Position numbers and translations under genes: made by a program
Notes under the pieces: generated by a model
Databases searched by the model: none
What the model saw: the letters and a program-made list of their open reading frames with translations, nothing else
What the model was told of the DNA's origin: nothing
Part shown: positions 1-64,000 of the stretch, one piece after another
Layout: each line of letters opens with the position of its first letter
How positions within the stretch are numbered: position 1 is the stretch's first letter
From: Megamerina dolium
Taxonomy: Eukaryota > Arthropoda > Insecta > Diptera > Megamerinidae
Length of the DNA stretch: 64,000 bases
Reading direction: 5' to 3'
NCBI GenBank assembly: GCA_963854835.1
Contig: OY978528.1
Coordinates: 37,725,757-37,789,756, forward strand

Positions 1-1
1 T

Positions 2-670
2 GCACTCAACTATTTAATGTTTGCAGATGATGTCAAGCTTTTCATGACACATTATTCATCGGCTTTTCAAACATGTTTGCAATCAGATATAGACTCTCTT
101 TCTGAATGGTGCTCAACTAACCAAATGGTCTTAAATTTAGATAAATGCAAATTCATGACTTTTTCACGGAAAAAACCTTTAGTACATCAGTTTTCTCTTG
201 ATGGCCAGCAGTTAAAGCGTGTTTTTAGTTTTATTGATTTCGGTATTACCATGAATCCCAAACTTCGTTACAATTTGCATATAAATTATTGTGTTAATAA
301 GGCCAAAGGTGTGCTGGGCTTCATTAAGAGATGGATTCTGGAGCATGCTTCCATTTTCTGGAACCCTCAATATAGTTGCTATATTAATAATTTAGAATCT
401 GTTCAGAAGCAGTTCCTGTTATTTGCCTTGCGCTCCTTTAACTGGGACCCTTCAGTTAACCTTCCACCATATGAAAACCTCAAACATTTAGCATTGCCAA
501 CACTTAAAAGTAGAAGAACGATGTTAAATGCTTGTTTCGTTATTAAATTACTTAAAGGTAAAAACGAATCTCCGTTTTTGCTTTTTGAGCTAGATTTATT
601 TGTGCCAATCCGTCCGTCGAGAAATTATAATGCAATAAGCTGTCAATGTGTAAAAGTAACTTTGGATTAA
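2..670 (+). pseudogene. LINE reverse transcriptase, C-terminal part
   Basis: The reading frame is open from the left window edge to a TAA at 668-670. It begins in the RT palm with the catalytic motif FADD (about residues 2-5 of the ORF starting at 17). A thumb region follows, and then a tail of the type LPPYENLKHLALPTLKSRR seen in jockey-group LINEs. There is no RNase H segment. The N-terminal endonuclease and most of the RT lie outside the window, so intactness cannot be judged. The family is unlike LINE copies A-E further right, because the tail sequence is different. It would act in target-primed reverse transcription if complete. The clade call is by motif only and is moderately secure. 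Confidence 0.75.
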
Positions 671-1186
671 TTAGTCCTGTGAGAAGCATGTGTAAAGATT
701 ACAATAACAGTTATTAATTTATTGATTACCACATTTCTTTGCATGCTATAAAATCATCAATTCTGATTGTGAATATCAATTTTAATACCAAATCAATATC
801 AAGAGGAAGCGATTGCAAACAACTCACCTCAAAACACATACTTTTTTTGTAGAAAACTGGTTCAAACGACTTCAATTAACTAATAAAACCTAATTTTAAA
901 ACCTAATCTATTGGTAATTTGTTATCATCTTATATTTTTAAATTTATGCAAACTTCAAGAACATTATGTTGTTGTCATATGTGTTTCAATCACATGTTTT
1001 TCTTGCTTGCAAATTCTTACAAGTAAAAATTTATCCAGTAAATACTTGTAAGTTCTCTCACAGCGAACTGTCATTTTAAGCTCTCATTTTATTAAACATT
1101 GCAAGTATTTTGGTGTTAACAAACACCATTTGACAACAAATAATTATAATTTGTACGAATTTTCTGTAAACAAACGCACCTATCGT
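671..1186. other. AT-rich non-coding DNA
   Basis: No coding, RNA or repeat structure is recognised here. It separates the LINE end at 670 from the target-site duplication of LINE copy A and probably contains the 3' UTR of the first LINE. Confidence 0.5.
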
Positions 1187-1200
1187 CAACAAGACGTATC

Positions 1201-1871
1201 TTTTTTTTTTTTCAAGCTTTATTTATTGGATCTTTCTAAAATTACTTAGAAACTAACAATAAGTGATCAAATCTTGCAAACTAACTAAAATTATGTGATA
1301 TTCCCAACGTTCCATCACAATTTGTTGAGTCGCGAGGTACAGCAATTTCACAGCATATTCAGTATGTCTTTTCTTTTTAATCGACGATGCCCCGTGCTCA
1401 GCAACAATTGCCTAGCAAGGGGATTCGGATGACTGTGTAATTTTTGAATGTAGCTTCTGCAGGACATTGCAACTTCCTCAGAAATTCCTCATATACCAAG
1501 GCGCGTTTACAATAATTCGCAGACACTTGGATTGTATTCGCTGCAATTTTTCGATATTTGAGAGAGATGCGGTGCCCCAAAAATGAATACCATAAGTCCA
1601 GATTGGCTTCAGGATTGCTTTATATAATAGCACTTTGTATTCGAGATTCAACTTTGATCTTTTGTGTAACAGCCACCATAACTGATTAATTTTAAGCTTG
1701 ATCTGAGTTTTCTTTGCCTCTATGTGATTTTTCCAGGTCAGTCTTCTGTCGAGGTGAATACCCAAGTACTTTGTTGAGGAACATTTTGGAACTGATTGGC
1801 CATTAATTCTAAGTGGGGGACATGTATCTGGCCTTAGCGTGAAGGTTACATATACGCTCTTTGATTCATGA
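1201..1871 (-). mobile_element. Jockey-clade LINE copy A, 5'-truncated
   Basis: The element lies on the minus strand with its poly(A) tail as poly-T at 1201-1212. It is flanked by a 14-bp target-site duplication with one mismatch, CAACAAGACGTATC (1187-1200) and CAACAAGACTTATC (1872-1885). It carries only the 3' end of ORF2: the post-RT thumb region with STKYLGIHLDRRLTWKNH and the C-terminal tail. Relative to copies B and D it lacks about 36 bp near 1486. It keeps a 91-bp segment (1660-1750) that B and D have lost. Severe 5' truncation is normal for LINE integration. Confidence 0.9.
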
Positions 1872-1885
1872 CAACAAGACTTATC

Positions 1886-2107
1886 GAAAGATTTAATGTG
1901 TCTTTTGAAAATAACCAATATGATATAGTTAATACAAGTGCGTATAATTGACAAATTTCACATTCTCTACAATCATTACAATGTTGCAAAAATAGATTTA
2001 TTACTTTTAAATAAATTGACTTCTAACGCATGCTTAGATTCTTCACCAATGAATTTATCATTTTATGCAAAAATTATAAATTGCTCAGGAGGTGTATGCG
2101 CTATAAG
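1886..2107. other. Spacer between LINE A and the Maverick end
   Basis: AT-rich sequence with no recognised gene. The outer tip of the Maverick left terminal repeat may begin anywhere from about 2090 to 2108. No clear 6-bp target-site duplication could be paired with the right end near 21113-21130. Confidence 0.4.
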
Positions 2108-2505
2108 GGGGTTGAGCAATGTTGGTGTTACAAATTTAACATTTTTATCATTTGTAACACGTTTTTTGAACATTTTTGTTATTTGTAACACGTTTTTTGA
2201 ACATTTTTAGAATTTCTAACACGTTTTTTGAACATTTTTAGAATTTCTAACACGTTTTTTGAACATTTATAAAAATATTAAAAATTTTAGCATTTTTAAC
2301 ATGATTTTTTTATTAAACAGTTGGGTCGAAAATTCCTAACACATATATTAATATTTTTAAAATGTAGTGGCGTACCTCCACACGCCACTAGAATATTATT
2401 ATTCTAACATATTTAAATCTTTTTTTTTGTTATTTTTATAATTAAATAATCTAGGGGCATGTCGCGACACTCCCCTGGAATATCATTATTTTAAAACCTA
2501 ATAAT
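2108..2505 (+). repeat. Maverick left TIR, outer part
   Basis: This is approximately the reverse complement of 18827-19127 plus 21052-21113. Shared blocks include GGGGTTGAGC, GTGTTACAAATTTAACAT, TTATTAAACAGTTGGGTCG and a TCGCGACA core. It contains a 31-bp tandem array (2156-2279), a hairpin with 9-bp arms TAGTGGCGT/ACGCCACTA (2365-2390), and a GGGGCATGTCGCGACACTCCCC block near 2455-2477. The repeat resumes at 5717 after LINE B. Terminal repeats of this class are thought to serve replication initiation and integration. Confidence 0.85.
2156..2279 (+). repeat. 31-bp tandem repeat, four copies
   Basis: AACACGTTTTTTGAACATTT recurs at 2156, 2187, 2218 and 2249, an exact 31-bp period. The intervening 9-11 bases vary slightly in the first and last units. 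It lies inside the left TIR. The right TIR lacks the array because the 1.9-kb repeat sits at the corresponding place. Confidence 0.9.
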
Positions 2506-2662
2506 TTTTTTTTTTTTTTTTTTTTTAACAAGCTTTTTTATTGGATCTTTCTAAAATTACTTAGAAACTAACAATAAGTAATCAAATCTTACAAACTAAA
2601 TAAAATTATGTGATATTCCCAACGTTCCATCACAATTTGTTGAGTCACGAGGTATAGCAATT

Positions 2663-5164
2663 TCACAGCATATTCAGTATGTCTTTTCTTTTTAATCGAC
2701 GATGCCCCGTGCTCAGCAACAATTGCCTAGCAAGGGGATTCGGATGACTGTGTAATTTTTGAATGTAGCTTCTGCAAGACATTGCAACTTCCTCAGAAAT
2801 TGTGGGTACATTTAAATCTCGATGGATGTTAACGTTCCTCATATACCAAGGCGCGTTTACAATAATTCGCAGACATTTGGATTGTATTCGCTGCAATTAT
2901 TCGATATTTGAGGGAGATGCGGTGCCCCAAAACTGAATACCATAAGTCCAGATTGGCTTCAGGATTGCTTTATATAATAGCACTTTGTATTCGAGATTCA
3001 ACTTTGATCGAGGTGAATACCCAAGTACTTTGTCGAGGAACATTGTGGAACTGATTGGCCATTAATTTTAAGTGGGGGACATGTATCTGGCCTTAGCGTG
3101 AAGGTTACATGTACACTCTTTGATTCATTGACTTTTATACGCCATTTTGCTAGCCAGATTTCGAGAGAATCGATATGAGTCTGCAGGAGTTTAGTAGCTT
3201 CTATGGGGTTAGAGCGAGAGCACAATATTGCCGTATCATCAGCTGGGCATATCTGTAGTGTATAAGAGATACAGTAAGGGGCCCAAAACGCTTCCCTGAG
3301 GAACGCCAGCGTGAATATCCAATGGATTTGTTGTGTAATCCTTGTGATGTAAGAGAAATTGTCTTTTCGTGAGGTAGCTACTAAGCAATGAGGAGACATT
3401 TGCAGGCAGTAATAGTTTGAGTTTGTAAATAAGGCCATCGTGCCATACTTTATCGAAAGCTTGAGTGATATCAAGAAAGACAGCTGAGCAATACTTTTTT
3501 TCTTCAAAAGTGTTCCTTATCAGAGTTACAATGCGGTGGACTTGTTCTATTGTGCCGTGCTGTTTTCTAAATCCAAACTGATGTTGAGGAATCAGTTGGT
3601 TGAGATTAATAAATGGAGTTATATTTCGAATACTTGAGAGAGTAGAGGCAGGAGGCTGATAAGTATGTACCTGGTTCCTGGTTCCTGGTTTTGCTATCAT
3701 AATAATTTTGGAAGTTTTCCAGCATTTGGGATAGTGTTTAATACGAAGGATAGCATTGAAAATGTGCATGAGATGAATTACTGAAGCCGGAGGTAGCTCT
3801 TTTATCATTTTACCGGTAATTTTATCTGGACCAGGTAATATTTTGTGTTTAAATCTTTATAAATTGCTTTGAATATGTCCTTTTTTTAATTTTGAGCGTT
3901 ATTGAGCAAGGTTGAGAAGTTAATTTTGGAAATGAGGACTGTGAAGAGGCTGGATTGGGTGTAAACACACTTTTTAGGTGGTTTGCAAAAGCCAAACCCT
4001 TCTCACAGTTGCTTCTAGCCCAATTACCGTCACTCAAACGGATAGGGGAATCAGTGAGAATTGGCCGATTTGAGTTTTTTGCTGATTTCCACAAAGAGTA
4101 GTCTGACGCTTCACCAGGTGTTAATTTCGCTATGTGCTCTTCTAACTCTTTGTTGTTTTTATTTTATAAGGCTTGCTTTAACTTTCGAGTGCAGTGCTGT
4201 AGCTGTGTTTTCAGATTCGGTGATCTGAATTCTTGCCATTGTCTTCGGAGTCTTCTTTTCTGTCTTACTAGCAATTCAATATCGACTGGTGTGTATGGGC
4301 TATAGTTTGATACCTTTGCATACCTTTGTGCAGGTAGCTGAGCTGAGAGCTAATGAGAGCAGCTGGTTGAATTTTTCGAGTGCTGAGTCTACATCGTGTC
4401 CATTTCTTAATACAGTACTCAGAGGAAGATTGGGAATTTATATATTTCTTGAAGTTTAACCAATCTATTTTCTTTCTAACGCAATTGCCTTGGGGGCTTG
4501 GTGATTTTATAGATATTACCGTGGGTGAGTGGTCAGATGATAGATCATAATTACACTCTGAGGAGATATTTTCCATCTGCAAACCTTTGGCGACTCCAAG
4601 GTCTATGAGATCGGGTATTTTCCTCTTGTCCGTCGGCCAATATGTCGGTTGACCATTTGAAATAACATCGTAGCCGTGGTTAGTAATGATTGAACATAGT
4701 CTTATGCCTTTTAGAGTTATTAAGCGGGAGCCCCAGTGAGTGTGTTTGGCGTTGAAATCGCCAGCAACCAAGTATTTGCTACCAAGAGTTGAGAAAAATT
4801 CTTTATATTGCTGTTCGGTAATACTGTATCTTGGGGGACAGTATATCGCAGATATTACTAGCTTAGAGATGTATTCTTCCAGAAATATAGATGTTGCTTG
4901 CAAGTAGACGCTACTGAAATCTTCGAGAACATGATGTTTTATTCTGCTTTTTATCAATATGGCAGTTCCTCCGCGTGCCTTACCATGCGGATGATTTGTG
5001 GTGTACAGTTTGTAATATGGTATTTGGTAGCAATTTTTGTCAGTGAAATGGGTCTCAGATATCATCATTATGTCGATTTGGCTGGATTCAAGGAATTGAA
5101 TTAGCTCCAAACGGTGCTGGCTTAAGCCGTTGGCGTTCCAGTGGCATATCTTGAGACAACTCAT
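2663..5164 (-). pseudogene. LINE B ORF2: endonuclease and reverse transcriptase, broken
   Basis: The N-terminal AP-endonuclease domain begins LKICHWNANGLSQHRLELIQ and has SETH, GDFNAKHTHWGS and DLSSDHSP motifs (5164-4400). The RT domain follows (3808-2998): FGFRKQHGTIEQVHRI, AVFLDITQAFDKVWH, HAGVPQGSVLGPL and then a degraded active-site box reading PADDTAILCS in place of FADDTA. The C-terminal tail with WYMRNVNIHRDLNVPTISEE ends at 2663. No RNase H is present, as is usual for the jockey clade. Function is nicking of target DNA and target-primed reverse transcription. Several frame changes and deletions inactivate it. Confidence 0.85.
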
Positions 5165-5484
5165 GGTCTGGATAGCAATGTTTGGAGTAACATCGATTGA
5201 TTTTTCATCATTTCCTGCATCATTGTTTGCATTGAGTTCATGAATTGGTTCATATTCTGAATTAATGTTTGAAGCAAATGTTCAAGGGTACTTGGCTGTT
5301 GGGTGGGCAGTGAGTGTTTCTGCTCATTATTTACATTGCTTTGTTGGTGTGGGTTTTGTTTTAACACGCTAGCGTATGAATTGGTTTGATTCTTGTTTGG
5401 GATTGCAGAGAAGAATTGTGTTGCATCAATATTTTGTCTCTTACTTGAGTTGGCTATCTGAGTTTGCTCAACTGGTTTTAGAGG

Positions 5485-5706
5485 TTAATTGCTAGCGGAG
5501 AAATTTAGCTTTAGGGTTGTATATACTGGGCAACCTCTATAATTTGCCGTGTGATTACCTCCACAATTGCTGCATTTTTTCATGCTAGCATCGCCTTTAG
5601 ATTTTGGGCATATGTTTGATTTATGGAGATCTCCACAAATCACACAAACAGCTGGCAGGGTACAATATGTCTTAGTATGTCCATATTCTTGGCAGTTACT
5701 GCAGTT
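5485..5706 (-). pseudogene. LINE B ORF1 (gag-like) C-terminal remnant with CCHC knuckles
   Basis: It encodes three zinc-knuckle segments, including CVICGDLHKSNICPKS and CSNCGGNHTANYRGCPVY. These are typical of jockey-clade ORF1 nucleic-acid-binding proteins. It is 5'-truncated exactly at the target-site duplication (5707), so the N-terminal half is absent. Copies C and D supply the missing N-terminal portion for comparison. Confidence 0.85.
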
Positions 5707-5716
5707 ACCTAATAAT

Positions 5717-5757
5717 GATAAAAATATTAAAAATAACTTCTCTAAACATGTGCATGA
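5717..5757 (+). repeat. Maverick left TIR, inner part
   Basis: This continues the inverted repeat after LINE B. The text TAAAAATATTAAAAATAAC followed by TCTAAACATGTG matches the reverse complement of about 18763-18808 with a few changes. It shows that LINE B landed inside the terminal repeat and that the repeat originally exceeded 400 bp. Confidence 0.8.
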
Positions 5758-5759
5758 AA

Positions 5760-5787
5760 GAGACCGTGAACACAGTTCACATGTTTC
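5760..5787. repeat. Hairpin of the GAGAC-GTGAAC type
   Basis: The inverted repeat is GAGAC-c-GTGAAC-aca-GTTCAC-at-GTTTC. The inner 6-bp arms are perfect and the outer arm has one mismatch. The same arrangement recurs at 7010-7039 and, with the arms inverted, at 7100-7125. It lies just inside the left TIR. Confidence 0.7.
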
Positions 5788-5884
5788 CAAAAGAAACCAA
5801 TTACAAAAGCTATCAACAGTAAAGCCCTCAAAAGTGAAAGCACCCTTAAAAAAAATAGTGACTCTTCAAAAGCGACTCTTCAAA

Positions 5885-5955
5885 GTCATTGGTAGAATTC
5901 GAACCCATAAAAACATTGCTTGTTATTGGTTTTCAACTCTTAACCAACTAAGCTA
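5885..5955 (-). other. tRNA-like relic with A and B boxes
   Basis: Read on minus, an A-box-like TAGCTTAGTTGG is followed about 45 bases later by a B-box-like GGGTTCGAATTC, at tRNA-like spacing. A normal cloverleaf cannot be drawn: the anticodon stem and acceptor pairing are poor. It may be a decayed viral-borne tRNA or the head of an unrelated tRNA-derived SINE. It is not the SINE family found elsewhere in the window. Confidence 0.4.
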
Positions 5956-6240
5956 AATATCTTCACCAAATTTAAAGTTGAGTACTTTGTTGAAGTAAAC
6001 AACGTTACTGAATATTAGGCTAAAAATAGATCAAGAATGGCGCACCGGTGAGCCATTTATGTTATCAACCAATTGCTTCACAATTATGTTTTTTTCAGAT
6101 CGACAAAAAATTATTCAACAATTTAGTTAACGGAACCTTACTGATGTTGATTTTTATATGTACCGGCGCGAGTACTTATGTATAAAATAAAAATTTTACT
6201 TAATAAAATGTAATACATATTATAAATATAAAAAATGTCT
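5956..6240. other. Maverick spacer with no recognised gene
   Basis: About 0.3 kb between the tRNA-like relic and the ATPase stop. In Polintons an integrase is often found near one end, but no integrase-like motif was recognised on either strand here. Confidence 0.4.
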
Positions 6241-6241
6241 T

Positions 6242-6840
6242 TTATTCAATTGATTGAAAAAACGTCCTCAAACTTTTTTTATATCTTCCATCATTTGTCG
6301 CTATTTCTTTATCAATAAACATAAAACTAAATTGATCTTTCCATGATTCAATACACATGCTTTTATATAAATTAAAATTAGTATCACCACAGTGGTCATC
6401 AAATACATGGTTTGTATTAGTTTTATTTTGCTTAAATAAAATTATAAAATTACCATTATCTCTAATTATTTGCTTAGGTATTTTGGAATATATTTGACAC
6501 AAATAAAAACAAGAAATATTATTGTGTCTACTATAAGCAAAATAATTGGCAATTTTATTTTGTGGTTCCGTAGAAATGTCATCAAATATTATTACAGTAA
6601 ATGTTTCAACATCTTCAGGACGTGGTAAAGATTCAATTGATAAACATTTAATAATCTTTTGATTTCAAGCTATTGATAGTACAAACTTTATCAAATTGAT
6701 TAATAAAGTTTTTCAAGTATTTATATTTTTCTTGATCACATGTTTTTAAACACATAATAATATTGGAATGATAAATCTTTAATAAGATGTTTAATAATAC
6801 ATTTGTCTCTCCGCAATTACCTGGACCACAAAAAATTCAT
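6242..6840 (-). pseudogene. Maverick DNA-packaging ATPase (A32/FtsK-HerA type), broken
   Basis: The minus strand encodes a Walker A-like FCGPGNCGETN near 6800-6834, a Walker B-like VIIFDD near 6590 and a C-terminal segment KIPKQIIRDNGNFIILF ending at 6242. The order and spacing fit the poxvirus-A32-like packaging ATPases of Polintons and adintoviruses, which pump viral DNA into capsids. The essential Walker A lysine is glutamate in this copy (CGET instead of CGKT). At least two frame changes occur, one near 6655 and one upstream of 6840. The 5' end is degraded. The family call is by motif and neighbourhood. Confidence 0.75.
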
Positions 6841-7009
6841 CTCAAAATATTTGGAAATAATTCATTCAATTGGTTTATTAGTATCAAAATGTTTAATAAT
6901 TAATTTGTTTTTGATATCTAAGGCCTTAGTTCGAATATTACTCATTTATTATATAAACATATTTTTTCATTTGGAGACTATTTAAAGAAGTTAAATATTT
7001 TTCCATTTG

Positions 7010-7039
7010 GAGACGGTTTGATTTTATCAAACATGTCTC
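7010..7039. repeat. Hairpin, GAGAC-GTTTGAT type
   Basis: GAGAC-g-GTTTGAT-ttt-ATCAAAC-at-GTCTC: both the 5-bp outer and 7-bp inner arms are perfect. It lies in the short gap between the minus-strand capsid gene end (7168) and the ATPase start (about 6950), where a terminator or 3'-end signal might be expected. Confidence 0.75.
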
Positions 7040-7099
7040 TGAAATAGTTCACGGTCTATTTACCAGTTCACATATTCCAAAGGAAATGGCTCACAAAGT

Positions 7100-7125
7100 G
7101 AACATGTCTCCTTGGGAGACGGTTC
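7100..7125. repeat. Hairpin, GAAC-GTCTCC type
   Basis: GAAC-at-GTCTCC-ttg-GGAGAC-gg-TTC: the same two sequence blocks as the hairpin at 7010 but with inner and outer arms swapped. Further half-copies with TCAAACATGCATT lie at 7147-7178. Confidence 0.65.
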
Positions 7126-7167
7126 TCGAAGGCAACCATTAGCGAAGTCAAACATGCATTGATGAAG

Positions 7168-7434
7168 TCAAACATGCATTACTTGGTTAGTTAATGGATT
7201 ATATGAATATAAATCATCACTAATAATTAGATAATGTACAATTGTATTAGCTGGGAATTTTTCTGTCCATTTAAACTCAATTTTAATATCAATAGCAGCC
7301 TCTTTAATTACTTTTACTTCATTTTGTTTAGAAGTACCAATGCAAATTATTGGATATTCTTTTAAAAATGTATCATAATTGACTAATGGTAAATTATTAA
7401 CCATAATAAGATTCTTTAAAATCTAGAAACATGT
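7168..7434 (-). pseudogene. Maverick major capsid protein, C-terminal part
   Basis: Encodes YPIICIGTSKQNEV, AAIDIKIEFKW, FPANTIVHYLIISDD and YNPLTNQV, the C-terminal end of an insect Maverick/adintovirus double-jelly-roll capsid protein. It is separated from the rest of the gene by LINE C and is out of frame by one near 7405. Its 5' edge is the LINE target-site duplication at 7435-7443. Capsid identity comes from resemblance to insect Maverick capsid-like proteins as I know them, and from position next to the ATPase. Confidence 0.65.
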
Positions 7435-7445
7435 TGTATAAAATA

Positions 7446-7477
7446 CTTTTTCGCTTTACTATAGTAAAGCGAAAAAG
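7446..7477. repeat. Perfect 32-bp palindrome at the LINE C 5' junction
   Basis: Two 16-bp arms with no spacer: CTTTTTCGCTTTACTA followed by TAGTAAAGCGAAAAAG. It starts two bases after the target-site duplication. The right arm runs into LINE sequence; the left arm appears to be its inverted copy. Confidence 0.9.
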
Positions 7478-7500
7478 AAGTCCCCAAAATTCAAAACAAA

Positions 7501-8285
7501 TGAATTCAACAAAAATTCAGAGGCAGAACACTAGCCCTATTAGTTCGGAAAATAGATACGCACTGCTTTCAAGTGATGAAAGTGACGAAAATATTATCCC
7601 CAAGAAAAATTTCAGATAAGTTGATTTCCAGAATAACAAGCCTTATAGGACCAAAAATTTCAACGTTGTTCCTATTCGCAAAGGCAAAATTGAGGAAACG
7701 AAAGTACAAATCTATAGCGAAACTCATTATCGCAAAGTAATTGCAGAATTTGATGCTGGAAAAAAGAATTACTATACATATCAATTAAAAAGTACTAAGA
7801 GCTTAATCGTTGTACTCAAAGGCGTCAAACCCAACGTTGATATTAACGAAATTAAACTTGCCCTTCAGGAAGAGGGATTTCAAGCCAAAACAGTATTCAG
7901 CATTTTCAACAAGAGCAATATACCTGAACCGTTATATCGCATTGAGCTTCAACCTGAAACAAAAACCCTAAAAAAGGTGAAATTCGATATTTATTGCATC
8001 GCAAAAACACAACCCCATAAGAGAACTGGATCTCCTCAGTGCAGCAACTGCCAAGAATCAAACCAATTCATACGCTAGTGTTTTAAAACAAAACTCACAC
8101 CAACAAAGCAATGAAAATAATGAGGAGAAGCACTCACTGCCCACCCAACAGCCAAGTAACCTTGAACATTTGCTCCAAACACTAATGCAGATCATGAACC
8201 AATTCATGAACTCAATGCAAACAATGATGCAAGAAATGATGAAAAATCAATCGATGTTACTCCAAACATTGCTATCCAGACCATA
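7501..8285 (+). pseudogene. LINE C ORF1 (gag-like), broken
   Basis: It starts at ATG 7501 with a Ser-rich N-terminus reading SSENRYALLSSDESDENI. Shifted frames continue through a middle region (homologous to 36417-36037 in copy D, with QIYSETHYRKVIAEFDA) that resembles the PRE_C2HC domain of jockey-type gag proteins. The expected CCHC knuckles are missing between about 8050 and 8060. Its end is Met/Gln-rich (NQFMNSMQTMMQEMMK) just before ORF2. The product would bind element RNA. Confidence 0.75.
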
Positions 8286-10801
8286 AATACCATAAGTCGT
8301 CTCAAGATATGCCACTGCAACGCCAACGGCTTAAGCCAGCACCGTTTGGAGCTAATTCAATTCCTTCCTTGATGATATCTGAGACCCATTTCACTGACAA
8401 AAATTGCTACCGAATATCACATTACAAACTGTATACCACAAATCATTCGCATGGTAAGGCACGCGGAGGAACTGCCATATTGATAAAAAGCATAATAAAG
8501 CATCATGTTCTCGAAGATTTCAGTAGAGTCTACTTGCAAGCAACATCTATACGCCTGGAAGAGTACATCTCTAAGCTAGTAATATCTCCTATATACTGTC
8601 CCCCAAGGTACAGTATTACCGAACAGCAATATACAGAATTTTTCTCAACTCTTCGTAACAAATTCTTGGTTACTGGCGATTTCAACGCCAAACACACTCA
8701 CTGGAGCTCCCGCTTAATAACTCCAAAAGTCAGAACACTATGCTCAATCATTATTATTAAATGGTCAATCGACATATTGACCGACGGACAAGAGGAAGAT
8801 ACCCGATCTCATAGACTTTGGAGTCACCAAAGGTTTGCAGATGGAAAATATCTCCACAGAGTGTAATAATGATCTCTCATCTGATCACTCACCCACGGTA
8901 ATATCTATAAAATCACCAAGCCCCCAAGGTAATTGCGTTAGAAAGAAAATAGACTGGTTGAAATTCAAGAAATATCTAAATTCCCATCTTCCTCTAAGAA
9001 CTGTATTAAGAAATGGACAAGATGTAGACTCAGCACTAGAAAAATTCAACCAGTTGCTCTCATTAGCTCTCAGCTCAGCCACCTGCACAAGGGTATACAA
9101 ACAATCAAACTATAGCCGATACACACCAGCCGACATTGAATTGCTAGTAAGACAGAAAAGAGGACTCCGAAGGCAATGGCAAGAATTCAGATCACCGAAT
9201 CTGAAAACACAGCTACAGCACTGCACTCGAAAGTTGAAGCAAGCCCTAACAAATAAAAACAACAAAGAGTTGGAAGATCACATAGAAAATTAGCACCTGG
9301 CGAAGCGTCAGACTACTTTTTGAGTGACCCATCCGTTTGAGTGACGGTAATTGGGCTAGAAGCAATTATGAGAAGGCTGTGGCTTTTGCAAACCACTTAA
9401 AAAGTGTGTTTACACCCAATCCACCCTCTACACATTCCTCATTACCAAAATTAATTTCTCAACCTTGCTCAATAACGCTCAAAATTAAAAAAAGTACATA
9501 TTCAAAGCAATTTATAAAGATATAAACCCAAAAAATTCACCTGGCCCAGATAAAATTACCGGTAAAATTATAAAAGGGCTACCTCCGGTTTCAGTTATTC
9601 ATCTCATGCACATTTTCAATGCTATCCTTCGTATTAAACACTATCCCAAATGCTGGAAAACTTCCAAAATTATTATGATAGCAAAACCAGGAACCAGGAA
9701 CCAGGTACAGACTTATCAGCCTCCTGCCTCTACTCTCTCAAGTATTCGAAAAGCTACTTGTCATGAATATAACTCCATTTATTAATCTCAATCAACTGAT
9801 TCCCCAACATTAGTTTGGATTTAGAAAATAGCACGGCATAATAGAGCAAGTTCACCGCATTGTAACTCTGATAAGGAACATTTTTGAAGAAAAAAGTATT
9901 GCTTAGCTGTCTTTCTTGATATTACTCAAGCTTTCGATAAAATATGGCACGATGGCCTTATTTACAAATTCAAACTATTACTGCCTGCAAATGTTTCCTC
10001 ATTGCTTACTAGCTATCTCACGAAAATACAATTTCTCGTACATCACAAGGATTACACAACAAATCCATTGGATATTCACGCTGGTGTTCCTTAAGGAAGC
10101 ATTTTGGGCCCCTTACTGTATATCTTATACACTGCAGATATGCCCAACAATAACTATACATTCATATCGACCTTTGTTGATGATACGGCGGCAATATTGT
10201 GCTCTCGCTCATGTCGATTCTATCGAAATCTGGTTAGCAAAATGGCGCATAAAAGTCAATGAATCAAAGAGCGTACACATAATCTTCACACTAAGGCTAG
10301 ATACATGTCCCCCACTTAAAATAAATGGCCATGGTTCCACAATGCTCCTCAATATGGGGTATTTACCTCGACAGAAGGCTGACCAGGAACAATCACATAG
10401 AGGCAAAGAAAACTCAGATTAAGCTTAAAATTAATCAGTTATGGTGGCTGCTACACAAAAGCTCAATACAAGGTCTATTATATAAAGCAATCCTGAAACC
10501 AAACTGGACTTATGGTATTCAGTTATGGGGCACCGTATCTCCCTCAAATATCGAAAAATTGCAGCGAATACAATCCAAGTGCCTGCGAATTATTGTAAAC
10601 GCGCCTTGGTATATGAGGAACGTTAACATCCATCGAGATTTGAATGTACCCACAATTTCTGAGGAAGTTGCAAAGTCCTGCAGAAGCTACATTCAAAAAT
10701 TACACAACCATCCGAATACCCTTGCTAGGCAATTGTTGCTGAGCACAGGCCATCGACGACTAAAAAGAAATGATACACTGAATACGCTGTGTAATTACTA
10801 A
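8286..10801 (+). pseudogene. LINE C ORF2: endonuclease and reverse transcriptase, broken
   Basis: Endonuclease pieces occur at 8309-9293 (ISETHFTDKNCYRI, GDFNAKHTHWSS, DLSSDHSP), RT pieces at 9560-10330 and the C-terminal tail at 10325-10801. A stop or frame change occurs near 8860, 9300, 9530, 9700, 9900 and 10100. The active-site box region around 10170 reads FVDDTAA rather than FADDTA. It is non-functional, and the order is the same as copies B and D. Confidence 0.85.
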
Positions 10802-10928
10802 ACCTCGCGACTCAACAAATTGTGATTGAACAACGGGAATATCACATAATTTTAAGTTAGTTTGTAAGATTTGAATACTTATTGTGAGTTTCTACGAACA
10901 AAAACAAACAAACAAAAAATGTATAAAA

Positions 10929-11720
10929 AATCAAATTTCTTATGGTTAAATGATAATTGCATTTCATAATTTGAATATCTAACTGTATTCAATTTAACTA
11001 CTAAATTTTCTAAATTACAATGATCAAATTTACTATTATCTTTAAAAAAATTTTGATTTCTCAATGTTTGGAATGCTATCGAAAAATATCTTGGTTTAGA
11101 ACTATTCCAAGAATAATTATTTACTGGAGGAAATGCAGTTGTACAACAATATCTCCAATTTCTAAAGTGCATTTTAAAGTTTGTGTTATTTGAAATATTT
11201 TTATTAATCTCGTGGTCAACTTCAATAGGAAATTTAACATGTGGCATTCTCCACATTATTTAATTAATTTTAATAGAAAAGGTATGACCATTTAAACTAT
11301 TATCAACATTTAAGCAATTTGAATCATCATTTTATATAATTAATTCTAATTTTTGATTAATTCTGAAAATAATATTTTTGTAGTCTTCGAAGAATCATAT
11401 TAATATATATAATGGAATACTAACAGAAAAATATAATTTTTTATTAAAAGCGTTACCTTTATTTACAATTTGCACCCAGCATTATTGAATTATTAGAAAA
11501 TGATGCTAATCCTTTAATTGATGTTGTTAAACCAGGATTTTCTATTTGATCAATTTCCATTGTTAATGGAAATTGATCAAATTAATTACCATTGTTAACA
11601 AAGTTAATTAAGATCGGATTAATATTTTCCACAATTTTACCATCTTTATCTTTTGCAGTAATTTGTCCTCTAACAACAAGTAAACTTTTATATGGTAATG
11701 TTTTAATATCTTGATTTTTA
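10929..11720 (-). pseudogene. Maverick major capsid protein, central part
   Basis: Between the solo LTR (ending at 11725) and LINE C (starting at 10919), the minus strand encodes LPYKSLLVVRGQITAKDK near 11695-11640 and WRMPHVKFPIEVDHE near 11254. It then reads MHFRNWRYCC, KPRYFSIAFQTLRNQNF and SKFDHCNLENLVVKLN. These are the conserved central blocks of insect Maverick-type capsid proteins. The stretch 11257-11600 is degraded and carries a foldback (11544-11582). The ORF at 10879-11256 runs a few codons into the LINE. Confidence 0.72.
11544..11582. repeat. 18-bp-arm foldback inside the capsid gene
   Basis: ATTTGATCAATTTCCATT, a 3-base loop (GTT), then AATGGAAATTGATCAAAT: perfect complementarity over 18 bp. 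It sits inside former coding sequence, so it is more likely a local snap-back duplication than a regulatory site. Confidence 0.85.
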
Positions 11721-11724
11721 ATAT

Positions 11725-11985
11725 TGTTACGTTTTTATTCTGTGAGTGTTTAATTCTATTTGAATTACCTTGTTCGATCACTGGATTGATTCTCACTTCT
11801 CAACACTGGCTCTATTTATACTCTGTTGGCAACACCCCAGAATCTTCCTTTATCGAGATTCTTCTCTTTCTTTCTCGTTGGCTTGTTCTGGTTATTACTT
11901 ATTTCTTTTTGTTGACATTCGTTTCGATGCTGCCAATAGTGTCAGTCCAATAGTGATGAGTAACCAACTATCGATATTCGTTACA
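11725..11985 (-). mobile_element. Solo LTR (261 bp) in the capsid gene
   Basis: The segment has TG...CA ends (TGTTAC at 11725, GTTACA at 11980) and a 4-bp ATAT duplication (11721-11724, 11986-11989). Base composition is more GC-rich than the surrounding viral DNA. On the minus strand there is a TATA box (GAGTATAAATAGAGCC, about 11811-11826) and an AATAAA near 11735. These features suit an LTR of a gypsy-type retrotransposon left after LTR-LTR recombination. The family is not identified, and no internal region is present. Confidence 0.72.
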
Positions 11986-11989
11986 ATAT

Positions 11990-12086
11990 TTTTTTCTATT
12001 GGTCTACCATTGTCATTTAAAAGAGTAGAATTGGATGGTAAATGTTCATAAAAATCATAAGATTCTATACCTTTTACTTCCATCAT
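11990..12086 (-). pseudogene. Maverick major capsid protein, N-terminal end
   Basis: The minus frame from ATG 12086 reads ESYDFYEHLPSNSTLLND and then SWLLI where the LTR begins. It has the length, position and flavour of the capsid N-terminus that leads into the first jelly-roll strands at 11695. The three capsid pieces (here, 10929-11720, 7168-7434) sum to about 1.15 kb of coding sequence. Confidence 0.55.
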
Positions 12087-12115
12087 TTATTTAACTAAAA
12101 AATTTACTCACAATT

Positions 12116-12334
12116 TTAACATAATTGAAGTCTTGTCTTTAATTGCTTTAACAAATTATAAAAAAACATAATTATAATAATAATAATTAGTACCATAGAA
12201 ATGTATTCATTTTGCATTATTTTATAAATTCCATTTGAATTAATTAAAGTAATTTTTGATAATTGATCATCATGTTCTCGAAGAAAACCGTTTCCTTCAG
12301 AATTTTTAACACAATTATTTTTATTGTTATTCAT
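12116..12334 (-). CDS. Small single-pass membrane protein of the Maverick (hypothetical)
   Basis: 72 codons from ATG 12334. The N-terminal half is Asn/Lys-rich and polar. A strong hydrophobic helix, SMVLIIIIIIMFFY, lies near residues 46-59, followed by a basic tail. It is 30 bases upstream of the capsid start on the same strand. Small membrane proteins next to capsid genes are common in adintovirus-like elements, but I do not recognise this one specifically. It is intact as an ORF, so either young in decay or simply short. Confidence 0.45.
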   Translation of the reverse strand: MNNNKNNCVKNSEGNGFLREHDDQLSKITLINSNGIYKIMQNEYISMVLIIIIIIMFFYNLLKQLKTRLQLC

Positions 12335-12564
12335 TTAAATGATAACTATTTTTTTCGTATTTTTAAATATTACAAATGATTGTTAATATCATACTTGAAA
12401 CACTTAATTATTCTAATAATAAATTCAGAATGTTTACAATAATTAACAATAATGAAAATAATACATGATTATTGTAATTTGAATTAAATACATCAAACAT
12501 TCTAAATAAATTTATTAAATTAAAAAACTGTTCTAAAATATGATTAGTCATTGTGATAAAACAG

Positions 12565-12619
12565 ATATATATATATAATATATATATATATAATATATAT
12601 ATAATATATAATATATAAT
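12565..12619. repeat. (TA)n-rich microsatellite
   Basis: Interrupted TA repeats with AATA variants in the spacer between minus-strand viral ORFs. Confidence 0.85.
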
Positions 12620-12639
12620 AGGTAGAAATTATAAACTTC

Positions 12640-13020
12640 TATTTAAAAAGATTAATTACCAATATAAGCAATATTTTCAATATTATTTGTATATGGTCCA
12701 TTTCTATTATTAGTTTTTTGAAGTTTTTTATTTGAATCGTTTTGATCCATGATAACATTTTTTTCATCAAATATATTAGATAATTTCTTTTCTCTATATT
12801 TTAAATTAGATGCTTTATCATCTTTTTTTAAGAACTAATTTATTCATTGCATCTTCAAATTTCATATTTCTTGTTATTTCATCAGCTTCTTCTATTTTAG
12901 CTAATTCTTGCCCTTCTCTTATTTTTTCTTATTCTTGTTTATAATTTTTATTTTTAATTTCTGAATTTTCTAATTTATTTTCTAACGCTGTTATATGCAG
13001 CGTTATCTTTTTCCATCCAA
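12640..13020 (-). pseudogene. Maverick coiled-coil protein, degraded
   Basis: The minus strand reads Lys/Glu/Asn-rich segments in changing frames, among them NSEIKNKNYKQE, EGQELAKIEEADEITRNMKF and LKYREKKLSNIFDEKN, ending at a TAA near 12658. Heptad-like charge patterns suggest a coiled coil. There are in-frame stops near 12930 and 12825. No function is recognised. It belongs with the left-arm minus-strand genes. Confidence 0.4.
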
Positions 13021-13086
13021 TATTTAACTTTCCATGTGTCTGATTCAATCTCTTTTTCAGTAAAAATTTCAGCAATATATTTCATT

Positions 13087-13254
13087 ATATTTTAGTCCTC
13101 GGATTGTATTCTGATTTATCTATTGTTTCTAACATAAATTTCAATTTTCTGTTTTTATCGAAATAAATTTCCTTTAAATTTTCGACATTATTTATTAATT
13201 TAACTACCTTTTGGAAAACAATATTTTTATATTTTTTAATTACAGCTTCCATTT
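13087..13254 (-). CDS. Small Lys-rich Maverick ORF (55 codons)
   Basis: ATG at 13254, opening MEAVIKKYKNIVFQKVVKLI, stop TAA near 13087. Charged and helical by composition. It overlaps the next minus-strand ORF, which starts at about 13090 with MKYIAEIFTEKEIESD. Function unknown. It is probably the first gene of the left arm. Confidence 0.35.
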
Positions 13255-13482
13255 AATAGATGAAATATTAATATAACAATAAATTTTATAATTTTTGATA
13301 ATTGTGGAATTTGCGCAATCGTCAGATTTTTATTTTAAATCCCATAAATTCATGTCAATTATTTATATAACATAATACCCATTGAGACTCAGCAAATTTC
13401 ATTGAAACCAAGTGAGACTAAGTAAATTTTCTTATTATAAATAATAAAAGAAATAAGAAAAAATATCACAACGAAACAAAAA

Positions 13483-13568
13483 ATGTTTGCATTACAAAAT
13501 TATGCAAACTCTGAAAATTTTATTATTTGTAGATATAAACATTGGGGTGGATATAAACATATTACATT
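13483..13568 (+). pseudogene. Maverick right-arm hypothetical gene, 5' piece
   Basis: ATG 13483 opens MFALQNYANSENFIICRYKH and runs straight into the MITE at 13569. The continuation is at 14035. I recall similar proteins in insect Mavericks but know no function for them. Confidence 0.45.
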
Positions 13569-14034
13569 AGCCGCATTCTTTTGTAACCGAGTTGCAGAAG
13601 AACACCAACTCGCATTTAATTTCCCTTTTACTTGAATATAATTTCCCTTTAGTTACTTAGCAATGCTGATGTTATATATGGTTGTTCGTGAAATTTATAA
13701 ACGAAATAAAAACACAAAAGAAACAATTTTGCGGAATCTGTGGTAAATATATTCGTTTATTTAAAATAAATTTTTATTTGCACTTGCTTTATTTTGCTTA
13801 TTTTTGTTCATATTTACAGTAATTTGACGTGTTGTTGAAATTTCCCAGTAGTCTATTCACAATAGTGCTTTTTTTTTACTTTCAAACACTATAACTCAGG
13901 TCGATTAAAATATAAGCAACTTCAATTGAACTCGGTTAAAATATACTATGTCGTTTATTTTTGTTGTTGCTTTGCATGCAGTTCTGCAAATAAGTCAGTG
14001 TTCTTTTGCAACTCGCGTGCGAAAGAATGCGGCT
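13569..14034 (+). mobile_element. MITE copy 1 (466 bp) inside a Maverick gene
   Basis: Imperfect terminal inverted repeats of about 45 bp: AGCCGCATTCTTTTGTAACC at the left and the reverse complement of GTGCGAAAGAATGCGGCT at the right. The inner parts hold GAAGAACACCAACTCGC and its counterpart. The same element occurs at 29954-32204, where it is split by another repeat. No ORF is present, so it is non-autonomous. The target-site duplication could not be settled, leaving the superfamily open. Confidence 0.85.
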
Positions 14035-14430
14035 GTTAAAACAATTAAAAGAAAGTTTTTATCGATTTGATCCAAATTCTCCTAATAAAAATTTATTAGG
14101 AGAAAACTATTCAATTTTATTTAGAGGTAAATTACCTATAGCTTTATTTAATCTTCTTTAATCTTTAATCTAATAAAGTAAGAAGTGTTAGTGAAGAACA
14201 CAGAAGTAGTTCTTCACCATTCCTCATAGATGGGTATAATAAAAGTAAATTAAAATTAAAAAATTTGAAAAGAGCTAGAAAAATTAAATATTGATTCAAA
14301 ATTAATCACTGGTGAAAATGGTATAGAACATTACGAAATAAAACAAAAAATAAAGCTTTAATTAATAATTTACAAAATAAAATATCAAGTATAAAAAAAA
14401 GTTGAATCTTAAAAGTTAAAGTATATTAAT
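14035..14430 (+). pseudogene. Maverick right-arm hypothetical gene, 3' piece
   Basis: Plus-strand frames read FYRFDPNSPNKNLLGENYSI, then KLKLKNLKRARK and Lys-rich remnants to about 14430, with stops and frame changes. A small foldback with 11-bp arms, CTCCTAATAAA/TTTATTAGGAG, lies at 14079-14102. Function unknown. Confidence 0.45.
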
Positions 14431-14463
14431 TTAATAAGCAGTCAACTTTTTTAGTTAAATAAA

Positions 14464-14988
14464 TGATATTATAAACAGTTTTATAAATCATCTTCCATTT
14501 GAATTACATAGTCCTGGTTATAATTATTTAGGACCAGATACTAATTTACATTTGAAAAAAGAACAAGGTATTCAACCAATTAATAAATCAGATGAAGCTG
14601 CTAAAGAACACGATATTGCATATTCAAAAAGTAATGATTTAAATAAAAGACATGAAGCTGATGAGATTTTATAAAATAAAGCATGGTCAAGAGTTTTAGC
14701 AAAAGATGCTAGTTTATCAGAAAAAGTAAATCCTTATTTAGCAACAAATGCAATGAAATTTAAGAGGAAAATGAGAATGGGACTTTATAATCAAAATAAT
14801 ATTAATCAAAATGAAAATAATAATGAAATTTCTTTTATTCAAAAATGTGGAAGGTATAATAAACATCCAATATCTCTAAATGAAGATCAACAAAAACAAA
14901 TTCATGATGCAATGAAAAATAAAAGAGATATAACTATAAAATTAGAAGTAATTCAATTACAAAGAACAAAAGAAAGTATAATGAATTA
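14464..14988 (+). pseudogene. Maverick PLA2-domain protein (parvovirus-VP1-like phospholipase), broken
   Basis: The frame reads HSPGYNYLGPDTNLHLKK and DEAAKEHDIAYSKS. This is the calcium-loop and catalytic His-Asp arrangement of the secreted-type phospholipase A2 domains of parvovirus VP1 and of adintovirus capsid-associated proteins. The family's calcium loop is YxGPG, whereas this copy reads YLGPD. A TAA interrupts the frame at about 14672. The rest (14753-14986, opening MKFKRKMRMG) continues in the same gene with a basic tail. In related viruses the enzyme helps breach endosomal membrane. Confidence 0.72.
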
Positions 14989-14989
14989 A

Positions 14990-15345
14990 ACATATTTACC
15001 ACTAACTGAAAAAAAAAATTAAATCCATCAAAAAGAATGCGAACATTAATACTATTTTTATTTTAAAATTATCTAAATCTCAATTGCAAAGTTTTAATAA
15101 TGAAAAGATTGGTGGGTTTTTACCAGCATTATTACCACTTATTCCAGCAATAGGAGCTGTAGTTACTGTTGGTACTTCATTATATAAAGCTTATAGTGAT
15201 AAAAAGACTAATGATAAATTACTAGAAGAAAAAATTCGTCATAATAAAGCATTAGAAGAACAAAATGTAAAAGGTGGTAATGGATTACTTCTTAAAAATC
15301 TGGTAATGGTCTACTACTTAAAAAAAATGATTTTGGATTGATTCC
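14990..15345 (+). pseudogene. Maverick pX/Mu-like membrane-active minor capsid protein
   Basis: A hydrophobic segment, GGFLPALLPLIPAIGAVVTV, is followed by a charged helix reading YKAYSDKKTNDKLLEEKIRH. This combination is found in adenovirus pX/protein-VI-like proteins encoded beside the protease in Polintons and adintoviruses. The upstream part (14993-15080) has stops. The downstream end (GNGLLLKN, then a duplicated GNGLLLK) runs into the protease region. It is probably a core or membrane-lytic virion component. The identification is by pattern and neighbours. Confidence 0.6.
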
Positions 15346-15627
15346 TATTAAACCATTAAGTAATCATGATTAAAAAAAATGCTGGCAAATTCAATATTCC
15401 AAATTTTATAGGTGTTTTTATGAAAGATAGGTCACCAAAAAAGATAAAAGATATAGAATGTGGAATAATAAATTTAGATAATAATGATGGTAATGGTACT
15501 CATTGGGTAGCATATAAAAATACTAATAATTATATTGTATATTATGATTCATTTGCTTTAAATAAATTACCTATATTAGTTGAAGAATATTTTAAAACTG
15601 AAAATACAATTAAAAAGATAAATAATT
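15346..15627 (+). pseudogene. Maverick adenain-like cysteine protease, truncated by a SINE
   Basis: It encodes KFNIPNFIGVFMKD, then GTHWVAYKN (the catalytic His context) and IVYYDSFALNKLP (the Asp/Asn context), as in adenovirus-type Ulp1-like maturation proteases. The expected C-terminal CG nucleophile block is absent because the SINE at 15628 interrupts the gene and nothing recognisable follows. The protease would process virion precursors. Confidence 0.75.
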
Positions 15628-15911
15628 ATGTGATATTTAAAGACCCGAAGGGCTCATTGGCCGAGCTTCTCTTCCATTACTGTTGTGCGCGTTAAATTTT
15701 GGATAGTATTAGAAGGGATCTGTACTTATTTTAGCCGGTTCCGAACGGCAGAACTCTTGTGACATCACTTTTTCTGAGCTTTGTCACAGAGTTCTTTTAG
15801 AATTGCCAATTGCTTGCCGACAGGTGGGTATGAGCCGGGGGATTGAACCACGAACCACGACCTACAGATCAGAAGGCCAACACACTAACCACCAGTAACT
15901 AACGGCACCCA
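15628..15911 (-). mobile_element. tRNA-derived SINE in the Maverick protease gene
   Basis: Minus orientation. The tRNA-like head (15850-15911) has a damaged A box, reading TTAGTTACTGGTGGTTAG. The B-box region has a duplicated GTGGTTC tract (GTCGTGGTTCGTGGTTCAATCC). The body, with CTGTGACAAAGCTCAG, GCCGTTCGGAACCGGCT and GGAAGAGAAGCTCGGCC, is the same as the SINEs at 39433 and 51418. The 3' end at 15628-15650 reaches into what looks like protease reading frame. Confidence 0.85.
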
Positions 15912-15923
15912 CCAGTAAATATA

Positions 15924-16171
15924 ATGAATGTTAATTCAATTAGAATAAAATGTAATATTGCATCTGGTAGTTATGAGAATAATAAACAAATAAATATTAT
16001 TCATAAATTTTTTATAAAATAAATGAGATACCAAGAAATTTAATTTAGTATCCTATAAATACAAATGCAATATAAAATATAAATATTCAAATTGTTGATC
16101 AAGACAATAATTTAATTGAATATAGAAATGGAAAAATTAGTATTAGATTAAACGTTCGTGAAGTGAACTGA
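15924..16171 (+). pseudogene. Maverick minor-capsid-like small protein
   Basis: ATG 15924 gives VNSIRIKCNIASGSYENN, stopping at a TAA near 16020. A second part in a shifted frame reads IQIVDQDNNLIEYRNGKISI and ends near 16171. The terminal strand pattern (DQ-N-LI-FRNG-ISIRL) is what I know from small structural proteins downstream of the protease in insect Mavericks. Which capsid part it corresponds to is uncertain. Confidence 0.5.
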
Positions 16172-16281
16172 TAATCTTATTTGACTTTTGTCAAACGATT
16201 TTCTTCAAAAATATAACTAGTGAAACGATTCGTTATTGGTATCGAAGGAAAAAGATTTAAAAAATAAAGTGAAAAGTTAAA

Positions 16282-16608
16282 ATGGGAGAAGTTCCACAAA
16301 AACAAAGATTGTGTCATCATATAGTTAATGGTGTAAAAATTTTATTAACTCCAATGGATGGTAAAAAAAAATATGCTTTTCATGTTTACAAGAAAAAGAC
16401 ATAAATGAATATAATACAGTTCGACCTGGATATTGTAATGAATGTTTTAAGGAAAAATATAATTATCGTAATAAATTACCATAAAAAAATAAAAGGATTG
16501 TATGTGAGTGTGGTAAAGAAATTCTTCAGAGACACAAAAAGCGACATCTTAATAGCATAACTCATGAAATTAAGGAAAATATTGAAAATTTATCAATAAA
16601 TGTGTAAA
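16282..16608 (+). pseudogene. Maverick zinc-finger protein, frameshifted
   Basis: ATG 16282 (MGEVPQKQRLCHHIVNGVKI) enters a stop near 16404. Overlapping frames continue with GYCNECFKEKYNYRN and CECGKEILQRHKKRHLNSIT. The paired Cys followed by spaced His residues looks like a zinc-binding finger or ribbon. It is likely a DNA- or RNA-binding regulatory product, but the function is unknown. Confidence 0.5.
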
Positions 16609-16716
16609 TATTTTTTTAAACTTTAAGCATTATAAATCAACACATTCAAGTATTTAAATAAAGTATGAGGAGAACGAAATTAATGAAGAAATTTTTTCTA
16701 TAATAAATAAAGAAAA

Positions 16717-18762
16717 ATGAATCCAATGAACATAAAAGGTTTAAAAACAAAAACTTTAAAAAACCTTAAAAAATGTGTTAGAGAAAATAAACATATTTTT
16801 TAGTTCCGAAATACTGGTATAACAAAAATAAAATTGGTTTATTAGGATTAGTAAAAAAAAGAAGCTAAAAAATATAACAAAAAAATTATTCTAGATATAA
16901 TTCAAAATTTTGATGATTATGATTTTAATTTTGATTATTTAGTTACGGATAATTTATATGAAAATGGTGAATTACAAAAAAAAAAAGATATGGTAATTTA
17001 GTAGCAGATATTGAATTCAAAAATAATGAAAAATTGGATATTACATCACATCTAAGTTTATTAAAGAACAAATGTTATTCTTACTTTGACAAAGGTATTA
17101 AAAAATATAGCGTAACAAAAATTAAATGTCTTTTTGGTATCGGTCTAAGACACATGACATTAATAAAATCAATTTTAAAGACAAATTTGATATCATGATC
17201 GATCAACTATGTAACAGTTTTTATGGAATTAATAAACAAGGAAGGGGATGGGAGTTTGTAAAAATAGTAAAAACAATTGCTTCGAGAGATGAAAGTCAGC
17301 CTATTTCAGGTGGGCCATATATTCCATTCACAAATAAAAATTGTATACTATTGTATGTTATATTGTATCTTATATTCTATAACCAAAATGAAATAACTAA
17401 AGATCCACAAAGACCAACTAAATATAAAAAATATCTTGAAGACATATTAAATTATGAAAATTTTAAAAACTTAAATATAACTTATCCATTTGAAGTTAAT
17501 AAAGAAAATGTTAAGAAATTAGAAGACAATTTTACTATTACAATTAACTTTTATTATTTCAATCCTGAAGAAAAAGATACAATTGAACAAATTCAATTAC
17601 TATATAAAAGTAAATCTTTTAATGTTAATAATGTTAAATCTCATTTTATAGTTATTAAAAATAGTTATTAAAAAATTATTAATCAAAATGAGTATTTACA
17701 TATTTCTTATAAATGTTTTAGGAAATGTAAATCTTTAAATGAATTAGAAGAACATAAAAAAATATAGAGTTACCTAAAGAAGGTCAAAACATTTTAGAAT
17801 ATAAATTAAATGGTGCAGAATTCTCCATATGTTTTATATGCTGATTTTGAATCTACTCTCAAAAAGATTAATAATAAGAAATCAGAAATATGTGAGACAA
17901 TATTACTCAATTAACATATTCCGAATAGTTTTGAAATTTATTGTAATTGTAAAGTGAACATGTTTCTGAAGGTAGTGGTTCGCTTCGCGAACATACGAAA
18001 AAGTATTTTTCAGCAGTAAAACCTAAAAAGGTTTAATTAAAGTATTTTTGATCAGATATTACAACATGCTAAAGAATAGTAGAATAATTCAAGATAAAGA
18101 ATCTGTACTAAAGTTTGAAAATACTAAAAACTGCGAAATTTGTAATATTGAGTTTATCGATTTGATTGAAAAATGTTGGGATTATGATAACGTAACTGGT
18201 AAATATAGAATGGCTTTATGCAATAAATGTAATCTAAATTTGAAAATGCCTAAATTTTTACCAATAATTATTTTATTAAAATATTTAGATTCAGTTTATC
18301 CACAAACAGAAACTACTCTAATAGCTACACGTAGAGACAAATTTAGACAAATTAGAAAGAAAGTAATAGTAGGTGAATATTAGTAAAAAAGATTATAAAT
18401 TTGCAAAGAAATTTTGGAATCATTTTAACTGTAACACATTTAAAGATTATCACGAATGGTATTTAAAATTAGATGTTATTTTGTTATCAGATATTTATAA
18501 TAATTTTAGAGAAATGTGTTTTGAAATTTATTAATTAGATCCTGTTTATTTCAACAGCAGTAAAATTTCCTAAACAAAAATTAGAATTATTAACTAATCA
18601 AGATCAGTATGAATATAAAGAAAATGGAATTAGAAGTGGAATATCTCAAATATCACGTAATTATGCTAAAGCAAATAATTGCTATTATTACTATGATGTT
18701 ATGGAACAAGTTTATAAATTAAGTAAAGAGAAGCTGAAAGTAAAAGAATATATGATGTGCTT
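16717..18762 (+). pseudogene. Maverick protein-primed DNA polymerase B, N-terminal half, heavily broken
   Basis: Recognisable pieces run in order. The longest intact stretch, 17126-17671, has QGRGWEFVKIVK and PYIPFTNKNC. Near 17816-17866 is SPYVLYADFESTLKK, the exonuclease-I D-x-E motif. At 18120-18380 is CEIC...GKYRMALCNKCNLN followed by MPKFLP. At 18395-18680 are KDYHEWYLKLDVILLSDIY and GIRSGISQISRNYAKANN. Frames change repeatedly. The sequence runs into the right TIR before the palm motifs (the DTDS-type metal-binding box), so the polymerase half is lost. The intact enzyme would replicate the linear viral genome from a terminal protein. Confidence 0.78.
17954..17994. repeat. GTGAACATGTTTC block with adjacent GGTTCGC hairpin
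   Basis: GTGAACATGTTTC is followed 8 bases later by GTGGTTCGC-ttc-GCGAACATAC. It repeats the sequence blocks of the hairpins at 5760, 7010 and 7100, here inside the PolB remnant. Confidence 0.55.
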
Positions 18763-19127
18763 TCAGACACATGTTTAGAGCAGTTATTTTTAATACTTTT
18801 AGCATTATTAGGTTTCAAAATAATGATATTCCAGGGGAGTGTCGCGACATGCCAATAGAATATTATTATTCTAACATTTTTATCAATATTTAATTATAAA
18901 AATGACAAAAAAATAGATTTAAATATGTTAGAATAATAATACCGTACCACCACACGCCACTACATTTTAAACATATTAATATAAACTACAAAAAAAAAAG
19001 AAAACTTGGGCCAATTGATTAGCGTATTAGTTTTTTGGACATTCTAAAAAAATAAAATAAATGTTTTAAAATGAAAGCACTGTCTTTGTGTTAGGATTTT
19101 TCGACCCAACTGTTTAATAAAAAATGG
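18763..19127 (-). repeat. Maverick right TIR, inner part
   Basis: Reverse complement of the left repeat: AACAGTTGGGTCGAAAAATC, the CGTGTGGTGG...ACGCC hairpin region, the TCGCGACA core (18841-18848), CCTAATAATGCTAAAAGTAT and AAACATGTG. It is interrupted at 19128 by the 1.9-kb repeat and resumes at 21052. Confidence 0.82.
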
Positions 19128-21051
19128 CCTTACAGTCGGCTGGGGCCGACCAAATTATATCCTGCATATGTAGAGGTATATATAAAAAGTTTGCTCGTAT
19201 ATCCATCCCGTTTTTCCACTACTTTGTATAGGAGCTACATTAAGAAGCAGGCGTTCCTCACCAATTTTTGAGGAACAATTTCTGCCTATAATACTAAACT
19301 ACCTAAGTTGCAATGGGTTGACCTAGGCGTATTATTTAGTAAGTTATGGGTGTTTTAATGTTTAAGATAAATCCGAGACTTTGGGCGTGGCTTATCTCTG
19401 TGTTGTACATCTAATTAATTTTTCAATATCAATCCACACCTTAAATATGGTTGTCCTACGCTGAATAGTTCATAAGTTATGGCGGTTAACATTTTTGTTT
19501 AATTTCCTCAACTTTGTATGGGAGCCCCAATAAGAAGTGTGCATGGCACACTGATTTTCTGCCGCATTATTTTTGACTATCATATTAATCTAAGTGTCAA
19601 TTATGGTTATTCTACCCGAAGATTGCCGAAGTTACAGCTGTTTCAATTTAAAAGAATTTCAGTCATTTTGTGTGCGGGCTACAATAAACAATGAGCGTGG
19701 CGCGCCCATTTCCTGTGAGGCTAGTTGCTCGTACAATACTAATCCACACCTTAAATCTCGTTATTCTACGCTGAATAGTTTGCAAGTTATAACCGGTAAC
19801 ATTTTTTTTTAATTTCCGCAACTTTGTATGGGAGCCCCAATAATAAGTGGGCATGGTACGCTGATTTTTTGCCAGATTATTTCCAACTACGATATTAAGC
19901 TAAGTGTCAATTATTCTAGACAGAAGTTTGCCGAAGTCACGGCTGTTTCAATTTAAAAGAAATTCGGTCATTTTGTATGGGGGCTATAATAAGCAGTGGG
20001 CGTGGCGCGCACATTTCCAGTGAGTCTAGTTGATCTTACAATACTAATCCATACCTTCAATCTCGTTATTCTACGCTAAATGCTTTGTAAGTTATGGAGC
20101 TTAACAGTTTTAGTTTAATTCCCTCGACTTTGTATGGGAGACCCATGAAGGAGTGGGCGTGACACACTGATTTTCTGTCATATTATTTCCGACTGCCATG
20201 TTAATCTAAGTGTGAATTATGGTTATTCTGGACAGAAGATTGTCGAAGTTACAGCTGTTTCAATTTAAAATTTGTATGGGGGCTACGATAAACAGTGGGC
20301 GTGGTGCGCCCATTTCCTGTGAGCCTAGTTGCTCGTACAATACTAATCCACACCTTAAATCTCGTTATTCTACGCTGAATAGTTTGCAAGTTATAACCGG
20401 TAACATTTTTTTTAATTTCCGCAACTTTGTATGGGAGACCCAAAAAGCAGTGGGCGTGGCACACTGATTTTCCGCCAGATTATTTTTGACTACCATATTA
20501 ATCGAAGTGTCAATTATGGTTATTCTGGACAGAAGATTGTAGAAGTTACAGCTGTTTCAATTTAAAAGAAGTACAGACACTTTGTATGAGAGCTACGCTA
20601 AAAAGTAGGCGTGGCTCACCCACTTTTGGCGAGATTATATAGTAGTATAATATAAGTCTATGTGCCAAATATTGTTGTCCCAAGTCGTATATTATGTGAG
20701 TTATAGCAAGTTAAAGATTTTGAAAATTTCGAGGTTAGTCGCTTTGAATGCTTGGTGTGGGCGTGGTTATTGACCGATTATGCCCAATATCTTTCCCCTC
20801 CGTACCCTTGGATCATAGATTACTTATGCCAAATTTCATCGAAATAGCTCAATATTTACTCAAGTTATCGTGCGAACCAGCCAGGTGACAGACAGACGGA
20901 CGGACGGACGGACATCGTTAAATCGAAAATTTAATCGACGCTGATCACGAATATATATTTATGTCTATATCTCCGGAGATTCCTTCAAGTGGACACAAAC
21001 ATCTGACCGAAATGAATATACCATGCATATTGCATTATGCAGGGTATAAAA
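19128..21051 (+). mobile_element. Unclassified interspersed repeat copy 1 (about 1.9 kb) with internal subrepeats
   Basis: It starts CCTTACAGTCGGCTGGGGCC and ends TTATGCAGGGTATAAA. A subterminal inverted repeat TTATACCCTGCATA/TATGCAGGGTATAA is near-perfect in copy 2. The interior holds dimeric units of about 305 bp. GGGCGTGG-type boxes recur about every 150 bp (19996, 20151, 20296, 20449, 20604). Near the right end is a (GACG)n tract and a GTTAAATCGAAAATTTAATC block. No credible protein is encoded; short ORFs are repeat shadows. A second copy lies at 30108. It is probably a non-autonomous transposon of uncertain class. Confidence 0.8.
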
Positions 21052-21113
21052 ATTCGTGATATGATAAACATGTTAAATTTGTAACACTAATATTGAGATT
21101 GCGCTCAACCCCG
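21052..21113 (-). repeat. Maverick right TIR, outer tip
   Basis: Reverse complement reads GGGGTTGAGC, then GTGTTACAAATTTAACAT and GTTTATCAT, matching 2108-2151. The extreme tip could extend to about 21129, where AGTATG on the minus strand resembles a Polinton-like terminus. No paired target-site duplication was identified. Confidence 0.7.
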
Positions 21114-21129
21114 GAAACTACATACTGCT

Positions 21130-22696
21130 ATAAATAAAAATCATAATCAACGAAACAATTCATTATGACTTATAGACCGCCATATGATTGCTATTGAGTC
21201 GAAATATGACATTCAAGTTATTCATTGCACCTATGCATGTACTTTATTTAAGGTGGCAACAGCGACAATTTCCGCAGTATTTACATACATATTTAACATA
21301 CATGGCTTGAATATAATGTTGCACATTCGTTTGCATTTATTATATTTTCAGCGTCTAATTGCAAAGCTTCTCCTACACTCACGGACAACACAAAGAAACA
21401 TTAATTTTTGTATACACACATATATAACTAACTATTTGCATACACAATGGCAACAACAATGATTGCTTGCAACATCAAATAACACAAAATGAATGCCTTA
21501 TGCAAATTCATTCATTAGGGGCGAGTGGATATATGTGTATACGTAGGTATGTAACAGATGTGGCATTCGCCCGCCTACAGAAAGGTTGCCACTTATGTTT
21601 CGTATTCATCGTAGGACAAAGATGTCTACTTCGCATATGAGCATGTACTATGTATGAATATTTTTTGTTTGTTTTTTTGTTTAAATAAAAGTGAAAAACT
21701 CACGAATGCATATATGCAACACTGAACGCATTCTCATTAGTTTGAAGTGGCTTTGTCAACACGCAATCCCCCATTTGTTTCTTCATTCGTTGCAGAACAC
21801 TTATTAAGAATTATTTTTTGCTGTCGCTGCTTTTTCTCTCCCACATTATGTATGCTCGCTAATATCAGTGTGCATTATACTGAACAACAATTGCTGGTTA
21901 ACACATGCATATAGGTACGTATCTACATACTCATGCACAGAAGGACAAAATCATTAATATCGCTGTTTTTTTTGCTCTCTTTTTAAATTCAATATATGCT
22001 CAGATTCCATGGATAATTGCTTCTCTAATCTCATAAATAACACATAAACATCATTTTATACTCAGTTTGTGAGAATCAACCAAGAAAAGAATTACGGAAA
22101 ATATTCAAAGAAGCATTTAAGCATTATGTCTTACATACATTCAGTGGGTGTGTGCATGTGTTTGTTTGTTGTACATCTGAAAGGATTCAATACTTAACAT
22201 GCGCAAATTAATTCTTTTTACTTTAAATCTCAATTTTGCTTGAACCATAAGAACCATAACGCCAACGTTAAGTTATTGATTTTAGTAATATTCCATTTAC
22301 AAATTTCCACATGAAAATCTGACATTCTGATTGCTTTGTTGGTCGGGGATTTACACAGATTGGTACCAGGAATCGCATGGTAAATACACACGGCAGTGTT
22401 CACATACATATGTGCATATACATGTACACCTACTCTTCGATCGACCGATAAATGCTATACTCTAGCCTCTACACGAATATTATTTCCATTTGAAATTGGA
22501 TAAGATGAGATAGCTATAGTGGGGTGACAGAATCACTGCGCTCAAAAGCAATTTTACAAAATGAAGATATACCTACCTACTCACATACTGTGTATGTATG
22601 CATAATAATAAATATGATTTGACATCGAAATGATGGCCATGTGGCGCACAAGTGAAGACACTCATACATACATACATACATACATACATACATACA

Positions 22697-22728
<32 letters not shown>

Positions 22729-25264
22729 ATCCTCCTCTCCTTTGTATTTCTCAATTCCGAGTCATCGTAGTAGTATAATAATTTGACAGTAGACATACAT
22801 TTGGTTCGATTGCAACTGACAGAGTCATATGTTGTTTAAAAGTAAATATTTAATGTATAGAAATTCATATGGAAATTAAGATTTGCAACGAACGCAAGGG
22901 AACTACAGTCACAGGCGGTCGCTTTTCAGTTAATTTTTCTATTTTATAAAATATACGCGATATTCACTATTAAATATTGCAGAATTACAAAAACGCAACT
23001 ATTTCACAATTTTTAAAGTTTAAAGTTTTTAAAGCATACATCCAAACGCAATGTCGTAGCTTATTTGTTCAAAATGACAATCAATAAAAACAATCAATAT
23101 GTCACGTAAATTTGGTCCAGATCCAGATCATGATTACATTTTAGTTTAAATATTGTTCATATAAATGATACTTAAATAATTTCTGATACTTTCAGGTCAT
23201 TAAGCGTCAAAATCGCGGAGCGGGTGGATAAATAATAAATAAAGATACATATACACATATTTTCAGTTAAGCTCAAAACAACAAGAACAACCATTTGGAT
23301 TATTTGTAATGTTCATTGGAGTGTTTGAACGTCCATGTATAGCCAAGTATACAAATCTGAATGTTAGAAACTTTCCAAATGGCGGATCAACATTAAAGAC
23401 ATAAGACAGACTGCCGAAAGTATTAATGAACTGCACGAGGATGCCTTTTCGTACTTTCAGTAGTGTTTATATCTTTTCCAATAACATTTTCTTCTCTAAA
23501 AACAAAATTTTACACTTGTAAATGGCAACACTTCTCCTACTAACGCTAGAAATATTACAAAAATCTAAAATTTTCATTCGACATGCAATAGAATGGCAGT
23601 AGAAAATTATAATTTGGCGTTTGGCTTCATATCATACATACGAGCGAAGCATTTCAAACGCTATGAGTAGACCTTTGTTCTGTTTTGTATGGTTTTCGAC
23701 AGTTCTACTGTGTCTGAATGTTATACAAATGGTTGAAATGTTTTAATATAATGTTTAAGAAGTAAGTTGATTTGCATGAGTATCATTTTGTATATAATAC
23801 ACAGCCTAGTTCGTAAAAAAGCATACTTCTGTGAAATTCTACATAGGAGAAGATTTCTAAGGAGCAAAATATGTATTAATTGTCATGAAATATATCTCTT
23901 AATTAGCGTATATTCATTTTGATGATTCTAAAGAATGTTTTGTGGATCTTTTTGTCCATTATACTTTTTAATTTTAATTTTATTAAATTGTTGTTCTGCA
24001 GCCATTTGTTGCTGTGTGTGGATTAAGTAACCACCAAATGCGGTAACAGAAATCATTGAATTCATCATTGTAAGAATCCATCACATTAGAATTACGCTTT
24101 AGTGTGTTTTGCAAATACGAAAGGTCAATAGTTTTGAATGTAAAAATACAAAACTAGTTGAAAGCGCAGAAATGTCATATCAAAGTAAGTAGCCCCAAAG
24201 GATGATATTTTTTAGTAAAGAAAATAAGAAATAAAATAAGAAAATTGAGAAAGTAACACTGTTGACAACCTGCACTCAAAGAGTCAAATATATATTGAGT
24301 TAGTGCTTCCGTTTGTAACACTTAAAATATCAAGAAGTTATCAGTTGAAAATCACTCCTACTTCCAGCATAAAACTCTGAATTTTCGAAAGAAAAGTCAG
24401 AGTACATTCTTCGAATACCAGTACCAATCGAACAGTAGTGCAATTATTAAACCAAGCGTATTTGTACAGCTCTTTAAGATGTACGTATGTACAGAAAGGA
24501 TTGAATCACAAGAATACGGGGCAATGAAAGATATCCAAGAGGATGGAGAATGTTCGTTTGCGAATATGTACGGATGTATGTACGAGAATGTATATGATTT
24601 AGCTATTATGACAATACAACGATGACGATGATTTCGGGAGACGATGGTTGTAGTATTGTCGCATTATGTCCAATTACTGTCGCAATTATAGCTGAGAGAA
24701 TTTACTTACGAACTGTTGGTTTAAGTTGTTGGGTCTGTATTTGATTTTGTTTGTACATGTACATGTATGTACATATACATATACATAAACGAATATAAAT
24801 ATGTATGAAAATATGTAGCCAAACGTTCGTGACAGTGAAGGGGTAGCTATACATGAGTGAGCACGCGTTGAGCTGAATAAAGTTGCACACTCATAGCAAA
24901 AGCCTTAGATCAATTGAAAATGTTTTGGGTCGATAAAAGTACTACCAGTTAACATACGTATAACGTACTATAGACATGATCGAAGAACCCTGGACATAAA
25001 TACAAATGTAACTGTGGGCATATTCTCAAAAATAAAAATAACACATCAAGTTAAAGTGGTTGCCAAAGTACATATTTCTAATAGCCTTTTAACGAAATAT
25101 GTAAACCATTCTTTGTACTAGCTATACGGTCATGTTTAAGGCACGTTGATGCATCGCCGGTTATATTATATTTCTACTGTTTCACAATTTAGCTGGTTAT
25201 GTTTATTGCGAATGAAAAGGCAACTACGATAGCCCCAAAAAGAATTATGGTATATATATAAATT
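21130..25264. other. AT-rich intronic or intergenic DNA
   Basis: No gene, exon or TE protein is recognised on either strand. Short ORFs (for example 21184-21462, 24702-24890) have no recognised motif and low-complexity composition. A CATA microsatellite lies at 22663-22724. If Rbp6 continues to the left, this is intron. Confidence 0.5.
22663..22724. repeat. (CATA)n microsatellite
   Basis: About 15 uninterrupted CATA units. Confidence 0.95.
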
Positions 25265-25265
25265 T

Positions 25266-27560
25266 GATATATTCGACAAAGACAAAGTCAAAAGGGCAGT
25301 GTCATCCTTCCTACCTTACAAGGCCCCGGGGGGTGATGGGATCTTCCCAGCTATCCTTCAAAACGTCTTAGATGCAACTCTGGAACAGCAAATTAGCCTC
25401 TTCCGAGTCAGTTACAAATTTTTGTATATTCCGAGCGCGTGGAGAAAAGTAAACTTGATTTTTATCCCCAAGCAAGGAAATAGATTAACAGAACTCCCGA
25501 AATCGTTCCGTCCCATCAGTTTAATTTCTTTTATTCTGAAAACAATGGAACGACTAATAGATCTTCACATCAAGCAGAGGTTTGAAACTTCCATTACCCT
25601 ACACAAGAATCTATTCGCCTACACCAAAGGCAAATCAACTGAATCTGCATTATATTATCTCGTATCCGAAATCGAAAAATTCTTCGAATCCAAAGAACTA
25701 GCTCTTTGTGCTTTTCTGGACATAAAAGGTGCTACGATAATACTGGGTATGAGTCTTTCATAGTGCTTTGGCACGTAGAGGTATAGATGAATACTCAGTG
25801 ATTTGGGTAAAAGCTATGCTGGAAAACCGAGATATTTCAGCAAATTTAGGTAATACCAAAGTAAACGTCAGAGCTGTTAAAGGCTGTCCCCAAGAGGGCG
25901 TTCTTTCCCTACTACTATGGTCTCTCGTAACAGAGGACCTTCTAGTCAAACTCTCTTCAACCGGTTTCGATGTAATCGGCTATGCAGATGACCGTCCTAT
26001 CCTTGTTACAGGAAAAAGTGATAGTATGATATCAAATCGCATGACGTATGCTCTTCAAATTACTGATTGATGGTGCGACACAGAAGACCTTCGTATAAAT
26101 CCACAGAAAGCTGTTGTTGTTCCTTTCACAAGAAAGTATAAACCCGATTTCGGTGGAGTGTGTCTCCAAAATACTACTCTCGAATTCTCAAATGAAGTCA
26201 AATATCTAGGCATTATCCTGGACAGAAGACTAAATTGGAATTCCCACCTAAGCTACACGCTAAATAAGGCGACTAAAGTTATGTGGACTTGCAAACGATT
26301 TTTTGGCAAAACTTGGGGTCTATCACCGAAAATAATTTTCTGGATGTACACCCTCATGGTTAGGCCAATTGTAACCTACGCTGCAGTGGTATGGTGACCA
26401 AAAGTTATCAAAATATCAGCAATCCGTGAATGCAATAAACTTCAAAGACTGGCATGTCTATCTCTAACCGCGGCTGTGAAATCTTGTCCCACGGCTGCAC
26501 TAGAGGCTCTAGTAGGGTTTCTACCGCTAAACATTCATATTCAAAAATCAGCAGCAATCGGTGCCATTCTCATGAACTTTTTCCACAGTTCAACTTCGAG
26601 TTCAAGTGGACACGAAACAATCAACAAAATTATACCAAATATAGAAATATATTCTAACTCTGATTCCATGCCTCAAGAACTGCGCTATCGCAGGTGCTTC
26701 TCCACAATCATTCCAGACAGACTGGAATGGAAAACGAATAACAACTTAATACCCTCCAAACATAATTACGTTTGGTTCACAGACGGATCGAAGAGAGACG
26801 AAGATACAGCCGCCAGGATATACGGCCCTAATACCCGCATATCTGTCGCAATGGGCTCGTGGCCAACTGTCTTCCAAAAAGAAATACATGCCATAGAATT
26901 TTGTGCACGGTATCTACATGCCAAAGGGCTCAAAGGATAGCACATTCTAATTTGCTCAGACAGCCAAGCTGGCTATGATAGAAAAACATTACCACGACTA
27001 ATACCTACTGCAATGGACAAATTCGACAGTTCTCCGCCAAGCGAAAGCTCTCATCAGCTTCAATGCAGCTTTTGACAGAATTAGTCTTAGCAGAACAAAC
27101 CTACACCTAATAACCGGCTATCTCTCAGGACATAACTGGTTAAAATACCACCTCCACAAAATGGGACTCTCCTCTGACACGGAGTGTAGACTATGTCTGG
27201 AGGAGGATGAAACACCAATCCACATACTCTGCGAATGTCCGGACTTGGCCAGACTACGCCTCAAACACTTTCAGCTGAGTTTCGCAACACCAGCTTCAAT
27301 CATCAAAAGTTCGACAAGATCAATTCTATCCTTCATTAAAAAGATAGAGGAGATTCTAGTGCCGCAGACGGGCTTGGGTACACAAGATCTCGTTTGGTCG
27401 CAGTGCCCGTAACACGTGGTCGTGGTTGGCCCCAGAGGTATCAGATATAGGGCTCATATCCTCTAACAGATCTTGGTCTGGTTTCGCGTGGCCCACTTGA
27501 TGAACAAGGATTATGTCCTTGTTCCAACGTCAGGCTCTCTGTTTTGATTGATTTGATATA
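25266..27560 (+). mobile_element. I/LOA-group LINE with RNase H, 5'-truncated and broken
   Basis: A plus-strand ORF2 remnant beginning inside the RT (fingers AVSSFLPYKAPGGDGIFPAI). It continues with FRPISLISFILKTMERLID, the palm box IGYADDRPIL (25975-26005) and the thumb KYLGIILDRRLNWNSHL. An RNase H domain follows, with FTDGSK (26775), EIHAIEF and ICSDSQAG (26945). A terminal Cys-His finger has CRLCLEEDETPIHILCECP (27185-27240). In-frame stops or frame changes occur near 25760, 26068, 26395, 26938 and 27030. It ends in a TTGATTGATTTGATA-type 3' tail. RNase H separates it from jockey copies A-E. Confidence 0.88.
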
Positions 27561-28503
27561 AATTTGCAAGTGTTTGTCAAGTTTACACAACATTAAACAA
27601 TTTGTTGCTTTTGATGTAAGCGTGCGAGTGACACATTTGAATTTTTATCTTGAATACAAATACATAATTATTATGTTTCTTCAAATTTTATGAAATATAT
27701 GATAATATGAATTATCATGTTCCATTTATCAGGAAATAGGGAAAGAGAAAAAGAGATGCAGCATTTGAAATCTCAATATCACTGCCCTTTATCGTTCATG
27801 TCTAACGACTTTAATATCTCGCAGCGATAACAACATGAGAAAGTTTTCACTATTGTATATTTTTACTATAAATTATCTAACTCTTCTCTGCATACCAATA
27901 CACAGACTGCAAACATTGACAACCTGCAGAATAATTTAATAACAGCACTTATACCAACCAGCATAAAGTAATTTATGATTCATGTATTTTAGGCCGTTCG
28001 TTTAATGCCATTTTAAACATTAATGAAACTTGATGGCTTTTTGCTCTGACGGCAGCGGCATTTGTTTCACGAAAAGTGCTCAGCTAGTTGCAATCATGGC
28101 TACATACCATAAATCAAATTAATTTTGTGCCGCATATGGTGCACTGTACTACATATAAATGCGTACCCTCTGAGTGAGTTTTAATTGTAAGAGCATCGTC
28201 GAGATTTGTTCTAATTAAGCGGCACATACAATTGGCAAGGGACGTGACTGTAACTGATTGTTGTTTGTAAAGCTTTATTTGTTACACTACCATACGCTTG
28301 CGCACAGCTCAGAGATAATGGTGGTATACGTATGTATATACGCGAGAACGATAAGAAAGAACTTTTAAGTTTTAAGAAATTTTGTACTTTACTAGTTGCT
28401 GCTGCTTTTCCTTCACACCATGTATATGTAGGTCGAAAGTTTTGCTTACTAAGTACTAAAAATAAGAAAATAAATAGTTTAACTGTTCATAAGTTATTAC
28501 ACT
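27561..28503. other. Non-coding spacer
   Basis: AT-rich, with no recognised feature. The ORF at 28332-28517 has no recognised motif. Confidence 0.45.
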
Positions 28504-29070
28504 ATGAAGATAGGTGAACTCATATTGTTCTACAAAAATCACAGAACGCTGACAATAACTGCATGCAGTCTGGAAAACGTTTCACTTGCTTGGAGCAAGG
28601 AGGTTCGTTGTCTAGAAGTAATCCTAGAACGAAAACTAAAGTGGAAGAAAAATATTTTGCATAGGGTTGAAAAGGCAGTCATAAGACCCATACTTCTTTA
28701 CGGCGTATTATCTTGGTGAACTGCACTATCCAAATTTTCGCACCTTAAACCGCTCGAAAAGATACAAAGAGCGTTAAGCATTCTCGGCCAGTTCAGCCTT
28801 AAGGCTCAATACCCTACACTAATGACCCCAAGAGCCTCTAGACACGCTAGCGTCTTAATTTACTTTCATACCGAGACCAATCTTGAAGATATCAAACCAG
28901 AATACTAATGTATGTATTAAAAAGTTCCAAACTTCCTTCCCTGACATAAGCATCTGGGAGGAAGCGGGATTTTTCCGAAATTACACTTATGAGATAATAT
29001 CCCATCTCTTTCTTGCCTTCTTGACCTAAGTGTGCCCTCTCAGAGAGGGTGGCCACAATAACCTAACCTA
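28504..29070 (+). mobile_element. Fragment of an I/LOA-type LINE reverse transcriptase
   Basis: Frames encode a thumb block, CLEVILERKLKWKK, then AVIRPILLYGVLSW and LKPLEKIQRALSIL. These correspond to the post-palm region of the LINE at 25266, with an internal deletion between them. It ends in ACAATAACCTAACCTATT, a typical fly LINE 3' end. Confidence 0.7.
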
Positions 29071-29620
29071 TTTCAAAAACTAGGTACAGCTGTTTCTAAC
29101 AGTTTCTTATTAAAATCGAAGAAAATTATTTTTATAGTGTTCATCATTATATAAGTTAGTGATATGTGCAATAAGTATGCTCGTTTGAAAAACCTTATGC
29201 ATTGGATCGTGAACTGCACATTTGTGTTCTTATGAAGAATAAGTAGTGAATGTATCACGCCTTCCACTATGTGCGACATTAAATAAGCAAATATATTAGA
29301 CAATACTCTTTTATTTTGCCAACAAGAAGCCACCTAAAGTACGAAACAAGACAATTCATTTTCCAAGGACAACAGTAGACAGAATAACAGAAACATATAA
29401 TTATTTATACCTCAGTAGTCACAATATTCATGCATGTACTATGTATGCATATGCATAAGTATAAGTACATCCTAGCATGATGGTCGTTCGATGCAGTCTG
29501 CCATTCTCCCACAGTTTCGTTACACGTACTATACCTAAGCATATTCATACATGCACTTTTACAAATATTTAATGGAAAAATTTGTGGTTTGACGCTCATG
29601 TAGTACGTATATATTCATTT
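29071..29620. other. Non-coding spacer
   Basis: No feature recognised; short minus-strand ORFs lack motifs. Confidence 0.4.
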
Positions 29621-29621
29621 T

Positions 29622-29775
29622 TCACACGTGTTCTGCCGTTCGGAACCGGCTAAAATAAGTAGGTCCATTCTAATACTGTCCAAAATTTAAGACTCACAAC
29701 AGTAATGGAAGAGAAGCTCGGCCAATGAGTCCTTTGGGGCTTTAAGTGCCACATACATACATACATACTTTCCGA
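29622..29775 (+). mobile_element. SINE 3' fragment
   Basis: Contains GTTCTGCCGTTCGGAACCGG, GGAAGAGAAGCTCGGCCAAT and GGGGCTTTAAGTGCCACATA, the body and 3' end of the tRNA-derived SINE family, without the tRNA-like head. It ends in a short CATA run. Confidence 0.85.
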
Positions 29776-29953
29776 TCCGGTATCAAGTATCGTGTGTATC
29801 GGATGACGAGTACCTTTTCTAAGCGTATTTGCATATAAATCGATAGAGCAAACATGACTGCTGTAGTTTTGTCAGATGACAGTTCGAACTTAATTTAATA
29901 AAGGGTTTGATTTCTATCGGATCATTCAAAAATGTTTATTTTCGCCATATATT

Positions 29954-32204
29954 AGCTGCATTCTTTTGTAAGCGAGTAGCAAAAGAACACCAACTCGCAT
30001 ATAACTTCCCTTTTACTTGAATATAATTTCCCTTTAGTTACTTAGCAACGCTGGTGGTATATATGGTTGTTCGTGAAATTTATAAACGAAATAAAAACTA
30101 AAAATCTCCTTACAGTCGGCTGGGGCCGACCAAATTATACCCTGCATATGTAGAGGTATATATAAAAAGTTTGCTCGTATATCCATCCTTTTCTTCCACT
30201 ACTTTGTATAGGACCTACATTAAGAAGCAGGCGTACCTCACCAATTTTGGAGGATCAATTTCTGCCTATAATACTAAACTACATAGGTTGCAATGGGTTG
30301 ACCTAGGCGTATTAATTAGTAAGTTATGGGTGTTTTAAAGTTTAAGATAAATCCGAGACTTTGTACGGAAGCTATATAAAAAGTGGGCGTGACGTATCTC
30401 TTTCTGGTATATCTAATTAAGTTTTCAATATCAATCCACACCTTAAATTTGGTTGTCCTACGCTAAATGAAGAAGATTGCCGAAGTTACAGCTGTTCCAA
30501 TTTAAAATTTGTATGGGGGCTACGATAAACAGTGGGCGTGGCGCGCCCATTTCAAGTGAGTCTAGTTGCTCGTACAATACTAATCCATACCTTAAATCTC
30601 GTTGTCCTACGCTAAATGGTTTGTAAGTTATGGAGCTTAAAAGTTTTAGTTTAATTCCCTTGACTTTGTATGGGAGACTCATGAAGGAGTGGGCGTGGCA
30701 CAATGATTTTCTGCCAGATTTTTGCCGACTACGATATTAATTTAAGTGTCAATTATGGTTATTCTAGACAGAAGATTGCCGAAGTTACAGCTGTTTCAAT
30801 TTAAAATTTGTATGGGGGCTACGATAAACAGTGGGCGTGGTACGCCGATTTCCTGTGAGCCTAGTTGCTCGTACAATACTAATCCATACCTTAAATCTCG
30901 TTGTCCTACGCTAAATGGTTTGTAAGTTATGGAGCTTAAAAGTTTTAGTTTAATTCCTTTGACTTTGTATGGGAGACTCATGAAGGAGTGGGCGTGGCAC
31001 ACTGATTTTCTGCCAGATTTTTGCCGACTACGATATTAATTTAAGTGTCAATTATGGTTATTCTAGACAGATTGCCGAAGTTACAGCTGTTTCAATTTAA
31101 AATTTGTATGGGGGCTACGATAAACACTGGGCGTGGTGCGCCCATTTTCTGTGAGCTTAGTTGCTTGTACAATAGTAATCCACACCTTAAATCTCGTTAT
31201 TCTACGCTGAATAGTTTGCAAGTTATAACCGGTAACATTTTTTTTAATTTCCGCAACTTTGTATGGGAGACCCAAAAAGGAGTGGGCGTGGCACACTGAT
31301 TTTCTGCCATATTATTTCCGACTACCATGTTAATCTAAGTGTCAATTACGGTTATTCTGGACAGAAGATTGTAGAAGTTACAGCTGTTTCAATTTAAAAG
31401 AAGTACAGACACTTTGTATGAGAGCTGCGCTAAAAAGTAGGCGTGGCTCAACCATTTTTGGCGAGGTTATATAGTAGTATAATATAAGTCTATGTGCCAA
31501 ATATTGTTGTCTCAAGTGGTATATTATGTGAGTTATAGCAAGTTAAAGATTTTGAAAATTTCGAGGTTAGTCGCTTTGAATGCTTGGTGTGGGCGTGGTT
31601 ATTGACCGATCATGCCCAATATCAATCCGCTCCGTACTGTTGGATCATAGATTACTTATGCCAAATTTCATCGAAATAGCTCAATATTTACTCAAGTTAT
31701 CGTGCGAACCAGCCAGGTGACAGACAGACGGACGGACGGACGGACGGACGGACGGACGGACATCGTTAAATCGAAAATTTAATCGACGCTGATCACGAAT
31801 ATATATCTATGTCTATATCTCCGGAGATTCCTTCAAGTGGACACAAACATCTGACCGAAATGAATATACCATGCATATTGCATTATGCAGGGTATAAAAA
31901 GAAGCAATTCTGCGGAATCTGTGGTAAATATATTCGTATAATTAAAATAAATTTTTATTTGCACTTGCTTTATTTTGCTTATTTTTGGTAATATTTACAA
32001 TAAATTGACGTGTTGTTGAAATTTCCCAAGCTCATTCCAGTGGCCTTTTCACAACATTACAACACTATAACTCAGGTTGTTTAAAATATAAGCGAGTTGA
32101 ATTGAACTCGGTTAAAATAGGCGATGTCGCTTATTGTTGCTTTGCATGCAATTCGGCAAATAAGCGAGTGTTCTTTTGTAACTCGCGTGCAAAAGAACGC
32201 AGCT
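29954..32204 (+). mobile_element. MITE copy 2, split by a 1.8-kb repeat
   Basis: TIRs begin AGCTGCATTCTTTTGTAAGC and end GCAAAAGAACGCAGCT. Left half 29954-30107 and right half 31900-32204 align with MITE copy 1 (13569-14034). The interruption falls at the same internal point after AAATAAAAAC. Removing the insert gives about 460 bp. Confidence 0.85.
30108..31899 (+). mobile_element. Unclassified interspersed repeat copy 2 (about 1.8 kb)
   Basis: It has the same start (CCTTACAGTCGGCTGGGGCC) and end (TTATGCAGGGTATAAA) as copy 1 at 19128. It carries dimeric subrepeats with GGGCGTGG boxes at about 150-bp steps from 30380 to 31590 and an expanded (GACG)n tract at 31725-31760. It differs from copy 1 in the number and order of subunits, which suggests unequal exchange within the array. 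Confidence 0.82.
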
Positions 32205-32319
32205 ATTGTTACTTGATTTCCGCAAAGCGAAAAACGCTAGGCAGGCCTATGCAATATTGCACAAAGTTTATAAGGACGATAGTTTGAACAGATTACCAGT
32301 GCCAGAGTTGTTTTACCAA

Positions 32320-32690
32320 ATTTCGTGTCGTCGATTTTAATGTTAACGATGTTCCCTATTCGAGGAGGTCAGTTGAGGTTGATGACGGCAAGATAAAGAC
32401 ATTGATTGAAGCAAGCCCATATCGCAAAAATACTAAATATTAATTTTACAACTGCCTGTGACCATCTCAGGTAGGCATTTAGGTATTTTATGAGCTCCAA
32501 AGGCGTTCATCGCATCATCCACTCAACCAAATTCAACGAAAAAGAACCATTCTTAAAACGCGTTGGGATCGGCGATGAAAAACTGAATTTTTGCAATAAT
32601 ATTCAATGCAAACGATCATCCAATGGTAGTAATGCTGCTCAATTATAGATGGTGGCAAAAAAATTTTATATATGACACTTATAGGCCCAG
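32320..32690 (+). pseudogene. Eroded mariner transposase fragment
   Basis: A helix-turn-helix-like stretch (KQAHIAKILNINFTTACDHL in shifted frames) is followed by FLKRVGIGDEKLNFCNN. The latter matches the mariner block around the first catalytic aspartate (normally TGDEKW). The second and third catalytic blocks are missing. No TIRs were found. Confidence 0.55.
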
Positions 32691-32775
32691 AAGGGTCGAG
32701 CCCCTCTTCCAATACTGTTGCGCGTGGTAATTTGGACCTACTTATATTAGCTGGTTTCGAACGGCAGATATCTTG
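32691..32775 (-). mobile_element. SINE 3' half, split by LINE D
   Basis: Minus-strand SINE body (GGAAGAGGGGCTCGACC, GCCGTTCGAAACCAGCT) ending at the LINE D target-site duplication ATCTTG (32770-32775). The rest of the same SINE resumes at 36470. Confidence 0.8.
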
Positions 32776-32928
32776 TTTTTTTTTTTTTTTTTTACAAGCT
32801 TTTTTATTGGATCTTTCTAAAATTACTTAGAAACTAACAATAAGTAATCAAGTCTTACAAACTAAATAAAATTATGTGATATTCCCAACGTTCCATCACA
32901 ATTTGTTGAGTCACGAGGTATAGCAATT

Positions 32929-35561
32929 TCATAGCATATTCAGTATGTCTTTTCTTTTTAATCGACGATGCCCCGTGCTCAGCAACAATTGCCTAGCAAG
33001 GGGATTCGGATGACTGTGTAATTTTTGAATGTAGCTTCTGCAAGACATTGCAACTTCCTCAGAAATTGTGGGTACATTTAAATCTCGATGGATGTTAACG
33101 TTCCTCATATACCAAGGCGCGTTTACAATAATTCGCAGACATTTGGATTGTATTCGCTGCAATTATTCGATATTTGAGGGAGATGCGGTGCCCCAAAACT
33201 GAATACCATAAGTCCAGATTGGCTTCAGCATTGCTTTATATAATAGCACTTTGTATTCGAGATTCAACTTTGATCGAGGTGAATACCCAAGTACTTTGTC
33301 GAGGAACATTGTGGAACTGATTGGCCATTAATTTTAAGTGGGGGACATGTATCTGGCCTTAGCGTGAAGGTTACATGTACACTCTTTGATTCATTGACTT
33401 TTATACGCCATTTTGCTAGCCAGATTTCGAGAGAATCGATATGAGTCTGCAGGAGTTTAGTAGCTTCTATGGGGTTAGAGCGAGAGCACAATAAGGGAGC
33501 ACAGTAAGGGGCCCAAAACGCTTCCTTGAGGAACGCCAGCGTGAATATCCAATGGATTTGTTGTGTAATCCTTGTGATGTACGAGAAATTGTCTTTTCGT
33601 GAGGTAGCTACTAAGCAATGAGGAGACATTTGCAGGCAGTAATAGTTTGAGTTTGTAAATAAGGCCATCGTGCCATACTTTATCGAAAGCTTGAGTGATA
33701 TCAAGAAAGACAGCTGAGCAATACTTTTTTTCTTCAAAAGTGTTCCTTATCAGAGTTACAATGCGGTGGACTTGTTCTATTGTGCCGTGCTGTTTTCTAA
33801 ATCCAAACTGATGTTGAGGAATCAGTTGGTTGAGATTAATAAATGGAGTTATATTCATGACAAGTAGCTTTTCGAATACTTTAGAAAGTAGAGGCAGGAG
33901 GCTGATAGGTCTGTACGATGCAACTTTTGTAGGGTCTTTTCCTGGTTTTGCTATCATAATAATTTTTGAAGTTTTCCAGCATTTGGGATAGTGTTTAATA
34001 CGAAGGATAGCATTGAAAATGTGCATCAGATGAATTACTGAAGCCGGAGGTAGCTCTTTTATCATTTTACCGGTAATTTTATCTGGACCAGGTGATTTTT
34101 TTGGGTTTAAATCTTTATAAATTGCTTTGAATATGTCCTTTTTTTAATTTTGAGCGTTATTGAGCAAGGTTGAGAAGTTAATATTGGTAATGAGGACTGT
34201 GAAGAGGGTGAATTGGGTGTAAACACACTTTTTAGGTGGTTTGCAAAAGCCAAACCCTTCTCACAGTTGCTTCTAGCCCAATTACCGTCACTCAAACGAA
34301 TGGGGGAATCAGTGAGAATTGGCCGATTTGAGTTTTTTGCTGATTTCCACAAAGAGTAGTCTGACGCTTCACCAGGTGTTAATTTCGCTATGTGCTCTTC
34401 TAACTCTTTGTTGTTTTTATTTTTTAAGGCTTGCTTTAACTTTCGAGTGCAGTGCTGTAGCTGTGTTTTCAGATTCGGTGATCTGAATTCTGGCCATTGT
34501 CTTCGGAGTCTTCTTTTCTGTCTTACTAGCAATTCAATATCGGCTGGTGTGTATGGGCTATAGTTTGATTGCTTGCATACCTTTGTGCAGGTGGCTGAGC
34601 TGAGAGCTAATGAGAGCAGCTGGTTGAATTTTTCGAGTGCTGAGTCTACATCGTGTCCATTTCTTAATACAGTACTCAGAGGAAGATGCGAATTTATATA
34701 TTTCTTGAATTTTAACCAGTCTATTTTCTTTCTAACGCAATTGCCTTGGGGGCTTGGTGATTTTATAGATATTACCGTGGGTGAGTGGTCAGATGATAGA
34801 TCATAATTACACTCTGTGGAGATATTTTCCATCTGCAAACCTTTGGCGACTCCAAAGTCTATGAGATCGGGTATTTTCCTCTTGTCCGTCGGCCAATATG
34901 TCGGTTGACCATTTGAAATAACATCGTAGCCGTGGTTAGTGATGATTGAACATAGTCTTCTGCCTTTTGGAGTTATTAAGCGGGAGCCCCAGTGAGTGTG
35001 TTTGGCGTTGAAATCGCCAGCAACCAAGAATTTGCTACCAAGAGTTGAGAAAAATTCTTTATATTGCTGTTCGGTAATACTGTATCTTGGGGGACAGTAT
35101 ATCGCAGATATTACTAGCTTAGAGATGTATTCTTCCAGACATATAGATGTTGCTTGCAAGTAGACGCTACTGAAATCTTCGAGAACATGATGTTTTATTC
35201 TGCTTTATATCACTATGGCAGTTCCTCCGCGTGCCTTACCATGCGGATGATTTGTGGTGTACAGTTTGTAATATGGTATTTGGTAGCAATTTTTGTCAGT
35301 GAAATGGGTCTCAGATATCATCATTATGTCGATTTGGCTGGATTCAAGGAATTGAATTAGCTCCAAACGGTGCTGGCTTAAGCCGTTGGCGTTGCAGTGG
35401 CATATCTTGAGACGACTTATGGTATTTATGGTCTGGATAGCAATGTTTGGAGTAACATCGATTGATTTTTCATCATTTCTTGCATCATTGTTTGCATTGA
35501 GTTCATGAATTGGTTCATATTCTGAATTTATGTTGGTTGGGCAGTGAGTGTTTCTGCTCAT
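32929..35561 (-). pseudogene. LINE D ORF2: endonuclease and reverse transcriptase
   Basis: ATG 35561 is followed by the endonuclease (RLKICHCNANGLSQHRLELI; SETHFTDKNC). A break occurs near 35200, and the endonuclease C-terminus follows (35159-34107; GDFNAKHTHWGSRL, NYDLSSDHSP). After a frame change near 34107 the RT begins (34065: PKCWKTSKIIMIAKPGKDP, SYRPISLLPLLSKVFEKLL, FLDITQAFDKVWHDG, GVPQGSVLGPLL). The palm YADD/FADD box is lost by the deletion around 33490. The tail STKYLGIHLD is cut by the 91-bp deletion, and the C-terminus is 33162-32929. Not functional. Confidence 0.88.
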
Positions 35562-35667
35562 TATTTACATTGCTTTGTTGGTGTGGGTTTTTTTTTAACA
35601 CGCTAGCGTATGAATTGGTTTGATTCTTGTTTGGGATTGCAGAGAAGAATTGTGTTGCATCAATATT

Positions 35668-36417
35668 TTATCTCTTACTTGAGTTGGCTATCTGAGTTTG
35701 CTCAACTGGTTTTAGAGGTTGATTGCTAGCGGAGAAATTTAGCTTTAGGGTTGTATATACTGGGCAACCTCTATAATTTGCGGTGTGATTACCTCCACAA
35801 TTGCTGCATTTTTTCATGCTAGCATCGCCTTTAGATTTTGGGCATATGTTTGATTTATGGAGATCTCCACAAATCACACAAACAGCTGGCAGGGTACAAT
35901 ATGTCTTATTAGTATGTCCATATTCTTGGCAGTTACTGCACTGAGGAGGTCCAGTTCTCTTATGGAGTTCTTCGATTGTGATTTTGCGATGCAATAAATA
36001 TCGAATTTTATATATGGGGTGTACTTCACTTCAGGTTTAGGGGTTGAATACTGTTTTGGCTTGAAACCCTTCTTCCTGAAGGACAAGTTTGATTTCGTTA
36101 ATGTCAACGTTGGGTTCGACGCCTTTGAGTACTACGATTAAGCCCTTACTACTTTTTAGCTGATATGTGTAGTAATTCTTTTTTACAGCATCAAATTCCG
36201 CAATTACTTTGCGATAATGAGTTTCGCTGTAGATTTGCACTTTCGTTTCCTCAATTTGGCCTTTGCGAATAGGAACAACGTGGAAATTCTTTGGTCCTAT
36301 AAGACTTGTAATTCTAGAAATCAACTTATCTGAGTTGCGTTCTCTTAAGAAAATGGGTGGGGGTTTGAAATTTTTCTTGGAGATAATATTTTCGTCACTT
36401 TCATCACCTGATAGCAA
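35668..36417 (-). pseudogene. LINE D ORF1 (gag-like) with CCHC knuckles, frameshifted
   Basis: Three overlapping frames (36417-36037, 36107-35874, 35994-35668) carry, in order, LLSGDESDENI-type N-terminus (start partly deleted), an RNA-binding-like middle (VVPIRKGQIEETKVQIYSET) and three zinc knuckles (PQCSNCQEYGHTNKTYC; CVICGDLHKSNIC; CSNCGGNHTANYRGC). The layout is typical of jockey-clade ORF1 proteins that coat element RNA. Confidence 0.85.
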
Positions 36418-36469
36418 AGCGTATCTATTTTCCGAACTGTTTTGAATTTTGTGGACTTCTTGTGTGGAA

Positions 36470-36580
36470 ATCTTGTGACATCACTTTTTTAGAACCTTGT
36501 CACAGAGTACTTTTAGAAGCAGTTTCATGGCAAATTGTCGACAGGTTGGTATCGTTCAAAAGAAAAATAGTTTTGGTTTT
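36470..36580 (-). mobile_element. SINE 5' body, split by LINE D
   Basis: Continues the SINE from 32691-32775: ATCTTGTGACATCACTTTTT, TTGTCACAGAGTACTTTTAG and CGACAGGTTGGTATCGTTC in reverse orientation. The tRNA-like head is not seen. Confidence 0.75.
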
Positions 36581-36775
36581 ACCATTTCTTTAAAAATAAA
36601 CAATAAATAAAAATAAATAAATTTTCTCTAAAAATAAACATGGATCTACTATTCTTACAAAAAATAAACCTTCTGCATTTATTTCACTGCTGCCTCATTG
36701 GTGTTCACTCGGTGAAAGAACCTATTAACTATAATTTCTCATCCCTTTAACGACAGACATATATACCAATAAATA

Positions 36776-37841
36776 CAAGGTGCGACAATTATGTATTAAG
36801 ACTGCCTCTAGAAAACACAATTAAAACACGATATCGGCTAATTTTTCGGTGTATTTATTCGAAATATTCTCCTCCTGATTCAATACACTTGTCAGTGCCC
36901 TCGTCGAAGCCCGTTGTATGGTCTGAATGTCATCAAAAAAGCATCCTTTCAACTTCAATTTCAGTTTTGGGAACAAAAAGAAGTCGCACGGTGCCAAATC
37001 AGGTGAATACGGCGGGTGATTTAACACACAGACCTGATTCCGAGCCAAAAATTGACGAACAATGAGTGCTGTGTGACTCGGTGCATTATCGTGCAACAGA
37101 GATTTTGGTTTGCGGTATTCTTGTCGAACACGACGGATTCTGGACATCGAACGCTTCAAAACTTCGAGGTAACATGCGGAAGTAACTGTTTGATCAGTTG
37201 GAACAAATTGTTTGTGGATAATTCCTTTGCTATTGAAGAATGTATGAGCATTGTTTTGATTTTTGATGGAACTTCTCGTGTTTTTTTGGCTTGTGGTGAG
37301 TTTTTTGATTTCCCTTCCGCACTTTGACGTTTGGTTTCTGGATCGTATTGGAAATACCATGTTTTATCACCCGGAACAATTGCTTTCACGAAGTTTAGAT
37401 CATCTTCTGCAGCTGCAACCATGTCTCTAGAATGACTGACTCTCATTAATTTTTGGTCCTCGGTCAATGTGTGTGGATCGCTTCCGGAGTCCGCACTGAA
37501 ATTGGCCTTCCTTCTTTTATTTCATCTTCTAGCGACTTTCTGCCATCCACAAACCGTTTATGCCATATAAAAACATTTGATCTTGATAAACAAGCATCGC
37601 CATACGCTTGCTGCATCATTCCGAATGTTTCTAATGCACTTTTACCAATTTTTGTGTGGAATTTAATGACCGCTCTTTGCTTCATGTTAAAATTTCAACA
37701 TCAAACGAACATGTGTTTTGTGCCATGAAATTTTGACAGCAGAGGAAGGTTGAAGCTTCAAAACACATGTGCTCACACATAGATGACGCGCTTGGTTGCT
37801 GAGATATGGTTCAAGTCTTAATACATAATTGTCGCACCTTG
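36776..37841 (-). mobile_element. DD34D mariner with perfect 28-bp TIRs, transposase deleted
   Basis: TIRs at 36776-36803 and 37814-37841 are identical over 28 bp (starting CAAGGTGCGACAATTATG) and flanked by TA on both sides. Length is 1066 bp. Confidence 0.95.
36821..37685 (-). pseudogene. Mariner transposase (DD34D), internally deleted
   Basis: ATG 37685 starts MKQRAVIKFHTKIGKSALET, the first helix-turn-helix. RSNVFIWHKRFVDGRKSLED leads to EGRPISVRTPE, after which about 60 residues (second DNA-binding helices) are missing and a stop occurs near 37464. The catalytic domain follows in two frames: GDKTWYFQYDPETKRQS (first Asp), LLHDNAPSHTALIV (second Asp) and YSPDLAPCDFFLFPKL (third Asp). Spacing between the second and third Asp is 34 residues. 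It would bind TIRs and cut and paste DNA if whole. Confidence 0.88.
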
Positions 37842-37843
37842 TA

Positions 37844-38450
37844 CAATATATAAAGTAGAATGATTTATATATTAACTCGCACTTCCAGCAAAGAAACAAG
37901 CTATTCAAATGTTAAAAATAACTAACAAGTCCTAATTGTGAAATTTAGGCAAGTAGAACACAAAGTTCGTAAAATTTTATTAGGAAATCAACAGTAAAAT
38001 AACAAAAAATGAAACCAAATCAGAAGAAACTTGAATTCCTTTTCATTTCATTCATGTGCTCTGCTCTAAACTTCATTATACTGACAATGGATAGGTAGTA
38101 CTTTTAAATCAGTGAATTACATTTGCATAGTATATTGCAATCATATAATAGGCAGTAGGTACCTATGTAATATATAAATATATATTTTTCTATTTGTGGT
38201 GCTTCGTACTTTAAATTTATTTAGAATGAACCCATTATTGATCAAACAATAGTCCTAAAATAGCTCAAACTATTGAAATTTCTGTTACACGATGTGTTAT
38301 TTATTATCATTTCTGTATTTTCATCATCACTAAATCGATACGTATGTAAAGTATAGATATAAACTCGTAAATGTTACTGCTTGTAGCATATTATGCACAT
38401 ATTATGAATGTGCAGAAAACGAGAGAAAGAGTAATAAATTAAGGACTCAC
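37844..38450. other. Intronic sequence downstream of the Rbp6 exon
   Basis: AT-rich with no recognised gene or repeat. In transcript direction this is the start of the next Rbp6 intron, opening with GTGAGTCC at 38450-38443. Confidence 0.6.
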
Positions 38451-38543
38451 CGGACCGAACTGCTCAAAGTAGCTTTTGACATCTTCCAATGTTGTGGGCG
38501 CCGATAAGCCTCCTACGAATATTTTCTTCGTTCTCGTCACCAT
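38451..38543 (-). CDS. Rbp6: Rbp6 (Musashi-family) exon: start of RRM2
   Basis: A 93-nt exon, 31 codons, read on minus. It is flanked by acceptor TTTCAG (38549-38544) and donor GTGAGT (38450-38445), both phase 0. It begins with ATG and encodes [20 protein letters not shown] followed by KSYFEQFGP. This holds the RNP2 core KIFVGGL and the first helix of the second RNA-recognition motif. The exon boundaries coincide with those of vertebrate MSI2 as I recall them. Musashi proteins bind UAG-containing mRNA 3' regions and control translation in neural and stem cells. The [17 protein letters not shown] wording fits the Rbp6 paralogue better than msi. The rest of RRM2 and all RRM1 exons were not found in the window. 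Confidence 0.88.
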
Positions 38544-38863
38544 CTGAAACAAATGTAATCGTATTATTTGGAAATGACCACAGAAGTTTCCGCTTCTATT
38601 CTTTAATAGCAAAGACATTGGAAATTATATTGATATGTTCAATTATCTGATAATATTTTCTTTCAAAATTAAAAATTTAATTCATTGAGACATGGCATGA
38701 CAGGCGGGTTTTTAGATAACAAGAGAAATTTGGGTTCTTATAAAAAGGTACACTTTAGGACGTGTCAAACTTATAGGGCAATAAAAACGTGATAAATTGT
38801 ATTCCAAACACAGAATCAAATGTAGTAGAATCCATACAAAAAATGTAATTATTATACATACGT
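38544..38863. other. Intron sequence upstream of the Rbp6 exon
   Basis: Pyrimidine-rich only close to the acceptor; otherwise no feature recognised. Confidence 0.5.
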
Positions 38864-39880
38864 TGTAACACGTGCCTTTTGTTTCCAGCTGGGGTATTAC
38901 TCAGTCAGCCAGGGTCAAACAAGAGGGCAGATTAAAAGCTCTTGCTGTAGGAGGAGGATCGAATTCCGCACGATTGCCTATTGGCAATCAATTCACCGAC
39001 ACTAGAAGAGTCTTCAGTTCGGTACTGATGGAACAGCTACTACTTTGTTTTATTCTTCTTCGTTTTTATTTTCCTCTTTCTTTTTTTTTTACAATTTATC
39101 AAGAATACAAGTTCAATCTCTTACTCTATGCCCTAATACATAACCCTAGCTAACCTTACTAATATAATGAGGATTTATAGGATTGACCAGTGCCACCTGG
39201 TCGCACCTAACGAATCAACCGTCTTCTGCCTCAGCAGAAGTCTCCAAGCGACCCCTGTATCCAGCACCCTGGACTCACACCTAGAAGAGGGAGACCGTTT
39301 TATAGCAATATATAGGAACAACCAACGGGGTGACGCATGCTTGCTCCTGGTATATGCGGTTGGTCAAAATGAACCCGAGCAGGGTCGAAAACTGACAGCC
39401 TCACTTAAATCAAGAACTACTTATAGTTGCCGTAGGGTGCCGTAGCTCAGTGGTTAGTGTGTTCGCCTTCTGATCTGTAGGTCGTGGTTCAATCCCCGGC
39501 TGATGCATAACAAATTTAATATCGATAAGATTTTTCTTTCGAATGGTACCCACCTGTCGGCAAGCAATTGGCAATTCTTCCGACAGTAACAACTTGCCAT
39601 GAAAAAGCTTCTAAAAGAACTCTGTGACAAAGCTCAAAAAAAGTGATGTCACAAGTGTTCTTCCGTTCGGAACCGGTTAAAATAAGAAGGTCCCTTCTAA
39701 TACTAATAAATTTAAGATGCACAACAGTAATGGAAGAGAAGCTCGGCCAATGAGCCCTTTGGGGCTTTAAGTGCCACATATTTATTTATTTTTTACTTAT
39801 AGCTGCCGAGCGAATTAATGCCAGCGCGACTATAAGAGCACTCGTTAGGGTAGCAAGCTACTCGAACTGGCCAATTCACA
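38864..39880. other. GC-richer block of unknown origin, split by a SINE
   Basis: Compared with its AT-rich surroundings, 38864-39418 and 39795-39880 have balanced composition and look like one unit interrupted by the SINE. The block begins TGTAACACGTGCC and ends CCAATTCACA (TG...CA), with a TATAAGAG near 39830. It could be a solo LTR of about 0.65 kb, but no convincing duplication flanks it. The ORFs at 38872-39153 and 39167-39445 have no recognised motifs. Confidence 0.35.
39433..39794 (+). mobile_element. tRNA-derived SINE, full length
   Basis: The head starts around GGGTGCCGTAGCTCAGTGGT with A box TAGCTCAGTGG and B box GGTTCAATCCC (39485-39500). The body has CTGTGACAAAGCTC and GTTCGGAACCGG, and the 3' end GGGGCTTTAAGTGCCACATA is followed by a T/A-rich tail. 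It is flanked by a 14-bp duplication, ACTTATAG(T/C)TGCCG, at 39419-39432 and 39795-39808. Transcription would be by RNA polymerase III. Confidence 0.93.
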
Positions 39881-40912
39881 TATCTATGTATAAACATTTA
39901 AGAATTGTGTAGTGTAAAATTCCTATGATGCTACATTTTACGTTCAGTGAAAATTCGTTTGATTGTTTCTTCTTACTCTGTCATCATAGCGACTGACTAC
40001 ACGAGTATGTGTATGTGTGTATACATCTACTGATAGTATTGTACGACGACAATAAGGAGAAGAAGAAGAATCAGATGAACTTTTCTATGATACACATATT
40101 TGGTATGGTTTGTTTATAGTTGGTACGTTGAATATTTTAATGATTTATGGAGTGTTCGTAGGTAGGTATGTAAAAATATTGTAACAGGCTCAGTTTTAAC
40201 CTGTTACAAAGTTTACAAAATTTTTTATTCTGTCAGACCTAGAAACAAGAGTCATTATTTCCAATACAATGAATCTACACTGAATCCCAGAATGGCAGCG
40301 AAATGGATGCATAACTTCAGGATTTTAAAATATTCTATCCTAATTAGGTGAAAATTTTATTTTTGGGAAATGAAATCTAAAAAAATAGTTTTTTGTAATT
40401 TACTCGAATTCGACTTTAAAGTGCTATTATTCTCCTTTCAAAACATTTGGTTTTGTTGCGATTCGATTTTTTACTCAGGTTTAGCAAGTCTTTCACCCTA
40501 TATCTGGCCAGAATTTGCTCCTGGATGAGTAAAATATATTACTGACCCAAATAAGTTCTTCTGCTATACGTCTTTATTATATGAACCCTCCCACACCAGC
40601 ACCTCTCTTCCCTCAGCATGGAGCCTTTACACCAACAATATTGAAATGTTTACACTTCCGCTTCCAGGGTGCACCTTACCCTTATGGGTTGCTTCCTACA
40701 AAATGTAAGCAACAATAACTTAATTCCACAATCAACACCACCAATAATTCCAAAGCTGCTCAGAAATGGCCTTTAGCAGAGGGTGAAAAGTAAAGCCGTC
40801 TATAAATGGGAGGGTTTCCCCTAAATGTAAAAACAACCACATAGCATTGAAGGGAATTTTGAAAGAAAAATTTATATTAAAAATTCCTATTTTGCGAAAT
40901 TGCGATCAAAAG
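39881..40912. other. Non-coding spacer
   Basis: No gene or repeat recognised. Confidence 0.45.
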
Positions 40913-40916
40913 AACG

Positions 40917-42152
40917 AACGAGGGTGGTCCCAAAACTACCCGACCTAACAAAGAAAACAACAAATTATGGGAAAATTTTTCTATATTTCCCAACATAATC
41001 ACGTTTTAGCTGTATACATTTTTTCCCAGCGATATTCTATAGCTTCGATACTCTGTTTATAGTATGAACTGTCTAGCTCATTAAAATAGCCATATACCGC
41101 AGACTCCACCTCTTCATTGTTTGCAAATCTTCTACCACCAAATCATTTTTTCAAATTTGGAAATAGAAAATAATCCAAAGGAGCTGAATCTGGCCAATAA
41201 GGTGCAGGCTGAAGCAGTTCGACCTTTAACTCATTGACTTTGGCCATCGCAATAGCGGACGTGTGAACTGGTGCATTGTCTTGATGAAACAACACTTTCT
41301 TTTTGCCAAATGCGGCCACTTTTCTTTAATTTCATCACTTAAATGCTGCAACAAATTAGCATACTATTCGGCGATGATTGTTTTTCCTTTTTGAAGATCA
41401 ATAAAAATTATCCCTCGTGCATCCCAAAAAACAGACGCTATAACCTTGCCTTCAGATGGAACTGTTTTCGCCTTCTTTGGACACGATTCTCCCCTTTCAG
41501 TCCACAGTTTTGACTGATCATTTGTCTCAGGTGTGAAATGGTGGACCCATGTCTCATCCATGGTTACGAATTGACGCAAAAACTCGGCTTTATTACTGTG
41601 CAACATCGCCAAACACTCTATAGAAACATCTTCACGACGTTGTTTTTGTTCTATTGTGAGCAAATCCTGCACCCATCTTGCACACGGCTTTTTCATCTCC
41701 AAATTTTCGGTCAAAATACGATGTATAGCACTTTTTGAAATGCCTGTAATTTCACCTAGCTCACGCACCATCAGCCGGCGATCATCCAATACCATTTTGT
41801 GGATTTTCTTAACCGTTTCTACCGTGGCCACCTCAATTATTCGACCACCACGGTGTTCGTCTTGGCAACTTGTACGACCTCGTTTAAACTTTGGCACCCA
41901 ATAATTTATGGTAGTAAAGGAAAGAGCAGACTCCCCCAAAATAGAATCTACTTAGGCTTTAATATTCGTTGGACTGAGACCTTTCATATGAAAGTATTGA
42001 ATTACATAACGATGACCATTTTTTTCCATGTTTACAAATTCACTGAGGTCGTTAATTTTCGATGACTCCAAACAAAATACTAAATAACGTGGCGTCTTGA
42101 AACTTAAAAGATATGTTTTATAAGGCTGCCGCTTTTCACTAAATTTGGGACC
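40917..42152 (-). mobile_element. DD34D mariner copy 2, partly eroded
   Basis: A GAGGGTGGTCCCAAAAC-type terminal repeat at 40919-40940 pairs imperfectly with GGCGGTCCCAAATTTA read on minus near 42150. The minus strand holds a nearly complete transposase. The ends are mutated and the TA duplication is not certain. Confidence 0.8.
40960..42010 (-). pseudogene. Mariner transposase (DD34D) with stop and frameshift
   Basis: The longest piece, ATG 41939 to 41364, has LSFTTINYWVPKFKRGRTSC, the second DNA-binding region LMVRELGEITGISKSAIHRI, MDETWVHHFTPETNDQSKLW (first Asp) and SVFWDARGIIFIDLQKGKTI, then a TGA at about 41364. In other frames FHQDNAPVHTSAIAMAKV (second Asp, 41290-41240) and PDSAPLDYFLFPN (third Asp) follow at 34-residue spacing. 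All three catalytic acids are present, so inactivation is by the stop codon and a frameshift near 41310. Confidence 0.88.
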
Positions 42153-45100
42153 GCCTTCGCAATTCGGAAAGGTGCAGCAACGCGAATCGTAGCTTACAAC
42201 TATCGTATTTCTTATTAGCGTTTGGACGTTAGGGCTATAACTCGCAGTAGGAGCAATTTGCATATGTATATAACTGCTACTGAAGGATGCAATAAGTAGC
42301 TTTTTATGAAAATTGCGATGTTGTCAAAATAGTTTTTATAAAATTTGTCTACCTGACGATAGAAATAAGTGAATGAATATGATTCCCTTCGCTGAGCAAT
42401 ATATTGAAGCATTGTTTAGTTTATAAAGCAGTCCTTTGCAACATATTGTACGTATATGTAGTAGAATGTGTATGAATGTATTTAGCAACTATATTATGTA
42501 TTATAATTAATTTTTGGTCATTGGAAATAGTGGCATTGTATGCTTATGACTTATTCTATGACCTCGACAGGAGTATATACGCCACACCTACATATACGAT
42601 ATTTATTTTTGTACGAAAATAAACTGGCACACCTTGCATTTGGATTTAAAATTCAAACATCGAAAGCTTTAAAAAATCAATTGCTAAAAATTGCCAAACG
42701 ATTTGATTCCTCATCATTAAACGAAAATAATGAAGTATGGTAAGGTATATAAGTATTAGGAAACACCCGAAATACATTCATATATTCTTGCTAGAATCAC
42801 GCATGCAAACAGAAAGGAAAAGTCAATATTCAGTCATCTAAAAGACATATGTATGTACATACGCACTTACATATAATTGTATGTACTACGGGTTTGTGGA
42901 GTATGTTGGCAGCCATCAATTTTTGAACGCATCAGTAATTATTATAAGCTGAAGGTTATGTCATTGTTTGTATTTTCTAGAAGCTTAGTTTTTATGATAC
43001 ATATACAAGATTACTTATAAATGCACTGCATATGTATTACCCTATCAAAAACAGCCACAAGTTTGACGTTTGATGGTCGATTTGCAAATATAATACCTAT
43101 ATAGGAGTATTTTATTGAAAAGGTCTCAAACTGCTATTGGATTGTTGTTTATGAATTAAATATTTAAAATACTTTACGGACAAATTTTTCAATAATTTCT
43201 AACGGCGTCAATTCTACATAATATAAGTAGGGAATAACTAACCTCACTAGCGGAACGTTACTTTGGGCGTCAATGAAACCTGCGAAAAAAAATATGTGGT
43301 TTTAGAATGGTCCACAAAAAAGAGTTAATGATCACGAGACGCTCTCAAGATTTGGGCATTTACTATATTTTTTCCTTCGCTGGAACTCATCAGACATCAC
43401 CAGAACTAAACTATAATAAACAAGTTAATACGATATATTCAAATAATTTATGTCGTTTGACAGTTTCTATGTTTCTATAAACGCCTGACAGTAGTACAAA
43501 CATGTTAGTAGATATGGTATGTATATACATTTGTATATAGGCATACACATATGTATGTATACATGTGTAAAAGCAAATAACAAATACATGCTTTATTTAT
43601 GCTTAACAATAATGAATATTATACAACAAGCTAAAATTATAATAGGTTCTATGTTTGTACTCGTATGTAATTAATAATTAATTTATTCACATACATTTAT
43701 TTTATGCCATTGTAACTGTTGCTACTGATGTTGATACTCATGCATATGCTTAAGTATGCATATTAGATATGCTCAGATTGACTGTTGTAAAGGATCTTAT
43801 TCAACAGAATTATGAAAAAAAAAATTTTTTGTACAGCATTCAATATATAAAATTTTGTTTTTATATTTAGTAGTCTACATAAATATTTTACATGTAATAT
43901 TTTCGTGGAACATCGAAATCCCTGATTTACTATTTTATGGGGTTTTCATGTAAGTTTTTGAACTTAAAAAATTACAAAAACTTCCATGAAATTGGTCAAT
44001 ATGATACGAAACAATACGATAGACACAAAAAAAAAATATATAAAAATTGTAGTGCTGTCGATTGCGATGCTAACAGTGAAATACCACGATAACAAGGAAG
44101 GCAAATTATAACTTTTAAGGTGGTACATTCAAAGGTGGGGATTATATCAAGATTGATCAAGTTGTCAAAATGTCAAACTGTCATGGAATTTTTGTTGAGT
44201 ATTGTTTGACATTTCATTATAAAAGAAAATATTTAAAAAGCAAAGAAAATATTCAGCTGTATTACGAAAGAAGATTCACTGATTTTGACTAAAATTTTGT
44301 TCAGGTCCAGTTATCGTATTTGGGCTGAAGAGCAACGCGAAAAGGTATGACTTATGGGCTGGTGGATTCATTGATAAATATTTCCAAAAAAAATGAGGAT
44401 GGCAGTTATGAACAACATTTCAAAGATATAATCATTAAAAAATGAGTGTAAAATCTTCCTTTTGTATGATAGCAAAGATTACCCTATAAAATTGAATTTT
44501 ATAAATTTTTTAAGATTTTTGAAAAAAGGACTTGTAAATCACCCATAACATTCGCAACACTTTCAGAGGGATTTACGATATTTCAAACAGTTATATAGGT
44601 ACAGCTTTCACGCAACTGTCGCACATTGTCACTAAACAGAATGAGACTGAAATCCATTCAGCTTTTGTTTACATTTTACACCTTGTCTTCAATCTAGATG
44701 AATCATCGTTTAGGCGAATAACTCTGTCCTCAAAAGATTACAGATTGTAAATTGTTCACCCTAAGTCTATAACTTTAGATGAAACAAAATTGAAATGCAT
44801 TTTACAAATATTACTTTGAATGATTTCCAAAATGATAAATCTAAATTCACTTTAACATGCATTGAAATTTATTTTCTGCAAATTCCATGTATTTTTAGAC
44901 AAGTCTAATGTGCATAGATATTGTCGTCATTGTCGTTTACAGTGGTACCGCAACAATAGTGCCGGAAACGACGTATGCTGTGGGTAAATATTGTATTTTT
45001 CTAATATAAGGTTGATATTGCTGTAAGAACGTAGTGGTATGTATTTAATTTTGTACAACATGCTAATTGAAAACATCAGTTTCGGCGAAGTGAATTTAAA

Positions 45101-45165
45101 GAGAATACTAAGAACACAAATACTAAGAATTTATTGAATATTTTTACTATTCGGAGTGATTATTC
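42153..45165. other. Long AT-rich intronic stretch
   Basis: No TE protein or repeat recognised. It contains one candidate Rbp6 micro-exon at 43248-43279. Short ORFs are unsupported. Confidence 0.45.
43248..43279 (-). other. Rbp6: Candidate Rbp6 micro-exon (32 or 37 nt)
   Basis: Minus strand: a strong polypyrimidine tract and CAG acceptor (ATTTTTTTTCGCAG) precede a small GC-richer segment starting GTTTCATTGACGCCC. Possible donors are GTGAGG (after 43248) or GTTAGT (after 43243). Joined to the upstream candidate exon it introduces a stop, so it could only serve as 5' UTR or an alternative exon. Evidence is splice-site shape alone. Confidence 0.2.
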
Positions 45166-46452
45166 CAGGTCAAGTACTTTGTTGAGAAACATTGTAGAAC
45201 TGATTGGCCATTTATTTTAGTGGGGGACATGTATCTAGCCTTAATGTGAAGGTTACATGTACGCTCTTTGATTCATTGACTTTTATGCGCCATTTTGCTA
45301 ACCAGATTTCGATAGAATCGACATGAGTCTGCAGGAGCTTAGTAGCTTCTATGGGGTTAGAGCGAGAGCACAATATTGCCGCCGTATCATCAGCAAAGGT
45401 CGATATGAATGTATAGTTATATATGGCCCAAAACGCTTTCTTGTGGAACACCAGCGTGAATATCCAATGGATTTGTTGTATAATTCTTCTGATGTACAAG
45501 AAAATTTATTTTCGTAAGATAGCTACTAAGCAATGAGGAAACATTTGCAGGCAGTAATAGTTTGAGTTTGTAAATAAGGCCATCGTGCCATACTTTATCG
45601 AAAGCTTGAGTGATATCAAGAAAGACAGCTGAGCCTTACTTTTTTTCTTCAAAAGTGTTCCTTATCAGAGTTACAATGCGGTGGACTTGTTCTATTGTGC
45701 CGTGCTGTTTTCTAAATCCAAACTGATGTTGAGGAATCAGTTGGTTGAGATTAATAAATGGAGTTATATTCATGACAAGTAGCTTTTCGAATACTTTAGA
45801 AAGTAGAGGCAGGAGGCTGATAGGTCTGTACGTAGGGTCTTTTCCTGGTTTTGCTATCATAATAATTTTTGAAGTTTTCCAGCATTTGGGATAGTGTTTA
45901 ATACGAAAGATAGCGTTGAAAATGTGCATGACATGAATTACTGAAGTTGGAGGTAGCTCTTTTATCATTTTACCGGTAATTTTATCTGGAACAGGTGATT
46001 TTTTTTGGGTTTAAATCTTTGTAAATTGCTTTGAATATGTACTTTTCTTAATTTTGAGCAAGGTTGAGAAGTTAATCTTGGTAGTGAGGATTGTGAGAGG
46101 GTGGATTGGGTGTAAGCACACTTTTTAAGTGGTTTACAAAAGCCAAACCCTTCTCATAGTTGGTTCTAGCCCAATTACCGTCACTCAAACGAATGGGGGA
46201 ATCAGTGAGAATTAGCCGATTTGAATTTTTTGCTGATTTCCACAAAGAGACGCTTCACCAGGTGTTAATTTGGCTATGTGATCGTGTTGTTATTTTGTAG
46301 GGCTTGCTTTAGCTTTCGAATACAGTGCTGTAGCTGTGTTTTCAGATTCGCTGAGAGCTAATGAGAGCAGCTAGTTGAATTTTTCTAGTGCTGAGTCTAC
46401 ATCGTGTCCATTTCTTAATACAGTACTTAGAGAAAGATGAGAATTTATGTGG
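45166..46452 (-). mobile_element. Jockey-clade LINE copy E, eroded internal fragment
   Basis: Minus-strand pieces of ORF2 only: RT at 45968-45636 (HYPKCWKTSKIIMIAKPGKD, PISLLPLLSKVFEKLL) and the palm box STFADDTAAILCS near 45370. Parts of the linker and endonuclease C-terminus run up to 46452. It has many small deletions, no poly(A) tail and no target-site duplication. It is the only minus-strand copy retaining a readable FADD box. Confidence 0.85.
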
Positions 46453-47402
46453 GATGAAGTGGGTTTTGCTTTAAAATTTTGTGAAGCGACAATTATACAT
46501 CCAGATAAATTACTTATCTTCCTTTGATACACAGGAACATATACCATGACTATTAAAGGTTTTAAAATGAAGATATAATTTGACTATATCCAAGAGGATC
46601 ATATGTTGGCTCAATGCATGGGTGAAATCACTGACATCAATTGTATCAAAAAAATTGTTGATGTTTCACACACACAGCGTTTTAGTTATCAATGAACAGG
46701 AAGAGAAGGAAAAGAATCATCAAATCACTATTAATTTGTCCCATTTACTAGTAAATTCAATAGTTAAAAAAAATTCTTTCATATAATTTCATACTGCTGA
46801 CGCTACTGGAAGGTGACGTTTTTCTTAATTAGAACATTCATTAATCAACTGAAAACCATTTGCCGACCTCAAATTGCAAAGATGGCTACCAAACACGCAT
46901 CTTACTCGAATAAACATTTCAAAAGCCTCCATCCAACAAATACCCTTCATATCGATATCATTAGAATTTCTATAGAATAGCTACGTAAATCACGAACGAC
47001 CCTTATCTATCTATTCCGCTCCTTTTCTTTACATTCAGAGTGCTAAATGATAAATGAAAATAAAACTATTATGACTGTATTATATGTCTACTGGGCTTTT
47101 GAAGAGAAATGCAACTTCTATGATTATTATAAATGTATATGTATAGGTATATAAATACATGTCTATAGTAAATGTTTTGAAATAAATTAATCGAATTACT
47201 TAACAACAAAGTTTTTCATGGGTCAAATATACCATATCGTATACATGAAAGCATTGAGCAGGAAATAAATATTCAAACGAAAGGAATATTCTTCAATATA
47301 TACCCAGAATATAAAAGTGAATAAAATAATAATATTTTAGGCACGCAAAATGATATGAACACATTTGCATCAATTTTAAGAAATTCTGACTTGTGCCTTG
47401 TG

Positions 47403-47472
<70 letters not shown>

Positions 47473-47489
47473 TATGTATATATATATAT

Positions 47490-47542
<53 letters not shown>

Positions 47543-47880
47543 ATTCTCCTTATTTATGTACTTTATTGGATTAAGAAACTCAACGCTGAATTAATATATG
47601 GTGGTTCTATATATTTGTACGATAGGTATGAGCTTATGCAGTAGCATTTTCTTCAGAAAGAGAAAAGCATTTGATAGACTTTCTATCCCATCTTCAAACC
47701 TGTCCGCTATTCGGAATTCACTATAATAATCATAAAGTTAATGTTTACATTTTATTTAAATTTTCAATTCTACATACATAAGTAAACGCTATTTTGTGGT
47801 GTAATAGATAGGTTTCTAATAGTTATCACCTGAAAATAGTCATTGTCAGCTGTCATAGTTAGACAGCTTTTTGTAATTTT
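46453..47880. other. Non-coding spacer with TA microsatellite
   Basis: Nothing recognised apart from the (TA)n tract at 47405-47539. Confidence 0.45.
47405..47539. repeat. (TA)n microsatellite
   Basis: Long TA run with a few CATA/TGTA interruptions. The Tyr-Ile ORFs over it are artefacts. Confidence 0.95.
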
Positions 47881-47898
47881 ATAGTTTGTAATTTCACT

Positions 47899-48250
47899 AT
47901 GCAAAGACTCACGCCTGACAAACGCATTCAAATATTTCAAATTTATTCTGAAAATCCAGATAAGGTTTCGCGAACAAGCAAAATTGGAGTACGTCAAATC
48001 TAGAACAGGTATTATAAATGCCATTGGATTTAGGAAAGTAAACGTTTGGTGTGTTTTGTTTAAAAATCCTTGCGTAGATTTACATATACTCATTATGATG
48101 CCGCAGAAACCATGTTACAGTCAATGGACTTTGTTATTAACGAATTTTTGTTTGGAAATATACAAAACATCGATTTGTGGCGTTACAGCTCATATTGGAC
48201 CTTACGATAGCCATAATTTGGCTAATTGCGATGTTTTTTTTTTCACATAA
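47899..48250 (+). pseudogene. Possible decayed mariner/rosa-like transposase
   Basis: ATG 47899 gives QRLTPDKRIQIFQIYSEN, like the N-terminus of rosa-type transposases. In a shifted frame KVNVWCVLF resembles the VTVWCG block, and VINEFLFGNI resembles the segment before the second catalytic Asp. Heavily decayed; weak identification. Confidence 0.3.
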
Positions 48251-49208
48251 TTCTCTTATAGGTTAATGGACCATTCCAACGATCTTCTAGCTTTGTATAG
48301 AAGAACTTTCAATGTTATCGTATGAATTGATTTGGGTAATACAAAATACAAAATAGTCGCAAAAAGCGGTTCAAATTGTTCCGATATCATGCAGGTTTTA
48401 AACCATTCATTCATAGTCAACTCAATTGTATAGCATTTATGTCCTCCGTGGAGAACAGATGTATAATACCACAATTGAATTAAATAAACCAATAAATCCA
48501 TAAACGGATTGTCACTTTTCATTGATTCTCTCATGCATCATCCAATTTAAAGGAAACATTCTTATCACCAATCGATATTGCTAAAAACACTTATTTCGAA
48601 CGTCAGTGTTTGACTGAAGACTCCAAACGATGGTACACAATTTTGATGCCAGGTGGTGAAGGATTTTTTAAAAAACTGATACTAAACAAACAACCCACGT
48701 AAAAGCAGGTAACCAAATTTTTTCGAAACATTAAAAAATGGTTCGTATTTGTATGAAATAATGTTTTTTCAAAATTAAATTGTATTGTTTTAGCAGACAA
48801 ATACGAAAACCTCATCAAACTTTTATTCCAAAATAATGAAATATTTATATGAAGCATTCAATTAAGAATTTTGATTTATCCAAATATCACTACATATATA
48901 TAAATACGCACATACATTCATGAACATAAAACCATCGTTGCTCTGCAAGTGCAAAACACAATCAACGTACGTAAACACGGAATTCCCTTGGTATTCACTA
49001 ACCAGATACCTCTTCAGCGAATGTAAATTTCATTCTTGCAACAGCGTAAGCACAAATGTATGTGGGTATGAATTAGAAGAAAATTGGTACAGTACTGACG
49101 TAGCTCAACGCTATGCACACTATGCTGCTGAAAACAAAAACCAGAGCAGTTGAGCATGCGATCATACTACTATAAAATGTCGAAAACAAAAAGGCAACAA
49201 ACTACAAC
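48251..49208. other. Non-coding spacer
   Basis: No feature recognised. The 92-codon minus ORF at 48256-48534 has no recognised motif and is listed under rejections. Confidence 0.4.
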
Positions 49209-49210
49209 TA

Positions 49211-50071
49211 AAGGGTTTTCCATTAGGGACATAACAATTTCGTATCTTTATATGAACGCACCTTTAAACTTTTTTAATCAACTGTCAATGTCAAAACGTT
49301 AGTTAAAGTCAACATTTTTATCATGGTAAAGTTCACGAACCAGCAACGTTTGGAAATTATTAAAAATTATTACCGAAATTCTGAGTCGGTGGTCGCAACT
49401 TTAAGAGCGAAAAATCATCTTCAGCGATGAAGCTCACTTCTGGCTCAATGGCTTTGTCAATAAGCAAAATATGCGTTATTGGTCAGCAACAAACCCACAA
49501 GTGCTTCTCGAGACACCATTGCACCCTCAAAAAGTTACTGTTTGGTGCGGTTTTCATGACGGAGGTGTAATTGGGCAGTATTTTTTTCGTGGATGAAAAC
49601 GACCGTCATGTTACCGTCAATGGAGAGCGCTATCATGCTATGTTGGAAGATTATTTGTGGCCAGAATTGGATGAGCTTGACATCAGCGATATGTGGTTTC
49701 AACAAGACGGTGCCACTAGCCACACAGCACACGTCACAATCGATTTATTGCAAGGCAAATTCGGTGAACGTGTTATCTCGAGAAATGGTCCGGTCGAATC
49801 CGCCTCGTTCATGCGATCTAACACCATTGGATTTCTTTTTATGGGGCTTTATCAAGTCACTGGCCTATGCCAAAAAGCCAGCAACTTTAGACGAGCTCAA
49901 AGACAACATCCAACGCGAAGACGGGCTCGTGGTGGTCATATGACCGAAATCGAATTTCATTCATAAAATGTAATCCTTGCAATATATCCACAATAAATTT
50001 GAAATCAATATCTCAAATATTTCTGTGTTTATTAATAGATAAAAATGTTATGTGCCTAATGGGAAATCCTT
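49211..50071 (+). mobile_element. rosa-like DD41D mariner, deletion derivative (861 bp)
   Basis: TIRs of about 26 bp with three mismatches (AAGGGTTTTCCATTAGGG at left; reverse complement of CCTAATGGGAAATCCTT at right) are flanked by TA (49209-49210, 50072-50073). Confidence 0.9.
49323..49966 (+). pseudogene. rosa-like transposase (DD41D), internally deleted
   Basis: ATG 49323 begins MVKFTNQQRLEIIKNYYRNS and breaks after SVVATLRAKN. The next block encodes the first Asp context, FSDEAHFWLNGFVNKQ (about 49425), so the DNA-binding region is deleted. Then VTVWCGFHDGGVIG occurs, and DMWFQQDGATSHTAHVTIDL carries the second Asp. In a shifted frame SCDLTPLDFFLWGFIKSLAY carries the third. Counting the residues from the second to the third Asp gives 41 in between, the hallmark of the rosa group. 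Frameshifts occur near 49580 and 49795. Confidence 0.85.
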
Positions 50072-50073
50072 TA

Positions 50074-51404
<1,331 letters not shown>

Positions 51405-51417
51405 ATTTATTTCTCTG

Positions 51418-51730
51418 GGTGCCGTAGCTCAGTGGTTAGTGTGTTCGCCTTCTGATCTGTAGGTGATTTTTCTTTCGAACGGTACCCACCTGTCGGCAAG
51501 CAATTGGTAATTCTTCCGACAGTAACAACTTGCCATGAAAAAGCTTCTAAAAAGAACTCTGTGACAAAGCTCAGAAAAAGTGATGTCACAAGTGTTCTGC
51601 CGTTCGGAAACGGCTAAAATAAGTAGGTCCATTCTAATACTGTCCAAAATTTAAGACGCACAAGAGTAATGGAAGAGAAGCTCGGCCAATGAGCCCTTTG
51701 GGGCTTTAAGTGCCACATATTTTTTTTTTT
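51418..51730 (+). mobile_element. tRNA-derived SINE with internal deletion of the B box
   Basis: A 13-bp duplication, ATTTATTTCTCTG, occurs at 51405-51417 and 51731-51743. The head GCCGTAGCTCAGTGGTTAGT keeps the A box. The sequence jumps after TGATCTGTAGGT straight to GATTTTTCTTTCGAACGG, deleting the B box present in the copy at 39433. The body and 3' end are otherwise the same. Confidence 0.93.
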
Positions 51731-51743
51731 ATTTATTTCTCTG

Positions 51744-53334
51744 AGTCTCGTAGTCGAAACATATTCGATTTGACAAAAAAACTACAAAACAGAAAGTTTT
51801 GTGACGGTTGATTGGTTTACGAACCCTAAAATTTTATAATCGTCTTTTTTATTATTTTCTTCTTATTTAACCATAATATCTCTTTTCTAGAGTTGTAAAA
51901 TGAGAGAATATTTCCCTCTAGCATAGCTACCCCATATATTGAAAATTATTCGATTAATCAATATATGAATTTTTTTTTTTTAGTTTTTCTTTGTTTTTAT
52001 AATTTTATTTGGAAAATAATTCATTCATTTTCGAATAACTGATAATTCTACAATTTTGATTAATTAAATTGTTCGACTAAACGATTAATCGCACAGCACT
52101 ACTTCAAATCCTTAGGAGGCTTCCCTAAAAAATGGACATTTTCATAAAAATATACAGTCGACCGCAATTAATATTGTCATCCCAACATATTTATTCCCCA
52201 TTTTCACCCATTAAAACATACTCATCAATTTTTAACACAATTCTAATTGAGCGTTAATAATTATTCTAAATTGTGAAATCAACAATTTTCTTTGTGTGGT
52301 GTATACTATGCGATTGAAGTTGACGTCGTGGAAGAAAAATAGTTTCTGCTTCTTATTTTGGCATAACACGTTGTCATAGTCCCCCAATATTTTGAATCCT
52401 CTATCAAATATGTTTGAAATCAAGTTGAAAATCTAATTTTGTACATTTTTTGTTTGAAATTATTTTAGCTTTTTCCGCAAAATGTCGAAAAGTAACAATA
52501 AATTTTTGCAATAATATCGACAAATGATTTTCGATATAATTGCAAAATTTTTTCGACCTTAATTTATTCGAACTTTAGTCCGTATTGCTAAATGTATTCA
52601 TTAATATTAAATTTATTGTAAAGGAAAGTACATTTGCTGGATAATGAAAAGTTACGACAAGCAACAATGTATACATACATGCATAAGTACGAGTATACTG
52701 TGTATATACCATATTTGGCACGAATAGTTTCGAAAAACGACGACGAATTTCTCTTTCATATCTATCGTATCAAAGTGATCTATTTGTATTAGTCGACTCA
52801 CTCTTGTGAAGCTGTACTAGAGAACTGTTACAAAAGAACCATAAAAAAATAAAGTTGTTGACGTTTGTTTACGAAAATGTAGTGTCATAAAATAGGACCA
52901 ATTGTGTTTTCTTATGAAACTTATGTTTATATACCGAACCAGACAGGTATGTCGAACCTCAGGGAGGCATTCATAAATATTATCATGTAAACTGAAGCAT
53001 AAATGCATAGCAAAAATTGTGAGTTAACATACAAATATGCGGAATAACTAAGGGGAAATTTTTTAAATATTTAAGTATTCAGTATTCATCAATAAAGGAT
53101 ATTTGAATGCATGTAAAATACTCGAGGAAATTTCTCGATTGTAATGATAATAAGGTAAAAAGGACTCAGAAAGAAGTATAATAAATCTGATTACCCTATC
53201 ATATATTTTTAACGAAAATTCCCTAAGGGTACCCATTACAACATAGGGCAATCCCGAGACGATGAAATAGTCGTAATGCATAAGAATAATATTGTAAGCA
53301 TTATCATTGCTTATATGCCATTTGCTATACTTAC
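51744..53334. other. Intronic sequence after the candidate first exon
   Basis: AT-rich. No TE or exon recognised. Confidence 0.45.
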
Positions 53335-53748
53335 AACTAATTTTTTGGTAGGAATGGTGGCAGGTGGCGTTGGGACTGGAGGGCTTATCGTTTTAATTGC
53401 TTGCGTTGGCGGTTGAAAAATCTCCGCTGGCTGCTTAACGTAAAACAGATTTACTCCAAAGTGAGAAATTTTGTTGGTTTAACAAAACGTTGTCGGCTAA
53501 GAAAAATTTTGCGAGTCGTCTGTAACACGACGAATTCACGGCTTTGTAGCGACGGTAGAAATCAACTGAATTTTCAGTGTTCAGCAAGATTTCGCGCTTT
53601 TCGGGTATGCTTTGTATATCTATAATATTGTAGTATTTATGGTATGGTGTATGCGTAATATGGCTAATTACAAAAGCTGTGCTTTAATTTAACGCTTAAT
53701 TAAATCGTCGTTGATGATTGATATGTTGATGCTTGCTTTAATATGGCG

Positions 53749-53788
<40 letters not shown>

Positions 53789-54250
53789 TATATACGAGTA
53801 TAGGTATACGTATAAATACAAACATACAAGTATCTATGCATACAATACAATAGATGTAAGAAATATTTTTGTGGTTTTTTTACTCGTCACGATGCGACAC
53901 TAGAATCCACACGAACCTATGCCTTTTTTTCACTTGTTATTGATATAATACTCGTATTTAATTATAATCGGCTCTTTAAAAATTCGACGTTTTCCGTTGA
54001 TTATTATTTCCTTTCTTTTCTTTTCTTTTATTAAAATTTTTTTTTTTCATATACTATTTTGTGACGTGGCGTAATTAAAATTGTCGCAGAAAATTAATTC
54101 ACAACTATTTAAGAAGCTCTTCAAAATTTTCTACTAAAGCTCTACAGAAGTGATTGCACTTGAACGTGTTTGGAAACTGATTTGAACTAGGCTACTGCAC
54201 GATAACTAAGAAATGCAACGACTGATGGACTCGCTTGTCTGATAACGACT
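53335..54250 (-). other. Rbp6: Candidate alternative first exon of Rbp6
   Basis: On minus, the sequence from the Inr at 54250 to a consensus donor GTAAGT (53334-53329) is largely UTR-like. The last 150 bases are open in one frame and encode VKQPAEIFQPPTQAIKTISP and then PPVPTPPATIPTKKLV, a Pro/Thr-rich peptide. The frame ends in phase 0 at the donor, matching the phase-0 acceptor of the RRM2 exon at 38543. An in-frame TAA lies just upstream (near 53480) and there is no ATG between, so translation would need a non-AUG start, a further upstream splice (an acceptor-like TTACGTTAAGCAG lies near 53430), or initiation at the ATG of the RRM2 exon. The assignment to Rbp6 is inference from strand, phase and order. 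Confidence 0.45.
53753..53787. repeat. (TA)n microsatellite
   Basis: Short TA run within the candidate 5' UTR. Confidence 0.9.
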
Positions 54251-54360
54251 GATGAAGGACCTGTGCAATGCAAGTACTGAGTGTAAAAAAGAGAGAGAAA
54301 AAGAGAATGAGCTGACTGTGCACACGGACAGAGAGAAAGAGAGAGAGAGAACGAGAGTTT
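54218..54360 (-). promoter_or_regulatory. TATA-less Inr+DPE core promoter with GAGA-rich upstream tract
   Basis: Minus strand: initiator TCAGTC with +1 A at 54250, and AGTCGT at +28 to +33 (54223-54218), a full match to the fly DPE consensus RGWYVT at the required distance. Upstream (54285-54360) is a long GA/CT-rich and CA-repeat tract (GAGAGAGA), as bound by GAGA factor in flies. No TATA box lies near -30. Transcription would run leftward into the candidate exon 53335-54250. Confidence 0.6.
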
Positions 54361-54399
54361 GTGTGTGTGTGTGACGATTTCATGTTGTAAGCTGCCTTC

Positions 54400-57300
54400 T
54401 GGTGCTGCTATCGATACTTGTTTTCCGGTGACGCTACTGTATGGGGTTGCCGTGCGAAAATCAATTTTCTTTCTCCTCCTCCCCCACTGTTACAAAAATG
54501 GCAAAAATAACAGTGGAAACAGAAAGATTTGTGCATTTTTAAATTCTATTCAATTCAATTTCATATTTAAAAAATGCCAACTACGATACCAACAATGATA
54601 AATGAAAGAAAAATATTTGTACTCGTAATGGTATATAAAATTATAAAAATACAGGTACATACGTATAACATAAATTATAAAATCGATCGATGCTGACTCC
54701 TGGACTGCTTCCCTACGCTATTTGCAAATATAGCACAAAAAGATGAAACGGGGGTGGTATTTGAAGTGAAGCAAAAAAGTAAAAAACAAAAACACCAAAA
54801 ACTGTAGACGTCAGAACCGCTCTATAACAATGAAAACAAAAACCTGCATATACACACACACACACACAAGAAATCCTGGAGTAAATGTGAATGTGATTTT
54901 CAAACACATTGTAGCTCTCAAAGTATCCTCTTGAGAGGATATGAGAATGTGCTGAACAGCAAATGAGAGAAATCTTTTCGAATTGTGGGTGATATATGTA
55001 TATGGTTTTCACATACACAAAACTTTGACAAAATTGCTGAAAATGCAAAAAACATTTAAAATTTGTTACAACGACAATACGACAATGGGAAGATGTTGTA
55101 AGGTATACACAGAGATAATGGCTATAGTTGATTGTGTACCCTTCCGGATGGGACAATTCAATGGCAATGCTTGTGTGCGCAGGTGCTTATCAAAGTGAGA
55201 AAAAAGAAAATATAAATAGAAACATTTTTGCATTTAAGCATCATTCAGTAATACATATTATTTTTGATTTTTGATTTTTTCACATTCGTACAAACCAAAT
55301 GTAAATGTAGAGTTGTATGTATGAACATATTTACATATAAATTTAATGCGCTCATTGCATTGTAACAATTTCATGAAAGTAATTTAGCAATTGTTATAAA
55401 ATCAATCCTTATTATGTGTACCTACATATTGTATCTGTACGTATGAGTATATGTAAGTATGACCCCAGGCCAAGTAGCAAGCAGTTTTGTTTGCTAAAAC
55501 CAAAATAAACGCATGCGCACAGTAAAAGAAACTCTTCCATAGCTGGGTGAACTAATTGATATGGATTGATATACATACTTACATACACAGTTGAAAGCAA
55601 CTGCCGAATTCACATACAACAACAATAACAAAAGTGTCAACTTGACATTGTATTACGTGCGTCAGACTCTCCGGTGATTTTAAAGTAATCCAGCAACCCG
55701 TTCAAATTACCATCACCACCACCACCACCATCATCATCAATTGTAGCCAGCCAGCCACGTATACACTGTCGTAGTGTATGCATTCCGATACAAACAAATA
55801 AATCGTGAATAAATTTGCCGCTTGTGGTAGTGCATAATGAATAATAGCGCATTAACATATTTCAAATTTCCCATAAGGTTATTTTAGCACAAGTGTACCA
55901 CAATTTTAATGAGAGATAAAGAGAGTGCTGACAAATGTGTTGTGCTATTCTCATTATCTCTGCTTTACTATATTTGGACATGCGCCAAAAAAATATCCCG
56001 CCAAATGAGAAGACTGCTCAGATATCAACAACATTTCTTCGGCCGCTGCCATGGCTGCATTATCAGTAATTTTTCCGGAAAAGTACCTTATAGAAAATGT
56101 GCACAGAGCCATTTTGACGCAACACAAGCTAAGCATGTATAGTAAATGTATAATGAATGTAAATACATAAACGAGTAAACAACAATTGTACATATGTTAT
56201 GTACCTACGACTGTAGATAGTATATGGTAAGGTATATCCACTATATATTCATGTATGTACATAGTACAAGTCAATCCTGTTTGATGACGATTTAGATGTT
56301 GGCAATATTAATAACGATGCCAACAATTGCAATTCACTTTGATTGGAAGAAGAGCATTATTATGGATTTTATTCTATTCCGGAAGTGAAAATGTGAATGA
56401 TTTACTTAAATTATCTGCGAACAATTCAAAAGCTTTAAATATTTCATGTGCTATATAAAATACCACATAATGTGGAAATGTCAAAAATAGGTCAAATAAA
56501 GTACAAGAAATAATTAATTTGCATATTTCCTACATAAAGTTATGATACAGCTATTATTTAGCGACTATAAAATTGAATATTTGGTGGGGCATATGTATTA
56601 TTTTCACGCTACTTATCATAGTCATTTATATATTTACTATATACAACATACACAGATTTATTTGTCAGAATTCGTGATTTCACTTTTCCATTAATTGATA
56701 TCAAGACCATAGACGCCAATACTATTGGATCATCTAATCACTTTCACCAATTATTTTTCAACGTCTTTAATGGATTTAAACACATAAAATAGCTCGAAGA
56801 ATTATTTAACGTTTCCACGATGTCTTCATTTGACAGTCACCCGTGGTGTGCTGATGAGTGTTATTAATGATGCGTATCCGTAATACAAGAGTTAGCAGTG
56901 GGAGCAATGATATACGACGTTATACTGCATTAATATCGAATGAGTTTATGTCGAAAATTTTTTGCAATAATGTCATTTGTGAATATGGAAACATTTTACT
57001 TTCGACATATTCTACTTATATTCATAGATTTTTTTCAACATTATTTTAATTAATTTGTTTAAATAATATTGCAAGAGTAAGGCTAAGTTAAAATTGATAC
57101 AAATACAAACATCTAATATTGTACTTTTATCATTTTGGTTATGTTTTCTGGTAGAAAAATTACCTTCCTATATTTCAACTATATTGTGTACTGTGTACTG
57201 TACACTTCCTTAATAGTAATATAAGCTTCTTTTCTGCAACCTGCAACCTTGTTTAAATTATTAATTAAATTTTGTAAATGGGTGTACTAATAAATAAAAT

Positions 57301-60300
57301 AAATTGCATTAAATAAATTAAATAAATAAATCAAGGCACGTAATTGTTAATTGCCTATTTATTGCTTATTGATTGATTTCAATTACATTTACGCTCATTA
57401 TTGAATTCAGAATTGCATTATGGAAGAATGAGAGTTTCTGTTGAGGTGCTGTTTTTGTCGATCTTGTATGGTAGCCCATTTAAGGTGGGGAGGTAAGAGT
57501 TTGTATCTTCAAGAGAAATGTTTGGTATGAATGGGGCTCAGCGATATATTTGATCCACGTGGAAGCAGCTTGGGTACGGTGTGAGCCCATTTTATAAAAA
57601 AACATCAATTTTGTAGTACATTTTCCTGGAACATGTTGCCGGGAAAATGTTGAGGAGGAAAAATTAATGGCGCTCAACCTTACACTTCATATCTCTTGCA
57701 ACGATAGCTCAGCATCTATATAAGTATTTGCCGATTTTGATGGGTTTTTAGATTAATTTTATCTCCAAATGTCTTGAAGATAAGAGGTTAGTGCATTCGA
57801 GGAAAATGTTAATAAATGAATAAGGATTGGTCATAGATATTAACCTTTTATGGGTAGACTAGGAACGGTGGTAGTGAATTGAATAACAGGTGGTAACAGG
57901 GAATAAGTATGGTCTGAAGAATTGTTGTAGAGGAAAAATTAATGGGAGTCGTCATACATGTTACCGCTTTAGGGGCAAATCTTAAATAGCTGTGGGTTTA
58001 TTGGTTGATTTTCTTCCCATTTGTTTGAAGCTTCACCTTTAGTCGGCACAATTTTAACCACAATCCTACTCATAAAATCATCTTGTTGCCACTTGATCAA
58101 CTCTGCCACGAAAATCGCGGTCAAATCTCCGCTAATATTAACTCGTCACTGTCATAAAAATTTTGAGTGTCATTATTCCTATTGATATAAAATGTTTTTA
58201 TTATTTTGTATGGAAAATTTAAATTACAATCTTACAAAGTTTAATAAAAAACTACATCGTTGAACGTAAGTTAATTACTTACAGAATATCTTCATAGGGA
58301 TTCTAATAAATTTTTTTTTAAATTGCATTATAATTTTAATGTTTAATTATTTTTACTAATTGTAGAATCTCGCGCTTAGGCAAGTCTGCCTATTTTTATT
58401 TGGATTTGATTTCATTTTTTTTCGCAATAATGTCGAAAAATGATAAACAAGGATGATAAACGAGGATGTGTGTGAGTGAATATGGTATAAAAATTGTATA
58501 CAGTTTGTTGCGATTAAATTTTTTTCGGTAAGCAGTACTACATAGCAAACAGATCTTTCACTAGTAATCGCCAACTATTCTATATGTATTTTCTGCTAGT
58601 CACATGTCTGCTCTTCTAGAAGCCATGGTCGTGCATCGCATCTTGTGTCTTATTGCATGGTTTAATGTGAATTCTAGGACATTTGAAAGGATTCTAATAA
58701 AATGAATTACAATTTTCAATAAAATTTTATTGCAGATCCCATTCAACAGCTTTTATGTATGGGCTGATTAGGCTGAAGTTATATTTTTAGACTTTGCTAA
58801 TACCATGGAAAATAAATCACAGACACTAAGACAGCTGATCAATTTTCCACTATAGGTACGAGTATGTACGTAGAAAATGGCGTAATTCAGTAGAGAGATA
58901 TATTGAATGATTTATCAACAACTAAGCACACAGGACATAGCCATATGCATATATGTATACATATACATACAGATATATGTTACATAGCCATTTACAATGG
59001 ATGAAACTTTGCCTTAATTATTGTCTATTTTTTTCAATCGGAATGTACTGCAAATCATATAAAACAAAACGACCTTCAAAATGATACAATAGTACACTGT
59101 AATAGTAGCAATAAATTATTGTTACTACTTGCTTATCTTATTTTGTCCATTCACTCCGCTTCCGCCTTTATATGTACTGTGCACAGCAAAGTTGATTATC
59201 TTGCATAATTTGAAGTACGTGCTGGTATTCGTATGCTACTCGCTTGAGGTTACTACTATATTATACATATGTATGAAAAGGGCCGTAGTTAGAATCAGTC
59301 AACGGGATTGTTTGCAGTTTGCAGCTGAATACGAATACAATACTGAAACTATTTATGCAGGAAAAAGAAAGACACCATTTATGGTATATTAGAGTTCCAC
59401 CAAAAATCCTTTTGCTTTCGGCCCTACGTACATGTATCATTAATTCCATAGTATTTAACTGAGGATTAAAAACAAATTGAAATTTTATCAGGCAATTGTA
59501 AAAAAAAAGAATTCAATGCTCAGATGAGAAACTCAATTGACTCTTTTTAAGAAACAAACTAAAAATGCAAAATGCCACAAACAAATAAAGTAATAGCTTT
59601 TACTATTTCCACTTTTACATTTTATCGGATCATACTTATTCTCTTTATCAAGCCCTTTAGGATATGCCAATACAAAATTTACGTAGAAATACCCTGAAAC
59701 TGACAAATAAATTCATAACTGCCTAGGAAGTGTTAATAAAACAAAGAAATGTATAGACTGTCCCCGTTAATCTCTTTCTTAAAGCATTTCCTTTGAACAC
59801 ACTTACACCTTATCTTCACCCTTTGCAAAGCTCTCCTATAATGTAACGTGAGATCAACTGAAAATCGACAAATAACTGTATAGCTGCCCAGGAGTCGCCC
59901 TGAGAGCAGTGAAATGTGTGGCCGATCCGCCATACCAAAATAGCACAAAAACACCTGAAAATCGTAAAATAACCCAATAAATGCCCAGGGCTCGGATCTA
60001 GAGTGTTGATATGTTCGAACGATTCTAATTAGTTTTTCCTCTCCTATATTTTCTCATAAAATTTATGTTTTTATAATGGCTATAAAAACTAAAAAGTAGG
60101 CAGGTCTAAATCTGGAATTTCTTTTTGATTCTTTTGGAAAAAATACCTACAAATGTTTCCAATTTTATGTTTTCCCTAAGCGATGTAGTCAAAATTTTCT
60201 CTTCATGATCTGCTTTAAAATGCACAAACAAGACAAACAATATTGCTCGCTCACAATGATATTCTCTTATTAGAAGTAACTAAAGTTTGAATCTCACCAT

Positions 60301-60324
60301 GGTGCAAAATATATAGCGAGGTGA
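54400..60324. other. Upstream non-coding DNA
   Basis: AT-rich with scattered microsatellites (CA run near 54860, CAC/ATC run near 55712-55740). No exon, TE protein or RNA gene was recognised. A diffuse repeat of the form CTGAAAAT...GCCCAGG occurs three times at 59695-59990. Confidence 0.45.
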
Positions 60325-61030
60325 ATTTCTGCATAGTTTAGCATACTAAAAGTGCTAGCGTATGCCGATGATATTGACATAATCGGCAGTCAGTGCAGCA
60401 TTCTCAGAGTTGGAAAGAAAGTCACAGTGAACGAGGCAAGATGAAGTACCTAGTATCAACAAACAAAGAGTCCCAGCGTCTTGTACACCACGTCACTGTT
60501 GATAACTACGCTTTTGAAGTAGTAAAGAGCTTTATCTGTCTTAGAACCAGCATTAACTCTAGTAATGACATCAGCATGGAGATATTGCGAGGGATCACTC
60601 TTGTAATAGGTGCAAAGTAAGCATTTGAGAAGTCGGGCCCTCTCTCGAGCAACGAAAACCACACTCTACAAGTCTCTCATCATGCCTGTCATACCTCATA
60701 TGAAAGAATGATTAGAGTTTTCCAGAGAAAAGTCTTACACAAGATCTTTGGACCTATTTGAATTGGTGCCGAGTATCGAATAGGGTACAACCATGAGCTG
60801 TATGAGCTGTATGCCGACACCGACGTAATAAAGCGGCTCCGCTGGCTAGGTCATGTCGAGCGAATGGAAGAACACGCTCCCGCTAAGAAGGTGTTATATT
60901 CGGAACCCGCTAACCACCGGTGAAAAGATCAAGTACTGAAGAACTTGTCAACGCTTGGAATTTCTTACTGGCGCCAACTAGCGAAGGAAAGAACTGGCTG
61001 GCAAAGCACTCTAGATTCGGCCTAAATCGA
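60325..61030 (+). pseudogene. RTE-like LINE reverse transcriptase, C-terminal part
   Basis: A palm box, LAYADDIDIIGSQ (60352-60395), is followed in shifted frames by VTVDNYAFEVVKSFICL. Then come VFQRKVLHKIFGPI, EYRIGYNHELYELYADTDVI and RLRWLGHVERMEEHAPAKKV, the well-known tail of RTE-like LINEs. It has several frameshifts and a deletion after about 60620. The 5' part is missing. Confidence 0.78.
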
Positions 61031-61094
61031 TTTTCGGTTGTAAAGACCACACAAGTAAATAAGTAAGTAAGTTAACATACTAATATGAGAAGAT

Positions 61095-61255
61095 AAGGTG
61101 CTACGTAGCTTAGTGATTAATTTGTTGGCCTTCTGAGCCATAGGTAGTGGGTTTACTCCCCGGCTGAAACATCAGCTTTATTCTCGAAAAGATTTTCTTT
61201 CGAACAGTATCGCACCTGTCGGCAGTAACTATTCGCCATGAAAATACTGTGTTAA
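61095..61255 (+). mobile_element. Divergent tRNA-derived SINE fragment
   Basis: A head-like GGTGCTACGTAGCTTAGTGA has A-box TAGCTTAGTG and a mutated B-box region (GTGGGTTTACTCCCC). Then TTTTCTTTCGAACAGTATCG and ACCTGTCGGCAGTAAC match the SINE family body. It lacks the 3' end. Confidence 0.7.
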
Positions 61256-61479
61256 AACCGAAAGCATATCGTTAATGTAAACACGATTATATTGTATTGA
61301 CATGATCAAACCGGAAACGAATAAATAAGGTGGCAATAGTCGAAATTAATCCATCTGCAGCGTGATGGTCGCTGGAAGGCACGTATCTTGATGGAGGTGG
61401 CTGCCCGGAGAGGCACACATAGACCAACAGAGGTCTCGATCCCTAACCCGCTAGCTCGAGTCAATTCGAGCTCATGATG

Positions 61480-61890
61480 TAGCTTGCGAGGTCCCTCACA
61501 CTCGCTTAAATCGGCTCGGCTATCTAAAATGTAATATCCTAAAATCCGCCGATCATGTGAAAATCAGACGCAATATTGTCTTCTCTTCGTCTTTGTACTT
61601 GCGGCATCTGTAGAAGTCATGCGTTATGTGATCTAATCCTATTATTCTAGCATGTGTGTCGATAAGGCAGTGGCCTGTAAGAACTCCTGTCTCGACCCTC
61701 AACCCCTTTTATCTGGACTGAGCAGACTTTTTGCGCGGTTCCGGTCCATCCTTGGTCAGATCTGTTGCGCGGTCTTCCTCGTTATAGAGCATGTCCATCG
61801 GTCTGTCACTCTTCTCCTTAGTGGAGTATCCAAGGAAAGTGCCCTAAGTCGCACCACCTTTTTGGCTGGGCTGTCCACTACAATTGCCTA
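61480..61890 (-). pseudogene. I/LOA-type LINE C-terminal fragment
   Basis: Minus frames read LTGHCLIDTHARIIGLDHIT and YRCRKYKDEEKT, the terminal zinc-finger region found after RNase H in I/LOA-type LINEs. Upstream pieces are degraded. The direct sequence is unlike the copy at 25266. Confidence 0.5.
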
Positions 61891-61923
61891 GAACGTCACT
61901 AGAACTATGTATTATCAAAATTC

Positions 61924-62370
61924 ATGCTCGGTTCATTCGTTCATTCATTTTATGGTCAGTTTGGGCGACTTCCTGAACGGGCTATTCGGAATCTTGTGAC
62001 TAAATTTCGTACTAAATTTACATTATTGGGCATTAAACTACCAACACGCATAAGTACTCGTAGAGTGCGGACAGAGGAAAATATCGCAGTTGTATCGGTC
62101 AGTGTTGTTGGTGACCGTGAATTATAGATTTATTCGTGAGTACCGGCCGATATGTTGGAGAGAGTATGCCAAAATAGGACCCAGCGTATGAACCATTTGA
62201 GGCGCAGCCGCGGTCAAGATTTACATGATATCATCTTTAAACATTGAATTATAAAGATCGTTCTATCGACTCAAATAAAGATTTCATACATTTCCCTAAA
62301 TTTTATGTGTTATTTTTTAAATCAAATCCGAAGGCTCTTAAAAAATCACCCTGTAAAACGTAGAAACCCC
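61924..62370 (+). mobile_element. Mariner-like deletion derivative
   Basis: The N-terminal helix-turn-helix region of a transposase (YGQFGRLPERAIRNLVTKFR, then TRRVRTEENIAVVSVSV, 61930-62120) passes directly into a C-terminal end (MNHLRRSRGQDLHDIIFKH, 62190-62245). The catalytic core is therefore deleted. A likely TIR reads ACAGGGTGATTTTTTAAGAG on minus at 62336-62356. The left TIR was not found. Confidence 0.6.
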
Positions 62371-62509
62371 TGTAGAACCACCCACATTACATAAAGATTA
62401 TTCTGCTCAGCCATCTCATCGAGAGATTTGCGGCAGTGAATCGTGGTCTTTGATCTTAGAATGTGACCGTCAGGGGACTCTTTTAACTTTCACGTTGTTG
62501 CGACAGTTC

Positions 62510-62645
62510 TTCCAACAGCAACTATTTGCTATATAAAAATCTACCATAAGAGCTCCTCGACAAAGCTCGAAAAGTCGTTGTCACAAGAATTCTGCTGTTC
62601 GTCATGGGCCATTGAATATACATAACTTAGTGCCACTGTAAGTGA
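62510..62645 (+). mobile_element. Divergent SINE body fragment
   Basis: GACAAAGCTCGAAAAGTC, TTGTCACAAGAATTCTGCTG and a following TTAGTGCCAC resemble the body of the SINE family at lower identity. Confidence 0.5.
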
Positions 62646-64000
62646 TGTAACAAAGGTATATTATTAACGCATTATGTTAACTGTTTTGTATCAGTGCGTA
62701 AACAATAGAAAATGTTAATATGATTCTGTTAATCATTTAATCATTTGGCATTTTATTCAGTGTCACATTGCCCATTCACGTTCATTATAATAATGGCAAA
62801 AATAATCCAACTTGCTTCCCATATGCCATTAATAATTTTTCACATTATTGAGCAAATTTGGCTCTGGATAATCGAACTCATCTAAAGGAAATTTGACTTT
62901 TTCGAGATGTTCATACATATGTATCTACTCATTCAAAACTTCCAAACAGTAACAGTTCAATTTAAACTTTTATAGCACTAAATCAGCACAAAATTTGAAA
63001 TGTTCTTGTTTCCTACAATTCTTATTCCCACGCATTCTTCGCACTTCTCCACTATGTAGTCATACGTACATACGTATGTATAATAAATATATTGTATATG
63101 TAAGTACATACCTATGAGTACGTTGTTGAACAATGCTTCCTGCGGCTGGAATCTACTATGTGCTGACACTTTGTTACCACCGTCAGCAATAGCAGCAGAT
63201 AGTTACATCCACCCTTGCCCGCAGGAGTTTGTCATTCTTGTACATATAAAATAACTTCGCACTCAAAAGTTCATTCTCAATTGAAATGCTCGTAAATTAA
63301 TTTTTCCTTTTGTTCAGAGGACGTCGTCGAGTCGAAGAGTGCGTGTGTGCCTACGTACACCAGCGCATTAGAGCACATTTAAAAGTTTTCGCCTTTGTGA
63401 ATGTAATTACGACCGAATTGTACTTTTAACTTTTCACACTGCTACAGATAACCTATTGTGTCATTTGCGTCATCAAAATAGGTACGTACATATACGCAAA
63501 TGTTAAACGCGATCTGTCTTCCGATTTGCCATTTTATTTACTTGAATGTCGTTATTATAGGTTGGTATAAGTAAGTAGCCTCTGGCTTGTATTTACACCA
63601 CAAGAAATAAATGCACATGACAAGGTCAAAATGTCGCGTCCCAATTTTTCCCTACATACATATATATATTCAACGCATTCTTTAATCTCAATCGTGCTGT
63701 TGAAGCACATACCTATGTACATTTATATAACATAGTTTCATGTGGTTGGATTTATCAAACAAAATATGTAAACGCGAGCAAATTACCAAACTCTTATTTA
63801 TATTTGCGCATATGCGGGCTAACATTATAGGAGGTATTTTAAAACATTCTTTCACACACGCTTTATACTAACTTGACTCATCTGCATTTTATGTTCTCAA
63901 GCATTAACATTTTTTGCATTTCATTATGACAATTATTTTCATTCTTGTTGTTGATAGTTCTTTCTTAGCCAACAATCACTCACTTCACCTTCCTTCCAAA
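62646..64000. other. Non-coding DNA to the window end
   Basis: AT-rich with CATA/TACG-type simple runs. No gene or TE was recognised. Confidence 0.45.

What the first reader, a model, noticed from the sequence alone, without database searches (positions are those of the whole stretch)
2108..21113. A fossil Maverick/adintovirus provirus inside a fly Rbp6 intron, buried under six later insertions
Terminal inverted repeats and an ordered set of viral genes (ATPase, capsid, PLA2, pX-like, protease, minor capsid, PolB) are recoverable once LINE B, LINE C, a solo LTR, a MITE, a SINE and a 1.9-kb repeat are mentally removed. Automated annotation would see only scattered short ORFs. The presence of TIR parts, capsid pieces and PolB pieces is seen directly. 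The family assignment rests on known Polinton/adintovirus gene sets.
Basis: partly seen in the sequence, partly recalled or inferred. Interest (0 to 1): 0.88.

Follow-up and report, generated by a model that had tools for sequence, protein, structure and literature searches.

The report
Fossil insect Maverick provirus, nested insertions
A long-dead DNA virus of the Maverick (adintovirus) kind lies in what looks like a fly genome, missing key genes and broken up by later jumping-gene insertions; such fossils are known, so this is a clear but fairly ordinary example.

Summary
Inverted terminal repeats enclose about 9.4 kb of viral DNA, diluted to 19 kb by six inserts. Four collinear TIR blocks score 136 to 51 bits; the best of 200 shuffles scores 36. 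Profiles find an A32-type packaging ATPase (27 relatives, best hit 63% identical), a double-jelly-roll capsid in two pieces and a PLA2 domain. PolB is supported by four collinear pieces, each beating 1000 shuffles against one PolB-like IMG/VR frame, two of them narrowly and one partly by selection. Two LINEs have clean target duplications, in the left TIR and in the capsid gene. Corrections: PolB stops just before its catalytic motif, close to the right TIR, and no integrase was detected in the 134 small frames scanned, although the integrase model works. So this is an internally deleted, dead derivative of an insect Maverick/adintovirus, not a complete gene set. Protease and minor capsid rest on recalled motifs. 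One Musashi/Rbp6-type exon fits the intron claim without proving it. It is a new member of a known kind; insect and fly Mavericks and adintoviruses are in print.

The parts
2100..2105 (.). candidate left target-site duplication GCTATA (partner 21127-21132)
   Evidence: Read from sequence. A shared stretch of 7 bp or more occurs near random position pairs in 1.5% of 20000 draws, so suggestive only
2106..2505 (+). left TIR, outer part (31-bp tandem units at 2138-2268)
2506..5706 (-). LINE B, a non-LTR retrotransposon inserted in the left TIR; 10-bp duplication ACCTAATAAT at 2496-2505 and 5707-5716
   Evidence: sister copy 32770-35940, 94.8%; Exo_endo_phos E=3e-17, RVT_1 E=2.5e-18; duplication
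5707..5760 (+). left TIR, inner part
   Evidence: matches 18760-18813 inverted, 91%, E=3.5e-16
6245..6945 (-). A32/FtsK-type packaging ATPase in three frame pieces (6865-6945, 6651-6836, 6245-6664); frameshifted, Walker A lysine lost
   Evidence: PF04665 E=1.2e-5 for 6245-6664; 27 of 30 candidates E<=0.01, best 1.5e-49; alignment A1; 6865-6945 matched by eye only, no Pfam hit
7171..7422 (-). major capsid protein, C-terminal piece (second jelly roll)
   Evidence: PF21738 E=1.2e-8, profile 254-314 of 316
7444..10919 (+). LINE C, inserted in the capsid gene; 9-bp duplication TGTATAAAA at 7435-7443 and 10920-10928
   Evidence: 87.5% to LINE B; Exo_endo_phos E=2.2e-8; duplication
10882..11259 (-). 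major capsid protein, middle piece (its low end runs into LINE C's tail)
   Evidence: PF21738 E=2.7e-16, profile 122-241 of 316
11585..12086 (-). probable N-terminal pieces of the capsid gene (11585-11734, 11898-12086), interrupted by the solo LTR
   Evidence: position and strand; no profile hit; recalled motif resemblance
11725..11985 (.). solo LTR, TGTTACG...CGTTACA, with 4-bp ATAT repeats at its flanks
   Evidence: read from sequence; no second copy in the window; weak because the repeat is short
13569..14034 (.). MITE with 37-bp terminal inverted repeats; no clear duplication found
   Evidence: arms 86% complementary, related pieces at 29952-30104 and 31897-32204
14459..14986 (+). PLA2-domain virion protein ('CAP'/VP1-like), two pieces
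   Evidence: PF08398 E=2.2e-13 for 14459-14671; 14675-14986 no Pfam hit
15006..15338 (+). pX-like virion protein
   Evidence: PF05829 E=3e-4, 21.0 bits, below the 25-bit cut-off
15360..15604 (+). adenain-like cysteine protease, N-terminal part only
   Evidence: recalled motif THW...YYDSF; no credible Pfam or PDB match
15605..15924 (-). tRNA-like SINE (by eye) cutting the protease; no clear duplication
   Evidence: copies at 39421-39801, 51416-51738, 29622-29755; Rfam gathering scan of the window found nothing
15925..16168 (+). probable C-terminal remains of the minor capsid (penton) protein
   Evidence: recalled motifs only (frames)
17126..18724 (+). PolB remains: N-terminal frame 17126-17668 (by position only), ExoI 17810-17911, Zn/EndoVII-like 18027-18380, then 18373-18531 and 18539-18724; truncated before palm motif A
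   Evidence: four pieces each beat 1000 of 1000 shuffles against the L089 frame, in order; PF02945 E=3.4e-6 and phrog_2633 endonuclease VII E=6.2e-6. 17126-17668 gave no match (744 of 1000 shuffles as good)
18760..19124 (-). right TIR, inner part; uninterrupted where LINE B sits in the left TIR
19125..21052 (.). 1.9-kb repeat with about four 310-bp tandem units; DINE-1/Helitron-like by its features
   Evidence: sister copy 30100-31900, 88-89%; TRF; GACGGAC-rich stretch like the GTCY protosatellite in PMC3630058 (passages)
21053..21126 (-). right TIR, outer end
   Evidence: 35-bp match to 2117-2151, 91%, E=1.4e-8
21127..21132 (.). candidate right target-site duplication GCTATA

Best explanation
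It is the dead, internally deleted remains of an insect Maverick/adintovirus, a virus-like self-synthesising DNA element. The ancestor carried TIRs, a double-jelly-roll capsid, a packaging ATPase, a PLA2 virion protein and a type B DNA polymerase. It most likely entered this locus by its own or a relative's retrovirus-type integrase (inferred; no integrase gene was detected). It then lost the PolB catalytic half, took frameshifts and stops, and was hit by LINE B, LINE C, a solo LTR, a MITE, a SINE and a DINE-1-like repeat. Shown: TIRs, capsid, ATPase, PLA2, the LINE insertions with their duplications, and, with less margin, the exonuclease-side pieces of PolB. Inferred: mode of entry, protease, penton, order of decay. 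It does nothing now that this evidence can show.
For: TIR blocks 136 to 51 bits against a shuffle maximum of 36. PF21738 twice, PF04665 and PF08398. Twenty-seven ATPase relatives, the top hit 63% identical over 92%, aligned. Four PolB pieces collinear with L089 residues 81-105, 175-275, 376-423 and 457-499. Endonuclease VII hits in the PolB zinc region, as reported for Sf Maverick PolB (PMC5803895 Table 3). LINE duplications of 10 and 9 bp; the right TIR shows the unfilled site for LINE B.
Against: No integrase among 134 small frames. No PolB palm motifs seen. Capsid, PLA2 and PolB pieces found no relatives in the scans tried, and neither the ATPase piece nor its alignment found any in IMG/VR or, for the alignment, GTDB contigs. 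PolB rests on one comparison sequence; two of its four pieces beat the best shuffle only by 60 to 56 and 63 to 60, and L089 was itself picked by a motif pattern lying in the 18373-18531 piece. Protease and penton lack any profile match. The target-site duplication is only suggestive.
Confidence: 0.93

Rival explanations
1. The element was already deleted when it integrated: a defective, helper-dependent Maverick with TIRs and virion genes but without a working PolB and integrase, mobilised in trans.
For: The parts missing or undetected include the replication and integration genes (PolB catalytic half, integrase), while both TIRs survive. The PolB match runs to about 36 bp from the right TIR. 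The core is 9.4 kb against 13.3-14.6 kb for Drosophila-associated adintoviruses (PMC8363768).
Against: Protease and penton are apparently cut too, and PolB carries a second internal loss, as expected of plain decay. Only one copy could be examined.
Confidence: 0.12
2. An endogenous bidnavirus or parvovirus-like sequence rather than a Maverick.
For: Bidnaviruses carry a related PolB and long TIRs (PMC4061559, passages); the PLA2 domain is parvovirus-like.
Against: A double-jelly-roll capsid and an A32 ATPase are foreign to bidnaviruses and parvoviruses (established knowledge).
Confidence: 0.02
3. A chance patchwork of unrelated repeats and viral gene scraps, with no single ancestral element.
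For: The region is AT-rich, heavily interrupted and full of repeats.
Against: The viral pieces lie between matching TIRs, inserts with sister copies sit in the gaps, and PolB pieces are collinear.
Confidence: 0.02

Closest known systems
Sf Maverick 1 and 2 of Spodoptera frugiperda cells (PMC5803895; passages and section 11 part 1 of 2 read)
   Same: A32-type ATPase, PLA2-bearing CAP, protease, PolB with an endonuclease VII-like region
   Different: Theirs are described as apparently intact with integrase, with eight small ORFs in tandem on one strand; here ATPase and capsid lie on the strand opposite to PLA2, protease and PolB, no integrase was detected and the PolB catalytic half is absent
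Drosophila-associated adintoviruses 1-3 (PMC8363768; passages read)
   Same: Fly-associated; capsid, protease, FtsK ATPase and PolB reported for the first of them
   Different: 13.3-14.6 kb and complete or near-complete; this core is about 9.4 kb and broken. Their sequences were not compared here
Vertebrate Maverick fossils (PMC8097293; passages read)
   Same: Mostly degraded copies; TIRs of intact elements average 402 bp (about 450 bp here)
   Different: Vertebrate hosts; different module arrangement
Alpha adintoviruses such as that of the Mayetiola barley midge (PMC11071296; passages read)
   Same: PolB plus hexon plan, dipteran reference
   Different: Defined by OTU-like PolB N-terminus and integrase with chromodomain, neither shown here
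Adintovirus-derived elements in Ixodes ticks (PMC10675110; passages read)
   Same: Endogenous adintovirus remains in an arthropod
   Different: Those 453 are derived from integrase sequences, the one core gene not detected here

Membership tests
Maverick/Polinton | Terminal inverted repeats | tested here: met
Maverick/Polinton | 6-bp target-site duplication | tested here: inconclusive
   GCTATA at 2100-2105 and 21127-21132; a match of 7 bp or more of this kind has about 1.5% chance
Maverick/Polinton | Type B DNA polymerase gene | tested here: met
   Exonuclease-side remains only; the catalytic palm half is missing and protein priming is not testable
Maverick/Polinton | Retrovirus-type (rve) integrase | tested here: not met
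   None in 134 of the 190 frames of 27 aa or more listed, nor in the 11 of them scanned; control IS2 transposase hits rve at 8.6e-19. Short broken frames limit sensitivity
Maverick/Polinton | A32/FtsK packaging ATPase | tested here: met
Maverick/Polinton | Double-jelly-roll major capsid protein | tested here: met
   PF21738 in two pieces
Maverick/Polinton | Adenain-like protease | tested here: inconclusive
   Recalled motif only; no credible Pfam or PDB hit. Sf Maverick PRO also scores only E=6.1 and 0.58 in CDD
Maverick/Polinton | Minor capsid (penton) protein | tested here: inconclusive
   Recalled motifs at 15925-16168; no profile hit among the frames
Adintovirus | PolB with N-terminal OTU-like domain | not tested
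   17126-17668 sits in the right place, gave no Pfam hit, and no OTU comparison was made
Adintovirus | Integrase with C-terminal chromodomain | tested here: not met
Adintovirus | Hexon recognisable by BLASTp against reference adintoviruses | not tested
   No reference adintovirus sequence was at hand; one search found no relatives of the capsid piece

The most novel reading that the evidence does not exclude
The locus preserves a helper-dependent Maverick: an element that integrated already lacking the PolB catalytic half and integrase but keeping TIRs and virion genes, and whose late genes shared a common start-site leader (an exact 19-mer ending in TAAATGA at the capsid and PLA2 gene starts).
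Probability: 0.1. Interest if true: 0.55.

Novelty: new member of a known kind. Interest (0 to 1): 0.33.

Why it matters
It gives a layered fossil: an old viral integration whose TIR copies can be compared with each other, later inserts on top with readable borders, and a case where short-frame annotation would probably miss the virus. It adds to the record of Mavericks in what looks like a fly genome and is a usable locus for orthology dating. It does not change what is known about the group.

Tried and rejected
Relatives: viral-contig scans with capsid, PolB, PLA2 and ATPase pieces and the ATPase alignment gave no confirmed locus; genome contigs with the ATPase alignment likewise. The pattern scan returned 88 stretches (80 listed); none showed a convincing PolB frame, and two (L011, L022) matched the ExoI piece only over 14 residues at E=0.011. 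A stricter PolB pattern gave 0 and a third gave one, L089. Protein searches: capsid piece none, PolB piece none at E<=0.01, ATPase 27.

Pfam and PolB: no PolB family was reported for the window pieces, but neither was one for the L089 frame with clear PolB motifs, so this silence says nothing.

Control comparison: of the 24 window pieces compared with L089, four PolB pieces beat all 1000 shuffles, two of them by narrow margins (60 against 56, 63 against 60; the others 120 against 55 and 72 against 61). L089 was found with a pattern covering a 13-residue motif of the 18373-18531 piece, so that piece's match is partly by selection. The remaining 20 did not beat all shuffles, including the assumed PolB frames 16971, 17126 and 17672; one non-PolB piece (11898-12086) was matched by only 2 of 1000, which is not unusual among 20.

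TIR divergence: 19 differences in 269 aligned sites of six chosen tight blocks, K2P 0.074. Choosing tight blocks biases this down, gene conversion could reset it, and no calibrated rate was looked up, so no date is claimed.

The bidnavirus reading was rejected on capsid and ATPase.
Full report
What was checked. The finding says that 2108-21113 holds a fossil Maverick/adintovirus under six inserts. I tested the ends, the genes, the inserts and the surroundings separately, searching the genes piece by piece.

Ends. BLAST of 1500-6000 against the reverse complement of 18500-22000 gives four blocks in collinear inverted order: 2117-2151/21061-21095, 2306-2343/19087-19124, 2344-2505/18804-18983 and 5707-5760/18760-18813. 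Bit scores are 50.9, 65.3, 136 and 76.1; in 200 dinucleotide shuffles of the TIR parts the best single block averaged 23.0 and reached 35.6. The left copy is split by LINE B and the right copy by the 1.9-kb repeat. Outside the last block both ends carry GGGGTTGAG in inverted form. The sequence GCTATA flanks 2106 and 21126; a match at least as long as the underlying 7-mer turned up in 1.5% of 20000 random position pairs, so the 6-bp duplication expected of Mavericks (PMC8097293, passages) is suggestive, not shown.

Genes. On the minus strand, 6245-6664 hits Pox_A32 (E=1.2e-5) and has 27 relatives at E<=0.01 among 30 candidates, best E=1.5e-49 at 63% identity. The alignment shows that the gene is frameshifted between 6651-6836 and 6245-6664 and that the Walker A lysine is lost. 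Also on the minus strand, 10882-11259 and 7171-7422 hit the double-jelly-roll family at profile positions 122-241 and 254-314 (E=2.7e-16 and 1.2e-8): one capsid gene with LINE C between its pieces. On the plus strand, 14459-14671 hits Phospholip_A2_4 (E=2.2e-13) and 15006-15338 hits Adeno_PX weakly (E=3e-4, below cut-off). Insect Mavericks with a PLA2 'CAP' protein are published (PMC5803895). The protease (15360-15604) and penton remains (15925-16168) are read from recalled motifs only.

PolB. Pfam reports no PolB family for the pieces, but it reports none for L089 either, an IMG/VR frame of 929 codons with obvious PolB motifs, so the library is uninformative here. Against L089, window pieces 17810-17911, 18027-18380, 18373-18531 and 18539-18775 each beat all of 1000 shuffles, at L089 residues 81-105, 175-275, 376-423 and 457-499 in that order; the 20 other pieces tested did not. 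Limits: two margins are narrow (60 against a shuffle best of 56, 63 against 60), and L089 was picked with a motif pattern that lies in the 18373-18531 piece, so its strong score (120 against 55; 46% identity over 48 residues) is partly by selection. The collinear order of four pieces is what carries the case, together with endonuclease VII profile hits in the second piece (E=3.4e-6; E=6.2e-6), a domain also reported in Sf Maverick PolB. Roughly 85-100 residues are missing between the second and third pieces relative to L089, and the match ends at about 18724, just before the L089 motif A (DANNLYG). The right TIR begins at 18760.

Integrase. Of 190 frames of at least 27 aa in 5700-7560 and 10880-19130, 134 were scanned and 11 more; 19 overlapping the MITE or SINE and 26 others, mostly short or overlapping frames, were dropped (recount). 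None of the 134 hit an integrase family at E<=0.01; two unrelated weak hits appeared (best E=0.0022). LINE B, LINE C and 19131-21126 were not scanned for it. The model is present and works: E. coli IS2 gives E=8.6e-19. Broken short frames limit this test, so 'not detected' is the fair word.

Inserts. LINE B (minus strand, 2506-5706) has a 10-bp duplication ACCTAATAAT; the right TIR shows the same site unfilled. LINE C (plus strand, 7444-10919) has a 9-bp duplication TGTATAAAA. Both carry endonuclease domains and LINE B a reverse transcriptase hit. LINE B is 94.8% identical to a copy at 32770-35940; LINE C is about 87% to both. The LTR (11725-11985) is read from its TGTTACG...CGTTACA ends and ATAT flanks. 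The MITE, SINE and 1.9-kb repeat all have sister copies in the window, but no clear duplications. The 1.9-kb repeat has 310-bp tandem units and a GACGGAC-rich stretch, features like the DINE-1-type Helitrons described in Calliphora vicina (PMC3630058, passages). Taking lengths only, the element is 19,021 bp, of which the six inserts are 9,653 bp, leaving 9,368 bp. Drosophila-associated adintoviruses are 13.3-14.6 kb (PMC8363768, passages). The lost PolB half, integrase and protease/penton stretch would roughly cover that gap (inference).

Surroundings. The only host exon seen is a 32-residue RRM piece at 38448-38543 minus, flanked by splice-like signals; it hits RRM_1 (E=8.5e-5), and among PDB chains hnRNP A1 (best, 1.3e-10) and Musashi-1 (5.8e-9). 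Its Rbp6 identity is recalled. The element lies 17 kb 3' of it on the exon's strand, compatible with an intron.

Interpretation. The evidence fits one integration of an insect Maverick/adintovirus, now dead. Membership as a complete Maverick fails on the integrase; descent from one is well supported by TIRs, capsid, ATPase, PLA2 and PolB together. Whether the deletion came before or after integration cannot be told from one copy, because the genome search did not complete. Eight paper searches were run; most lists were capped, and no listed title or abstract start names this locus, so I make no claim of absence beyond that. They show that insect and fly Mavericks and adintoviruses, including a stable-fly Maverick PolB in a figure legend, are known. 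The paper that proposed the adintoviruses (Starrett et al.) is not held and was not read.

Noticed in passing
12083-12101 (-), 14448-14466 (+), and about 6945 (-): An exact 19-mer TTTTTAGTTAAATAAATGA lies at the inferred capsid start and at the PLA2 gene start on opposite strands; the ATPase start also sits in AATAAATGA, which occurs four times in the stretches counted. It resembles a shared late-gene leader (poxvirus late TAAATG is recalled). With up to 3 mismatches 3 matches were found against 0.47 expected; 2 of 100 shuffles reached 3.
   Followed up: partly
29948-32207: Another copy of the MITE appears split by another copy of the 1.9-kb DINE-1-like repeat.
   Followed up: no
38448-38543 (-): Single Musashi/Rbp6-type RRM exon with splice-like borders.
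   Followed up: partly
1-64000, frame not resolved: Among 43 frames (39 of the 55 listed outside the element, three inside LINE B or C, and the RRM exon), transposase families Transposase_1 (2 members) and DDE_3 (1) were hit, so a mariner-type element probably lies in the window.
   Followed up: no
L089 (IMG/VR contig 3300007522_001028): A 929-codon PolB-like frame that draws no PolB hit from this Pfam copy.
   Followed up: partly
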